A DNA stretch of 64,000 bases, taken from Myxocyprinus asiaticus (taxonomy: Eukaryota > Chordata > Actinopteri > Cypriniformes > Catostomidae). Positions 1 through 64,000 of the stretch are shown in pieces. The DNA lies in the NCBI RefSeq assembly GCF_019703515.2, contig NC_059379.1:21447380-21511379 (forward strand), in the 5' to 3' direction. Under the pieces are notes generated by a model. That model saw nothing but the letters and a program-made list of their open reading frames with translations, did not search any database and had not been told where the DNA came from. The position numbers were made by a program, and so were the translations under genes. Numbering within the stretch: position 1 is the first letter of the stretch; the number at the start of each line of letters is the position of its first letter.

Positions 1-167
1 TGTGACTAAATTTACATCCCAGACTCCCTGGTCTGTTTTTTTACCCTCCAACATGATCACACAAGAAATCAGCATGTTGCTAACCAAAGTTGATGGACCC
101 AGAAATCAACCCCATTCAGCCGAATTACAGACAAGCACCATCCCCCATCAGACATTTTTACAACACT

Positions 168-1139
168 TCAGGTGTGAACACATTTCCCTGTACAGTAGTG
201 GCCAAAAATATTGGCACCCATGGTAAATATGAGCAAAGAAGGCTGTGGAAAAAGATCCTTCAAACTCAGAGGTCCATGTTGGTGGACTCTCCTCTTCAGT
301 TCACCCCACAAATTTTCTGTGGGGTTCAGGTCAGGGGACTGGGATGGCCATGGCAGAACCTTGATTTTGTGGTCAGTGAACCATTTTTGTGTTGATTTTG
401 ATGTTTGTTTTGGATCATTGTCTTGCTGGAAGATCCAACCAGTGCCCATTGTAAGCTTTCTGGCAGAGGCAGCCAGGTTTTGATTTTTTTATCTGTTGGT
501 ATTTGATAGAGTCCGTGATGCCATGTATCCGAACAAGATGTCCAGGACCTCTGGCAGAAAAACAGCCCCACAACATTAAAGATCCAGCACTACATTTAAC
601 CGTGGGCATTGGGTACTTCTTTATCTCTGTGTGCGCCAAACCCATCTCTTGTGTTTGCTGCCAAAAAGCTCTTTTTTTTTTTTTTTCATCTGACCATAGA
701 ACCCGGTTGCATGTGAAGTTCCAGTAGTGTCTGGCAAACTGAAGATGCTTGAGTTTGTTGTAGGATGAGTACAGAGGCTTTTTTTCTTGAAACCCTCCCA
801 AACAACTTGTGGTGATGTTGTCTAATATTTCTGTATTTATTTTTTTTGAGACTTTCTGACCCCAAGACCCAACTAATTTCTGCAATTCTCCAGCTGTGTT
901 CCTTGGAGATTCTTTGGCCACTTGAACCATCCATCCTCACTGTGCGTGGAGACAGTATAGACACCTTTTCCAGGCCGATTCTTAAGATCTCCAGTTGATT
1001 GGAACTGGTTAATTATTGCGCTGATGGTGGAAATGGGCATTTTCAATGCTTTGGCTATTGTCTTATAGACACTTCCCATTTTGTGAAGCTCAACATCCTT
1101 TTGCTGCACATCAGAACTATATTCTTTAATGTAACCCAC
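168..1139 (-). pseudogene. Tc1 transposase remnant
   Basis: Reading from about 1139 downward the frames give, in order, a paired-like DNA-binding segment, a middle part with LWSDEKK (first Asp region), and a C-terminal part with DNDPKQTSK and [15 protein letters not shown]. That order matches Tc1 DDE transposases of about 340 residues. At least three frame changes separate the pieces, so no full-length protein can be made. The last open frame runs on into the left terminal repeat. Confidence 0.8.
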
Positions 1140-1533
1140 TGTGATTGATGATTAAGGGAATTTGGCTTGTGTGTTACCTCATATGTATACCCCTGTGAAA
1201 CAGGAAATCATGGCTGAACAATTTCATGTTTCTAGTCACCCAGGTGCACAAAAAAAAAAACAAAAGTAAAATATGAAGAGGAAAATACTTCAGATATATT
1301 TTACTCATAAGAATTTCTAGGGGTGCTAATCATTGTGACCAATGTGTTTTGGAGAAAAATATCTATTTAATAATAAAATATTTCCCCTCTTTCAATTGTT
1401 CTACTTCATTTAAGGTTAGATTTTTGTAAATTTTTTGAATGAAAGATCAGAAGGATAAACAATGCAGATTTTTTTTTTCACAGCCGCCTTTGCTCATATT
1501 TATCATGGGTGCCAAAATTTTTGGCCACTACTG
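193..1533 (-). mobile_element. Tc1-like DNA transposon, decayed
   Basis: The ends are inverted repeats beginning CAGTAGTGGCCAAAA (193) and its complement ending at 1533, each bordered by a TA dinucleotide (191-192 and 1534-1535), the expected Tc1/mariner target duplication. The interior reads on the minus strand as a Tc1 transposase: a helix-turn-helix part near 1136-960 (motif KALKMPISTISAIINQF), then central and C-terminal parts broken over several frames. The second catalytic Asp (FQQDNDPKQ) and the Glu region (NPTENLW) are still readable. Multiple frameshifts make it inactive. Confidence 0.88.
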
Positions 1534-2508
1534 TAGTGCTACAGATAGCATTTAGCGTAAGGAACCTCTGAGCACAGGTTCTAGTCCTGTGGAAACCAGA
1601 AAGTAATTGTGATCGTGTAATCATTGATGAGTGTGATTCTGAGGTTGCATATTTGCTCAAAAATGACATTTTTACTCCATTGACGGTTAAGTTTAGGTCA
1701 ATAAAATATGCATTCCTGTTGACTGTTTTACATCATTTACATATAAAAATACAAATTGCTTTCGGCGCCACTCTGTGGACATTTCACTCGGACACTGGAG
1801 CTCACACGTGCCCATACATTCAACAATGCTTCCAACTTTGACCTATGGGGCAGTGATTTAAATTTCAGTAAGCACAGACTGAATTCAGCAGCAAAACTTT
1901 TAACCTTCTGTTGCCAAATTCACAGTTTGATCAGTCTGTGCCTTCATGCATAGCTGCATTTATTAATGTTGGCCAAGGCTGTAGTTGCAGAACACTTGAT
2001 TAGCAGCAATCTTGCCTGACGTATCAGTTATTTTGATATCACTCAGCAAGTTTCACAAAGCTCGAACACTCTTAAAGCACTTGATTAAAAATCATCCCTC
2101 CAAGGACCTATTTTGTAATGCCTGCTTTGTGCCAAGGCTTGGGGAGTGCAACTGCCTTTGGTTCAAGGGGAATTCTGATTATTTGTCCTCTTCTCAAAGG
2201 CTTGGCAACTATTGCAACTTGTGACTGGGGTTGTCAGAGAGCCAGTAGCCTCTGGCCCAGACAGTAAACAGCTCCCAGGCCTGAAGATCTGTGGAAGAGA
2301 TTCACCCCGCTGTGCATTTTATTTATTTATTTATTTATTTTTACGGGGATTCATTTGAAGCCTTCTGTATTTTTGTTCTCTTTTCTTATAAACACACTTT
2401 TTAATGTTTGTTCTTCTGGCGTTCTTTAGTATGACCACAGTCATTAGCAGTTGTGCCAATGCACTGTATAAAATAGAATAGTAATGACACAGAGTTCACT
2501 TATAGATA
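1534..2508. other. No gene recognised
   Basis: AT-rich sequence between two Tc1 remnants. Short open frames have no recognisable motif and no splice-site support. A small (ATTT)n run lies near 2320-2342. Confidence 0.5.
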
Positions 2509-3019
2509 CTCTATGTGGCCAAAAGTTAGTAGACGCCATATGTGCTTGATGAACATTTAATTTTAAAACCATGGGCATCAGTTCCACCTTTGCTGCAATA
2601 ACAGCTTCCACTGGGGAAGGCTTTGCACTATAATGTATGTAGTAATGGCTGCAGGGATTTGCTCCCATTTAGACACAAGAGCATCAGTGAGGTCAGGCGC
2701 TGATGTTGGTCAAAGGGGCCTGGCTCACAGTTGGCATTTCAATTCACCCCAAAGATGTTCAAGGGGGTTCAGGTCTGGGTTTTGTGCAGGCCAGTCAAGT
2801 TTTTCTCACCAGACAACCATTTTTTTTATGAACCTTGCTTTGTGCACAGGGGCATTGGAGCAAAAAATACACTCCCAAAACTGATGTCACGAAGTTGGAA
2901 GCACAGTGCCCTAGAATACCATTATATGGAGTAGCATTATGATTTGTCTTCACTGAAATTAATGGAGTAACCAAACTTGTTAATTACAAGGGGGTGTCCA
3001 CATACTTTTAGCCATAAAG
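2509..3019 (-). mobile_element. Internally deleted Tc1-like element
   Basis: Terminal repeats can be matched between about 2509 (TATGTGGCCAAAAGT) and 3019 (ACTTTTAGCCATAAAG), bordered by TA. The interior, read on the minus strand, is the C-terminal third of a Tc1 transposase of the same lineage as the copy at 29.0-30.3 kb. Shared signals are the GGCCAGTCAAGTTTTTC and CCTTGCTTTGTGCAC stretches. The N-terminal and catalytic parts are missing, so this is a roughly 0.5 kb non-autonomous derivative. Confidence 0.75.
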
Positions 3020-4550
3020 TATAGATAACCACAATTTATTTAGCATATAATTTTCTTAATAGGTATTTGTCTTGTTTTCCAGTAAAAAACACCTAAAAGT
3101 CCTTAAAAAAAGTTAAACTGATTGATGATAAGGCTTGTTTTCAGAGAATATACTGGATGTCTTGAATTAAGTTTGTTCTCACCCTTTTGATTTAAACATA
3201 AACCCCACTGAATATGTTAGATTAATGCTTAACATTTGTTTTCAGAGAACATATTTTGAATTAAGTTTGCTTTCTTGTTTTGCAATTTTGCTTCTCTTGT
3301 AAATGTATAAATGTAAGGATTTTCCAGATATTTTTAATGGGGAAAAAAGGCAAATCTTACAGTAGCTGTGCCCCAAATGACGCAGTATACACTGTGCACT
3401 TACAATATGCGCTATGCATCGGCCGTCCAGTTTATTCATCCATTGTAATTTTCAAGTTTCCAACATTACACATCATTGCATCATCTGGGTGCTGTACACT
3501 TCTTTACATTTTTAGTGTGAACATACTACTCACACTACTTACACTACAAAATGGTGTATATTAGTGCAGAAGTATATGGGACATAGATGAACAATCAAAT
3601 ACACAATCACCACACTGTGATAAGAAAACAGCAGAAAGTGTGAGCGAGTATGTGTCTAGCTCTTTCATTGTTACTATTGTTCTATTAGGTCAGGGCACTT
3701 TTTGTGTGAAGCTTTCTTTTTTTATTCATGTACTTTAATTGAGTGCATTTTTCTAAAAGGTACAGCTCTTTCAGATCCATCTTTGATTTGTATTGCAAGT
3801 GCAGGGTCTCATACCAGGCAAATATGTTTTTCATTCAAAATTTTCCTAGTACTGACTGGGTCTGTACTTTATTGATGTCCTTTGATGTTGTGTTACAGCC
3901 TTTTGTGAATCTCTTTCTTCTTCTTGTTGTCTCTTAAATTCAACTGAAAGGACCTTAAAGTTTCCTTAGAATTCAGTATCATCTTTTGTAAAGCAAATAT
4001 AAAATCGGAGTCAGATCATAGAGCTTCCAGAGAAGTTTACACATGTCGGAAAACCCATTTAAAACCACAACATGTGGATAGGACATTTAATAAAACTGAA
4101 TCTTAATTTCTGTTTATGTATCTTTCTTCCTCAAGTTCCACATGTAATATGTGTGAACTTGTAAAAGAAGATTTTTGGAGGACACACAACACTGAAACAC
4201 TAGCAACAGTTGTTATTCATTGAGAAAAGTGTTGGCTGACTGGAATCAAGGCTTCATTCCCAATGTGGGTGGAAGCTGTTGTGGAGGCTGTGATCTCACA
4301 AAGGCAGCTTTCTGCCCAGCCAATATCCGCCTGGCTCTGTACATTCAGGCTCCACCCTCTCATCCCACTTTTTTTGCTGCTCCTATATGTTCAAGAGTCC
4401 CTCGCTAGCTATTCCTCATATTCAGCTTTAGTAGGAATTTTCCACTCAGCAGCAAGCAGGCATATCTCAGGAAAGACAAACAACTCAATTGTTTCTCGTA
4501 GACATGAATGAGAACTTGCTTACTCTCCTGCTTCTCAGATTTGTTTCCAG
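3020..4550. other. No gene recognised
   Basis: AT-rich, with only short open frames lacking any domain signal. No terminal repeat or RNA gene was found by eye. Confidence 0.5.
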
Positions 4551-4554
4551 AGAA

Positions 4555-4870
4555 GACCCCAGTAATGTTGGTGTGGCTATCCTTATGGGGACTCTCCATA
4601 GACATAATTAATTTTATACTGTACGAACTATAGATTATATCCCTAACCCTACCCCAAAACCTAACCCTCACAAAAAACATTCTGCATTTTTACATTTTCA
4701 AAACAAACATCGTTTAGCATGTTTTTTAAGCTATTTAAATTATTGGGACACTAGAAATGTCCTCATGAACAACATTTACAGCATAATACCCTTGTAATTA
4801 CCAGTTTGTAACCTAAAAAAATGTCCTCGTAAACCACCCAAACCCACTCACCCACCAACCCACACACACA
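4555..4870. repeat. Interspersed repeat, unclassified
   Basis: The stretch around 4640-4700 (CCCTAACCCTACCCC followed by AACCTAACCCTCACA) and the following text resemble a dispersed repeat that I associate with fish genomes. Clear terminal repeats were not found. It is not a telomere array, because the TAACCC units are few and degenerate. Confidence 0.4.
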
Positions 4871-6180
4871 AGCTAAAAAAATACAATAAAGTGCAGAGGT
4901 GTTGATTAGTTAAGGTTATGAACTTGTGTTAAAGGGTGAAGAGGCAAACCTACAAAACAAATGTGACTGTTATCAGAGGCAATAATGTTGTAATCAAGAG
5001 AAAAGGGAGCAATGCTTGCTCTCAGGCTCCCTATTACTGCCTTAGTAGTGCTGAACTTAATAAAATTGTTTAGCTGACAATAATTGCTGTTCTCACCCCA
5101 GCAATCATCTGAGTAATGTGCTGGTGTATAGCACTGATTTGCATGGAACTTAGTATTTAAACAATGAAACATTAAAAACTAATAATGTTTATAAATAATA
5201 TAGTATAATATGTATTAGAGTATATTATACCATGGTCTGTTCGAATAATCAGTTCTGACTGGCTGGAATGTGTGAGTTAAAACCATTTAATACACAGGTA
5301 CTTCCAGTCAATTTTAATCAACGTTCTATATAAATGCTCCTTCTCTGCTGTCCTCCATAATGAGATATTGCAAGAGATTTATGCCTATGTACCAAAAAAA
5401 AAAAAAAAAACAACTCTGGGAGCAAATATAGTCTCAGAGCTGAGATTAACGATCAAGTCACAAAACAGCATCATCAAGTCATGCAGTGCCATCTTTAAAT
5501 CAACTGTGAAGTGATTCAGGAAACACGGAAAAGACAACAGTGTTCATCAGCCCCGTTTTTCTCACCCAAGGCACTTGTAAGGAAAAAGTGGTTTGACATT
5601 CAGCTGTATTGCACAGAGGGGGATTGAAGGTAACCAGTAAGTCCGGCAAGACAATTTAAATTGTAATATGATATAAACATAATTTATTATTGCTGCCCTG
5701 CTTAACATGTGCGCCTATGCTAGAGAGCGCCCCACGATCACACATCACTGACTGAAGCTCTAAATGGAGACTGTTTAATAAAACGCAACCTCGCGCAAGG
5801 CTACATTGCAATTTAATTCTTAATTCAGTAAATCATGCAGCCTTAAGGGATACCGTATTGATGTCTCAGAGGTAAAAGTCTGCAGATTTAGAGCATTTTG
5901 GATGGTTTTCCCCTCATCATGTACAGTAACTGTTATGTGTACAATGCTGGTTTTCCCTCATTAATGTGAAAATGACAAAGAATAGGAATTAAATATTACA
6001 TTTTCTCAGGAGTGCCAACAAGTATGCTGGCAAGTGACCATTTTATAAGCGTAATAATCCACAGCTAGGTATGTGTTAAATTATTTTAATGCTCTTTGCG
6101 TCTGGTGGTTCTTCACCTCTATGTCGTGAATTAGTTTAATGCACACCTAGCCATGGATTATCCCTTACTTACAGTATACC
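4871..6180. other. No gene recognised
   Basis: Intergenic AT-rich DNA with a poly-A run near 5395-5411. No open frame has a recognisable domain. Confidence 0.5.
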
Positions 6181-6189
6181 CTTCCTTGG

Positions 6190-6335
6190 TTAACTTTACC
6201 AGAAAGACCATGCTGGTTGACCAGCATTTTTTGCTAGTGAACAGCATGACTATGCTGGTCCACCAGTCAGACAGCAGATACCAGCCTGGACCAACATGGA
6301 AATTCATGCTGTCTAGGTTGGTCTTTTCAGCAAGG
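6190..6335. repeat. Palindromic ACCAGCATG-type repeat
   Basis: Repeated alternation of ATGCTGGT and ACCAGCAT words (for example GCTGGTTGACCAGCATTTT) makes a compound self-complementary stretch. A related shorter stretch is at 45310-45395. Such sequences disperse in fish genomes; the mobilising element is not visible here. Confidence 0.5.
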
Positions 6336-6339
6336 TAGA

Positions 6340-7600
6340 CATCTAATACTTTTACTTCTGTAGTAAAGACAGTTGGTATATTAAGTCATCATGCTACAGA
6401 GTATAGCTATAGCTCCCGCCTAGGTAGGTGACACACACACATGCACATACTGCAAATGTACACACAATTTAGTGAGCAAGTGCCATATGTCTGTCTTGAA
6501 CAGCTTGGTGTCCTCACTAAATCTTATGTGGTTTCTAACAAGAAAAAAACATTTTCTAAGACCGTTTCTAACATAAAAACATCCAGCCAAACTGAACACA
6601 ATTGTTCTTTTCCAAAAGAGAGCTGCCTACGGATGCACCATTTTAATTAATAATTTTAATTTATCCGATACATATTCAATACAATTATCCAATAGATTTT
6701 GAACAAAAAATAAGACAGCATCATATGAATCCAACATGGAGAAGGCTATCTATGATGCATTGTGATAAGCTTAAAAAAGAAATGTTGATAATAAATAAAC
6801 GTATATTTAAATAAATACTGAAAGTACCTAAAAAATAATTCTGTAAATCAAAAAAATAATTTTACCAATATTTGTGTATGCAGGGTATTTTTATGGTTAT
6901 TAGAGTGGCATGACATTAGTTTAGCAACATGCTAACAGGAAACTTGTTTGAAATTAATTGTGAGTTGAGTCTCCAGTGCTACTTCGCGCTCCATTCACTC
7001 CCATTCAAACACATCTGAACATAGAAGACCGGAAATGCGAGCTCATTTGAAGAAAGTCAGATTTAGTGGCCTCTGACATGCAAATCCAGACGTGGAGACG
7101 ATGTGTGACCAATAGAAGAACAAAACATCACACACTGACCTCTTGGCTCAATACAAAACACACATATTTCATTGATTTGTGCTTTTATTGTTGCATGGAA
7201 GTGAGTAGACAAAATATTTTAAGATTTAGTATACAGTATTATTTGCTATTTGTGATTTATTACTTTTTGAAACCAGAAGTCCTCACGCATGACACCATAT
7301 CCTGTCCGTTGCAGTGTCTGAACTATTTTTGCAAACCCAAAGTCTAGTGTGACTGTCCCTTTAGCCATTTGTTTGCTTTTATTTTTTTTTTTTTTTTTTA
7401 AGCAAGAACATTCTGTCTGAATGGCACCTCAGAAGGCAGCTGCCTATGTAGGCATCAAAGCCATTCACTAGGTATTTTGTATATGTGCTGCTCTCTCATA
7501 GACATGAAAAATAGCCAAGTACCGCTGGCCATGAATGGACCCCCTCCCCTCCTCTGCTTTCACGCTGCCTCGCATGTAAACAAGCAGGATCTGACTGTGA
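6340..7600. other. No gene recognised
   Basis: AT-rich intergenic sequence with a T run near 7382-7399. Open frames here are short and without motifs. Confidence 0.5.
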
Positions 7601-7608
7601 CCACCCCA

Positions 7609-7711
7609 CTCTCCGTCTCTCTCCCTCCCTATCTGTCTCTCTCTCTCTCTCTCCCTCCCTCTCTGCCTCACACACACATACTTGTGTTTATTACTGCACC
7701 CCCCCCCCCCC
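7609..7711. repeat. CT-rich microsatellite and C run
   Basis: A CTCT/CCCT-rich low-complexity block (7609-7670) is followed by a run of C (7700-7711). The Ser/Leu/Pro-rich and Arg/Glu-rich open frames across it are artefacts of the repeat. Confidence 0.85.
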
Positions 7712-8182
7712 AACTCATGTGGGTCAGGTGAGGACATGCACAGAGAGGGAAAGAGAAGAGGGAAATGGCCTCTGTAAACCCTTCCAACTCCTACCTACAC
7801 ACCAGTATAAAGTTTGGACACACTTGGCTGAATTTATTGGTTGATCTAAAGCTGTTTGCTTAAATGTTTGTCATTAGTTTTATAGACAAATACAAATTAT
7901 GTACAACCCCAATTCTTAAAAAGTTGGGACAGTATTGAAAATGTTAAAAACCAAAAGGAGTGATTTGTACCTTGTGAGTTTAATTGTGATTTAAATCAGA
8001 TGACTGCAACACACTCCAAAAAAAGTTGAGACAGGGGCAATTTTGGACTACTAACAATCTGACGAGTTGAAATAGCAAGGTGATGTGAAACAGGAGATGT
8101 TAAACAAGTGAGGCAATCATGTTAAAGTATATGGAGCCTCCAAAAAAAGCCTAGTCCTTCAAGAGCATAGATGGGTCGAGAT

Positions 8183-9170
8183 TAGGCATGTGATGGTATT
8201 CAGTTATACGGTATATCACAGTAATTAACATGCATGATATTGTTATTGTGGGCACTTCAAAATACCGTAAATAATTGCAGATAACCTTTTGGCCAAATTG
8301 TTTCAATTTTTCTAAATGCACAGTAGTTTTTATCCCATCAACAATTCAAGATTCACAACACAGCGTGCACACGGCACAAATGACACATGCACACTCTGAT
8401 GTAAACAAACCAGCGTGGAAGAGAAACGTGGCTAAAGGAGGAATGCAGCTGATCCTTTATCCACATTCTAATAGGGTTAAGTCTTAAGTGTGAAAGTATT
8501 TTGGGTTCCATAAAACTGCAGAGGGATTGTTGGTTGGAGATTGTTTGCATTTGTGTCAATTACTAAGTCCTGTAATTAATAATGGCAATGTGGCACAGTG
8601 ATGATTTCAGTATTAATTTCAGGTTGGAATGCCACGCAATTGTACCTTGCCATACAGTGTGAGTGAACTTGCGGTTATTAAAGTTGTAGATAGCACCTAG
8701 CTATAAATTAGCAACTGGCTTACTATCCAGAAAAAAAAAAAAAAACATGCATACTATTGTTGTAGCCTAGTAGCTAGCTTGATAAAATTAGTCTAGCCTT
8801 ACATTAACATTAGCCTCAACAAGACAAGGTCTGTACTGATCTGTAAATTTCAGTGGCCCTGTGGCAGAATGACCATTTAAATATGAAGACATCAATTTAA
8901 TGATAGGCTATATTTGTTATGTATCAACAGTATGGTGTTGTTGATAGTTTTTTAAACGTTCAGGGCTCTTTGTTATCTGTTAATTTAAAGGCCATTTTAA
9001 TTTAAAGGCCATTTTGGTATTGAAAAAGTAATGAAACTTGTTATTAAGAGAACAACAATAAAGTTTGTTTATCGTTCAACCCATTTTTGTAATTTAGATC
9101 AATACAGTATACCGTGATAAAAGCTTCAGCAATTATCGTGACATGAAAATTTGATACCGTCACATGCCTA
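8183..9170. mobile_element. Non-autonomous hAT-like element
   Basis: Terminal repeats are TAGGCATGTGATGGTAT at 8183 and the complement ATACCGTCACATGCCTA ending at 9170. The flanking 8-mers GTCGAGAT (8175-8182) and GTCGAGGC (9171-9178) agree at six of eight positions, as an aged 8-bp hAT target duplication would. Joining the outer flanks restores the host Tc1 text. No transposase frame is visible in the 988 bp. Confidence 0.75.
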
Positions 9171-9313
9171 GTCGAGGCTCGCCAGTTTGCCAACTGATGC
9201 GTCAGCAAAAAAATCTAGCGCTTTGAGAACAATGTACCCCAAAGACAAATTGGTAGAATTTTGGGCATTTCACCCTCTACAGTGCACAATATAGTTTAAA
9301 GATTCAAGGAATC

Positions 9314-9759
9314 GGGGGCCTGGGTAGCTCAGTGAGTACTGACGCTGACTACCAACCCTGGAGTTGCGAGTTCGAATCCAGGGTGTGCTGAGTAACTCCA
9401 GCCAGATCTCCTAAGCAACCAAATTGGCCTGGTTGCTAGGGAGGGTAGAGTCACATGGGTTAACCTCCTCTTGGTCGCTATAATGTGGTTCTTGCTCTCG
9501 GTGGGGTGCGTGGTGAGTTGTTTGTGTATGCCGCAGAGAATAAAGTGGGCCTCCACATGCGGTACGTCTCCGTGGTAATGCGCTCAACAAGCCTCGTGAT
9601 AAGATGCACAGATTGATGGTCTCAGATGCGGAGGCAACTGAGATTCTTCCTCCGCCACCCGGATTGAGGCGAGTCACTATGCCACCATGACGACTTGGAG
9701 CGCATTGGGAATTGGCTATTCCAAATTGGGGAGAAAAGGGGAGAAAATCCACAAAAAAA
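9314..9759 (+). repeat. tRNA-derived SINE, full length
   Basis: The 5' head is tRNA-like, with a box A-like GGGTAGCTCAGTGAGTA and a box B-like GAGTTCGAATCC at about 9367-9378. A body of about 350 bp follows and ends CCAAATTGGGGAGAAAAGGGG and an A-rich tail. A 16-bp target duplication AAAGATTCAAGGAATC is at 9298-9313 and 9760-9775, showing LINE-type insertion. Related copies are at 16810-17212 (minus) and 60225-60575 (plus, truncated). Confidence 0.93.
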
Positions 9760-9823
9760 AAAGATTCAAGGAATCTAGTCAAATCTCAGTGTATAAGGGC
9801 AAGGCAGAAAACCGCTTCCAAAT

Positions 9824-10560
9824 GTGCGTGATCTTCGATCCCTCAGACGTCACTGTCTTAAAGGCAGTCATGTGTCTGTAATGGATATCATGACATGGGC
9901 TCGGGAATACTTCGGTAAACCTTTGTCAGTCAACACCATTCACCGCTGCATCTACAGATGCAAGTTAAGGCTTTACTATGCAAAGAAGAAGCCATACATC
10001 AACACTGTCCAAAAGCGCTGCCGACTTCTCTGGGCTTGGTTTCATCTGAGATGGAAAGTAGAACAGTGGAATCATGTTTTCTGGTCCGCCAAGTCCACAT
10101 TTCAAATAGTTTTTGAACAAACAGATGTCATGTTCTCCAGGCCACAGAGGAAAAGGATCATCCAAGATGTTATCAGTGTCAGTGCCCACGGCATGGGTAA
10201 CTTTTACATCTGTGAAAGCACAATTAATGCAGAAAAATATGTACAAAAATTAGAGCAACATATTCTGCCAAACGCCATCTTTTCCAGAGACGTCCCTGCT
10301 TTTCAAGCAGATCAATGCCAAACTACTTCCTGCCCAGATTACAAGTGCATGGCTGCAGGTGCTAGATTGGCATGCCCGCAGTCTTGACCTGTCTCCAATT
10401 GAGAATGTGTGGCTCATTATGAAGTGCAAAATACATCAACGAAGGCCCCGTATACTGTAATTGTTCAGCTGAAGATCTGCGTAATGGATGAATGGGGGGA
10501 AATTCTGGATGCTAAACTTAACAAACTTGTGTTGCTTAATAAGTGCTATTAAAAGAAATA
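9824..10560 (+). pseudogene. Tc1 transposase remnant
   Basis: The largest piece (9824-10387) reads as the DDE core. The first catalytic region is WSAKSTF, where related transposases have WSD, so the first Asp appears replaced by Ala. The second Asp is in FQADQC. After a frameshift near 10375 the third motif SLDLSPIENVW (Glu) follows in another frame. The N-terminal half lies upstream in broken frames, split by the SINE. The protein cannot be active. Confidence 0.75.
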
Positions 10561-11375
10561 GTGACATTACTCAGTGATAAACACTCGACTGTCACAACTT
10601 TTTTGGAGCGTGCTGCAATCATCTGATTTGAAATGAGTGTATATTTAAACAAACAAAACAACAACAACAAACCGGTAAAAAATCAAATAATGCATTGTTA
10701 TAGTGCTTTAAATATAGCACAGGGTGAATGGAATTCAGAAATCACTCCTTTTTGTTTTTATTAGCATTTTCCATTCTATCCCAACTTTTTCAGAATTGAA
10801 GTTATAGAATTTCATTACCAAACTAACATTTTATTTATTCAATGCAGAAAACAAGGGTCCTGCATGTATGGGAACAGCTATTTTCAACAAAAAAAATTCT
10901 GAATCTGAGCACAGTTGAGCCAAATTTATCTGTGTAGTTACGTAATGCTTTGCCTTTGAATGCCAGTATTATTCTAAAATGTGGAAAATAGTAATAACTA
11001 GATTGATGTTGGCTTGTCAAAGCCTAGAATGAAAGTTTAAACTAGTTTTAAAAGTTTGAAGTTTGATGGTTATACAGACAGTAAAACAAACAACCAGCTA
11101 GATAGATAATCAGACAGACTGTCACATAGATAGTCAGATAAACAGTCAGATATAGATAGAGCGATTTTTGATCGTTCACTGTTCAAAAACTGTAAATCTG
11201 ACCAGTTGGAAAAAACATTGCACACTTTTCCAGAACAGGAGTTAGTGTTAGAAATTTTGGTCTCAGTTCAGGCATTTTGAAAGTACCCTTAACAAAATTT
11301 GCAGAACAACAGTATGTTTGCTTCATCAAACCAACATGATAACGAATAAATTGTGTCCAAACTTTTGACTGATAG

Positions 11376-12700
11376 GGCACTTCTAATAACCAAAGTGAGA
11401 TGAAGAGGTCTACAGGATTTTAAAAACTTTCAACACAATAGAGGATGAAAAAAGAAAAAGAAAGAGGCCAGTCACAAGGGGCTCAGACTGCTGAAGAGGT
11501 AAAGTTTTTCTGCACTCTCAAACAGTAAGGCAAATGGAATTTGAGCAAAAAATGGTGCTGAGCTATTAACAAAAACAGAATTACAACACCCAGAAACCTA
11601 TAAAACCAATGCCACACTCGTGGAATGCTCAGTGAGAGAACATTGAGAGACGAGCTCTCTTCCTGAACTGCAGCGGCAGTGTTTTTGAATGACTGTAAGG
11701 AAATATTGTGAGCAATAAGAAGCTTAGTCGCGACAGGAGGTCGTAGCAAGGGGGAAGATCTATGGATGGTGAGAGGATGGGAAGGCAGACAGACTGCGGG
11801 AGGCAGGGGGTCTTGGGACTGGGTCAAGACTTTGGGGAGGCAAAGGCTGTTTACACGAGGAAGGACAGACTGTGGACTGTGTCAGGTTACATCATGGCTG
11901 CATGCTCTTGGTTATACCTCTTATATAATACAGAGTAAAAGAGAGAGAGAGAGAGGAAAAGGGGATCTGTGCAGACAGTGTTCTCTACCTTGGCAGAGTA
12001 CTAATGCTCATTCTTAAATCTGCTTAGTGTGAATACCATTGGGGCGTGAGAGACAAATTTAATGTGCATTCACAATCCCCACAAATCATTCAGTCATAGT
12101 GTTGATTTTTTTTATAGAGTAGTAAAAGTGATGCAAATGGACATCATACATATATCAGGAACCATTAAAACAGTAACTTTTGCTTCATAGATGCTTGGAA
12201 ATGATAATTCTGAAATTGTTTGGCGTTAGGTTGGTTGCAATGAAGGTGTGTAGCAACACAGTCAATCTGAAAGTTCATTACTGTAACAGACTGTGCCAAA
12301 GTGAATGTGAGGACATAAAGCATGTGATCTAAGGCAGAGTCTGTGGAAGGCAATGGCTGTTGGCATTTTCTTTAAATATTTGCTTGATGTGAGTTCCATC
12401 TAGTGGTTGGATTGTGGATTCACTGTATTGAGCACACATAAGCATGCTGGGTAAACAAGGATTGGAGTCTTGAAATGAACATTAAACAGTTGATAAATCA
12501 CCTTGTGCTTGAGGTTGATTTGACATGTTTACAAAACAATGAAACAATGAGGATGCATTTTAAATTTAAATTTTCGGCCATAAAGAGTCTGTTTCATTGG
12601 CTCTGTCATTATACAGGGATCGCTGCATGTCACAACATGGCATAATCTTTAGGTGCACCAACTATTTCTTGTAGTAACTTTTAATAAACTTTCTTTGAAA
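11376..12700. other. No gene recognised
   Basis: Contains a short GA-rich run near 11939-11955. The open frames here lack domain signals. Confidence 0.5.
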
Positions 12701-12702
12701 TG

Positions 12703-14420
12703 TTATAAATCAGGGGTTTTCAAACTGTTTGATACCGAGGACCCCCAAAAAGGCAGCTTTATTTTATTTATTTATTTTTTTTGTACGAAGACCCAATTTT
12801 ACTGTTGGAAAAGATAATATGTTAGTGAGTGGAAATAACTGGATTTTATCATTTCATTGCACCAAAGCCAAACAAAATTACTAAACTATTATCTGAAAAA
12901 TATTATCTCCAAAAATATTTTGTAATAAGTTTAGAGTGTATAATTTTTCTTATCTTATTTTCACTATTAATGTTTTTATATAAATCTGAAGAGAAACAAT
13001 TTCAATAAAATTCAAATGTACTTGTATAATGCTTTCACATTAAATATTGTTCTAAAGCTTTACTGAGAATATGGCCTTACAACCCCTAGTTTTTTATGGT
13101 TAAAAAATGTCTGTCAATAAAATAAAATAATTATAATTAATCCCATGATTTCAAGATTTGGTCATTTAAAACTTATTTATTTATTTACATTTTTAAACCT
13201 ATATATTTTTAAAACCCCTATTATAATTGAAATTGACACAAATATTCTTATGTTTTACTGACAAAAATAAAACAGTTCCTTCTAATATGCAAGATATGCA
13301 TCACACAGAGAGTGAATATGATAACATTTAAAGGAAACAAAGATTTTTCAACATGAAAAGCAGTGCAACAGCACCAGTCACGAGGTAGATAACTAAAGCT
13401 CATAAACGTAAACACACTTTACAAAATCTACAGTACATAATCGAAAATAAAATACAAGTACAAAATAATACACAAAATATTTTCAGATTAAAAATTAAAA
13501 GAATATAATGGTAACACATTACAACAAGGTTGAAAATGTTGACATTATGTAATACAATAGTTAACACTATCAGTCAACAATGCTTTTGCAGCCTTTATCT
13601 TGATTAATGTTGATTTCAACACATACTGTACAGTAGACCTATTAATACATTTGTAACATTATGTACCTACAACAATAACAATAGAATATTTATAAATTAA
13701 CATTAAGATGAATATTGTAAAAACATATTGTTCATTGGTTGTTCAAAACACATAATGCATTAATGTTAATGCTGCACTATGGTATCTACTGTGCAGATGA
13801 ATCTGATGGTTTGAGGTATACCCATGGTTGCCTGTGATCACCATATCAGAGCGGATCTAACTAGCTACACCAAGAGTCACTGATGGTGAGAAAGTCCTAA
13901 AAGATGTATAATCCAATATTATGTCATCTAATCAAGTGAGTTTTTTATACTGTCTCAATAATGGTATTTAGCTTGTGTCGAACGAAAAATGTGAAATCAT
14001 CTAGAGTGTAGCTTTAACATATACTGTAGAACTTTATTGTAAAGTGTTACTGATAAAATTACTGTCCAGATGTAATATATAATAATTTCATGAAACATAT
14101 TACCTCACTCAATCAGTGTGATCAGTGTGCCATGCCTGTCTCTTAATTGGCATGCCATCACGCACATGTTCCCTGTGTCTATCTTCGCTTTGGGGTCTCT
14201 CTGGCAAGGCCACAGTGCTCTGAGAGCCAGCTAACCTTAGGAACTCCAGGCTCTATGTCTTGTGATGCCCCCATTTACAGGGGGGTGTACTGTTCAAACC
14301 TTGATCCAATGTAGACAGTATTACTTTATTGCAGTGAGCACTGGACCCTAAAAGTGAGGACTCTGAATGGGTAACATGGCAGCATGGAAGGGTATTATTG
14401 ACCTTGGAGAGAAAATGCAA
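12703..14420. other. No gene; possible hAT end at start
   Basis: CAGGGGTTTTCAAACTG at about 12712 resembles a hAT-type terminal repeat, but no matching right end was found. The rest is very AT-rich with no recognisable gene. It lies downstream of the last pkd1-like exon on the minus strand. Confidence 0.4.
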
Positions 14421-14424
14421 TTGG

Positions 14425-14828
14425 TTCACATTCCAAAAGATAGGTAGATGGATATCGATGGACTCGTGGTTGCTTTGGGTTTGGAGAAGGATGGACACCT
14501 GCATAGGCCCAGGCAAATTTCTTCTCTGGGATATTCTGCTCTGGATCTCTTGAAGCTGGAGCTAAAAGCTGTACACCTCTTCAGTCAGTCTTCAGACCAT
14601 CAAAACCAACCAGAAGGCTATCAACACAGGGCACCAGGTGGTCCACATAATGGTTAAAGTCAAAACTGTCTGAAATGATGGAGGAATCGGAGGCCAAAGA
14701 GGAAGCAGATGAAGTTTGCCGTGGTGCCATGGGACTGAGTGGTATGGAGAGGTTGGAGGCTTGAGAGCCCTGGGAGGATCTGGAAGGTGGAGGAATTCCA
14801 TTCCTTCAAACTTGACTCGGTGCCTAAA
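14425..14828 (-). pseudogene. pkd1: pkd1 last-exon remnant (C-terminal tail)
   Basis: After an acceptor CTTCTCTATAG the exon opens at 14828 with FRHRVKFEGMEFL, which continues the KTKE ending of the exon at 15881 and closely resembles the polycystin-1 start of the cytosolic tail. A Ser-rich stretch follows in another frame (SSQGSQASNLSIPLSPMA), then TEEVYSF, a stop, and LQLQEIQSRISQRR, which resembles the coiled-coil that in polycystin-1 binds polycystin-2. At least two frame changes and one stop (TAG after YSF) break it. Confidence 0.75.
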
Positions 14829-15719
14829 CTATAGAGAAGATAAAAAAAAATAAAAAAAATTGTTGTTGACAACACTCCAACCAATAAGAAAAATCTGTGT
14901 GTTTTGTTAGCATGGATGTATCATGGATGTATGTATGTATCTACTACATACAGCCCCCTTGAGACCATTACAACTTTAAAAAAAAAAAAAAAAAAAAAAA
15001 AAAGGCAGAGGCAATAGAGGCTACTTGCACTCCAAATTAAATACTAACAAACAGAGTAGTGGCATCACTGCAGCATGTTTATTGTGTTTATTTAGAGTCC
15101 CACAGACACCCTACACCAACCACTACCCCTAAACTTATCCTTCCACAACAAAAATTAACCATGATTTTACCACAGTAACCATTGTATCACCATGATATTT
15201 TGTAGTAACATAATAGTAACCACAAATTAAATGTTAACATCATACGACTGTAGTAACACCATGGTTAATTGCATTAAAACTATAGGTTTTGCCAAAAAAC
15301 ATGGTTACTGCAATAGTAAAAACATGGTTAATATTACCCAGATCAAACTTTTCTCTAAACTCCCAGACCTTCACAGTGACCAAATCACTGCTAGGAAATA
15401 AACATTTATATTAATTTGTTTTTTATTATTAGAAGTAGTATTTAAGGAAGGCAGGTGCTATTTGCATCTAGTGCAAATATATATATATTTTTTTCAACAG
15501 GAAATACATCAACACAGGAAACAAAACTACTCTCAACATGACAATGCATGGGGCCTTTAACAGATTAATAACCATATTCAGTATATAATGGCACATTCTA
15601 TCACCATCTATAAACAAAATGATCGCCTTTTCTGCTCATACTTTCGCTGTAGATTTGTACTATTCTGTTTTACTGTTGAAATTTGGTATTGTGATACTAC
15701 TAATATTGTTGGCTCCTTG

Positions 15720-15800
15720 ATAAATCATTTGTTTTTGTTTAGTTTTTTGTTTTTTTCATTTGTAAATCACTTTGGATTAAGCGTCTGCTAAACGTCAATA
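15720..15800 (+). repeat. Probable 3' tail of an L2/SINE-type retroposon
   Basis: The text AAATCACTTTGGATTAAGCG followed by TCTGCTAAACG resembles the common fish retroposon tail built on CTTTGGATAAAAGCGTCTGC. Upstream coding or tRNA-like parts were not recognised, so it is probably a 5'-truncated copy. Confidence 0.5.
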
Positions 15801-15880
15801 TAAATGTCAATGGACCTATATAAATGTTCCTGTAAATGCAAATCATAATGGACAAGAATAGTCAGACACTGATTTTGTAC

Positions 15881-16110
15881 CTCTTTGGTCTTGCTAAGCC
15901 CTATCCATAACTTGATCCGTTTAATGAGAAACTGTACCATCTCATAGTCCTGTGGCTTCATGGATGGCCAGTAAATTTCTGCCTGTACCATTCAGGAGGT
16001 TTGAATCAATACAACAGCACATAGGCGCACAAGTACCCAATGTCCACAGCAGCCAAGCAGTAGAGAGTTCCCACCACTGGATGATGCGCACAAAGTCGAT
16101 GCAGTCCCAT
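15881..16110 (-). pseudogene. pkd1: pkd1 exon: last membrane segment and start of tail
   Basis: One frame gives YGTASTLCASSSGG and a hydrophobic run CLAAVDIGYLCAYVLLY, resembling the last membrane segment. A stop and frame change follow, then IYWPSMKPQDYEMVQF and KRIKLWIGLSKTKE, very close to the polycystin-1 PQDYEMVELF...LWMGLSKVKE region. A GT donor follows KTKE at 15880-15879. The frame change between the two halves supports pseudogene status. Confidence 0.8.
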
Positions 16111-16620
16111 ATGCCCCCTCAATAAACATAGCAGTGTCTCACCCACACCTATCATATTGCTTCAGAAGACATTAATTTAACCACTGGAGTCTTATGGATT
16201 ACTGTTATGCTGGCTTTATATTATTACCAGTACCGTAAATGTAGTGTGTAATATAGTGCCTGTACACATATCTGCAGAAGAAAAAAAAGAAGATTTTTTT
16301 TTAATAAAAATTAAGAGCACCTTATGTAAAGAATAAGGTGAGATCTGTTCTGTTTTGATAAAAACTAGGGCTGAAAAGCGATTACAATTTTTAACTACAT
16401 GATCCGCTGATTAATTAATCAGATCATATTGCATACTGTATGTTTAAATCTGCTGAGAAAAGCCCTAAAATGAAGATAATTCAAAGAGTTTACCTTACTG
16501 TGGCAGATGAGAAAATCATTGAATAGACATTACAAAAATGACTTTTTTTTTTGTTTAATTTCTAATTCATTTGATTTTGGTTAGTTTGGTTTGGCCAGGT
16601 GTGCTGCCTTTAGTAGCTAA
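16110..16620. other. MITE fragment, otherwise nothing
   Basis: About 16138-16210 matches the interior of the TTAA MITE family (ACCACTGGAGTCTTATGGAT), copied more fully at 22105-22719. The rest is AT-rich without recognisable features. Confidence 0.5.
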
Positions 16621-16627
16621 TTGAATG

Positions 16628-16628
<1 letters not shown>

Positions 16629-16663
<35 letters not shown>

Positions 16664-16773
16664 TTTTGCATATAATTACAATAATTTACTAAACTAATGT
16701 TAAATTGACAGCCCTAATAAAATATTTTGGTCACACTGTATATTATGCTTCATTTTTGTTTTCTTATTTTTTT

Positions 16774-16809
<36 letters not shown>
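16629..16809. repeat. (TG)n and (TA)n microsatellites
   Basis: A (TG)n tract lies at 16629-16661 and a (TA)n tract at about 16783-16809, the latter abutting the 3' end of the minus-strand SINE. Confidence 0.9.
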
Positions 16810-16812
<3 letters not shown>

Positions 16813-17212
16813 CTTTTCTCCCAATTTGGAATGCCCAACTCCCACTACTTAGTAGTTCCTCGTGGTGACGCGGTTAATCACCTCAATCCGGGTGGTGGAG
16901 GACAAGTCTCAGTTGCCTCCGCTTCTGAATCCATGCATCTTATCACGTGGCTCATTGTGCATGACACCGCGGAGTCTCCCAGCATGTGGAGCCTCATGCT
17001 ACTCTCTGCACAACTTACCATGCGACCCATTGAGAGCGAGAACCACTAATCGCGACCACGATGAGGTTACCCCATGTGACTCTACCCTCCCTAGCAACTG
17101 GGCCAATTTGGTTGCATAGGAGACCCGGATTCACTGAGCAAACCCTGGATTCGAACTCGCGACTCCAGGGGTGGTAGTCAGCGTCAATACTCGCTGAGCT
17201 ACCCAGGCCCCC
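16810..17212 (-). repeat. tRNA-derived SINE, minus strand
   Basis: A reversed copy of the SINE at 9314. The tail CCCCTTTTCTCCCAATTTGG starts at 16810, and the tRNA-like head ends at 17212, with the box B-like GGATTCGAACTCGCG seen in reverse near 17148. It sits in the pkd1 intronic interval between 15.9 and 18.1 kb. Confidence 0.92.
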
Positions 17213-17315
17213 ATTATATTATGTTTATTTAAATACTATGTACTAACATTAAAATACATACAATACAACGACCTTCATGTTTTTCTGCAAAATTCTCATA
17301 AGATTCACATTTGCT

Positions 17316-17425
17316 GCAACTGAAGTTAAGGTACGGGTAGGTTTAGGAGTAGGGTTAGGGTTAGGGGTTAAAGTTAGGTTTTAGGGTAAGGGTTGTATTT
17401 GGGTTAGGTTAAGGGTAGGGGGCAG
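17316..17425. repeat. Degenerate TTAGGG-rich stretch
   Basis: Imperfect GGGTTAGG/TTAGGG-like words repeat over about 100 bp. They are too irregular for a functional telomere and look like a guanine-rich simple repeat or an internal telomere-like relic. Confidence 0.5.
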
Positions 17426-17428
17426 GGG

Positions 17429-17626
17429 CGGACTGGGAAGAAATTCGGCCTGGGATTTTACATAGAAACTGGCCCAAAGGTGGGGGGGGTTGCTGTCCTT
17501 TTATATCGCTGCCCCCTTCCACATATCGTGGCGCCGTTTTGTGGCGTGTTCTGCATAACATGCGGCCCCATTTCGCGGCCGGCCCACCGGGAAAAGTCCC
17601 GGTTCTCCCAATAGCCAGTCCACTTA
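17429..17626. mobile_element. hAT-type MITE fragment
   Basis: It starts CAGGGGCGGACTGGG and ends in a partial complement (AGCCAGTCCA) near 17626. The GC-rich interior differs from the AT-rich flanks. The right terminus appears incomplete. Confidence 0.5.
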
Positions 17627-17759
17627 CTGGTTGGTAACTACAAATGTAATTAAATGTAATTAATTACAATGCAACAACATACATAATAAGTACATTGCAT
17701 CAAATTCTTAAGTGCATGGTAGTTAAAGACAACTAATATAAAGTGGGTCCAATTTTTCT

Positions 17760-18166
17760 ACCTCTCTGTATTTTTTAATTTTTTTATTTTAGCTTAGTGT
17801 AAAGCTGACAATTTACACAAGGTATATTTCTATTTCTTCTGCACCAAACTTACTTCAAACTTACTTCTCTGTCTGCTCGTATGAATGTAACACATCATAA
17901 GAAAGTGTTTCACCGCTGTTCAAATGCACTTTTGATCGCATCATTTATATGTATAAATGTTTTCCATCTGAAAGGACTAAATATTAAATGAAAAAAATGA
18001 CAATAAAATGCAAAGTAATCTCTTCAGTAATCAAAATACTTTTTGAATGTAACTGTATTCCAGTTACCAATGATTTAAATTGTGACTGTAGTGGAATACA
18101 GTTACTTATATTTTGTATTTTAAATACGTATTCCCGTTACATGTATTCCATTACTCCCCAACCCTG
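17760..18166. repeat. Interspersed repeat, copy 1 (GGTTGGGGAGTAA family)
   Basis: The same 350-400 bp text occurs in the opposite orientation at 41829-42180, including CTTTCTTATGATGTGTTACA and the terminal word CCCCAACCCTGT. No protein is encoded. The superfamily was not established. This copy abuts the pkd1-like exon at 18170. Confidence 0.7.
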
Positions 18167-18169
18167 TTT

Positions 18170-18310
18170 ATAGAGTCAGGTGGAAGACTAGGGAGAAATG
18201 TGCTGGCCTCACAGAGCACTGAGAAGGTTGAGGGGGATTTGTGTAAGCTAGGTTCATATGCAGATGTATCCAGACTCAGATCAGACCACTCACTACACAA
18301 ACTGTCCTGA
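18170..18310 (-). pseudogene. pkd1: pkd1 cytoplasmic-loop exon
   Basis: After an acceptor TTTTTCTCTTCCAG the exon opens at 18310 and reads SQDSLCSEWSDLSLDTSAYE and then SPSTFSVLCEASTF. This acidic/Ser-rich text suits the variable cytoplasmic loop of polycystin-1 between PLAT and the later membrane segments. The 3' end runs into the repeat at 18166, so the donor is not clear. Confidence 0.6.
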
Positions 18311-18399
18311 CTGGAAGAGAAAAACACATAGAGATATGTGATCATGTATCCAGGTGAACTGTGAGTGGTTCAGTGTGAAGTGTCCAGTGCAGCACTCAC

Positions 18400-18513
18400 A
18401 TGTCAGATAGTGTGCTCTCATTGGGTTTAAATGGTCACTGTCAGATGCAGCTGGCAAAGAGGACAGAGTGTTTGTAGGATTCAGGTCTGCAGATATAGTC
18501 CTAAGATCTTCCT
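18400..18513 (-). pseudogene. pkd1: pkd1 cytoplasmic-loop exon
   Basis: The acceptor CTGTTTTTAG precedes 18513 and a strong donor GTGAGT follows 18400. The open frame between reads EDLRTISADLNPTNTLSSL and SDSDHLNPMRAHYLT. It resembles the DEDLI-containing loop of polycystin-1. Order and spacing fit the neighbouring exons. Confidence 0.6.
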
Positions 18514-18829
18514 CTAAAAACAGAACAAATGGTTCTATATTTTAAGGAAAGTGGGTGGTTTTTGTGATTTGTTTTATGGTATATTTATCATTGTGTGACA
18601 GTAAAAAGCTGAAGTGTGTAATTTCTGCACTAATAGTGTCACCAAACGACACTGCAAAAATGTTTTCAAAGAGGTTTTGCAAACACTCCCCCATCTGCCA
18701 TTGTCTTTGAATATTAAGCTTGGGTAGGAGAAAGTATTTTAACATCGAAACATATACACACTTATCCTTCCTTATTACTTCAACCAAATAAAAAGTGTGG
18801 TTGTTTTTATAAAACTGGAGACTCGGTTG

Positions 18830-18972
18830 GTTTCAAGGTGTCACAGTCAGAGGTCGGAGAAGACAAATGTAGTTGTAGAAAGGCTTTTTTTCTCTTCAGG
18901 AAATGAGTGGTTCCTGTCAGCTCAGACAGACCAAAGATACTGTCACATGATGACCAGTGATCCACATTATGT
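18830..18972 (-). pseudogene. pkd1: pkd1 cytoplasmic-loop exon
   Basis: The acceptor AATTTCAG precedes 18972. The frame reads HNVDHWSSCDSIFGLSELTG and LKRKKAFLQLHLSSPTSD, acidic then basic, in keeping with the polycystin-1 loop. No convincing donor was found at the far end. Confidence 0.55.
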
Positions 18973-19243
18973 CTGAAATTCATGTTTAAAATAACAGTCT
19001 GTCATTATGTAAACTATTTAAATACTGTAATTGTATGTAGAGTAAAAATTGTGGTACTGTTCTGTAGAGTTCCAAAATTCTGAATCAAGTTTATTGCTTT
19101 GTAAATAGCTCTTGGAGGAAAACAACAACAACAAACAAATAAGATGTCTTGACTCTAATTTAAAGTTTCTGTAAATCTGTTGCATTGCCAATTAAAGAAA
19201 TTGAACTGGTCTAATTTAGAATGGAGAAAGATTTTTCTCTCAC

Positions 19244-19372
19244 AGTGAAAGGAGACTGTCCATCATATATGGAAGAGTCAGAGCCAGTGGGTAGGGACAG
19301 AAAAGAAGAGTAGGAGAGATTTGGATGACTGAGGAAAACATCCATCTCAATACTGAGACACATGAGAGTCAC
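19244..19372 (-). pseudogene. pkd1: pkd1 cytoplasmic-loop exon
   Basis: The acceptor GTGTTCCAG precedes 19372 and the donor GTGAGAG follows 19244, giving a 129-nt open exon. The frame includes LSIEMDVFLSHPNLSYSS and FLSLPTGSDSSIYDGQS. The position upstream of the other loop exons matches polycystin-1 order. Confidence 0.58.
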
Positions 19373-19542
19373 CTGGAACACAATCCATCACCTGTACTAC
19401 AAGTGATGCATTTTCATGAATGTAGATCTGAAGTTAAAATTCATTACATAGTCCCAAGTATGTAGATGCCCAAAGAAATACCACACCCATATGTGCTTGA
19501 GCATTTAATTTTATAACCATGGTCATTAAAAAAAATGGTCAG

Positions 19543-19735
19543 GGTTCAGTACAAGTTAAGCTCAATAGACAACATTTGTGGCATAATGTTTACCACATAA
19601 AAATAATTTCGACTTGTTCCTCCTTTTCTTTAAAAAAAGCAAAAATTGAGGTGGCAGTGAAGCACTTACAATGAAAGTGAATGTGGCCAATTTTTGGAGG
19701 GTTTAACCTGTTAATGACGGGTGGGTCAAAAATGA
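19543..19735. repeat. Partial MITE (AATATTCCGGG family)
   Basis: It shares GTACAAGTTAAGCTCAATAG and the following text with the full palindromic copy at 35212-35859; only the left half is present. Confidence 0.65.
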
Positions 19736-19739
19736 CCCA

Positions 19740-21550
19740 CTAGCATATTTATTTAATGCATGTTTAAACTGTGAAATTGTAAACTAATATTGACATCCAA
19801 TATATCATTTGAAAGATCTGGGTCTCAAGATTTGACATGTTGAAGAGATTTTGATGGTCGCAAAATTACAACAATAAGATTTTATTAAACGTGTTAAGAG
19901 TGAAAATCAAAACACGGAAAATGAAACTGGAAGTTCTGACCTTTATTGTCTTCCAGCCAAACATAGATGAGTACAATCCTCCAAACTTCGGTATGCTTTT
20001 CATTGCAAGAGTCCAATAAATAAAATCCATTAGAGATTTTAATTCAAAAATGTAAAAATATGAAGAAATATTGATCAATCTCTCTTTGATCAGTCTGTTA
20101 TCATTCATGTCCATTCATTGTGAAATCTTGTAATCTGTGTAGTGTTTCAGTAGCAAAACACCCAAAAATGATATTTGGGAGGGTCTTACGAAAGAAAATG
20201 AGCCCTCCCTCAAAATATTCTGTGCAGTTGTGGTTGGGTAGTCACTCAAAATAGCCAAACAGGACAGTCGGCATGAGTGACGTAAAGATTTGTCATCCAT
20301 GTTTGTCTCTGTATAAAGTCGGCCAATGAAAAGCTAGATCATTTTTGACTGATTGGTCATGTAGCTAATGAAAAGATGAAAACAACGATATCAGTGTTGC
20401 ATATATCCCTGATGCCGATTTGCGAAGGTTCGGAGTAGAAAACCGTGAACTATGTTTGTTTGTGTTTGCGCTTTTATGCACGGTGTGCAGTTATAGCGTG
20501 TTACTGCCATACTGTCGACAAAAAACTCGGCTTTTGGACCTGCGATCTGATCCACCCTCCTTGGCTTCAGTCACCATCATTGAGGGTATGGAGATCACAA
20601 GCTCCTGACTGCATTTTTTCATCAAACACCCTGTTCAACTGCACATCCAGGGGGCTCGGACATGTCATTCAAGCCAAAATGAGCGGCGTCCAAATCAAAC
20701 TTAAAACACACCAGCACTGAGATGAAGGCGTTGAAAATTAAATCATCAGACACATTCCTTGACCTTGTGAAGAAGACTCCCTCTCCACTACATTTTTTCT
20801 TAATGTTTCAAAAACGTTTCAAGTCATCGCTTCATGACGAATTCATGTCGGTGCGAAACTGCTTATTATTATGGCGTATGCAGGTCTGAGCAGTTCCGTT
20901 TCAATTTCAATTTACTGTGGTAAGAAAGACAGAGAATATTACTTATTATCCAAGTTTGCAGTTTTGCAAACACACTCTCACGGCGAAATCGTCAGGATTC
21001 GTCCGACTTTTCTAAATTTGGCTAAATCGTATGATATCGTTGTATCGCTTGAAATCCTACAACTTTCACTACAGTCAATGACGTCACTGGAAATCATTTC
21101 CATCTAATACGCGACAATTACTTGCTTCTGTCACACACAACAGCTTCAATCATGTTTACACACTCTCTTGATTGGTTAAGTTTAGATAAGGGATTTGGGT
21201 AAGGGCATAATATTAATAAGTATGTCCTTAACGCCTCGTACGCGGAACTCGTGCTTACTTCTGCATTAGACATCCAGGAATTTGCACGTGATGAAGTTTT
21301 ATGAGTTTATGCGAACAACATCGTGCGAGACCATACGTAAAAGCCAACTCATAAATTATGTATGACTTTTCATGAGATCGGTTGGTTTTGCAGATTTAAT
21401 AAACCAAATCAGGAATATATGCTTGCTCTAGCTATCATTTAAATAATGATGCATAAGAGTACTGTCTGTGTAATTAATAATAAACAATTTATTCTTCTGA
21501 AGTTTTTGTATGGAGTGTGAACGTTGTACAGTATGGTTGTACCTGTAATT
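19740..21550. other. No gene recognised
   Basis: Several open frames of 60-90 codons exist but lack domain or splice support. pkd1 exons expected between 33 and 19 kb (GPS, PLAT, first membrane segments) were looked for here and not seen. Confidence 0.45.
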
Positions 21551-21552
21551 TA

Positions 21553-21765
21553 TACAGAGGTGGGTAGAGTAGCCAAAAACTGTACTCAAGTAAAAGTACA
21601 ATTACTTTAAAAAAAAATAATTACTCAAGTAGAAGTAAAAGTACTAACATAAATAATTACTTGAGTAAGAGTAAGAAATTATCCAATTAAAAGAGTACTC
21701 AAGTAGTGAGTAACTCGTTACTTTCACAAATTACATAATAGACACATTGAACATATATTACAGAA
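21553..21765. mobile_element. hAT-type MITE end
   Basis: CAGAGGTGGGTAGAGTAGCC begins an AAGTA/TACTCAAGTA-rich element of a type common in fish genomes. The right terminus is not clear, being followed by an (ATT)n tract. Confidence 0.5.
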
Positions 21766-21808
21766 TTGTTATTATTATTATTATTACTATTATTATTATT
21801 ATTATTAA
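21766..21808. repeat. (ATT)n microsatellite
   Basis: Nearly perfect ATT/TTA trinucleotide run. Confidence 0.9.
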
Positions 21809-21824
21809 TGGAAATTCTGTCATC

Positions 21825-22104
21825 ATCACCATCATGTTGTTCCAAACCTGTATGAATTTCTTTCTTCCATGCAACACAATAAGTAGATATTAGACAGAAT
21901 ATTTGCCTGAGTCACTATTTACTTTCAGTGAATGTTTTTTTTTTCTCCATATTTTGAAAGTGAATGGTGACCGAGACTGTCGGTCCCTAACATTCTGTCT
22001 AACATATTTTGTGTTCCATGTAATAAAAAGCGTCTCACTGGTTTGGAACAACATGAGGGTATGGAAATTATGACAGAATATTAAATTATGGCTGAGCTAT
22101 CACT
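21825..22104. repeat. Palindromic MITE (GTTGTTCCAAACC family)
   Basis: The arms GTTGTTCCAAACCTGTATG and GGTTTGGAACAACATGAGGG are inverted copies, and ACATTCTGTCTAACA-type text lies in the centre. Related copies are at 47762-48040 and, as a half copy, 43500-43623. The element can fold into a hairpin and encodes nothing. Confidence 0.7.
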
Positions 22105-22719
22105 TTAAAGAGATAGTTTACCCAAAATGAAAATTCTCTCCTCATTTACTCACCCTCATGCCATCCCAGATGTGTACGACTTTTCTTCTGCAGAACACAA
22201 GATTTTTAGAAGAATATTTTAGCTCTGTAGGCCAAAATTTTGATGCTCCAAAAAGCAAATAAAGGCAGCATAAAAGTAATCCATAAGACTCCAGTGGTTA
22301 AATCCATGTATTCAGAAGTGATATGATAGGTGTGGGTGAGAAACAGATCAATATTTGTCATTTTTTGCTAGACATCAGGGGATGATATGCAAAAAAGAAT
22401 GTGAATCGCCAAAAACACAAGAAGAAGAATGTTAAAGTGATTTGTTTCTCTGTTTCTCATCCACACCTATCACATCGCTTCTGAAGATACTGATTTAACC
22501 ACTGGAGTCTTATGGATTACTTTTATGCTGACTTATGTTTGATTGTTTAGCTTTAAAATGTTGCCACCCATTCACTTGCATTGTATGGACCTACAGAGCT
22601 GAGAAATTCTTCTAAAAATCTTCATTTGAGTTCAGCAGATGAAAGTCATACACATCTGGGGTGGCATGGGGGTGAGTAAATAATGAGAATTTAAATTTTT
22701 AGGTGAACTATCCCTTTAA
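22105..22719. mobile_element. TTAA-flanked MITE
   Basis: Left end TTAAAGAGATAGTTTACCC (22105) and right end GGTGAACTATCCCTTTAA (to 22719) are inverted copies ending in TTAA, a target typical of piggyBac/Kolobok-like elements. The interior has no coding capacity. A 428-bp relative lies at 28081-28508. Confidence 0.78.
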
Positions 22720-23037
22720 GGGCTCTTGTCAGATCTGGATGAATTTGTCAACAAGAGAGGTTTGGAAGCATTTCTAGTAATTATTACAGTGAAAATGTCC
22801 CACAAGGGCATTTTTATATAATGCTGAAATATAAAACAAAGCAAGATCATGTTTTATTAATGCCTACTTTAGCTATTTCAAAGCTTTTAAAGTCCTGTGT
22901 GGATTCTTATTTCAGTGTAGTTAGAGTTTTCAGTGTTGAAAGAATTTATATCATTAGTTCTGTACAGCAGTACCTCCGCTCTCTAAGCGCAGAGTACGCA
23001 GCCTGTGTAGGGCACCAACCCTGGTCATGGAACACTC

Positions 23038-23694
23038 GCTGTGTCTGAAACCGCCCCCTATCCACTATATAGTGCACTAATTCAGGTGTCTGCCATTTTG
23101 TAGGAGTGTCTGAATTCTGAGTGAGCCACTTGTTCCCTACTTTTGTTCACTCATTATTAGCTGCAAAACACTCTAATTTCGCGTATACATTTGATGTACA
23201 CTCGACAACGATTAATTGCCCATAATCCACCATGGGGAAGACGTACCAGCTGGGAGTTTACTGCTTCCTTCACTCCTGCAATGTTTTATTTCATGCTGAA
23301 TGCAGTAAATTACTTTTTGACAAATCATTACTTGATTAAAATAACATAACATATAGAGAGGCAAAACATACAGATATATTTTAAAATGAACTCTTTATTT
23401 GATACAGTTTATTTACTCTTTATATTAACACACAGTATATATTAAAAATGGCAATCAGAGTGAAGATTTATTGTATTAATATATTATTTAATAAGAATAA
23501 CAAGTAAGGCCCAAGTATTTTAAAATTTCATTTGTGACATAGTTTCTGTGACAGCCCCAGAGCTCCTACACTCGGTGTATACGTCAGCATCTGAATTCAC
23601 TCACTCATTTCATTCACTCACTGCTGAGATATAGTGCACTAACTGCCATTCACTATATACGAAATAGTGAATGATTTCGAACACAGCCACTCTC
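23038..23694. mobile_element. MITE with GCTGTGTCTGAAA ends
   Basis: GCTGTGTCTGAAACCG at about 23038 pairs with TTTCGAACACAGCC at about 23678-23691, and both halves carry ATAGTGCACTAA words. No protein is encoded. The superfamily is uncertain. Confidence 0.62.
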
Positions 23695-24036
23695 TTCACC
23701 ATACGATCGCCTCGCACCCACACATCTCAAACGCGCGCGCCCCGCGCACCTCACTGTGCACGCACAGAAATGCTGTCTGTTCACGCTCCAGTTGTCGGTC
23801 ACGCGAATGGCAGAGCAAAATGAATTTATTTACACTCAACTTGGATGTTTACATGGATTTATACAATTAATCCGCCTGAAGTAGCTGCGATAGTTTCCAG
23901 TACCCCTGCGAGGGCACGTGGTAAACGCGTAAATAATGCTCATGACATGCGGGATGTGGGACAAAGCGCACTGATATATTGCTGCACTGATTTAAAAATG
24001 TACACTTAAAAACTGATGTCATAAGAGACCAGTTAC

Positions 24037-24400
24037 TGTAACATTGGTGTCTAGGAGTGGAAGAGGAAGAAAGGAGATGCAGGACTAGAATCTTTCAATC
24101 TTTTAATTATAAATGCTGGAGTGGAACAAACAATAGAGCTAACTTCACAAAATAACAAAAGAAGGAAACACTTGATCAATATAGCTATACACTTCATAAA
24201 CTCAACACAACACTTCAAGGACTGACAAATGATGAACAAAACTAGAGGGTATATATACACAGGGAAACAAATGAGGGAATGGAAGGCAGGTGCAGATGAT
24301 GATGAACAGATGGAAGTGATCAGGGCAGTGAACTATGGGAGATGTAGTCCAGTGGAAAACCAAAATAAAGACATGAGTGAGACAGACTGTGACAGTTACA
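24037..24400. mobile_element. Candidate solo LTR
   Basis: A 364-bp block begins TGTAACATTGG and ends GACAGTTACA, so it starts TG, ends CA and has short inverted ends. A clear target duplication and internal retroviral-type genes are absent. A MITE is an alternative. Confidence 0.35.
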
Positions 24401-25498
24401 TTATCACCTTGAATATGACCATCTAATTACACAGAAAAGTCCGCGTTAGGATTAGAGCCAAAACTTACCTCAGCATGCTGCTTTAAGTTGGAGCTGTGAT
24501 TTTAATCTTGAAATATCAGCTTGTCTTGGTGTTAAATGAAGGCATTGCATGGCGAAAATATTATTTTTTTCCACTGTGCAGAGTGAAGAAAGTGTTTCAC
24601 TTTGAAGAGTTTGATGCTGCAGCAGTGATTGAGTGACAGTCTGTGACAGCAGCAGAGAAATCAGGTGTTTAATAACTGGGTAAGACCTTGTTTGTTCAGT
24701 TGAATGAACTGGGAGTTACATGAATGTCAAAGTTTACACAGTAAGACGGTGCATTAAAGGTTCCACTCACCATATCCTCCTTTCAGGGCCGGGCGGTGGC
24801 ATAGGCGACATAGATGGTTGCCTAGGGCATAAAATTGCAGAGAGGCGCTACACCAGAGTTTTTATTTTATTTATTTTTTGTCAGAATTGCGCCCTGTCGT
24901 GACGACTGTGCGCCCCTCTACCCATATATTGAGCACTAGTGCTATGCGATTATATTATAATCGGATCCTTATCATATGTAGACAAAATGAGTGAAAAAAA
25001 GAACCAAATTATCAGGTGAACAAGGCAGGAAGCGGCACAAAGAAGAGGAGCAGAAAAAAAGAGCAATATAAAGGTAAGAATCAAAAGTTAACGACTGTTC
25101 ATGTTAGCCATTGATGTTTATTTACTACTTTGAAATAGCTTATTTAGAACCTCTTAACTGGCATGGACACTGTGGGCTGTTTTTTGCTTGTTTTATTTAA
25201 GTTAAGTGCAAGTTAAGTGCAGTGTATTTTCTTTAAAATAAACTTAAGCTTCTATAATGTTGTTTTAATTTCAGTTATATTGCTACTCTTTCACTTCACC
25301 AAAAAAACTCCTAAGTGTCTTCTTTTAAAAGAGACCATGATTAGGACTGTATTCTAAAGCATTCATGCTAAGCACCCTCAAACGAACATTAGAGCACCCT
25401 CAATTGCAGACCAGGGCAAACTGCTTCCCGCGGGTCGATTTATCATGAAAGTTTTTCCAAATGCGATGCCAAACAAACCATTGAAGAGACCTAAAATA
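24401..25498. other. No gene; possible hAT left end at 24784
   Basis: CAGGGCCGGGCGGTGGC at 24784 resembles the left end of a GC-ended hAT family. A possible right end CTGGGCCAGCCCTG stops at 27985. Otherwise the DNA is AT-rich and featureless. Confidence 0.4.
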
Positions 25499-25960
25499 CT
25501 GTGCAGAAGTTTTAGGCACTTGTGAAAAATGTTGCATAATGAGGATGTCTTCAAAAATAATGACATAAATAGTTTTCATTTCTCACTTAATGTCATACAA
25601 AGTCCAATAAACATAAAAAACGCTAAATCAATATTTGGTGTGACCACCTTTGCCTTTAAAACAGCACCAATTCTCCTAGGTACACATGGACACAGTTTTT
25701 CTTGGTTGTTGGCAGATAGGATGTTCCAAGGTTCTTGGAGAATTTGCCACAGTTCTTCTATCTATTTAGGCTGTCTCAACTGCTTCGGTCTCTTTATGTA
25801 ATCTCAGACTGACACAATGTTCAGTGGGGGGCTTTGTGGGGGCCATGACATCTGTTGCAGGGCTCCCTTTTCTTCTACTCTAATCTTTTCTATTTGCAAA
25901 AGTAATGTTTGGGAGTCTTACATTTATATTTCCTATTGACACATTAAAACTGAAAATATA

Positions 25961-27534
25961 CAGTTGTGCTCAAAAGTTTGCATACCCTTGGAGAATTGAT
26001 AATATATGTACCATTTTTAAAGAAAACATGAATGAGCAGGCAAAACACATTTCTTTTATTTCTTATGGGATTCATATTCAACTGTAGGTTATAACAGAAT
26101 GGCACAATCATAAAACAAAACATGGCAACAATGAAAAAAAATGAAATGACCCCTGTTCAAAAGTCTGCATACCTTTAGTTCTTAATACTGTGTATTGCCC
26201 CCTTTAGCATCAATGACAGCGTGCAGTCTTTTGTAATAGTTGTCTATGAGACCCCAAATTCTTGCAGGTGGTATAGCTGCCCATTCAGCTTGGCAAAATG
26301 CCTCCAGGTCATACATAGTCTTTGGTCGTCTTGCATGAACCGCACGTTTGAGATCTCCCCAGACTGGCTTGATGATATTAAGGTCAGGAGACTGTGATGG
26401 CCACTCCAGAAACTTCACCTTTTTCTGCTGTAACTGGAGGGTCAACTTGGCCTTGTGCTTAGGGTCATTGTCATGCTGGAAAGTCCAAGAGCGTCCCATG
26501 CGCAGCTTTTGTGCAGAAGAATGCAAATTGTCTGCCGGTATTTTCTGATAACATGCTGCATTCATCTTGCCATCAATTTTCACAAGATTCCTCATGCCTT
26601 TAGAGCTACCATGCTTCACAGTGGGGATGGTATTCTTTTCACTATATGCCTTGTTGACCCCTCTCTAAACATAGCGCTTATGGTTGTGACAATAAAGCTT
26701 TATTTTGGTCTCGTCACTGCTGTGAGGCGTGTCAAGGTGTTGTCGGGAATATTTTAACGGGGCTTTTTTGTGGCATTGGCACAGTAAAGGCTTCTTTCTG
26801 GCAACTCGACCATGCAGCTCATTTTCGTTCAAGTATCGTCATATTGTGCTCCTTGAAACAACCAAAACATCTTTTTCCAGAGCAGCCTGTATTTCTCCTG
26901 AGGTTACCTGTGGGTTTTTCTTTGTATCCTGATTAATTCTTCTGGCAGCTGTGGCTGAAATCTTTCTTGGTCTATCTAACCTTGGCTTGGTATCAAGAGA
27001 TCCCCAAATTTTCCACTTATTAATAAGTGATTGAACAGTACTGACTGGCATTTTCAAGGCTTTGGATATCTTTTTATATCTTTTTCCATCTTTATAAAGT
27101 TCCATTACCTTGTTATGCAGGTTAGAGTTCTTTTCTGCTCCCCATGGCTCAGTATCTAGCCTGGTCAGTGCATCCACGTGAGAGCTAACAAACGCATTGA
27201 CTATTTATACACAGACACTAATTGCAATTTAAAAAGCCACAGGTGTGGGAAATTAACCTTTAATTGCCATTTAAACCTGTGTGTGTCACCTTGTGTGTCT
27301 GTAACAAGGCCAAACATTCAAGGGTATGTAAACTTTTGATCAGGGCCATTTGGGTGATTTCTGTTATCATTATGAATTCAAAACGAGCCAAACAACTATG
27401 TGATATTAAATGGCTTCATATGATCACTATCCTTAAATAATAGACCGTTTTTTTGCATGATCAGTCATATTTTCAAAATCATTGCCAAAATTTCACAGTT
27501 TCTGCCAGGGTATGCAAACATTTGAGCACAACTG
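25961..27534 (-). mobile_element. Tc1-like transposon (TTGTGCTCAAAAG ends)
   Basis: Ends CAGTTGTGCTCAAAAGTTTG and CAAACATTTGAGCACAACTG are inverted repeats with TA at 25959-25960 and 27535-27536. The element is about 1.57 kb, the usual size for a full Tc1, and carries one minus-strand transposase in pieces. Confidence 0.92.
26182..27177 (-). pseudogene. Tc1 transposase, broken, catalytic Glu lost
   Basis: The N-terminal piece (27177-26839) holds a helix-turn-helix domain (KISKALKMPVSTVQSLINKW) and a GRPR-like basic hook (LDRPRKIS). The C-terminal piece (26619-26182) has the second Asp in FQHDNDPKHKAK. The third motif reads SPDLNIIKPVW where the family has PIENLW, so the catalytic Glu appears as Lys. 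The stretch between 26839 and 26619 is out of frame. Confidence 0.85.
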
Positions 27535-27598
27535 TAAATAGCCATCTTAAGACAAATGCTTTTGTGAAACATCATACGTGCCTAAGACTTTTGCACAG

Positions 27599-28080
27599 TA
27601 CTGTACATTATAATCAATGAGCGTGTAAACAGGTTGATAATGTTTTCAGAATAAAAAAACTTTATCCACTTTGTGGCAAACATTAAACTTTTAGAATCTA
27701 TAATTTCAGAATATTTTATTTTACTATTAAACCAGACTCCTGAGAGTGTTAAATTGAATACTAAATTACCACTGCATTGAAGTATGGTAAAATAAACATT
27801 TAATAATTTTATTCAGCTTTTATTCAGTTTTACTAACACATGATAGAAAAGTAGCAGCAAAACTTCAAGCAACGCAGAATGGTCCCATCAGTATACACTT
27901 TTGAAAATTGCGCATCATTTATTGAGTGCATGAGTTCACTTCTAAAATCTCACCTAGGGCGCCAACAGAGCCTGGGCCAGCCCTGGCCGGATAAAAATAC
28001 TGACGGCCTGATTTGGCCTGTGGGCCACCAGATGAAAGCCCTGGGCTACCATGTAACATGCCACAGGAATATTTGTACCC
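27599..28080. other. No gene recognised
   Basis: AT-rich, with a GC-richer word cluster at 27956-27990 that may be a hAT right end (see 24784). Confidence 0.45.
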
Positions 28081-28508
28081 TTAAAAAGATAGTTCACCCA
28101 AAAATGAAAATTCTCTCATCATTTACTTAGCCTCATGCCATTCCAGATGTGTGACTTTCTTTGTTCTGCAGAACACAAATGAATATTTTTAGAAGAATAT
28201 CTCGGTTCTGTAGGTCCATTGCAATGCAAGTGAATGGTGGCCAGAAATTTGAATCTTCAAAAATCACATAAAGGCAGCATAAAAGTAATCCATAAGTCTA
28301 CAGGGGTTAAATACATGTTTTCTGAAGTGATATGATAGGTGTGGGTAAGAAAAAGATCAATATTATTTTTTTACTATAAATCTCCACCTTTGACCAGCCC
28401 CGACCAGTAGGTGGCGATATGCGCAAAGCATGTGAAGTCATACACTGCATTGGCATAAGTGAGGAAATGATGAAAGAAATTGCATTTTTGGGTGAACTAT
28501 CTCTTTAA
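28081..28508. mobile_element. TTAA-flanked MITE, shorter copy
   Basis: Left TTAAAAAGATAGTTCACCC and right GGTGAACTATCTCTTTAA are inverted and end in TTAA. The interior matches 22105-22719 (GAAGTGATATGATAGGTGTG) with a deletion and a different middle. Confidence 0.78.
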
Positions 28509-29013
28509 GGAGACAAAAAGAGGAACAAAACATATACATATACTTTTAAAGGTACACAATGGGTCCTTGGAGTACAATTACAGTTGAAGTCAGAAGTTAT
28601 ACACCTTAGCCAAATACATTTAAACTCAGTTTTTCACAATTCCTGACATTTAATCGTAGAAAACATTAACCGGTCTTAGGTCAGTTAGGATCACTACTTT
28701 ATTTTAACAATGTGAAATGTCAGAATAATAGTAGAGAAAATGATTTATTTCAGCTTTTATTCCTTTCATCATATTCCCAGTGGGTCAGAAGTTTACATAC
28801 AATTTGTTAGTATGTGGTAGCATTGCCTTTAAATTGTTTAACTTGGGTCAAATATTTTGGGTAGCCTTCCCCTAGTGATGGGTCGAATCGTTCATTTTGA
28901 ACTAATCTTTTATGTGATTCAGAAGAACGAGTAGTCTCAGAGAGTGATTCGTTCATTTTGTGTTGGCCGCACATGTGCATTGCGCAACCTCTGTTCGTTT
29001 GTTACGTGAAAAC

Positions 29014-30261
29014 CACTATATTGCCAAAAGTATTCGCTCATCTGCCTTTAGACGCATATGAATTTAAGTGACATCCCATTCTTAATCCATAGGGTTTAAT
29101 ATGACATCGGCCCACCCTTTTTAGCTATAACAGCTTCAACTCTTCTGGGAAGGCTTTCCACAGGGTTTAGGAGTGTATTTATGGGAATTTTTGACCATTC
29201 TTCCAGAAGCGCATTTGTGAGGTCAGACACTGATGTTGGACGAGAAGGCCTGGCTCGCAGTCTTCACTCTAATTCATCCCAAAGGTGCTCTATTGGGTTG
29301 AGGTCAGGACTCTGTGCAGGCCAGTCAAGTTCTTCCACACCAAACTCGCTCATCCATGTCTTTATGGACCTTGCTTTGTGCACTGGTGCGCAGTCATGTT
29401 GGAACAGGAAGGGGCCATCCCCAAACTGTTCCCACAAAGTTGGGAGCATGGAATTGTCCAAAATCTCTTGGTATGCTGAAGCATTCAGAGTTCCTTTCAC
29501 TTGAACTAAGGGGCCAAGCCCAGCTCCTGAAAAACAACCCCACACCATAATCCCCCCTCCACCAAACTTCACAGTTGGCACAATGCAGTCAGACAAGTAC
29601 CATTCTCCTGGCAACCGCCAAGCCCAGACTCGTCCATCAGATTGCCAGATGGAGAAGCATGATTCGTCACTCCAGAGAACGCGTCTCCACTGCTCTAGAG
29701 TCCAGTGGCGGCGTGCTTTACACCACTGCATCCGACACTTTGCATTGCACTTGGTGATATATGGCTTGGATGCAGCTGCTCGGCCATGGAAACCCATTCC
29801 ATGAAGCTCTCTACGCACTGTTCTTGAGCTAATCTGAAGGCCACGTTAACTTTGGAGGTCTGTAGCGATTGACTCTGCAGAAAGTTGGCGACCTCTGCGC
29901 ACTATACGCCTCAGCATCCGCTGACCCCGCTCTGTCATTTTACGTGGCCTACCACTTCGTGGCTGAGTTGCTGTCATTCCCAATCGCTTCCACTTTGTTA
30001 TAATACCACTGACAGTTGACTGTGGAATATTTAGTAGCGAGGAAATTTCATGACTGGACTTGTTGCACAGGTGGCATGCTATCACAGTACCATGCTGGAA
30101 TTCACTGAGCTCCTGAGAGTGGCCCATTCTTTCACAAATGTTAGTAGAAGCAGTCTGCATGCCTAGGTGCTTCATTTTATACACCTGTGGCCATGGAAGT
30201 GATTGGAACACCTGAATTCAATTATTTGGATGGGTGAGCGAATACTTTTGGCAATATAGTG
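29014..30261 (-). mobile_element. Tc1-like transposon, innermost layer
   Basis: Ends CACTATATTGCCAAAAGTA (29014) and TACTTTTGGCAATATAGTG (to 30261) are perfect inverted repeats that extend several bases further. The element is about 1.25 kb and the transposase is almost intact, so it is probably the youngest insertion of this nest. Confidence 0.92.
29107..30211 (-). pseudogene. Nearly intact Tc1 transposase
   Basis: The N-terminal part (to about 29846) carries a helix-turn-helix domain (ISSLLNIPQSTVSGIITKW) and the hook SGRPRKM. The catalytic part (29818-29264) has all three motifs: [16 protein letters not shown] and [11 protein letters not shown]. Two lesions are seen: a frame break between the two parts near 29819-29846, and a TGA right after WDELE at about 29261. 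Past that TGA the frame continues to the expected C-terminus near 29107. Length is otherwise normal for the family. Confidence 0.88.
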
Positions 30262-30272
30262 TAGGTGCTGTA

Positions 30273-30620
30273 CAGGAAACAGAAATGATTAGTTCACCTC
30301 TCGAGTCTTCTGGTCTGAGTCGTTCGTTCTTTTGTCACGTGACAGTCGTATACGCTATGCATTGCTCACACAGGAAACAGAAATAATTAGTTCACCTCTC
30401 CAGTCTTCTGGTCCGAGTCGTTCGTTCTTTTGTCACATGACAGTCGTATACGCTATGCATTGCTCACACAGGAAGCAGAAATGATTAGTTCACCTCTCGA
30501 GTCTTCTGGTCTGAGTCGTTTGTTCTTTTGTCACGTGACAGCTGTATAAGCTATGCAGTGACAAAAGAACGAATGACTCCGACAAGAAGATTCTAGAGGT
30601 GAACTAATCTTTCTGTTTCT
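30273..30620. repeat. 98-bp tandem repeat with inverted half unit
   Basis: Units starting at 30273, 30371 and 30469 are each 98 bp and nearly identical (start CAGGAAACAGAAATGATTAG; later TTTTGTCACGTGACAG). After the third unit an inverted half copy (GTGACAAAAGAACGAATGAC and onward to about 30620) follows. They lie inside the hAT-like element. Confidence 0.9.
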
Positions 30621-30891
30621 CATCATTTGTCCTTGGCTGCATTATACATTTTTCCTTATTTGGACTATAATCAAAGTTTGCGTAAGTAGACATGTTGGGG
30701 GGGATTTGGCTATTGAAAATGTAACATTTTAATTTAATTCTGTTCAAATGAACTAAATGAACTAAATGACTTGAATAAAGATTCGTTCATTTTGCTGAAT
30801 GAGACTCAAAGATTCAAGTCAGTAAAATGATCCGATCTTCCCATCACTACCTTCAACAAGCTTCTCACAATAAGTTGCTGGAATTTTGGGC

Positions 30892-31879
30892 CTAATCCTC
30901 CAGACAAAACTGGTGTAACTGAGTCAGGTTTGCAGGCCTCCTTGCTCGCACATGCTTTTTCACTTCAGCCCACAAATTTTCTATAGGATTGAGGTCAGAA
31001 CTTTGTGATGACCACTCCAATACCTTGACTTTGTTGTCCTTAAGCCATTTTGCCACAACTTTGGTGGTATGCTTGGGGTCATTGTCCATTTGGAAGACCC
31101 ATTTGCGACCGAGCTTTAACTTGATGGCTGATGTCTTGAGATGTTGCTTCAATATATCCAAATAATTTTCCTTCCTCATGATGCCATCTATTTTGTGAAG
31201 TGTGCCTGTCCCTTGTGCAGCAAAGCACCCCCACAACATGATGCTGCCACCCCCATGCTTCACAGTGAGGGATGGTGTTCTTTGTCTTGCAAGCCTCACC
31301 CTTTTTCCTCCAAACATAACAATGGTCTTTATGGCATTTTTGTTTTATCAGACCAGAGGACATTTCTCCAAAAAGTAAGATCTTTGTCCTCATGTTCCCT
31401 TGCAAACTGTAGTCTGGCTTTTTTTATGGTGGTTTTGGAGCATTTGGCTTCCTTCTTGCTGAGCAGCCTTTCAGGTTATGTCGATATAGGACTTGTTTTA
31501 CTGTGGATATAGATACTTGCCTACCTGTTTCCTCCAGCATCTTCACAAGGTCCTTTGCTGTTGTTCTGGTATTGATCTGCACTTTTCACACCAAACTACA
31601 TTCATCTCTAGGAGACAGAATGCGTCTCCTTCCTGAGTGGTATGATGGCTGCGTGGTCTCTTGGTGTTTATACATGCGTACTATTGTTTGTAGAGATGAA
31701 CGTGGTACCTTCAGGCATTTGGAAATTGCTCCCAAGGATGAACCAGAATTGATTCCTTTTGATTTTCCCATGATGTCAAGCAAAGAGGCACTGAGTTTGA
31801 AGGTAGGCCTTAAAATACATCCACAGGTACACCTCCAATTGACTCCAATTAGCCTATCAGAAGCTAATTGGCTAATCAC
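30892..31879 (-). pseudogene. Sleeping Beauty-type transposase, broken
   Basis: The N-terminal piece starts near 31831 with an MGKSKG-like start and a paired-type DNA-binding domain ([20 protein letters not shown]). After broken frames from about 31585, the C-terminal piece (31317-30892) reads [20 protein letters not shown], then QMDNDPKHTTK with the second Asp intact, and SSDLNPIENLWAEVKK with the Glu intact. Several frameshifts in the middle inactivate it. Confidence 0.88.
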
Positions 31880-32165
31880 CTAAAGGCTCAACATCATTTT
31901 CTGGAATTTTCCAAGCTGCTTAAAGGCACAGTTAACTAAGTGAATGTAAACTTCTGACCCACTGGAATTGTGATATAGTCAATTAAAAGTGAAACAATCT
32001 GTCTGTAAACAGTTGTTGGAAAAATTACTTGTGTCATGCACAAAGTAGATGTCCTAAACGACTTGCCAAAACTATAGTTTGCTAATATGAAATCTGTGGA
32101 TTGGTTAAAAAAAATGAGTTTAAATGACTTCAACCTAAGTGTATGTAAACTTCTGACTTCAACTG

Positions 32166-33170
32166 CATGTACCCAAAACGAGTTATAAATTTGAACTAGA
32201 GGTGCAAAAATTGGCCCCTTGAACAGGGCCGTGGGAAGATGATTGAAGTTGGGGGTGCTGTAGCGGGAGGTGCATTTTTGCATGTACATGGCCTTTTAAG
32301 GGCTGTATATAGCACTGGCACAGACAAACAGACTTTACTTAATACACAGTGTGTAGTGGGTGTTCTGAAAACCTATTTAAAAAAAAAAAATTTATTCCAT
32401 GCATAACGTCACCTTGAAATATAACATAGGCTACTATGTTAATGTAACAATCACTATTAATGAACAAGTACAGTCGTTCACTTTTCTGAGACTTATTCTT
32501 AACCATACAAGTAACAGTAAACACGTCATGAAGCTAACGAACAATTCTCTCTCAAAATCTTTCTCTCACTTCTATCTAACACCCCTGCACGCCCTGCGCG
32601 TGCACACACCCCGAACCCCTCGGATGGGTGGCTTTCCCATTATCATCCAACACGAAGGCACAATCGAACTTAGTGCATTATATTATCAGTGCATTCAGAA
32701 CACTAGCACATAATCTTTAAACATGCTACAATATCAATCAAATGCTTGCCAGTTTTGTAACTTCCAGGTCCTGTTGCGCACAGCAGACAAGTTATATCCA
32801 CATTTTAAGTTCAAAAGCCCAAACTACACAGCAGACATGTTTGCAGCAAGAGTATAGCCTATCAGTGTAATGTTAAAAGGTACTCACAACTGTTAATATT
32901 AAACTGCTGGGCGGCAGCTAATAATAAACCAAAGGCTTTAACATGAGATGCACGGCTAGGTGCTCCAATAGTTAAGATAGTCTAAACGGGGCTTGGTGTT
33001 CAGGGGTTGTTGAGATGAAGGCCGCCATGATTAGTAATTATGAAATAATTATGACACTATTAAGTGTTGTAAATTATTTTTCAAGAGTCAAGACTTCCTC
33101 AAGCATACAGTAAATTTTTCTCAGCAACTTCTCATCCTCTATCTCTCTTGTCTTTTTCTGCAAAGTGGAT
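32166..33170. other. No gene recognised
   Basis: Sequence between the Sleeping Beauty copy and the next pkd1-like exon. AT-rich, with no domain found. Exons for the polycystin GPS and PLAT regions would be expected downstream on the minus strand from here but were not seen. Confidence 0.45.
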
Positions 33171-33174
33171 TGTA

Positions 33175-33500
33175 TTGCAGTGTCTGGTGTCAGGTCAACA
33201 ATGGGAATGCCCTTGTGGTGTAGCAAACTCCATGGCTGCAAGCGTGATGGATATAGGAGGTTCTGCAGCTGGAATGAATGGGTTTTCTTCTGCCTCCATT
33301 TACAGAAGAATCTGCAGGACTTCTTGTCATTTCTCCTTCAGGTGAGAGCTCAGTGCTGTTGGGATGTGGGGTCTGTGCACAGGAGGTTTTTAGTAGGATC
33401 ACCCCGTATGCCCACTGATCTTTGGAGCAGCAAGGGAAAGAGCCTCTTAGATCCGCGTCAATATCAACAAACGCATGAGCTCTACAGTCTGGCCTAGTGC
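33175..33500 (-). pseudogene. pkd1: pkd1 exon before GPS, heavily frameshifted
   Basis: Pieces in different minus-strand frames align in order with the polycystin-1 stretch ahead of the GPS: ELMRLLILTRI, stop, EALSLAAPKIS; then YGVILLKTSCAQTPHPN; then VLQILL, MEAEENPFIPAAEPPIS and ITLAAMEFATPQG; then PIVDLTPDTAIQ. The order is right but the frame changes at least three times and two stops interrupt it. Confidence 0.65.
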
Positions 33501-33824
33501 TGATACAGCTGTCTCTGATGTTCCCAAATGCTTGTAGCCTTAATTACTCTTCTCTATATGATCAACAGTAAGGGTGCCACCTGCAATGAAAATGGAAGGG
33601 GGATTAGAAACGATTAAAAAAAACACACAAAAAACAAAAGAAAAACAAACAAAAAATGTTGTTCTGCTTACCATTTGGAAAGTTTGTTGCAGAATTCCAG
33701 CGCATAAAAATACCATGTTTGCGCATAAAGAACCAAAATGAAAAACATTTAGTGTTCAATCTATGCTTCAGGGTGACCCTCTGGTATCACACTGAATGTA
33801 AATGCTGAAGAATGATGTAGTTAC

Positions 33825-33969
33825 TTAAAACATTGAGAATGTTCCTGCCGGTATCTGCAGGGTTGATGTCACTCTGTCCAGTTTGTTCTCTTATAACTTT
33901 TATCATCTTCTCCGTAACCTTCAGAACCTTTGCTTGGCAGCCCTTGCACTGCACTTCAGAGGGAACCAC
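33825..33969 (-). pseudogene. pkd1: pkd1 exon, GAIN-proximal
   Basis: The acceptor CTGCAG ends at 33970 and a donor GTAACT follows 33825. The 145-nt frame reads VPSEVQCKGCQAKVLKVTEK and INPADTGRNILNVLSN. It matches the polycystin-1 segment with C..C spacing (RSCLKQTLHKLE) and the IGDSILNITGDL motif. This exon itself is open. Confidence 0.75.
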
Positions 33970-34318
33970 CTGCAGTTTTTGTCCTAGTATATAAAATTTG
34001 TACTTGGTCCATAATCATTATCCACCAATATCACATGTGACAATAATTTGTTCTTAGGTAGCATGAATTTCTTCTGTATTCCCTCCACTCCTCATTATGT
34101 AAAGTCCCTCTGAGTGTTGTCACAGCTGGCAGTCTTTATTCTGTGATGAGCCTTTGGTTCTTGTGTCACATTTTATGATAGCACTGTGCTGGATCTACAG
34201 AAAGTTGCCGTCATGCTTTGTGCTGAGCTGTAATTAATGCTGAAACAGGAGGCGTAGGGTGCTGCTGTATAATACTTTGGATTGGGTGTGCTGTTTCTTT
34301 CCATGAGCTTTAACAGTA

Positions 34319-34464
34319 GATAGTCTTATTGTGGATTGGGCCAAAGCTGAGCTGATCTGAGCTGCATCCTGAAGCAAGGAGACTGGCAGAGTTGACAAAG
34401 CCTGAGTTATGCTTCCTTGTATCTGAATCTTGTCCTCCAACTCTTGAGCAATAAAAGTCACTAG
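34319..34464 (-). pseudogene. pkd1: pkd1 exon, REJ/GAIN region
   Basis: The acceptor TTCCACAG precedes 34464. The frame LVTFIAQELEDKIQIQGSI, then LLQDAAQISSALAQSTIRLS, resembles the polycystin-1 helical stretch with IQQIAAALAQ. The far end is uncertain, as no strong donor is present. Confidence 0.65.
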
Positions 34465-34617
34465 CTGTGGAAGAGATTTTGATATAAAAAAGGTGAGGAG
34501 TGATCAGTGTTTTAAATAATTAGTGTTGAAATACTTTATAGTGTTCTTCAACTTGCTGATGAATAATTTAATGATCCATCATTATCAACACACTACATGC
34601 ACATATACTGTCACTTT

Positions 34618-34885
34618 AGTAAGAGTCTTCCAGGAAATGAAGAGAGTCTGGTGAAAGAGTGCAAATGCCCTCATAGGGAGGATGGTTGGGGACTAAGGTG
34701 ATGCTTGCTGACCCCCAAACCCCAGAGGCTGGCTCAGACACATTGAGAGTAAAGGTGTATTCATGTCCCTCTATTAGCCCCCCTACTCTAATGACTCTAA
34801 TCTGTCTCCAGAGATTTCCTGTTGAGGTAGTGACTTCATTTAGTGCTAGAGCTTCACCTCTTTGATTCTCTGCCATCCACCTGTA
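34618..34885 (-). pseudogene. pkd1: pkd1 REJ-domain exon
   Basis: The acceptor CATCTTACAG precedes 34885. The frame YRWMAENQRGEALALNEVTT, then EGHEYTFTLNVSEPASG, WGSASITLVPNHPPYEG and CTLSP, is a good REJ-domain match (receptor for egg jelly; PKD1 has TTTSTG, GYTFTLTV, CASIRLSPNRPP). A frameshift occurs near the 3' end, where LEDSY and a stop replace an expected LTKV continuation. Confidence 0.82.
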
Positions 34886-35211
34886 CTGTAAGATGGAGTA
34901 AAATCAGTGGCTTATAAGATTATAGGCCAGGGTTTTTCTAACTTTTTAATGCCAGAAACCCCAAAATGTAATGATGACCTTGCAAGGAACCCCCTTCCTA
35001 AAATATAAAAGGCAGCTATATATTTTCAATGAAATAAATGGCATTTATTTGTCACTGTTCTAAAGCTAAACTTCTATCAATATTTACTTTTTATTATCAT
35101 AAATCAGCAGCATATCTTTGTGTCCATGTTTTTTGTAACCAATATCAGAATATAGAATACAATTCAAATTTATTAATTTATTTACAACAAAAATCGCTCC
35201 AAAGCAACTTC

Positions 35212-35859
35212 AAAGGAATATTCCGGGTTCAATACAAGTTAAGCTCAATCGACAGCATGTGTGGCATAATGTTGATTTCCACAAAATTTAATTTTGACTT
35301 GCCCCTCTTTCTTTAAAAAAGCAAAAATCTGGGTTACAGTGAGGCACTTACAATGGAAATGAATGGGAGCCATTTTTTGCATTAAAATACTCACTGTTTC
35401 AAAAGTATAACCACAAGACATAAACAATATGCATGTAAACATGATTTTAGTGTGGCAAAATTACTTACTAACCTTTTCTGTGTAAAGTTATAGCCAATTT
35501 TACAACTTCATTGCCATGGCGATGTAATGTCAGCAAACACTAAAACCCTGAAACGACTGTAAAAATGACAATTTAAACAACTTTACAGCTCAAATAATAC
35601 ATGAGTTTAATTTATGAATTAATGTAAGTGCTTTAATAAAATTATAAGCTTAACATTTCTGCCTTTAAACCCTCCAAAATTGGCCCCATTCACTTACATT
35701 GTAAGAGATTTACATTATAATTTTTTATGTAAAAAAAAAAAAAAAAGAAGAAGAAAAAGAAAAGAGGGACGAGTCAAAATACATTTTTGTGGTAATCAAC
35801 ATTATGCCACAAATGCTGTCGATTGAGCTTAACTTGTATTGAACCCAGAATATTCCTTT
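35212..35859. mobile_element. Palindromic MITE, full copy (AATATTCCGGG family)
   Basis: Left arm AAAGGAATATTCCGGGTTC and right arm GAACCCAGAATATTCCTTT are inverted, and the arms stay complementary for well over 100 bp (GTTAAGCTCAATCGACAGCA versus the complement near 35810). The roughly 650-bp element is non-coding and could fold as a long hairpin. Partial copies are at 19543-19735 and 62005-62105. Confidence 0.82.
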
Positions 35860-36031
35860 AAATAGAACCATTTAACCAGTGATCAAGCTAAAGTATTCCC
35901 TAAAAACATAGTCTACACAAACTTATCTATGTAGCTGTATGTATAGTTGCAAAGAAGGACAGACGAACACATGAGACATTATGGGCTTGTTTGATATAAA
36001 GTCATTTTAAACTATGTTGTGAATGGATTAC

Positions 36032-36171
36032 CTGTACAGTGTCTTCTTCACATGAAGAATAATAGCCAGCCATGACAATTTGCCTACTATGACTCACATG
36101 GAATGACAACAGGGAATCACAGGATATGCACTTCACATTCACAGATAGTAAAGCAGCATTGTCCACTGTAA
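36032..36171 (-). pseudogene. pkd1: pkd1 REJ-domain exon
   Basis: The acceptor CATTCTCTCAAG precedes 36171 and a donor GTAATC follows 36032. The open frame includes VTVDNAALLSVNVKCISCDS and VMAGYYSSCEEDTVQ, matching the polycystin-1 PIVSLECVSCKAQ...YLEGRCLNC region with its cysteines in place. Confidence 0.8.
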
Positions 36172-36257
36172 CTTGAGAGAATGAACAGTATTAATGACAA
36201 AATATGTTCACAATTACATTTCTAAGCTTAAGTACTGTAAAATGAGCTAACACTCAC

Positions 36258-36420
36258 TGACTATGATACAGAGACAAGTTGTTGCCCACTTTTGTAAAGG
36301 GTGAGAGTAAAGTGGGACACTGTCTGGCAAAAATGCACTTCTGGGAAGAACAAGAATACTTCCATTTCCTGAAATAGGATGATGAGGGGTGTAAATGGCT
36401 GAAGATGATGCTGTAGTGTT
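36258..36420 (-). pseudogene. pkd1: pkd1 REJ-domain exon, frameshifted
   Basis: The acceptor GTGCTTCCAG ends at 36421 and a donor GTGAGTG follows 36258. The first frame reads NGSILVLPRSAFLPDSV. A 1-nt shift is then needed to continue as PHFTLTLYKSGQQLVSVS, as polycystin-1 does (STVTIPRERL...YTFSLTVWKAG). Confidence 0.72.
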
Positions 36421-36524
36421 CTGGAAGCACATAATCCACCAGAAATCAAGTGCTGACAGAAGTGAACTTGAGAGAATGAGGTATTTACTGTACTGTGTGT
36501 TGGTGATTTGCAAATGTAATTTAC

Positions 36525-39500
36525 CTCTGTAACCGAACCGAAACAGCTCAGTATTATTCTCTTCTGAATCTGGATCATACGACTCAGTTGCATCCAGAAT
36601 CAGATCATTTTGACCGTTAATCAGAGACACCAGTTGACCGTGAACCACAGCGATCATTACGGTCTTGTGTTGTTTTAGGGGAGTTCACTGCAGTCTGGTG
36701 GTTAATGTCAGACAGTAGTTTCACACTTTAAGAGTGTGATTTGGCAGAGACAGAAGCGGTGTAGTAACATCCACTGAATCATTTAAAGATAACTTGTCCA
36801 TTGCTGAGCAATCAGGGCCTCTGAAAATCTCCCAGAGATATGATGCTTTGTGTGTAACAACCTTTGAAGTCCACTCTTGCTTCAAAAAAGCTTGGCCTAG
36901 ATTTTAATATTTTAGATTGTTCTTCAACTAGGTAGATGTGAGGCTGGGTACACTCCAATTTTTGTACTTTAATTGTCATTTGCGTTGAGACCTGACTTAT
37001 GTTGTAGAAAGCTGTAAATTGCACCACAAACCAACCCGTAACATTGTATCTGTGGTCTTGAGTATTGGATTCTAAACCACTGGAGTCTCCAAAATCCCAA
37101 ATTAATTTTAGGTCACTTCCTCCAACTGTGACTGCTACAAAAGGGATTGGATAGTCAATAAAAGCACCATCGTGGGAGCTAACAAGCTTCACATCCTTCA
37201 CATGCTTTTGTACTGTTGTTGTAATGCTCAGGCACTGTGAACAGAAGCCATTATCAGCTTCCACTTTAACAGACAGGGATCCATTTGTAATAGGTGTAAA
37301 GTGAACTTCTTGCCCAGTTTCCTGAGAGAAATAGACTCCATTTAATAGGAAAGTCCAGTAATTATCGGCTTGGGAGCTACTGCCTTGTTCTGCTTGAAAA
37401 GTGATGGTTTTTGATGCCTCAAAGGCAGCAGAGCAGCATCCAATCAAAAACAAGCCCTTGATTTTTTACACCACTTGCACGGTTACGGTCACTGTTTGGA
37501 TACTGACAATATTTTTTGCTATTGCTCTCACTAAGTGCTTTCCAACTGAAAGAGAAGAGGTGGTAAAATTTTGCTCAATGTCAATGGATGAAATTCCATT
37601 CATGAATTTCAAAGTAAAGAAAACTTCACTTCCTTGAGAGACAGATGGTTTGAATGTAACCAAATCATTCTCTCATACAACACAGCTGCTAGCTGTTAGT
37701 GAAAGTCTTCTGATGGCATCCTCAGTGGTCACAATATACGAAACAGTTTGCCAGCTAATGTCATTTGAGGTGTCCACAAAAGAATAGCTAACTGTTTGAT
37801 TGTCAGCAAGAACAATTACTTTACTGTTATGAAAAGTTAATGTCCATTCCCAATGTAGGACATTTCCTGTCCTTGCACATCCATAGAGTGACAGGAGGCT
37901 GTTTGATGCGACAAAAAAAGGGCTTGTTTTTCCATTTATCTGAAAGTCAACTTCAGAGATGCTCTCTTGAATTATTAGTAGTTTGGTTACATTGTCAGAT
38001 CCAAACACATCTGAGACCGACACTCTGAGTTCGACCACACCAATAACTTTGAAGACATGCAAGACAAAGTGTACATCTGATATTTCAGGACTGTGTTCAA
38101 AGTGCAGGAACCATAAGCACTGAAGGCCTGTTCAAGATGCTACACTCACAGAGATCTTTACTGGCTTTCCTTTGGCAACAACATACATCGGTACTGAAAT
38201 ACCCACACCAGAAATGCGCTCAACTGCCCTCAATGAAAGTTTAATATCTACAGATCCAAGAGTATTGGATACTACCAACTTGACATATACATCACCAGGG
38301 CTGTTTGTAAATAGCTGAAATTGTTAACTGTTGCTTATAGTTTGATTATTCCCACCTTGATCTGCGAGCCACTCATATGTCAAGTTAGAACCATGTGTCA
38401 CTGATGCTGTAAATAGCACAATCTGATTGGTCAGGAAATATCTTGCAGACTGCAGACCCTGACATAGGATTCCAACCCCTTCTATTCTCTCTATGACCTC
38501 AACAAACATTGTGGTTTCCATCTGACAGACAAGATTTTGAGCTGTGACTCTAATCAGAAACACCCCTGCCTTAGGGAACACATACAGTATATAAACTCAG
38601 ATGTCCCAGGGACTGAAAGTGACAAATATTTTACAGTCCAGTAAAACTTAACATTCTCATTCACATCAGTCCAAGCTTTAAAAAGTATCTCTTTTCCTGC
38701 CTCTGCAAATGGCTGACTGGTATTAACCATTAAATGTGACAGAGGTGCCTGCACCTCTACTACTATGGAAACAGAATGGGAACTTATTGCATTAGATGCA
38801 GTGACAGTCACACAAAACCTCACAGGAAAGGAAAAATGTGTGATTGATTTTGGCCCTCCTTTTTTAAGGGACCATCTCCAAAGTCCCACAGTAAAAGGCC
38901 ATCTAACTTACTACAAAGCTCAGCCCCAAAATACCTTCGTATTTTATGGATAGATTGGATACAGGCATTTAAAAGAAAAAAAAAAAGAAAAAAAAAACAC
39001 AGGTGTTTTTGCCGTTCTGTTGCTGACTTTGTTACTTGTACTTGCCAGCACCGTAACTTCATACAAACCCTCTGCTGGAAAAAACAAAATTTTGTGACAG
39101 GCCTATGACTGGGGATTCACTAGAAAAGTTACTATTCCACCAAAAACTTACAATGATCACTTATTTTGGGAAGCACAGGTACATCAAAGCATATTTCATC
39201 ATTCACCACTAGAGCATTCTTGGGTGAATGCAATGTAACATCTGTTATTTGGGCCTCAACACATATGTTGGTTTGATAATGGGCTGAATTGAAAAAAGTA
39301 TGAGTGATTGTGGTAGCCCCTTTAACAATAGACAACCCACCCCATCTCCAAAATCCCAGTGATGAGTCAAAAGAGGAAAATAGCCATTCAATAACACCTT
39401 AAAATCTATCTCTGCTTCATTCACAATGCAGTCCGTTGGAAAGATTTTACTAATAAACAACTTAAAGACTTCCAAATTGACTGACTGGTGTTCCCTACTT

Positions 39501-40047
39501 ACAGAATGATATGGGGTAACCTGAACAGTGTAGTTTCCAGGAGACATGTAAACATGAGAGGCTGAGCTTCCAGAGGGATCTTTCAGTACCGAACCATCTC
39601 CAAAGTCAAAAGTCAGTTTTATTTGTGTGCCTGCAGACACTTTGCAAGTGATTTCAAAGATGCAGTTAAGTTCAATGGAGCCAGTGTAATTCAGCTGGAG
39701 ACCAGAGACAGCTTCAACTACCTGCACAGCTATATAGTTAGTCAAGATTGACAGGGTGCTGTTGGCACAAATGGTGACATCGTATGTCCCGGGTCTTTTA
39801 AAAACATGGCTGACTTTACTGTGATAGTCCTTCACTTTACTGGAGTTGTTGCCAAAGTTCCAGGAGTAAATCACTCCATATGAAGAGGGCCATAGTGAGA
39901 CCTCGAAGACGATGGTGTGCTTGACCTGACATACAATTGAGGACGATGACACCAGCAATCCTTATATTGGAGTCCTTACTTTAACTGTTAAAGTCTTTTC
40001 AATATGGTCAAATTTGTTGTAAGCTGTTATTTTCAGTGTGTATTCAC
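36525..40047 (-). pseudogene. pkd1: pkd1 giant PKD-repeat exon
   Basis: A single block of 3523 nt without internal splice sites runs from the acceptor TTTTTTTTAG (before 40047) to a GTAAAT donor after 36525. It corresponds to the giant PKD-repeat exon of polycystin-1 (human exon 15 is about 3.6 kb by memory). It opens with GEYTLKITAYNKF and carries many PKD-domain signatures: YSWNFGNNSS, FDFGDGS, HHWDFGDG, LLWDFGDGP and IWDFGDSSG, plus VTASNAISSHSVS. It ends in the REJ start DLILDATESYDPDSEE. In-frame stops lie near 39.97, 38.15, 37.673, 37.466 and 36.72 kb, and frame changes near 39.3, 39.1, 38.9 and 38.57 kb. The extracellular PKD repeats would form the ectodomain stalk. Confidence 0.9.
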
Positions 40048-40106
40048 CTAAAAAAAATAACAAAAAATAATTACAATTAAAAAATTTGAAGGACAATTGC
40101 TACATT

Positions 40107-40108
<2 letters not shown>

Positions 40109-40176
<68 letters not shown>
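40109..40176. repeat. (CA)n microsatellite
   Basis: About 34 nearly perfect CA units immediately abut the left end of a Tc1 remnant. Confidence 0.97.
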
Positions 40177-40179
<3 letters not shown>

Positions 40180-41363
40180 GCGGCCAAAAGTTTGGAATAA
40201 TGTACAGATTTTGCTGTTATGGAAACAAATTGGTACTTTTATAGTCAGAACATTAATAACGTGAAAAATGACTATTACAATTGAAAAAGATGTTCAGAAC
40301 GTCTTAAACTACTTCAAAGAGTTATCATCAAAAAATCCTCCACGTGCAGCAATTACAGCTTTGCAGATCCTTGGCATTCTAGCTGTCAGTTTGTCCAGAT
40401 ACTCAGATGACATTTCACCCCACGCTTTCTGTAGCACTTGCCATATATGTGGCTGTCTTGTCGGGCACTTCTCACACACCTTACAGTCTAGCTGATCCCA
40501 CAAAAGCTCAATGGGGTTAAGATCCATAACACTCTTTTCCAATTATCTGTTGTTCAATGTCTGTTTCTTTGCCCACTCTAACCTTTTCTTTTTGTTTTTC
40601 TGTTTCAAAAGTGGCTTTTTCTTTGCAATTCTTCCCATAAGGTCTGCACCCCTGAGTCTTCTCTTTACTGTTGTACATGAAACTGTTGTTGAGCGGGTAG
40701 AATTCAATGAAACTGTCAGCTGACGACGTGAGATGTCTATTTCTCAAACTAGAGACTCTGATGTACTTATCCTCTTGTTTAGTTGTACATCTGGCCTTCC
40801 ACATCTCTTTCTGTCCTTGTTAGAGACAGTTGTCCTTTGTCTTTGAAGACTGTAGTGTACACCTTTGTATGAATTCTTAATTCTTTTGGCAATTTCAAGC
40901 ATTGTATAGCCTTCATTCCTCAAAACAATGATTGACTGACAAGTTTCTAGAGAACGCGGTTTCTTTTTTTGCCATTTTTGACCTAATATTGACCTTAAGA
41001 CATGCCAGACTATTGCATACTGTGGCAACTCAAAACAAAGACAATGTTAAGCTTCATTTAATGAACCAAATAGCTTTCAGCTGTATTTGATATAATGGCA
41101 AGTGATTTTCTGGTACCAAATTAGCAATTTAGCATGATTACTCAAGGATAAGGTGTTGGAGTGATGGCTGCTGGAAATGGGGCCTGTCTAGATTTGATCA
41201 AAAAATAAAAGAATAAATAACAATTGTGATGGTGCTGTTTTTTTACATCAGTAATGTCCTGACTATATTTGTGATCAGTTGAATGCCACTTTGGTGAAGT
41301 AAAGTACCAATTTCCTTCCAAAACAGCTAAATCTGTACATTATTCCAAACTTTTGGCCTTCAG
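40177..41363 (-). mobile_element. Tc1-like element, internally decayed
   Basis: Ends CTGGCGGCCAAAAGTTTGG (40177) and CCAAACTTTTGGCCTTCAG (to 41363) are inverted repeats extending through AATAATGTACAGATTT. Minus-strand pieces are an N-terminal helix-turn-helix (41028-40744, MLEIAKRIKNSYKGVHYSLQ) and a C-terminal end (40542-40309, MDLNPIELLWDQLD with the catalytic Glu). The first two catalytic motifs appear deleted. Confidence 0.87.
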
Positions 41364-41377
41364 ATCTTTATTAGGTT

Positions 41378-41592
41378 AGTGGTTCTCAACAGTTTTTTCC
41401 TTAGAACTCAGATTTTTCATTACAAAAGAAGCATTTTTTTCCTCCCTTATAAAATTTGGTAAGCCTATTTACTTTGCTGAATTAACTTTACATGATCATA
41501 TGGTTTCTTGCATTTTATTATATGCATTTAGTTTTGTGCTGTCCACCACCCTATCAAAACAGACCTGTGACCCACAGGTTGAGAACCAATAC
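41378..41592. mobile_element. hAT-type MITE (TGGTTCTCAAC ends)
   Basis: AGTGGTTCTCAACAG near 41378 pairs with GGTTGAGAACCAAT near 41578-41591. The insert is about 215 bp and non-coding. Confidence 0.6.
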
Positions 41593-41717
41593 TTCAGGTT
41601 TTTTTTTCAAATGTCATCAAATCTTTACTGCTTTCCCTATACTAGGTGATGGCAAAGAACCCTATGAGCTCTTAGTTAATTAGTTAATCAGTTAATAGCT
41701 GAACTTGCAGTAATTTC

Positions 41718-41722
41718 CATGT

Positions 41723-41804
<82 letters not shown>

Positions 41805-41828
41805 ATACATACATACATACATACATAC
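41718..41828. repeat. (TA)n and (CATA)n microsatellite
   Basis: A (TA)n tract (about 41721-41794) is followed by ATAC units to 41828, abutting the left end of the repeat at 41829. Confidence 0.95.
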
Positions 41829-42180
41829 AGGGTTGGGGAGTAAAGAAATACATGTAATTCATATTTAAAATACAAAATATAATTAACTGTATTCCACTAC
41901 AGTTACAATTTAAAAAATTGGTAATTAGAATACAGTTACATTCAAAAAATATTTTGATTACTAAATAGATTATTTTGCATTTTATTGTCATTTGTTTCAT
42001 TTAATATTTAGTGCTTTCAGATGGAACAAATGATTCGATCCAAAGTGCATTTAAACAGCGGTGAAACACTTTCTTATGATGTGTTACATTCATACAAGCA
42101 GACAGAGAAGTAAGTTTGAAGTAAGTTTGGAGCAGAAGAAATAGAAATAAACCATGTGTAAATTGTCATCTTTACGCTAA
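41829..42180. repeat. Interspersed repeat, copy 2 (GGTTGGGGAGTAA family)
   Basis: Opens CAGGGTTGGGGAGTAAAG and shares over 300 bp with 17760-18166 in the opposite orientation. It contains the words CCACTACAGTTACAATTTA and AGTAAGTTTGAAGTAAG. Confidence 0.7.
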
Positions 42181-42721
42181 GCTAAAATGCTATTTCTAGC
42201 CTATTTACATGCATGTTACCAAACACGATCATTTTTTTATATCAAGAAAATTCAAGTTGGATCATAATTTCCTTTTTCTAGTAAGACCTTTGATATTAGG
42301 GCAAAATCATATTTGTATTGTTTTCCTGTAAAAATATCTAAAAATCCTTAAAACAAGATCAGTTTGATTTATCTTGTTTTAGAAACAGCACTGCATAAGA
42401 TATTTAGGTTTTTCAGAGAATGTATTTTTAACATGTGTATTTTGTCTTACTGTACTGGCAGAGTTTTTATAGTCAAAACAAGTGAAAAAAATCTGCCAGT
42501 GATGAAGTAATCCAAAGTATTTAGAATACTGACCTTGTCTTTCATCTCTAAAGCAGCAGAAACTGGGTGACTATTAGAAGTCGAATTATCATCTGGAAAG
42601 ATAAGTAACAGTACATCATAATACAGCATAATATAACCTATTAAAGAAGTCAAATGTACTTTCCTAACTTTAACTCAGTTAAAATAATTACATGTTAAAT
42701 ATAATATTAATTATAAATACT

Positions 42722-42890
42722 GGGGCAGTGGTGGCTCAGTGGTTAAGGCTCTGGGTTACTGATCAGAAGGGCAGGGGTTCAAGCCCTAGCACCACCAAAA
42801 TGCCACTGTTGGACCCTGCACTCTGACCCCAGCTTAGCTGGGATATGTGGAAAAAAAAGAATTTCACTGTATATGTGCAAATGTGTGATA
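42722..42890 (+). repeat. tRNA-derived SINE, second family
   Basis: GGGGCAGTGGTGGCTCAGTG (box A-like) and GGGGTTCAAGCCC (box B-like) form a tRNA-like head. The tail GAATTTCACTGTATATGTGC and GATAAATAAATATT resembles a LINE 3' end. It is shorter than the SINE at 9314 and unrelated in the body. Confidence 0.8.
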
Positions 42891-43140
42891 AATAAATATT
42901 ATTAATTATAGCTTTAACTCCAATGGTGTAGAGAGTTGAGGTGTTTACAGCAATGGCTACTGAAGCTGTAAACAACTGTAGATAAAACTGATTAAGCATC
43001 CAAAAATGTTTTAAAATGCAGTAGAAATAAATGTTTAGAAACATTTCCCAAAATATCATGCAAATACCATTAGCCCGTAAAAATGTTAAAAGGTAACTGG
43101 CAAAATTTACAAAAATGACAAAAATCACAGGATTACCTAC

Positions 43141-43380
43141 CTGTGGTAGCACAGTTACAGGGATATGAGACACAACTCTCAAACTCAGACTCTGGGAGTT
43201 CAGGCTGTTTGAAGCTATGATGTTTAGTGTATGTTCCCCTAGACTTGAAAGCACCATGTACACATGAGAGAACCATATGTCAGGAGTTTCCCTCACACAT
43301 TCTCCATCAATCTCAAGCATCTTAGCAGGGCAAGACAGCCCTTCTGTCAAGTGTAGCGTCCACGTAAAGCAAGCTGATAT
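43141..43380 (-). pseudogene. pkd1: pkd1 exon with PKD-repeat part
   Basis: The donor GTAGGTAA follows 43141. The frame reads ACFTWTLHLTEGLSCPAKML, then GECVRETPDIWFSHVYMV and GEHTLNIIASNSLNSQSLSL. It matches the early PKD region of polycystin-1 with its cysteines and the EH...NS...LSLRV pattern. The upstream end meets a MITE, so the acceptor is a guess (AGATATCAG). Confidence 0.72.
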
Positions 43381-43499
43381 CTCACACAACTCACGCGAAA
43401 GATGTCTGTGTTTCAGGTCTATTTCTTTCGGTGTGCGAAACGTTTCCAGCACTTTGGGTGTGAGACGCCAAAATACGGGACAAATGGCGGTGGCAACCC

Positions 43500-43623
43500 T
43501 AGCTGTCATTCTGCCTAACATCTCCTTTTGTGTTTCACAGGGGAAAGTCATATGCATTTTGAAAATCATGAGAATGAGTAACTGATGGCAGAATTTTTAC
43601 TTACTGGTTGAACTATCCCTTTA
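43500..43623. repeat. Half MITE
   Basis: GCCTAACATCTCCTTTTGTG through TGGTTGAACTATCCCTTTA matches one arm of the palindromic TTAA MITE families seen at 21.8-22.7 kb. Confidence 0.6.
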
Positions 43624-45021
43624 GGAGCCATGCCACTAAGTGAAGCAATGCCACTTACACTAATGTGTGTGTAATTAGCAATCGGGGGCAATTTGAGTGA
43701 CATGTCTGCCATCAAGTGGAAGAACGGTGGTGTTGCAGGGTAGTGGGGAGGAAGGGAGAATGCATAAGGGCTGCATAGATGGGCAGACAGATCTCAAGCA
43801 GGTGGCACCAATACTGCCGGCTGGCACATCCACAAGTGGTGTTACACATGGTCATCAGTGAAGAGCAGCTGAAAGGATTCAACAGAGAACTACAGCCTGA
43901 TAGGGAGAGAGTGCAAGAGGTACACTGTGCGTGTAATCTGTAATGGTCTTTTTCAGAATATACAGCTACTTTTTAATGACAATTGACAATTGATAATTTG
44001 ATAGCAAAGTATATTTTGCTAATTAGCAGCACTTAAAGACCCCATGAAAAAGCTTGACGAGTGCAGTTTTCTTTACTGTATTGAGGTATTTCCTATTGAA
44101 ATTGGAAGTTAAGGTGGGACATATCGAAGGACTCATCGCTTGATTTTAAATAACCAGTAGCCTTTAATTTATGCTACAGCCATGAACTTGATTTGCTACT
44201 TGCTGTTGCTAGTCAGAAGTATGTGGTGTTAGGGAGGGACATTCTCAAACAAGAGAGCATTTTATTTTAACAAAATGAGTGAGTGCAAGAGGAGTCATCA
44301 GTATTTTTGACAATTTTCCTGGAAGAGAAATTCCAGCTTCCAAGCAACAGCTATAGAGCCTGCTAAAAGTACATTTTAAGAAAACTAGCATATAGCTGAC
44401 CTCAAAAGCTGGGCTGAAAAACTCACAAAAATCCAGTTTTGAGTGATAAACATTTGATGTGTTGTTTTATTTTGAAAATGATTTTTAGGAGTGTAAAGAA
44501 CAACATACTGCACAGTTGATTGATTTAATGTGAAAATACCACAAACACAAGAAAATAATAATAATAAAATTTGTATTTATTTTTAAAAACTATAAAAAGG
44601 AATTGCACTGTCTGTAAACATATTTTGTCTGGCAACATTAATTTTGTTACTGCTGTGTCCAAATATGTACAAATACCTCTTGATTTTACAGCACAAAAAA
44701 AAATAAAAAAAAAATAAACAGACTCCAAAAAACAGACAGCCTGCCATAAACTCACATGATTGGTTGAGCCAATGTAGCTATATCAGGATGCTCAAACAAA
44801 CAAAGGAATTTTTTTGTAGCTCCACAAAGCCACAATGTTCCCACTTTTTGAGGGGAACCAACCTACGAATGACTTAGTCCTTGTTGACTCTTGCATTTAA
44901 GCAGGGATAGGAGAAAGCATTTTATCTTTGTAAAAAATGACATACTTCACCTTTTATTTGCAGCTGTCAGTAGGAGGGACATGCATTTATCAAGTAACAC
45001 ATGTGAAATGTCAGCACTCAC
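43624..45021. other. No gene recognised (pkd1 intronic interval)
   Basis: Lies between two pkd1-like exons on the minus strand. No further exon was found. A/T-rich runs lie near 44695-44716. Confidence 0.45.
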
Positions 45022-45169
45022 CCGGTGGTACTAGATGATGACTTGGGCTACGGTAAGGCCGTACAATTTGCACTTTAGCAAAAGACAACTGATCACTTGG
45101 CTGCGTCACCAAATCCATAGACAGCACTCGACCCTCGTGACTGAACCAGAGACCTGGGAACAATATAAT
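45022..45169 (-). pseudogene. pkd1: pkd1 exon downstream of the lectin domain
   Basis: The acceptor CTGTGTCCACAG precedes 45169 and a strong donor GTGAGT follows 45022. The 148-nt open frame reads IILFPGLWFSHEGRVLSM, then KVQIVRPYRSPSHHLVPPG, like polycystin-1 VEVMVFPGLRLS...LRLQVYRLL. It is the most N-terminal segment supported here; LRR, WSC and lectin parts upstream were not found. Confidence 0.72.
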
Positions 45170-45439
45170 CTGTGGACACAGAGAAATTGACCATTGCTCT
45201 CACAATCGTTTAACATAAAGTGTGCATTGCAATAACTTATTCACAATACATTCCAAGAGCATTTACTTTGTAAGCTCTTATTTGGGAGATTATGCATTTG
45301 TTCTCTTCTCGTTTGGTTTGCTGGTTTTAGCTGGATTAAATTGGTCATAGCTGGTGTCCCAAACCCTCTAAAACCAGCCAAAATAATAGACCAGCCTTGA
45401 TTAACAACAATTCAGTGAGATTATTTTCTTTACCATAAC

Positions 45440-45606
45440 CCTTTGTTGTCCTGGGTCTGGTGGAGAGGGTAGCAGTTGTATCTGGGACACTGTGTATATG
45501 CCAGACATTAGTGGCACACCTTTCATATAGCTCTCCAGAGATGGCAAAGACGCTTTAAAAAGAAAATGAATGGCAATGCTGTCAGATAGGAGCTCTGGCA
45601 AAGGTT
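45440..45606 (-). other. Possible pkd1-linked exon, unproven
   Basis: An open minus-strand frame (KPLPELLSDSIAIHFLFK, LPSPPDPGQQR) has an AG before and a GTTATG donor after it. It sits just upstream of the 45022-45169 exon, but no convincing similarity to the expected polycystin-1 text was recognised. Confidence 0.25.
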
Positions 45607-47761
45607 TTGTCACGCTAAGTGTGCTTTGTCACTCCCTAGCTGCTAAAAGTAAATTGATAGCAAACTAGCTCTGGGTGATAAAAGTATTTTATTTCCAGAG
45701 ATAATCACTGTTTTTTTATCCAGTTATATAAAGTTGCTTGCATTAAGACCTACAAGTAATTATAATAATCAAACCACAAATGATGTGTAGTAAAATAGGA
45801 AATTTGACAGGTTCTGATCACGTAGAAATGCATGATTTGCCAGTGCATGTGCATGATGGTGCCAAGGTTAAGTACTTAGATGTTTGTACAAATTCTTAAC
45901 CCTACAGTAAGAATGAGCAATTATAATAGTAATCCTTGGTTTACCAAACTCCACTCATGCTAATTTGGGTTACATGGCTTGGTTGTATCGACAGTTTTTA
46001 TCAGCCTACCTGATTCGGTACCTTTTTCTCACATGATGAAATTTTCTTTGTCACATTGTTCATTTATCCACTGCAGAGGCCAGAGCCATTGAAGTACATG
46101 CTTCACTTTGCAACCCCCCCCCCATTCCATTCCTCAGCCAGACCCAAACAGGTGCTTCTCTGGATTTCACAGAGATTAAAAGCAAATATAGGATCTGCCC
46201 TATTACAGAAGACAGTTGCAATGCAATATAAATCTCTAACAAACTGATTTCCCTTCATGTGTTTCTGTGGGAGAAACCAGGCAGTCAGCTCTGATTTCAT
46301 TTCAAACCATATGTAACCACATATAAGTCTTGTGATCTCTTACAGTTGAAATGAATTTTGTATGAAGGTCTGAACAGTCACATTGTTCACCGCAGCAAGG
46401 TCTCGTCCATCGTCTCTCTGACAGATGTCTCTTGCTTCTAGGAATGTTGATGTAAATATTGGCATCCAGTAACAGTGCAAACATCACGGTAAATTTTTGC
46501 TCCCTTTGGGCAGTAACATTCTATTGGAAAGCATGAAATGTTCCAAAAACACTGTGTTTATATGAGGTGCATCCACAAATAGCAAGCACATGCCACATAA
46601 GATAATGCTCTATGCTTGAAAACAATTAGAAATAATAATAATATCTATTACCGAGAAAGGTAGGAAAGACATCTCACCACTGAAGCAGCTTGTGAAAACA
46701 GAGAATCCATATGAGAGGCAGGTGCACAATATTTGCAATTTTATCTGTTCCCCAGGTAGAGCATACTAATGTGAGTAATAATGAATCACACATGAGAAAG
46801 ACTTCAAGACGGTCTGTTTCATGCTCTGACAGTGAACCATCCACCTGACCCTGCTCTAACTTTTCCTTCTGCCTATTTGTCAGTACATTCTTTCTCCCTC
46901 TCTCTGGCCTCTATTTTTTGTCTTTTCTCTTACTTGTCCTTTTAGTGCTTGGTGACTTATAGCATTGTGCACTTCAACACCGTTTTGCCACCCCTCCCCT
47001 TAAACATTCACATGACTTTTGGTTTGTCTCACAACAACAGCCCTAGAAGCAAGTGGACAGAGCTGTAAATCCTTCCTGATGAATAGGCAGTTAAAAGCAC
47101 TCATCCAGGTTAAATGCGTCATCACCTCCTTTATTACTTTAAATATGTAGAACTGTATAAAATGCAACGATGAAAAAGAGCATTCTGAATTAGGCAAGGC
47201 ATGAGTGGCACTGTTTGCCCTTGGAATAGAACATCTATTGTGCAACTTTAATTTGCAGAACTGTATAATCCTTTAGCCTATGTCCAGACAAACACTTGAG
47301 AACTTGAACATATAGATTGGCCTTTGAGTAAAAAAAAAAAAAAAAAAAAGTTTCTCGAAGACCTTCCAGGACATACTGTTATTCTACTCTCTAATTCAAA
47401 TGTACAAAAAAAAATAAGGGATGGGAAATGCAGAAAAAAGGAAGCATGAGTTCTTCTTGGGGGACAACAGCTGTTGCTAAGCAACTGAGTAGATAGAGCG
47501 AGGGTTGACAGTTATTCTTTTCAAAGCAAAGCAGACAGATGTAACAAGGGTTTCTTGGCTGTACTAGGACATAGCTTTCAGAGGTGGACAATGGAACAGC
47601 ATCTAATAGTTTACAGCAAAGGGCCAATAAGAATTAGATGATTGATTCAAATTAACTTTCACCAAGGCTTCATGCAAAATGTTGTCTTTACGAGATCAGA
47701 CAGTATGATTCTTGGTCAAACTATAACACATCAAGGTTGGTGCTTACAAAGAAATAAGAAC
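45607..47761. other. No gene recognised
   Basis: Several 60-80 codon frames occur without domain signals. A poly-A run lies near 47331-47349. Exons for the N-terminal polycystin domains would be expected here on the minus strand but were not seen. Confidence 0.45.
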
Positions 47762-48040
47762 TTAAAGGGTTAGTTAACCCACATTTTTTTAAATCTGACC
47801 CCTTTTGCTTCACTTTCTTTTTTCAGGAACAAGAGGAATAATTTCGAAAAATGTTGACGCTGCTCTTTCCCATACAATGAAAGTGAATGGGAACTGAGGT
47901 TATCTGTCACATTCTGAGTAACACATTGTGTGTTCCATAAAAAAAAAATAAAATAAAAAAAAAAAAACAGTTATTTTGGTTTGGAACAACATGAAGGTGA
48001 GAAAATAATGACAAAATGCTAATTTTTGGGTGAACTATCC
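47762..48040. mobile_element. TTAA-type palindromic MITE
   Basis: TTAAAGGGTTAGTTAACCC at 47762 and TTTTGGGTGAACTATCC ending at 48040 are inverted ends. The interior has GGTTTGGAACAACATGAAGG, as in 21825-22104, and an A-rich run. Confidence 0.68.
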
Positions 48041-48639
48041 GGTCCTGAATTCAATACATCTATGGTAGACATGACAAGAAATGTATGTATGTAAAAATAT
48101 TAAATATTTAAAAAACTATTTAAAAAAATTATGATTACAATCATTGTCTTGTCATTGAGGCCATCACACATATCTAAGTGCTCATTAGCTCAAATTAAGA
48201 TGACCTGTGCATTAAAAGGTGGCAGTGGGGGAAGGGAAGGTTTTAAAAAATACAAAAGGGCAAAAACTTCCATGGTGATGACTCTCAATTAAATAGGCAA
48301 CTTCTGCTCTTAAATGATGAGCATGCCAATGAAAGGAGCGATATTGTGCAAATATGACAAAGTATAACCTAGTCACAACCCCACCCCCCCGAAAATACGT
48401 CCTGATGTCTTATAAACTCTCCCTCTTTGTTATCTAATGGAGTTTTAGTGATGTTAAATGTGCAAAATTAAATGTATACATTATTTGAGATTATAGTCTC
48501 CTATAGTTTGTACAAAATTTTACTCTGCCACAACACTGCATCTCACTAAAATATTAGAGGCAAGCTGTTATTCAGGGCTATTCAGTAAAATTAATGAATA
48601 ATCATGCAGATTATTACACTAAGCATAGCTCAGAATCAC
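48041..48639. other. No gene recognised
   Basis: AT-rich intergenic DNA without visible features. Confidence 0.5.
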
Positions 48640-49021
48640 TTAAAGGAATAGTTCACCCAAAAATGAAAATTTGCTGAAAATGTACTCGCCCTCGGGCCAT
48701 CCAAGATGTATCTGAGTTACTTTCTTCATCAAAACAGAATTTAAGCCTTTTAGGATTTCATTTCAGGCCTCCTCCTCTAAACAATGCAAGTGAATATCCT
48801 CCATTTTTTGACCGTCCAAAATGCATATTTAGGGTGCATCAAAATAATCCACACGACTCCAGTCGACAAATAAAGGTCTTCTGAACGCAAACAATTGATA
48901 ATTTTGAGAAACAAAACAATACTGATATACTTTTTAACTACAAATGTTCGCTTCAGTACATCTCTGTGAGGTGCGCTCATGAAAGGGATGACGTAAGCTC
49001 GTTGGTAAGGTCACGTGTCAC
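48640..49021. mobile_element. TTAA-type MITE cut by DIRS remnant
   Basis: TTAAAGGAATAGTTCACCC opens at 48640. The interior has CACACGACTCCAGTCGACAA, a third MITE subtype. It ends within GGTCACGTGTCACGTGGAGG at about 49021, where DIRS-like coding text starts, so its right end is missing. Confidence 0.6.
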
Positions 49022-49033
49022 GTGGAGGACGAG

Positions 49034-49733
49034 TCAGGAAGCGCTACTCTTGGTAGAGTGTGCCCGAAGCCCCAAGGGGGGCGGCATATCCTGGGCGATG
49101 GCGTCAACGTCCCAGTGGGCGATCCTCTGTTTGGAGACAGTGCTCCCATTTCGCTGTCCTCCAAAGCAGATAAAGAGCTGCTCAGAGCATCTAAAACTCT
49201 GCGTGTGATCCAAGTAGATGCACAAAGCACGCACAGGATACAGCAACGAAAAGGCTGAGTCTGCCTCCTCCTGGGGCAGCTTCGCTTGCAGGTTCACCAC
49301 CTGATCCCTAAACGGGGTCGTGGGAACCTTGGGCATATAGCTCGGTCGGGGCCTCAGGACCACGTGAGAGTATTCCGGACCGAACTCCAGGCACGTGTCG
49401 CTGACAAAGAAAGCCTGCAGGTCCCCTACTCTCTTGATGGACGTGAGCTCAGTGAGGAGGGCAGTCTTCAAGAGACTGCCTTTAGCTTAACTGACTTCAG
49501 GGCTCCCCGCAGGATCTGGGAGGATTCAACCTCCTTGCGCCTCTAAGGAACCTGATGATCAGGTCGTGCTTCCCGAGAGACTTACCGTCAACTGCATCGT
49601 GGTGCGCCGCAATAGCGGCCACGTACACCTTCAAGGTGGAGGGGGACAGCTGCTCCTCCAGCCTCTCCTGCAGGAAGGAAAGCACCGACTGACTGCGCAT
49701 CTCAGGGGGTCTGCGCGTCGGGAAGAACACCAC
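49034..49733 (-). pseudogene. DIRS tyrosine recombinase fragment
   Basis: The upstream piece (49733-49497) is a SAM-like core-binding domain: SVLSFLQERLEEQLSPSTLK, then VYVAAIAAHHDAVDG. The downstream piece (49471-49034) gives the catalytic domain start KTALLTELTSIKRVGDLQAF and RNGSTVSKQRIAHWDVDAIA. The final His/Arg/Tyr motifs are cut away at the MITE junction. Confidence 0.78.
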
Positions 49734-49930
49734 TTAGCGAACAGACACCACTTCAAGGCATACAGGCACCTCGTAGAGGGCGCCCTTGCTTAAGTGATAG
49801 TGTCTACCCGTCCAAGGGTCAGATATGGAGATTCCAGAGGTCTGGTCGTGGGTGCCAGATGGTGTCCCGTCCCTAAAAGAGGAGATCCCTCCTCAGGGGA
49901 ATTTGCCAGGGTGGGCTGTCACGAGGAGTG

Positions 49931-50660
49931 TTACCGAATCGACTCCAAATCAGCTGGACCACCTGGGGGTGGAGTCTCCACTCTCCCCTGAGCGTGACCT
50001 GCCGTGACAGCGCGTCTGCAGCACCATGCCCATCTCGAGACTCGAGTCTGAAGCGGTCTCATATGCATCAACCCGAGCGGCGTGACCACCGCTGAGGATG
50101 CCATATGCCCCAGGAGCCTCTGAAATTGCTTCAGTGGGACCGCCGTTCTCCGCCTGAATGACTTTAGGCAGTTCAGCACTGACTGCGCTCGCTCGTGAGG
50201 CGCGCCATCATAGAGACTGAGTCTAACTCCAACCCGAGAAAAGAGATGCTCTGTACCGGGGAGAGCTTGCTCTTTTCCCAGTTGACCTGAAGCCCCAACC
50301 GGCTGAGGTGCCTGAGCACTAGGTCCCTGTGTGCACATAACAAGTCTCGAGAGTGAGCTAGGATCAGCCAGTAGTCGAGGTAGTTTAAGATGCGGATGCC
50401 CACTTCCCTTAGCGAGGCAAGGGCTGCCTCTGTGACTCGTGAAGACATGAGGCGACAGGGACAGACCGAAGGGGAGGAGCTTGTTCTGGTATGTACGACC
50501 CTCAAAGGCAAACCGCAGAAAGGGCCTGTGCCTTGGTCAAATTGAGATGTGGAAGTACGCGTCCTTCAGGTCTACCGCCGTGAAACAATCTTGATGCCGG
50601 ACGCTCACTAAAATGTGTTTCTGTGTCAGCATCTTGAACGGGAGTCTGTGCAAGGACCGG
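49931..50660 (-). pseudogene. DIRS reverse transcriptase/RNase H fragment
   Basis: Pieces in different frames give FEGRTYQNKLL, then RILNYLDYWLILAHSRDL and QVNWEKSKLSP. The RT catalytic box YLDD appears as YLDY, so one metal-binding Asp is replaced. RNase H-linked text FRRRTAVPLKQFQRLLGHMA follows. Frameshifts separate the parts. Confidence 0.78.
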
Positions 50661-50668
50661 TTTAGTAC

Positions 50669-51001
50669 TCACAGGTACAAGATTGGTCGCATGGTTATGT
50701 TCTCGCAGTGAGGACATGACCCGTCCACGAATGCTGTCTCCACATGGGCAGCGCCCAAGCATGTGCGACAGCGATCGTGGCCATCGGAATCAGAGAGGTA
50801 ACGACTACAACCAGGAATTAAACACAGACGGAAAGGCATCTTTAAAAAGACGCACTCCATCAGCGCGACTCTTTTAGAGAAAATATACTCTTTTATTTGC
50901 AAGATTATATACTCTTTTAGGCTGTTGAAGTGCCCAGGGGCATTCTCTGCACTCAACAGTGCACGAGGGGTAGAAAATGCTGTAATGCGCCATAAATCCA
51001 A
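50669..51001 (-). pseudogene. DIRS Gag-like zinc-cluster fragment
   Basis: The frame holds PGCSRYLSDSDGHDRCRTCL, then AHVETAFVDGSCPHCE. The C...HDRC..CLG..H and CPHCE pattern is typical of the fish DIRS Gag-like protein. N-terminal and downstream parts are lost or out of frame. Confidence 0.7.
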
Positions 51002-51290
51002 CAGCTTTCTCTGAGATGAATGGAACGGCAGAGGGATTCAGCTCGCCGAACTCAATCGCTCGGCTCCGAAGAAAAAATCTGAATGAGTGGTTGCGAGCCA
51101 GCTCCTTTTATACCTGTATGTCCGGGGGAGTGGCATGAAAATCCCACTTGCCAATTCTCATTGGCCTTTTCTCAAAGATCAGAGGTGTCTGGGGCTCCCA
51201 AGAGCGACCCCAAGTGTCACTACATCGACAAAATGTCAAGTGAGTGACAGAGAGGGAACATTCAGGCTTTGTTTCCCCTAATCCTTCTGA

Positions 51291-51705
51291 TACACATGAA
51301 TAGCATGCTGAGCCCAAAGGGAACAGCTACTAAGACAGTTCTTGCCTATTTTATGGAAAAGAGAGACAGTCTAATCTTTAACAGTTAAGGCGGCAGAAGT
51401 TTAGGGAATATAAATGGATATGGAGTCAATAAAGTGGATTAAAAAACACCAACAGGACAATGCTTGTGCTGTTTAATGCTCCATGAAAAGCATATCTCAA
51501 AAAGCAGCAAGTGCTTGTAAGTTTGTATTGATCTGCTGAAAAACTGAGCCTTTCTTTCTGCTGAATAAAATCTAGTCTAGTTCAAATTTTTTTAATATCC
51601 TGTCCCACTCGGAAATGTGTCACATTACGGAGGTTCTAACGGTTAGAATCTAACCCTAACACTTTTTATATATATATATTAAAAAAAATATATATATATA
51701 TACAT
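51291..51705. other. No gene; AT microsatellite
   Basis: An imperfect (TA)n tract lies at 51667-51702. No coding signal is visible. Confidence 0.5.
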
Positions 51706-52904
51706 AAACTCAGCTAAAAAAGAAACTTCCTCTCACTTTCAACTGCTTTTATTTTCAGCAAACTTAACATGTGTAAATATTTGTATGAACATAAAAAGAT
51801 TCAACAACTAAGACATAAATTGAACAAGTTTCACAGACATGTGACTAACCGAAATGGAATAATGTGTCCCTGAACAAAGGGGGGGGGGGGGGCAGATTTG
51901 CCAGTTCTTGCTGTGAGATGTTACCCCACTCTTCCACCAAGGCACTTGCTAGTACCCGGACATTTCTGGGGGGAATGGCCCTAGCCCACACCCTCCAATC
52001 CAACAGGTCCCAGATTGAGATCCGGGCTCTTCGCTGGCCATGGCAGAAAACTGACATACCTGTCTTGCAGGAAATCATGCACAGCATTGAGATTGCCTGC
52101 AATGACAACAACCTCAGTCCGATGATGCTGTGACACACCGCCCCAGACCATGACAGACCCTCCACCTCCAAATCGATCCCGCTCCAGAGTACAGGCCTCA
52201 GTGTAATGCTCATTTCTTCGATGATAAACGCGAGTCCAACCATCACCCCTGGTGTGACAAAACCATGATTCGTCAGTGAAGAGCACTTTTTGCCAGTCCT
52301 GTCTGGTCCAGCGAAGGTGGGTTTGTGCCCATAGGAGACATTGTTGCCGGTGATATCTGGTAAGGACCTGCCTTACAACAGGTCTACAAGCTCTCAATTC
52401 AGCCTCTTTCAGCGTATTGCAGACAGTCTGAGCACTGATGGATGGATTGTGCATTCCTGGTGTAACTCAGGCAGTTGTTGTTGCCATCCTGTACCTGTCC
52501 CGCAGGTGTGATATTCGGATGTACCGATCATGTGCAGGTGTTGTTACACGTGGTCTGCCACTGCAAGGACGATCAGCTGTCCTTCCTGTCTCCCTGTAGT
52601 GCTGTCTTAAGCATCTCACTGTATGGACATTGCAATTTATTGCCCTGGCCACATCTGCTGTCCTCATGGTGTTTTTCAGAGTCAGTAGGTAGGTCTCTTT
52701 AGTGTCCTAAGTTTTTATAACTGTGACCTTAATTGCCTACCGTCTGTAAGCTGTTAGTGTCTTAACGACCATTCCACAGGTGCATGTTCATTAATTTTTT
52801 ATAGTTCATTGAACAAGCATGGAAAACACTAATGAAAAAGTTATTTGGATTTTTACAAAATTATCTTTAAAATACAGTGTCCTAAAAAAAGGGACGTTTC
52901 TTTA
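51706..52904 (-). mobile_element. Tc1-like transposon, right TIR truncated
   Basis: The left TIR reads TAAACTCAGCTAAAAAAGAA. The right counterpart GGGACGTTTCTTT near 52891-52903 stops before its last dozen bases, where a Sleeping Beauty-type element begins. The minus strand carries a transposase in two long pieces. A run of 12 G lies at 51881-51892. Confidence 0.87.
51981..52667 (-). pseudogene. Tc1 transposase, two pieces
   Basis: The N-terminal piece (52667-52467) reads MRTADVARAINCNVHTVRCL with a SGRPRVT hook. After a break near 52455-52466 the next piece gives LFTDESWFCH (first Asp intact) and GGGGSVMVWGGVS. The second Asp region follows as VSFLPWPAKSPDLN after a deletion, and the Glu motif PIE is replaced by GPVGLEG. 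The protein is truncated and inactive. Confidence 0.85.
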
Positions 52905-54429
<1,525 letters not shown>

Positions 54430-56389
54430 ACCTTTCAAAAGTTTGGGGTCACTTGCCTGAAATGTTTCTCACAATCTTAAAAACCTTTTGATCTGAAGGC
54501 GTATGCTTAAATGTTTGAAATTAGTTTTGTAGACAAAAATATAATTGTGCCAACATATTAATTTATTTAATTACACAACTAACATTTTATTAAAAAAATT
54601 TAAAAAAAAATTAAAAATGTTTTTTTGGGGAAATGGATGACTTGGCCGAATAAATAAGAAAAGCAGCCACTAAGTGCCCAGCATATGGAGGAAGGAACAC
54701 TTATGTGAGAATGCTGTTTGTAGACTACAGCTCGGCATTCAACACCACAGTGCCCTCCAAGCTTGATGAGAAACTCCAGGCTCTGGGCTTAAACAGTTCG
54801 CTGTGCAGCTGCATCCTGGACTTCCTGTCAAGCAGACGCCAGGTGGTTAGAATGGGCAGTAATATCTCCTCATCACAGACCCTCAACACGGAGCCCCACA
54901 GGGCTGTGTTCTCAGCCCACTCCTGTACTCCCTGTAGACACATGACTGTGTGGCAACACACAGCTCCAATGCCATCAGTAAGTTTGCTGATGATATGACG
55001 GTGGTAGGTCTAATCACTGACAATGATGAAACAGCCTACAGAGAGGAGGTGCACACTCTGACACGCTGGTGTCAGGAGCACAACCTCTCCCTCAATGTCA
55101 GTAAGACAAAGGAGCTTGTGGTGGACTTCAGGAGAAGAGAAAGAGAACACAGCCCCATCACCATCAATGGAGCACCAGTGGAGAGAGTCAGCAGCTTCAA
55201 GTTCCTGGGTGTCCACATCACTGAGGAACTCACATGGTCTGTCCACTCTGAGGCCGTTGTGAAGAAAGCTCATCAGCACCTCTTCTTCCTGAGATGGCTG
55301 AGGAAGTTTGGAATGAACCGCCACATCCTCACATGGTTCTACACCTGCACTGTAGAGAGCATCCTGACTGGCTGCATCTCCGCCTGGTACGGCAATAGCA
55401 CTGCCCACAAACGCAAAGCCCTGCAAAGGGTGGTGCGAACTGCCAGACACATCATCGGAGGTGAGCTTCCCTCCCTCCAGGACATATATACCAGGCGGTG
55501 TGTGAAAAAAGCTCGGAGGATCATCAGAGACTCCAGCCACCCGAGCCATGGGCTGCTCTCACTGCTACCATCAGGCAGGCGGTATCGCAGCATCAGGACC
55601 CGCACCAGCCGACTTCATGACAGCTTCTTCCCCCAAGCAATCAGACTTTTGCACTCTTGATCTCTCACGATCAATATACATCAGCACTGCACTTTATTAA
55701 TCTTATTATCTCACACTGGACTGTCATAAATTATATTCTCTCTTAACAACACACTGGCAACTGACTATCAACCAACATTCTGAATGTCAATACAGTACAA
55801 TACAACCTACTGTACATTTTATATATACTGTATATACTATTTAATTTTTTTATTGTATAATGTGTATTCTATATTGAGTGCATTGTATAATGTACATTGC
55901 ATGTTATTATTTGTATATTGTGTTGTGTGTAATTATGTGTATATTAGATTTTAAATTGTGTTGTGTAAATTTGATGTTTATTGTAGATTGGTATATGTCT
56001 CATCACTGTCATGACTGCTATGTTGCTCGGAACTGCACCTAAGAATTTCACACACCATTGCACTTGTGTATATGGTTGTGTGACAATAAAAGTGATTTGA
56101 TATAGATGGGAACTCCTTCAATACTGTTTAAAAAGCATCCCAGTGTGATACCTCAAGAAGTTGGTTGAGAAAATGGCAAGAGTACATTTCTTCAAAATCT
56201 AGGCAAAGTGTGGCCACTTTGAAGATGCTAAAATATAACATAGTTTTGATTTATTTAGGATTTTTTTTTAGTCACAACATAATTCCCATATTTCCATTTG
56301 TTATTCCATAGTTGTGATGACTTTACTATTATTCTAAAATGTGAAAAAATACAATAAAATGCATAAGTGACCCTAAACTTTTGAACAAT

Positions 56390-56391
<2 letters not shown>
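54430..56391. mobile_element. Tc1-type MITE split by an L2-like LINE
   Basis: The left TIR CCTTTCAAAAGTTTGGGGTC (54431) and right TIR CCCTAAACTTTTGAACAATA (near 56370) are inverted. Its own text occupies about 54430-54683 and 56102-56391; the right part (CAAAGTGTGGCCACTTTGAAG) recurs at 63440-63560. Confidence 0.75.
54684..56101 (+). mobile_element. L2-like LINE, 5'-truncated, with RT
   Basis: Coding pieces 54705-54998 and 54950-55660 are from a non-LTR reverse transcriptase: MRMLFVDYSSAFNT, then ISKFADDMTVVGLI (catalytic ADD box) and LNVSKTKELVVDFRR. The C-terminal end has KALQRVVRTARHIIGGELPS. A frame change near 54950 separates them. The 3' UTR ends GTGACAATAAAAGTGATTTG. The endonuclease and N-terminus are missing, as is usual for truncated LINE copies. 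Clade L2 is inferred from the motif context. Confidence 0.82.
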
Positions 56392-56441
<50 letters not shown>

Positions 56442-56461
56442 TATACACACACACACACACA
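56391..56461. repeat. (GT)n-(TA)n-(CA)n microsatellite
   Basis: Compound dinucleotide tract between two MITEs. Confidence 0.95.
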
Positions 56462-56464
56462 GTA

Positions 56465-56942
56465 CTGTGCAAACGTTTTAGGCACTTGGGAAAAATGTTG
56501 CATAGTAAGGATGTCTTCAAAAATAATGCCATGAATAGTTTTCATTTATCAAATAATGTCATACAAAAGTCCTGTAAACATAAAAAAAAAGCTAAATCAA
56601 TATTTTGTTTGACCACCTTTGCCTTCAAGACAGCACCAATTCTCCTAGGTATACCTGGATACAGTTTCTCTTGGTTGTTGGCAGATAGAAGAACTGTGGC
56701 AAATTCTCCAAGAAGTCTCTTCTTGTAATCCCAGACTGACTCTATATTCAGTGGGGGGCTCTGTGGGGACCATGCCATCTGTTGCAGGCTCCCTGTTCTT
56801 CTATTCTATTCTGTTTGCAAAAGAAATGTTTGGGAGTCTAAAATGTGTATTTCCTATTGACACACTAAAGCTGAAAATATAAATAACCATCTTAAGACAA
56901 ATGTTTTTGTGAAGCATCTATGTGCCTAAGACTTTTGCACAG
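56465..56942. mobile_element. Tc1-type MITE, uninterrupted copy
   Basis: Ends CTGTGCAAACGTTTTAGGCA (56465) and TGTGCCTAAGACTTTTGCAC (to about 56940) are inverted and bordered by TA. It matches the host MITE at 25499-27598 along its length and preserves the empty TA site (56880-56881) where that copy carries a Tc1. Confidence 0.9.
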
Positions 56943-57240
56943 TACTGTGTATGTATGTATATATAGATATTTCTAGATTGTAATAATTAGATTTTTTTAA
57001 GTGCAAGGGATTAAACATAGTACATTTACAAGGTGTTAAGTAAAAACTTTTATTAGAGTAGCACATTTAAATACATAACTGTACAAATAGAAAGAAATTA
57101 AATATTCCGACTGACGAAGTAGGTGTGGCAGTCCACTGCTATATTTTTAGACACATATCAAAAGACAGCATCAAAATATTTCAGAGTGGGTTACCAGTAA
57201 AAAGAATCCAAACCAAAATGTGGTAAGGTGGCAAAGTCTC
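56943..57240. other. mrpl27 3' flank
   Basis: Non-coding stretch, mostly the mrpl27 3' untranslated region on the minus strand with a polyadenylation signal at 57049-57054. Confidence 0.7.
57049..57054 (-). terminator. mrpl27 poly(A) signal
   Basis: AATAAA on the minus strand, about 190 nt past the mrpl27 stop codon. Confidence 0.65.
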
Positions 57241-58640
57241 TCACACCATGTCCACTAGTTTAAATTTATTCTCCTGTTTCGTGGGGATGATATTGATAAA
57301 GGTCTTGTAGAGAACTGCACCCTTGGGAAGTTTTGGGATCATGTCCCGGGTTTCAGCACTTCTTGGTGGAGGAATGTACACCTCCTTGGTGAACCTGACA
57401 ATACCGTCTTCTAGGGCATAAATTGTTTTGTTGGTTCCAATACCGACCTGTGAGGACAGGCAATAAGAGGTTAATTCATATTTGTTAAATCTTGTTTACA
57501 TTACGTTCATTTCTGAGATACGTCACACTGTCCCGAATGAAGCCATATTTCAAAACTTATACTAAATCAATGCTCTTAAAAATGCCTCCATGCATGCATC
57601 TATAATCCACAATCATTTTCTATTGTATACCTGGTTGTATTAAGTGTTTTGATAAAAAAAAAAAAAAAAAAAAAAAAATTCACTAAATGAATCAAAGTAA
57701 ATCCAATCAAAATTAATCTATATGCTGCCTTTGTGTTGTCAATCTTGTCATGTCTTGTGAAAACAGGTACACGACTGATATTCATAGGAAATGTTTAATT
57801 CAAGACATCTTACATGGGCTCCAGGATGCCAGCGCATTAAACCTTTCCGTTGTGTTGCGAGGATGTTGCCAGCATGCACAAAGTTCCCTTGGAAGAAGAT
57901 AAGGCAGAAAATGGGTTGTAATGCAAGACAATGAAAGATGTTAAGACACCTTTTTGCAAAGTTTAGCTAGAGTGAAATTAGTGTACAAAAAAAATCTATC
58001 TCCATATATTTCTTGTATATGCTCAGATCAAGATCAGTGGTCTTAAAAACAGTACCATCTTGTTTCTTGAAACCATATCTTCGGCCAGCACTCTTCCCTC
58101 CCAGGTTTTTGCTGCTTCCTCCTGACTTCTTTGAAGCAAATCTCGACAATACAACTGTGGGTGTTTGAATTGACAGCAGAGTGCCTGCAAAAATATAAAT
58201 AAAAAATCCAGCAGAAATTATTGTCTGAAACACGTTTGGTGTTGAAACGTTTCTCCACGATGTCATCATTTTGATATAAATAGATGAGTGCTGTAAAACA
58301 AAAATAAGCTTAACCATTAACTAACTGAATTACGATTTACAAAAGATAAGCCACATCGGTGTTGTATCTTAATAGTTTCATAAATAACCGTTTGAATGCT
58401 TCGGAGTCTGTTGTCAACATTGAACACATGCTTACTTAAAAGGTGTGAGTGAGTTGAAGGTTAATGTGCTACCAACTACCGAATGTCATTACAAAGCGTT
58501 GAAAGAAAGAAAAAATGCTCATCTATAATAAGTAATTCACATACGACTCCAGACTAGCGCGCTGTATCACAACAAACATTACAAAATATATTCCACTTAC
58601 AAGCTCTGGATTTAAGCATCAAGGACGCGAGCGCCGCCAT
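57241..58640 (-). CDS. mrpl27: Mitochondrial ribosomal protein L27 (bL27m)
   Basis: Encodes the mitochondrial homologue of bacterial L27, a large-subunit protein near the peptidyl-transferase centre. Four exons: 58640-58601, 58184-58056, 57887-57814 and 57447-57241 (stop TGA), with clean GT donors and AG acceptors, adding up to 149 codons (the human protein is 148 residues by memory). The start [17 protein letters not shown] suits a mitochondrial import peptide. The L27 core follows: [20 protein letters not shown], then [35 protein letters not shown] and [18 protein letters not shown]. The start codon is the first ATG after the CpG-rich promoter. No lesion was found, in contrast to both neighbours. 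It is transcribed away from eme1. Confidence 0.96.
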
Positions 58641-58680
58641 TTGGAATCACGTGATTGTAACGCAGCGGACGAGCTTCCGT
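58633..58680. promoter_or_regulatory. Shared mrpl27/eme1 promoter motifs
   Basis: A CpG-rich patch sits between the divergent genes. On the minus strand AAATGGCGGC (58633-58642), a YY1-type word, overlaps the mrpl27 start codon. A palindromic CACGTG E-box lies at 58648-58653 and an ETS-type CTTCCG at 58674-58679. All three are common in promoters of mitochondrial translation genes. Function is inferred. Confidence 0.5.
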
Positions 58681-58740
58681 CATTCTCCAGAACCCGCGAA
58701 CTGCGGAACTTGATTCGCGTGAGGAGAGAGAGAAATTTAA

Positions 58741-59444
58741 AGTTCACGCAATTGTCATTCATAGAGCTAAAGCTGAAGCTGTAATAGAATGAGCAGTTGT
58801 ACTTTTTTATTTTCTGTGGTCCGTTGTCTCGAGCAGGAAACTTGAATTTTCCACAGTCCTCTTTATGTCTGCGCGTGCAGATGTAAACAGTCGACTGAGG
58901 TCAGAAATGTTGCAGTTCCGATCTGATCGTGTGTGATTGCATATGGTAAAATGAGCTTTGTTTGTTTTTTTAATCGAATATAAATTCGTCCTTTTTCAAC
59001 AAAGTGATATTGTAAAAATATTTTAGTAGTTCCATAGGTCAGAGTTACAAATGTTGTAGATGCTGGGACTCTTCCTGTTTTGTTCAAGAGCTTCCTACAT
59101 TAATAATTTCACTGTAGAAAATACAAAGAGGATTTCTTGAGGATTTACAACAAATATGCTATTGCTTGCAAAAATACCATAGTAACCAGAGTCTGCAAAA
59201 GAATACCATAGTTACAGTTACTGTGTTATCCAACACCATTAAATAAATTAAATGAATAATAATAAAAAATAAAAAAAAAATAATTCTGGTCAGATTTTGC
59301 AAGATCTTTTCACTGCTTGAAGGAAATTCCATATTAATCTATTCTGATTTTATAGTAACAACTGAAGTAATTTTGATATTTTGCTTACATTTTTAATTTG
59401 GTCTCTCCTTTCAGTGCATGTAGATCATTGGATGACATCTCAGC
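58741..59444 (+). other. eme1 5' UTR and first intron, inferred
   Basis: Between the shared promoter and the ATG at 59445. A possible first donor is CATATGGTAAAATG near 58941-58954, and an acceptor TCTCTCCTTTCAG ends near 59414. The transcript structure is a guess. Confidence 0.4.
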
Positions 59445-60224
59445 ATGACCTGCACCAGTAAACCTGGATTCCTCATAAGTGACAGTGACTCCAGTGATAC
59501 AGATGAGCTGCCTGTGTTTGATTTCTCACAGTCAAAACCCAAACAAGCCAACTTGGTGGTTTTAGAAAGTTCAGACTCAGAAATGCACCTGTTGCTGATC
59601 CAGTTTCATCAGAGGTTCATGTTCCTTCTAGAGCTGCTGGATGTGACGTCTTTATGGTTAGCAGTGACAGTGAGGAGGAAGAGGAGACCATGATTCCTTT
59701 AGCTGTAAGGCTAAAACAGAAACAGCACGGTCTGCCTAAAGCAGCCACTGGTGCAGGAAAGTACCAGGCTTCTAATGCGGTTTCTAAAGGATGTTCACGC
59801 CTCTTAGATGTTCCATCTATATAAGCTGCACATTATATCAACCCTGAGGCCCAGCCAGTAGAATATAACAATATCTTCAACACTGTAACAAGGAAGTGCA
59901 GCTGTGACTACGAAGCACAGCCTGCAGGGGAGAATGGCACTTACCTGTCCAAACGCAAGAAAACCCCAGCAGAATTGGAGGCTGCCAGACAGGAATCCCT
60001 GAGGGAGAGTCATGCGAGAGCATCAGCAGGTAGAGAAGGGGAGGCTGAGAATGGAGAAGAAAGCTCTTGCTGATGCTGTGAAAGCCCTAAAGCCAGAGGA
60101 GTGCATCAAACACATGGTGGTGACAGCTGACCCTGGTGGGTGGCAGTGTGACTCCAGTACTGTTATTTTCAGTGCTCTGTGCTCTTTCATAGTTTTCTTG
60201 AGTTGTTAAAAAAAACACTGGCAT

Positions 60225-60575
60225 TGACTCCAGTCAGGTCTCCTAAGCAACCAAATTGGCCTGGTTGCTAGGGAGGGTAGAGTCACATGGGGTAACCTCC
60301 TCGTGGTCGCGATTAGTGGTTCTCGCTCTCAATGGGGCGCGTGGTAAGCTGTGCATGGATCGCGGAGAGTAGCATGAGCCTCCACATGCTGTGGTTCTCC
60401 GCAGTATCATGCACAAGGAGCCATGTGATAAGATGCGTGGATTGACTGTATCAGAAGCGGAGGTAACTGAGACTTGTTCTCCGCCACCTGGATTGAGGTG
60501 AGTAACTGTACCACCACGAGGACCTACTAAGTAGTGGGAATTGGGCATTCCAAATTGGGGAGAAAAGGGGAGACG
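60225..60575 (+). repeat. tRNA-derived SINE, 5'-truncated, in eme1 intron
   Basis: The body matches the SINE at 9314 from GGTCTCCTAAGCAACCAAAT onward and ends CCAAATTGGGGAGAAAAGGG. The tRNA-like head is missing. A 9-bp duplication CACTGGCAT flanks it at 60216-60224 and 60576-60584. It sits between the exons ending at 60135 and starting at 60645. Confidence 0.92.
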
Positions 60576-60772
60576 CACTGGCATGAGATATTAAGCTGCT
60601 TTTGTGCAATGGATTATCAATGATTAACTGTCTCCTCCCCATAGGCCTGCTGCAGCTGGAATGTGGTGGCACTCTCCTGACTTCCCTGCACTCTGTGGGA
60701 TGCAGTTGTGCCATAGAGAAGCAGTCTCTTTCTTGCAGTGTCACCTGGGCTAGACGCTCACCCTGCCCTCAG

Positions 60773-61278
60773 GCATGTTTACCCCCAGCACATACACAAA
60801 TTATGAAGCCTTGTTCCTTTTGTAATTGGCTTTAAGGCCAGTGACAAAAATATAATGATAATGAAATATAATGAGTACTGGTATATAACTTAACAGTATT
60901 AATATACCCAAATAGGACACATACTGTATGTCACTGACACATCAATGCAGTGTGTTCATCTCAGTGTTTTTATCTCAGTAAAATAATGAAATGCAATGTT
61001 TTCCATTTTAATCTAGACAGTGTAATTTTTAGAGTGTTTGCTCATCTGCAACATGTCTCTTTTTGTTGTCATACATTCCGCATCTGTATTCACATGATTA
61101 AGATACAATGTAAGATCTAATGCAATAAACTAGATGCTTTAAATAAAACTTGATGCTTTCCAGCTGTGTCACTGTTGCACATTTCACAAATTTATCTGTG
61201 CCATCTTGTATCTGGTTAGAAATTAGTAATATCTAAAACTCCACATGGTTTTAGAATATTTGAATATTTTGTTTGCAG
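60773..61278. other. eme1 intron
   Basis: AT-rich, begins with GCATGT, so the donor after 60772 would be of the rare GC type. No other feature. Confidence 0.5.
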
Positions 61279-61365
61279 ACTGGTGAGGTGCTGTCCATTC
61301 CAAAGTCCCATACTGTAATCCAAGTTCCAGTGGATAACTTTGTGACTATGATTAACAACTACTGC

Positions 61366-62294
61366 AAATTAGGCACATTATATTCCAGCACTGCGTGATT
61401 TTTCTATAGGCCCAAGGCCCATTAAAACTACTTAATTATCCATTAGTAGGATAATTGTTTAATTTGCTGGTTATGCCCTTTTTGTATGGTATAGCATCTA
61501 AAGATGGAATTAAAAGAGGTTTGTGGCCGAAAGGGCTCAAGGAGTGTCAGAGCAATTGAAGGTAATGAATATAATTACAGCATCACCTCTCAATTATGTA
61601 AAAATTACCCATAAGCTCCTTAAAGTATGCAGTTGCTTAATCTTTGAGAAATGTTTGTCTTTAGAATTGAGGATTTTTTTTTTTTTTTTTTTTTTAATGT
61701 GAATAAAAACTTTTAAGACCTGGGTTTTCTGTTTTTAATGTAGAGGCAAAACAATGGTATGTCAACTGAAAGCAGTATATCTCTGACCTCCTGGACTCAG
61801 GAGCAGGAACCTAGACAGAACCCTCAGCCTAGATTTGATTGACATAGAGAAGTATTAAGTAAGCAATGCACCAAGAGTGTCAGACATTTATTTATTTTAA
61901 AATCGAAGACTTCATGTGAATCCTGTAACAAAAATTTAAGCTTCTGTGCACTTGCCTCATAGACTCCCATATATATATATATATATATTTTTTTTTTCTT
62001 TTTTTTTGGAGGGACGAATCAAAATAATTTTCTTTGTTATTCAACAGCATGTCACAGATGCTGTTGACAGAGCTTGAGTTGTATTTAACCTGGAATATTT
62101 CTCTTGGGTAACCTATGTTAAGATATTTAAAATGTTTGCTTATTTTCTAAAAATTGCAACAGTAATGGGTTTAAAAACCATCATAGAACAAACATATAAA
62201 ATACTGCATGCACTTTAGGCTTTATTTTTAATGGCTGACTAATGAAGAGTCTAATCTGATTACATTTATTTTTATAATAAATATTCCTTTGCAG
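61366..62294. other. eme1 intronic interval
   Basis: Poly-T near 61674-61694 and an (AT)n tract near 61971-61988. An expected EME1 exon with a VVDLEKYF-type motif was looked for and not seen. A right-half MITE (62005-62105) of the AATATTCCGGG family is present. Confidence 0.5.
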
Positions 62295-62973
62295 ATCGCA
62301 GAATTCAAAATGCCAGAAGAAATACTGTAAGGCAGTGCTGGGCGAGGACATGGGACTACAGGGAGGGCAGAAAAAGAGAAGAAAGAAAGATGATATCAAT
62401 CAGCTTCCTGAGGTCTCAAGAGTGCAGGTGGAGGAGGGAAGCTGAAGTACCTCATTGGCAGTCGAGTCAAATTTATGACTGCATATGCTTTTATACAGTG
62501 GTATGTGAGGTTGTCTGAGTTAGCTCTGTCTTTCACTCCCCTCACCTGTCCATCAGGCTTTGGTAGACCTGCAGCTGCACACTAGGGTGCAGGTCCGTTT
62601 CTACTCAACCTGGAAGAACTTCACTGATTATATTACCATGTCAACTAAAGCAGTAGCAGAGGCACCTTTCAAGTGAGTGGGAAGCCAGTGTTTATATAAG
62701 CCATATTTATCACTTTCCAACCAGCTGAGTCTTCAGCTATTGTGGTTCATTTTTTACTTTTGTGTATCGTTGTTCTCTCCCAGATGGGAGCGAGAGAAGA
62801 CGGGATTTACATTTTGTTTTGAGAGTGAGTGGGCAGGGGGTCAGAAGGTGGACTGCACAGGGAAAAGTCTTTTGCAGGTTTGGAAGAGGCAGATCCAGCA
62901 GTTGAACCGCGTCAGCCCTGATATGGCCATTGCTATACTCTGTGCCTTCCCCTCTCCTCAGCTTCTTGCTCAG

Positions 62974-63200
62974 GTAAACAAAACAAACAAACACAAACAA
63001 ATAATTCTGTTCTTAAAGTTTTCCCAAAAACAAAAATTCTGTCATCATTCAGTAAGTAAATGATGACAGGATTTAAATTTTTGTGCAAACTATGCATTTA
63101 ATTATGTCATTTCTAACAATAGTTACTCTTTTTCCTAACCTTACACTCTCATAATCTACTGACTGTGCACAAATGCACTTATGGCATATCATTGATTTAC
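62974..63200. other. eme1 intron start
   Basis: Begins with the donor GTAAAC; AT-rich, with no further exon before the next repeat. Confidence 0.5.
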
Positions 63201-63565
63201 ACTACCAGTCAAAAGTTTGGACACACTTAACTGAATTTATGTGTCATTATTTAAATTTTAATTTATTTTTTTATTTTTTTATTTTTTTTAACTAAATGCC
63301 TTTTTGTACACAAATATAATTTCTTTCTACATATACATTCCTGTACAAACCTAAAATTATAATTGACAATATTTAATTTTTTTAATCCATGAGTCGGACT
63401 GGATAGTGAAGCAGCCTACAAGTGAATAGCACACATGGGAACACCTTTAATATTGTTTAAAAAACATCCCAGGTGGCACCTCATGAAGTTGAGAGAATGC
63501 CCAGAGTGTGCAGAGCTGTAATTTAGGCAAAGGGTGGCTAATCTGAAGGATCTAAAATAAAAGGG
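63201..63565. mobile_element. Tc1-type MITE, right end missing
   Basis: ACTACCAGTCAAAAGTTTGG at 63201 is a left TIR of the same family as 7802. The interior around 63440-63560 (CAAAGGGTGGCTAATCTGAAG) matches the MITE part at 56102-56240. No right TIR was found. Confidence 0.6.
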
Positions 63566-64000
63566 GTCTTTTACACTGGCAGTGTCATCCAAAAAAGAAC
63601 ACGGTTCTCATTAAATATTGGTCATATGAAAGCTGTTTTGCGGACTGTGGTACAGAACCTGAGACAACCTGTAGGAGGTTGTCTGAGCTCGGTCGCAATG
63701 CAACTGTGGCATGGTTCGCTTTAGTGAGAAAGCAACCTATACTCTGGTCCACACTTGTTCAGGAAGTAAAAAAAAACTTGAGCATGCAACATTATCATTT
63801 GCACAAAACACACACACATGCATGAGTGGCAGAGGAACATAAACAGTGCTGCAAATACATTGCTCACAACCAGCTGTCTCCTCAAAAAAGATATAGTCGC
63901 CTGAGAATCAGATATTGTCGCCTTCTCCTGGACATGGATATCTGCTGAATTATGGCATGTTACACATAGAGGCACAAGTGGCGTTCACTCTGTTGTGACA
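63566..64000. other. No gene recognised
   Basis: Window end. A/C-rich simple runs, no coding signal. The last eme1 exon would be expected farther downstream. Confidence 0.45.

Follow-up and report, generated by a model that had tools for sequence, protein, structure and literature searches.

A described gene close to the present locus is cypriniform pkd1b, represented by P0001 of Myxocyprinus and by P0007 of Cyprinus, which UniRef calls 'Polycystic kidney disease 1b'. Gene and locus have in common the gene order, the exon borders and the PKD, REJ and C-terminal regions, but the locus has no match for 17 of the 42 exons in an exon-by-exon search (E up to 1e-3) and carries many stops and frameshifts. 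Dead copies of polycystin-1 that keep their introns are known in humans, where the pseudogenes PKD1P1-P6 are segmental duplications of PKD1; the present locus is likewise dead and intron-bearing, but probably differs in being a pkd1b homeolog produced by polyploidy. A published account mentions that no pkd1b was found in medaka and that stickleback Pkd1b is without the channel domain (PMC5318412), so that pkd1b appears prone to loss there as it is here. Those reports concern a species' pkd1b that is lost or truncated, whereas the sucker still has an intact copy on contig C32. A further comparison is with the duplicates of the catostomid genome doubling (Cat-4R), for which one source places the Ks peak at 0.184 (PMC8412299) and with which the collinearity and Ks of this locus agree. 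One copy is dead in the present case, but single survivors seem common among those duplicates too, with 54.7% of complete BUSCO genes in the sucker genome given as duplicated by the same source.

The window, the whole 64,000-nt stretch of DNA that was analysed, lies on contig C36 of Myxocyprinus asiaticus, the Chinese sucker. Judged from its sequence, the minus strand of 14130-46739 almost certainly holds a decayed, intron-bearing homeolog of the fish paralogue pkd1b. The gene is the fast-evolving paralogue that mammals lack. A direct counterpart of human PKD1 is ruled out at this locus, the giant exon of the C32 copy being just 28.6% identical to mammalian PKD1 (P0026). That counterpart is present in two copies, the unlinked pkd1a genes on C7 and C8; their giant exons, both open, are 38.6% and 38.7% identical to P0026, their best match among 26 proteins, and are closer to it than to any of 25 fish proteins of the pkd1b type.

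Extent and damage of the pkd1b relic

The pieces of the relic, which runs from an ATG at 46739 down to about 14130, are collinear with residues 1-4029 of P0001, in order and on one strand with gaps between them, and a chance match is thereby excluded. The original prediction, a polycystin-1 relic in minus-strand pieces following the gene order, is borne out; it had the locus right at 14425-45169 (about 31 kb) but set the limits too narrowly. The parts of the relic are as follows.

14130-46739, minus strand: entire pkd1b relic; ATG-bearing exon 1 through to the last coding exon
46678-46739, minus strand: exon 1 with the ATG; 62 nt (C32: 64 nt), the frame being lost around residue 15
43659-46520, minus strand: exons 2-6, with the C-type lectin domain in exons 2-3; 5 of 5 detected, exon 3 partial (64%)
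42910-43335, minus strand: what deletions have left of exons 7-9; matched over 26%, 17% and 27% of their length
42536-42591, minus strand: remnant of exon 10; 41% matched
41358-41721, plus strand: inversion; three segments from C32 22820599-22821503, made up of intron 8 sequence and part of exon 9, on the opposite strand
36525-40047, minus strand: exon 11, the giant exon of PKD repeats; 3523 nt (C32: 3650 nt)
34628-36420, minus strand: exons 12-14, REJ region; AA at the acceptor of exon 13
34610-34628, minus strand: deletion junction; no counterpart to some 5.5 kb of C32 (22833963-22839457, including exons 15-16)
33112-34459, minus strand: exons 17-19; exon 17 donor reads AT, 4 stops in exon 19
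19530-33111, no strand: 13.6 kb in place of C32 exons 20-26 (PLAT domain included), all of them unmatched
18165-19368, minus strand: exons 27-31; exon 29 donor reads TT
16135-18164, no strand: about 2 kb in place of 9.8 kb in C32 that carries exons 32-40, and so the polycystin domain and the greater part of the channel
15881-16134, minus strand: exon 41; frameshift step at 16047, stop at 15994
14130-14828, minus strand: exon 42, C-terminal tail; 1 stop, 6 frameshift steps

Measured against the 42 exons of the C32 gene, the relic retains 19 at 80% or more of their length and 6 in part, and 7748 of the 12090 coding bases are matched in the window; residue identity to C32 is 81% (2087 codons compared). 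Neither the PLAT domain nor the polycystin domain remains in the relic, and most of the channel is missing too. That 17 exons have no match had gone unremarked in the original prediction. Splice sites could be matched at 39 of 82 positions, and 36 of these 39 read an intact GT or AG, in line with the earlier observation that many borders survive. Introns are present and kept in gene order, which rules out a processed (retrocopied) pseudogene and upholds the view of a decayed locus. On the opposite strand, the 42 C32 exons had no match (E up to 1e-3) other than two fragments of exon 9, which are explained as part of the local inversion. The 13.6-kb stretch contains several Tc1/mariner relics and one collinear island of 128 nt (24657-24784); this was dropped as a candidate surviving exon, being intron 22 plus 14 nt of exon 22. 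Matches within 16135-18164 are limited to 22 nt of exon 33 and some of intron 32. A search of Rfam gave no matches, and kinase-like PDB matches (E 0.4-0.8) are attributed to chance.

The block at 36525-40047 is, as had been proposed, the giant PKD-repeat exon: its main frame matches Pfam PKD at E 1e-50, its best tblastn piece against P0001 is 78% identical over 592 residues, and the AG (40049-40048) and GT (36524-36523) on its two sides survive. The claim made for it was five or more stops and several frame changes, and both counts rise here. Alignment of the DNA with the open C32 exon gives 8 stops and 14 indels, of which 9 shift the frame, while protein-to-DNA alignment gives 7 stops and 8 frameshift steps; all 8 of the 8 stops are single substitutions relative to C32. 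Similar damage had been reported for the exons near 33.2, 36.3, 15.9 and 14.6 kb, and the protein-to-DNA alignment places stops and/or frameshift steps in each (4 stops and 3 frameshift steps at 33.2 kb, 1 frameshift step at 36.3 kb), with the frame broken as early as exons 1 and 2. It should be said that the lesion counts omit aligner chains at residues 2515-2969 and 3173-3696, which were judged spurious (tiny pieces joined by introns), as well as the piece between residues 2128 and 2245. Beyond stops and frame changes, the damage to the relic includes missing exon blocks and an inversion.

The intact copy on C32 and the neighbouring genes

The intact second copy, a search for which had been suggested, was found on C32, with 42 exons, 41 GT-AG introns and neither a stop nor a frameshift in 4029 codons. 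The same aligner scored both loci, returning a clean gene for C32 and many lesions for the relic. A collinear chain of 47 blocks links about 86 kb of C36 to positions 22765660-22890000 of C32, a partner segment on another chromosome, and eme1, mrpl27 and non-coding DNA were duplicated together with pkd1b, in the same order on both. Two of these neighbours lie in the window.

57241-58640, minus strand: mrpl27, an intact 4-exon neighbour used as internal control
59445-64000, plus strand: eme1 relic, extending about 560 nt beyond the window

The mrpl27 gene, about 10 kb from the pkd1b relic, is open on both C36 and C32, and its supposed reciprocal loss on C32 proved wrong. The eme1 gene is intact on C32 and broken on C36, where it has 1 stop, 5 frameshift steps (the last past the end of the window) and two donors reading TT and GG. 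Between C36 and C32, Ks is 0.21 for pkd1b, 0.23 for mrpl27 and 0.22 for eme1, and the pkd1a pair on C7 and C8 gives 0.25. These values fit the known doubling, with its published peak at 0.184 (PMC8412299), and together with the partner segment they point to a homeolog left by the sucker-specific genome duplication.

Selection, alternatives and the probable course of the loss

Ka/Ks is 0.442 for the pkd1b pair (bootstrap 0.381-0.523) and 0.189 for the pkd1a giant exon pair (bootstrap 0.148-0.241). Codons within 4 of an indel were removed from both relics (pkd1b and eme1) before the Ka/Ks, rate and tree work. Private residue changes in the kept exons number 139-183 in the relic and 88-115 in C32, the relic being higher with all 12 outgroups (12 of the other 29 proteins; chi-square 9.5-20.9). 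Taken by itself, the giant exon shows a weak rate excess, chi-square exceeding 3.84 with just 3 of the 12. In the tree, the relic is sister to C32 (support 100) on a branch of 0.136 against 0.080. Selection on the C36 copy was thus relaxed over the kept exons, weakly so in the giant exon alone. Because Ka/Ks, at 0.44, lies well under 1, neutral decay can span only part of the relic branch, and the low value reflects an earlier functional phase.

The same ratio and the intact splice sites might instead mark a truncated yet useful locus, whose product would be a shortened extracellular protein or else an RNA with a regulatory role, much as stickleback Pkd1b is described without the channel domain (PMC5318412). 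This reading has very little chance of being right, as the frame is already broken in exons 1 and 2, the giant exon carries 7-8 stops and 8-9 frameshifts, and the earlier functional phase accounts for the low Ka/Ks. Indels are the typical fault of Nanopore reads, and an intact gene could be made to look broken by assembly or sequencing errors. Though the published sucker assembly was built from such reads (PMC8412299), error is extremely unlikely, because whole exons are missing (17 of 42 unmatched), one piece is inverted and mrpl27 close by is intact on both homeologs; moreover, the giant-exon stops are substitutions, Ka/Ks is raised, the window holds no ambiguous bases (N), and the same assembly is clean in C32 pkd1b, the C7 and C8 giant exons and the adjacent mrpl27. 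Retained introns would also suit a recent segmental or tandem pkd1b duplicate like the human PKD1 pseudogenes, an origin made vanishingly improbable by the co-duplication of eme1, mrpl27 and non-coding DNA in the same order and by a Ks near that of the unlinked pkd1a pair.

For a homeolog left by genome doubling, the course of events would begin with the doubling in suckers, which would have made one of two pkd1b copies dispensable. Selection on the C36 copy would have relaxed some time after the divergence of the two subgenomes, and the copy would since have decayed without making a working polycystin. Stops and frameshifts now break it, blocks of exons are missing, one stretch contains transposon relics and a small piece is inverted. 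The eme1 gene on the same homeolog would have been lost as well, with mrpl27 between them retained on both. This is ordinary gene loss after polyploidy and a clear case of a duplicate gene dying. More tentatively, and on balance less likely than not, the death may have been late: selection would have maintained the C36 copy through about half or more of the period that began with subgenome divergence. The loss of pkd1b and eme1 would then have followed as one regional event, with mrpl27 kept in double dose.

The relic offers a well-preserved example of a tetraploid fish shedding one copy of a very large gene, and the intact partner, mrpl27 surviving between two dead genes, and the open giant exons of the unlinked pkd1a pair serve as built-in controls for timing the loss. 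Ideas on polycystin function are unchanged by it, and a gene model drawn over the C36 locus would give annotators a false polycystin. Of the EME1 proteins listed (28), one alone is named Xyrauchen, though clustering at 90% identity or a cut-off may hide a second; it carries the C32 state at 57 of the 76 sites that differ.

The decayed pkd1b locus

Pieces of a polycystin-1 gene lie in order on the minus strand of the window from 46739 to about 14130, and tblastn placed pieces of residues 1 to 4029 of P0001, the Myxocyprinus polycystin-1 encoded on the homeologous contig C32, in order along that strand. When the giant exon (exon 11 in the C32 numbering) was compared over its first 886 residues, P0001 ranked best among the 30 proteins listed, and the name pkd1b was taken from the UniRef names of the close matches P0007 (Cyprinus pkd1b), P0016, P0020, and P0024. 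Pfam searches identified REJ pieces in the relic as well as PKD repeats, the latter at E 1e-50, and a PDB comparison matched the polycystin-1 C-terminus at 15872–16102, with an in-frame stop inside the match. The polycystin-1 relic of the original prediction is real, and its reading as a decayed locus is correct.

In a DNA alignment with C32 exon 11, the giant exon (36525–40047) has 11.6% mismatches and carries 8 stops, and 9 of its 14 indels shift the frame; a protein-to-DNA alignment gives 7 stops and 8 frameshift steps, such that one stop is alignment-dependent. Among the 42 exons of C32 pkd1b, 19 were matched in the window over at least 80% of their length, 6 were partial, and 17 were unmatched (exons 15–16, 20–26, 32, and 34–40), with 7748 of 12090 coding bases matched. 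As a result of the unmatched exons, the PLAT domain (residues 2734–2840), the polycystin domain (3372–3525), and most of the channel (3536–3748) are gone from the relic. Among the 82 splice sites of C32, 39 were matched in the window and 43 were unmatched, and 36 of those matched are intact and 3 are lost (AA at 36174, AT at 34329, and TT at 18814). One segment is locally inverted, adjoined by a TA-rich array at 41722–41827:

41358–41721, inverted relative to the relic: intron 8 and exon 9, each in part

Intact C32 copy and homeology

A genome search returned 45 PKD matches, with repeat clusters at four places. The clusters on C32 and on contigs C7 and C8 lie in frames that stay open for 1270, 1249, and 1246 codons, respectively, and the frames of the window (contig C36, 21447380–21511379) are broken. 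P0001 was aligned to C32 and to the window with the same purpose-written, frameshift- and intron-aware aligner. C32 pkd1b has 42 exons, GT-AG borders at 41/41 introns, and 0 stops and 0 frameshifts in 4029 codons followed by TAG, an open frame that is expected because the P0001 prediction derives from C32. The lesion-free alignment shows that lesions are not an artifact of the aligner, which found many in the window. The giant exons of C7 and C8 matched one mammalian PKD1 (P0026) at 38.6% and 38.7%, above any of 25 fish pkd1b-type proteins, and were taken as pkd1a because they are closer to it than to the fish pkd1b-type proteins.

Collinearity of C36 and C32 extends over about 86 kb of C36, in 47 chained blocks. 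Ks values were 0.21 for the pkd1b pair, 0.25 for C7–C8, 0.23 for mrpl27, and 0.22 for eme1; excerpted text of PMC8412299 gives a Ks peak of 0.184 for the sucker genome doubling and reports 54.7% of complete BUSCO genes as duplicated (excerpts of PMC11673241 provide background on sucker polyploidy). The relic is sister to the C32 copy in the tree (support 100). The pkd1b relic is a homeolog lost after polyploidy, one more case of a familiar type of gene loss. Among the 10 papers listed of 612 on Myxocyprinus pseudogenes or homeologs, no title or partial abstract contained an earlier report of it, and PMC5318412 was the sole match for pkd1b with pseudogene; its excerpted text describes zebrafish pkd1b as rapidly evolving, pkd1b as not found in medaka, and the stickleback version as without the channel domain.

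Selection, neighboring genes, and timing

Ka/Ks was 0.442 (0.381–0.523; 2075 codons) for the relic and C32 pkd1b and 0.189 (0.148–0.241) for the pkd1a giant exon (C7–C8). Private residue changes numbered 139–183 in the window versus 88–115 in C32 (chi-square 9.5–20.9; 12/12 outgroups), and the excess was small for the giant exon alone (65–93 versus 56–72; chi-square >3.84 with 3/12 outgroups). At 843 sites invariant in 10 cypriniforms, the window has 102 changes and 5 stops and C32 has 65 changes, such that the intact copy is fast-changing too.

The neighboring mrpl27 (57241–58640, minus strand) and its C32 partner are both open, each with three GT-AG introns; the pair is intact (Ka/Ks 0.138), and the window copy is 100% identical to a Myxocyprinus mrpl27 record over 99% of the query. 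Base-level assembly errors were rejected as an explanation, being unlike the missing exon blocks, the inversion, and the raised Ka/Ks of the relic. This support, drawn indirectly from sequence, suggests that the relic is not an assembly fault. The P0003 gene model (Anabarilius grahami) joins mrpl27 to pkd1b at residues 15–105; the fusion is probably an annotation fault, and the model backs the mrpl27–pkd1b neighborhood. A second damaged gene lies beyond mrpl27:

59445–64000, continuing to about 64558 of C36 past the window end, plus strand: eme1 relic, disrupted by 1 stop and 5 frameshift steps and with two of its donor sites lost

C32 eme1 is intact (0 stops, 0 frameshifts), one GC-AG intron is common to both copies, and the pair has a Ka/Ks of 0.389. 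At 76 sites differing between C32 and C36, Xyrauchen EME1 shares the C32 residue at 57, the C36 residue at 10, and neither at 9. This single Xyrauchen protein among the 28 EME1 proteins listed hints, weakly at most, that the eme1 loss may be older than the Xyrauchen split.

The neutral phase of the pkd1b relic was estimated from Ka/Ks at 0.19, 0.31, and 0.36 of the branch (rate ratios 1.3, 1.6, and 1.75) and from stops at 0.50–0.57 (intervals 0.26–0.87 and 0.29–0.99), rough values that disagree with one another and use C32 as a stand-in for the ancestor. The relic has 12 stops in 2087 codons, where 21–24 would be expected if the whole branch were neutral, and this count alone is only just enough to exclude neutrality over the entire branch. 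The Ka/Ks-rate estimate speaks for a late death of the copy. It is possible, though we regard it as somewhat doubtful, that pkd1b was long under selection and then lost regionally with eme1, while mrpl27 between them was kept double.

Mobile elements and repeats

The 19.5–33.1 kb stretch contains Tc1/mariner-type relics; the elements and repeats noted across the window are as follows:

26185–27135, 29249–29923, 30916–31747, and 40564–40734, minus strand: Sleeping Beauty-like relics of Tc1/mariner transposases, within the pkd1b relic
30272–30557: tandem repeat, 98-base unit, 2.9 copies at 93%
49000–51000, minus strand: retroelement relic with a weak RVT_1 match (50224–50397) under the Pfam cut-off, DIRS-like by eye only
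54696–55513, plus strand: retroelement relic matching the retroelement-looking part of P0018

P0018, a catfish polycystin model, carries a reverse-transcriptase domain.
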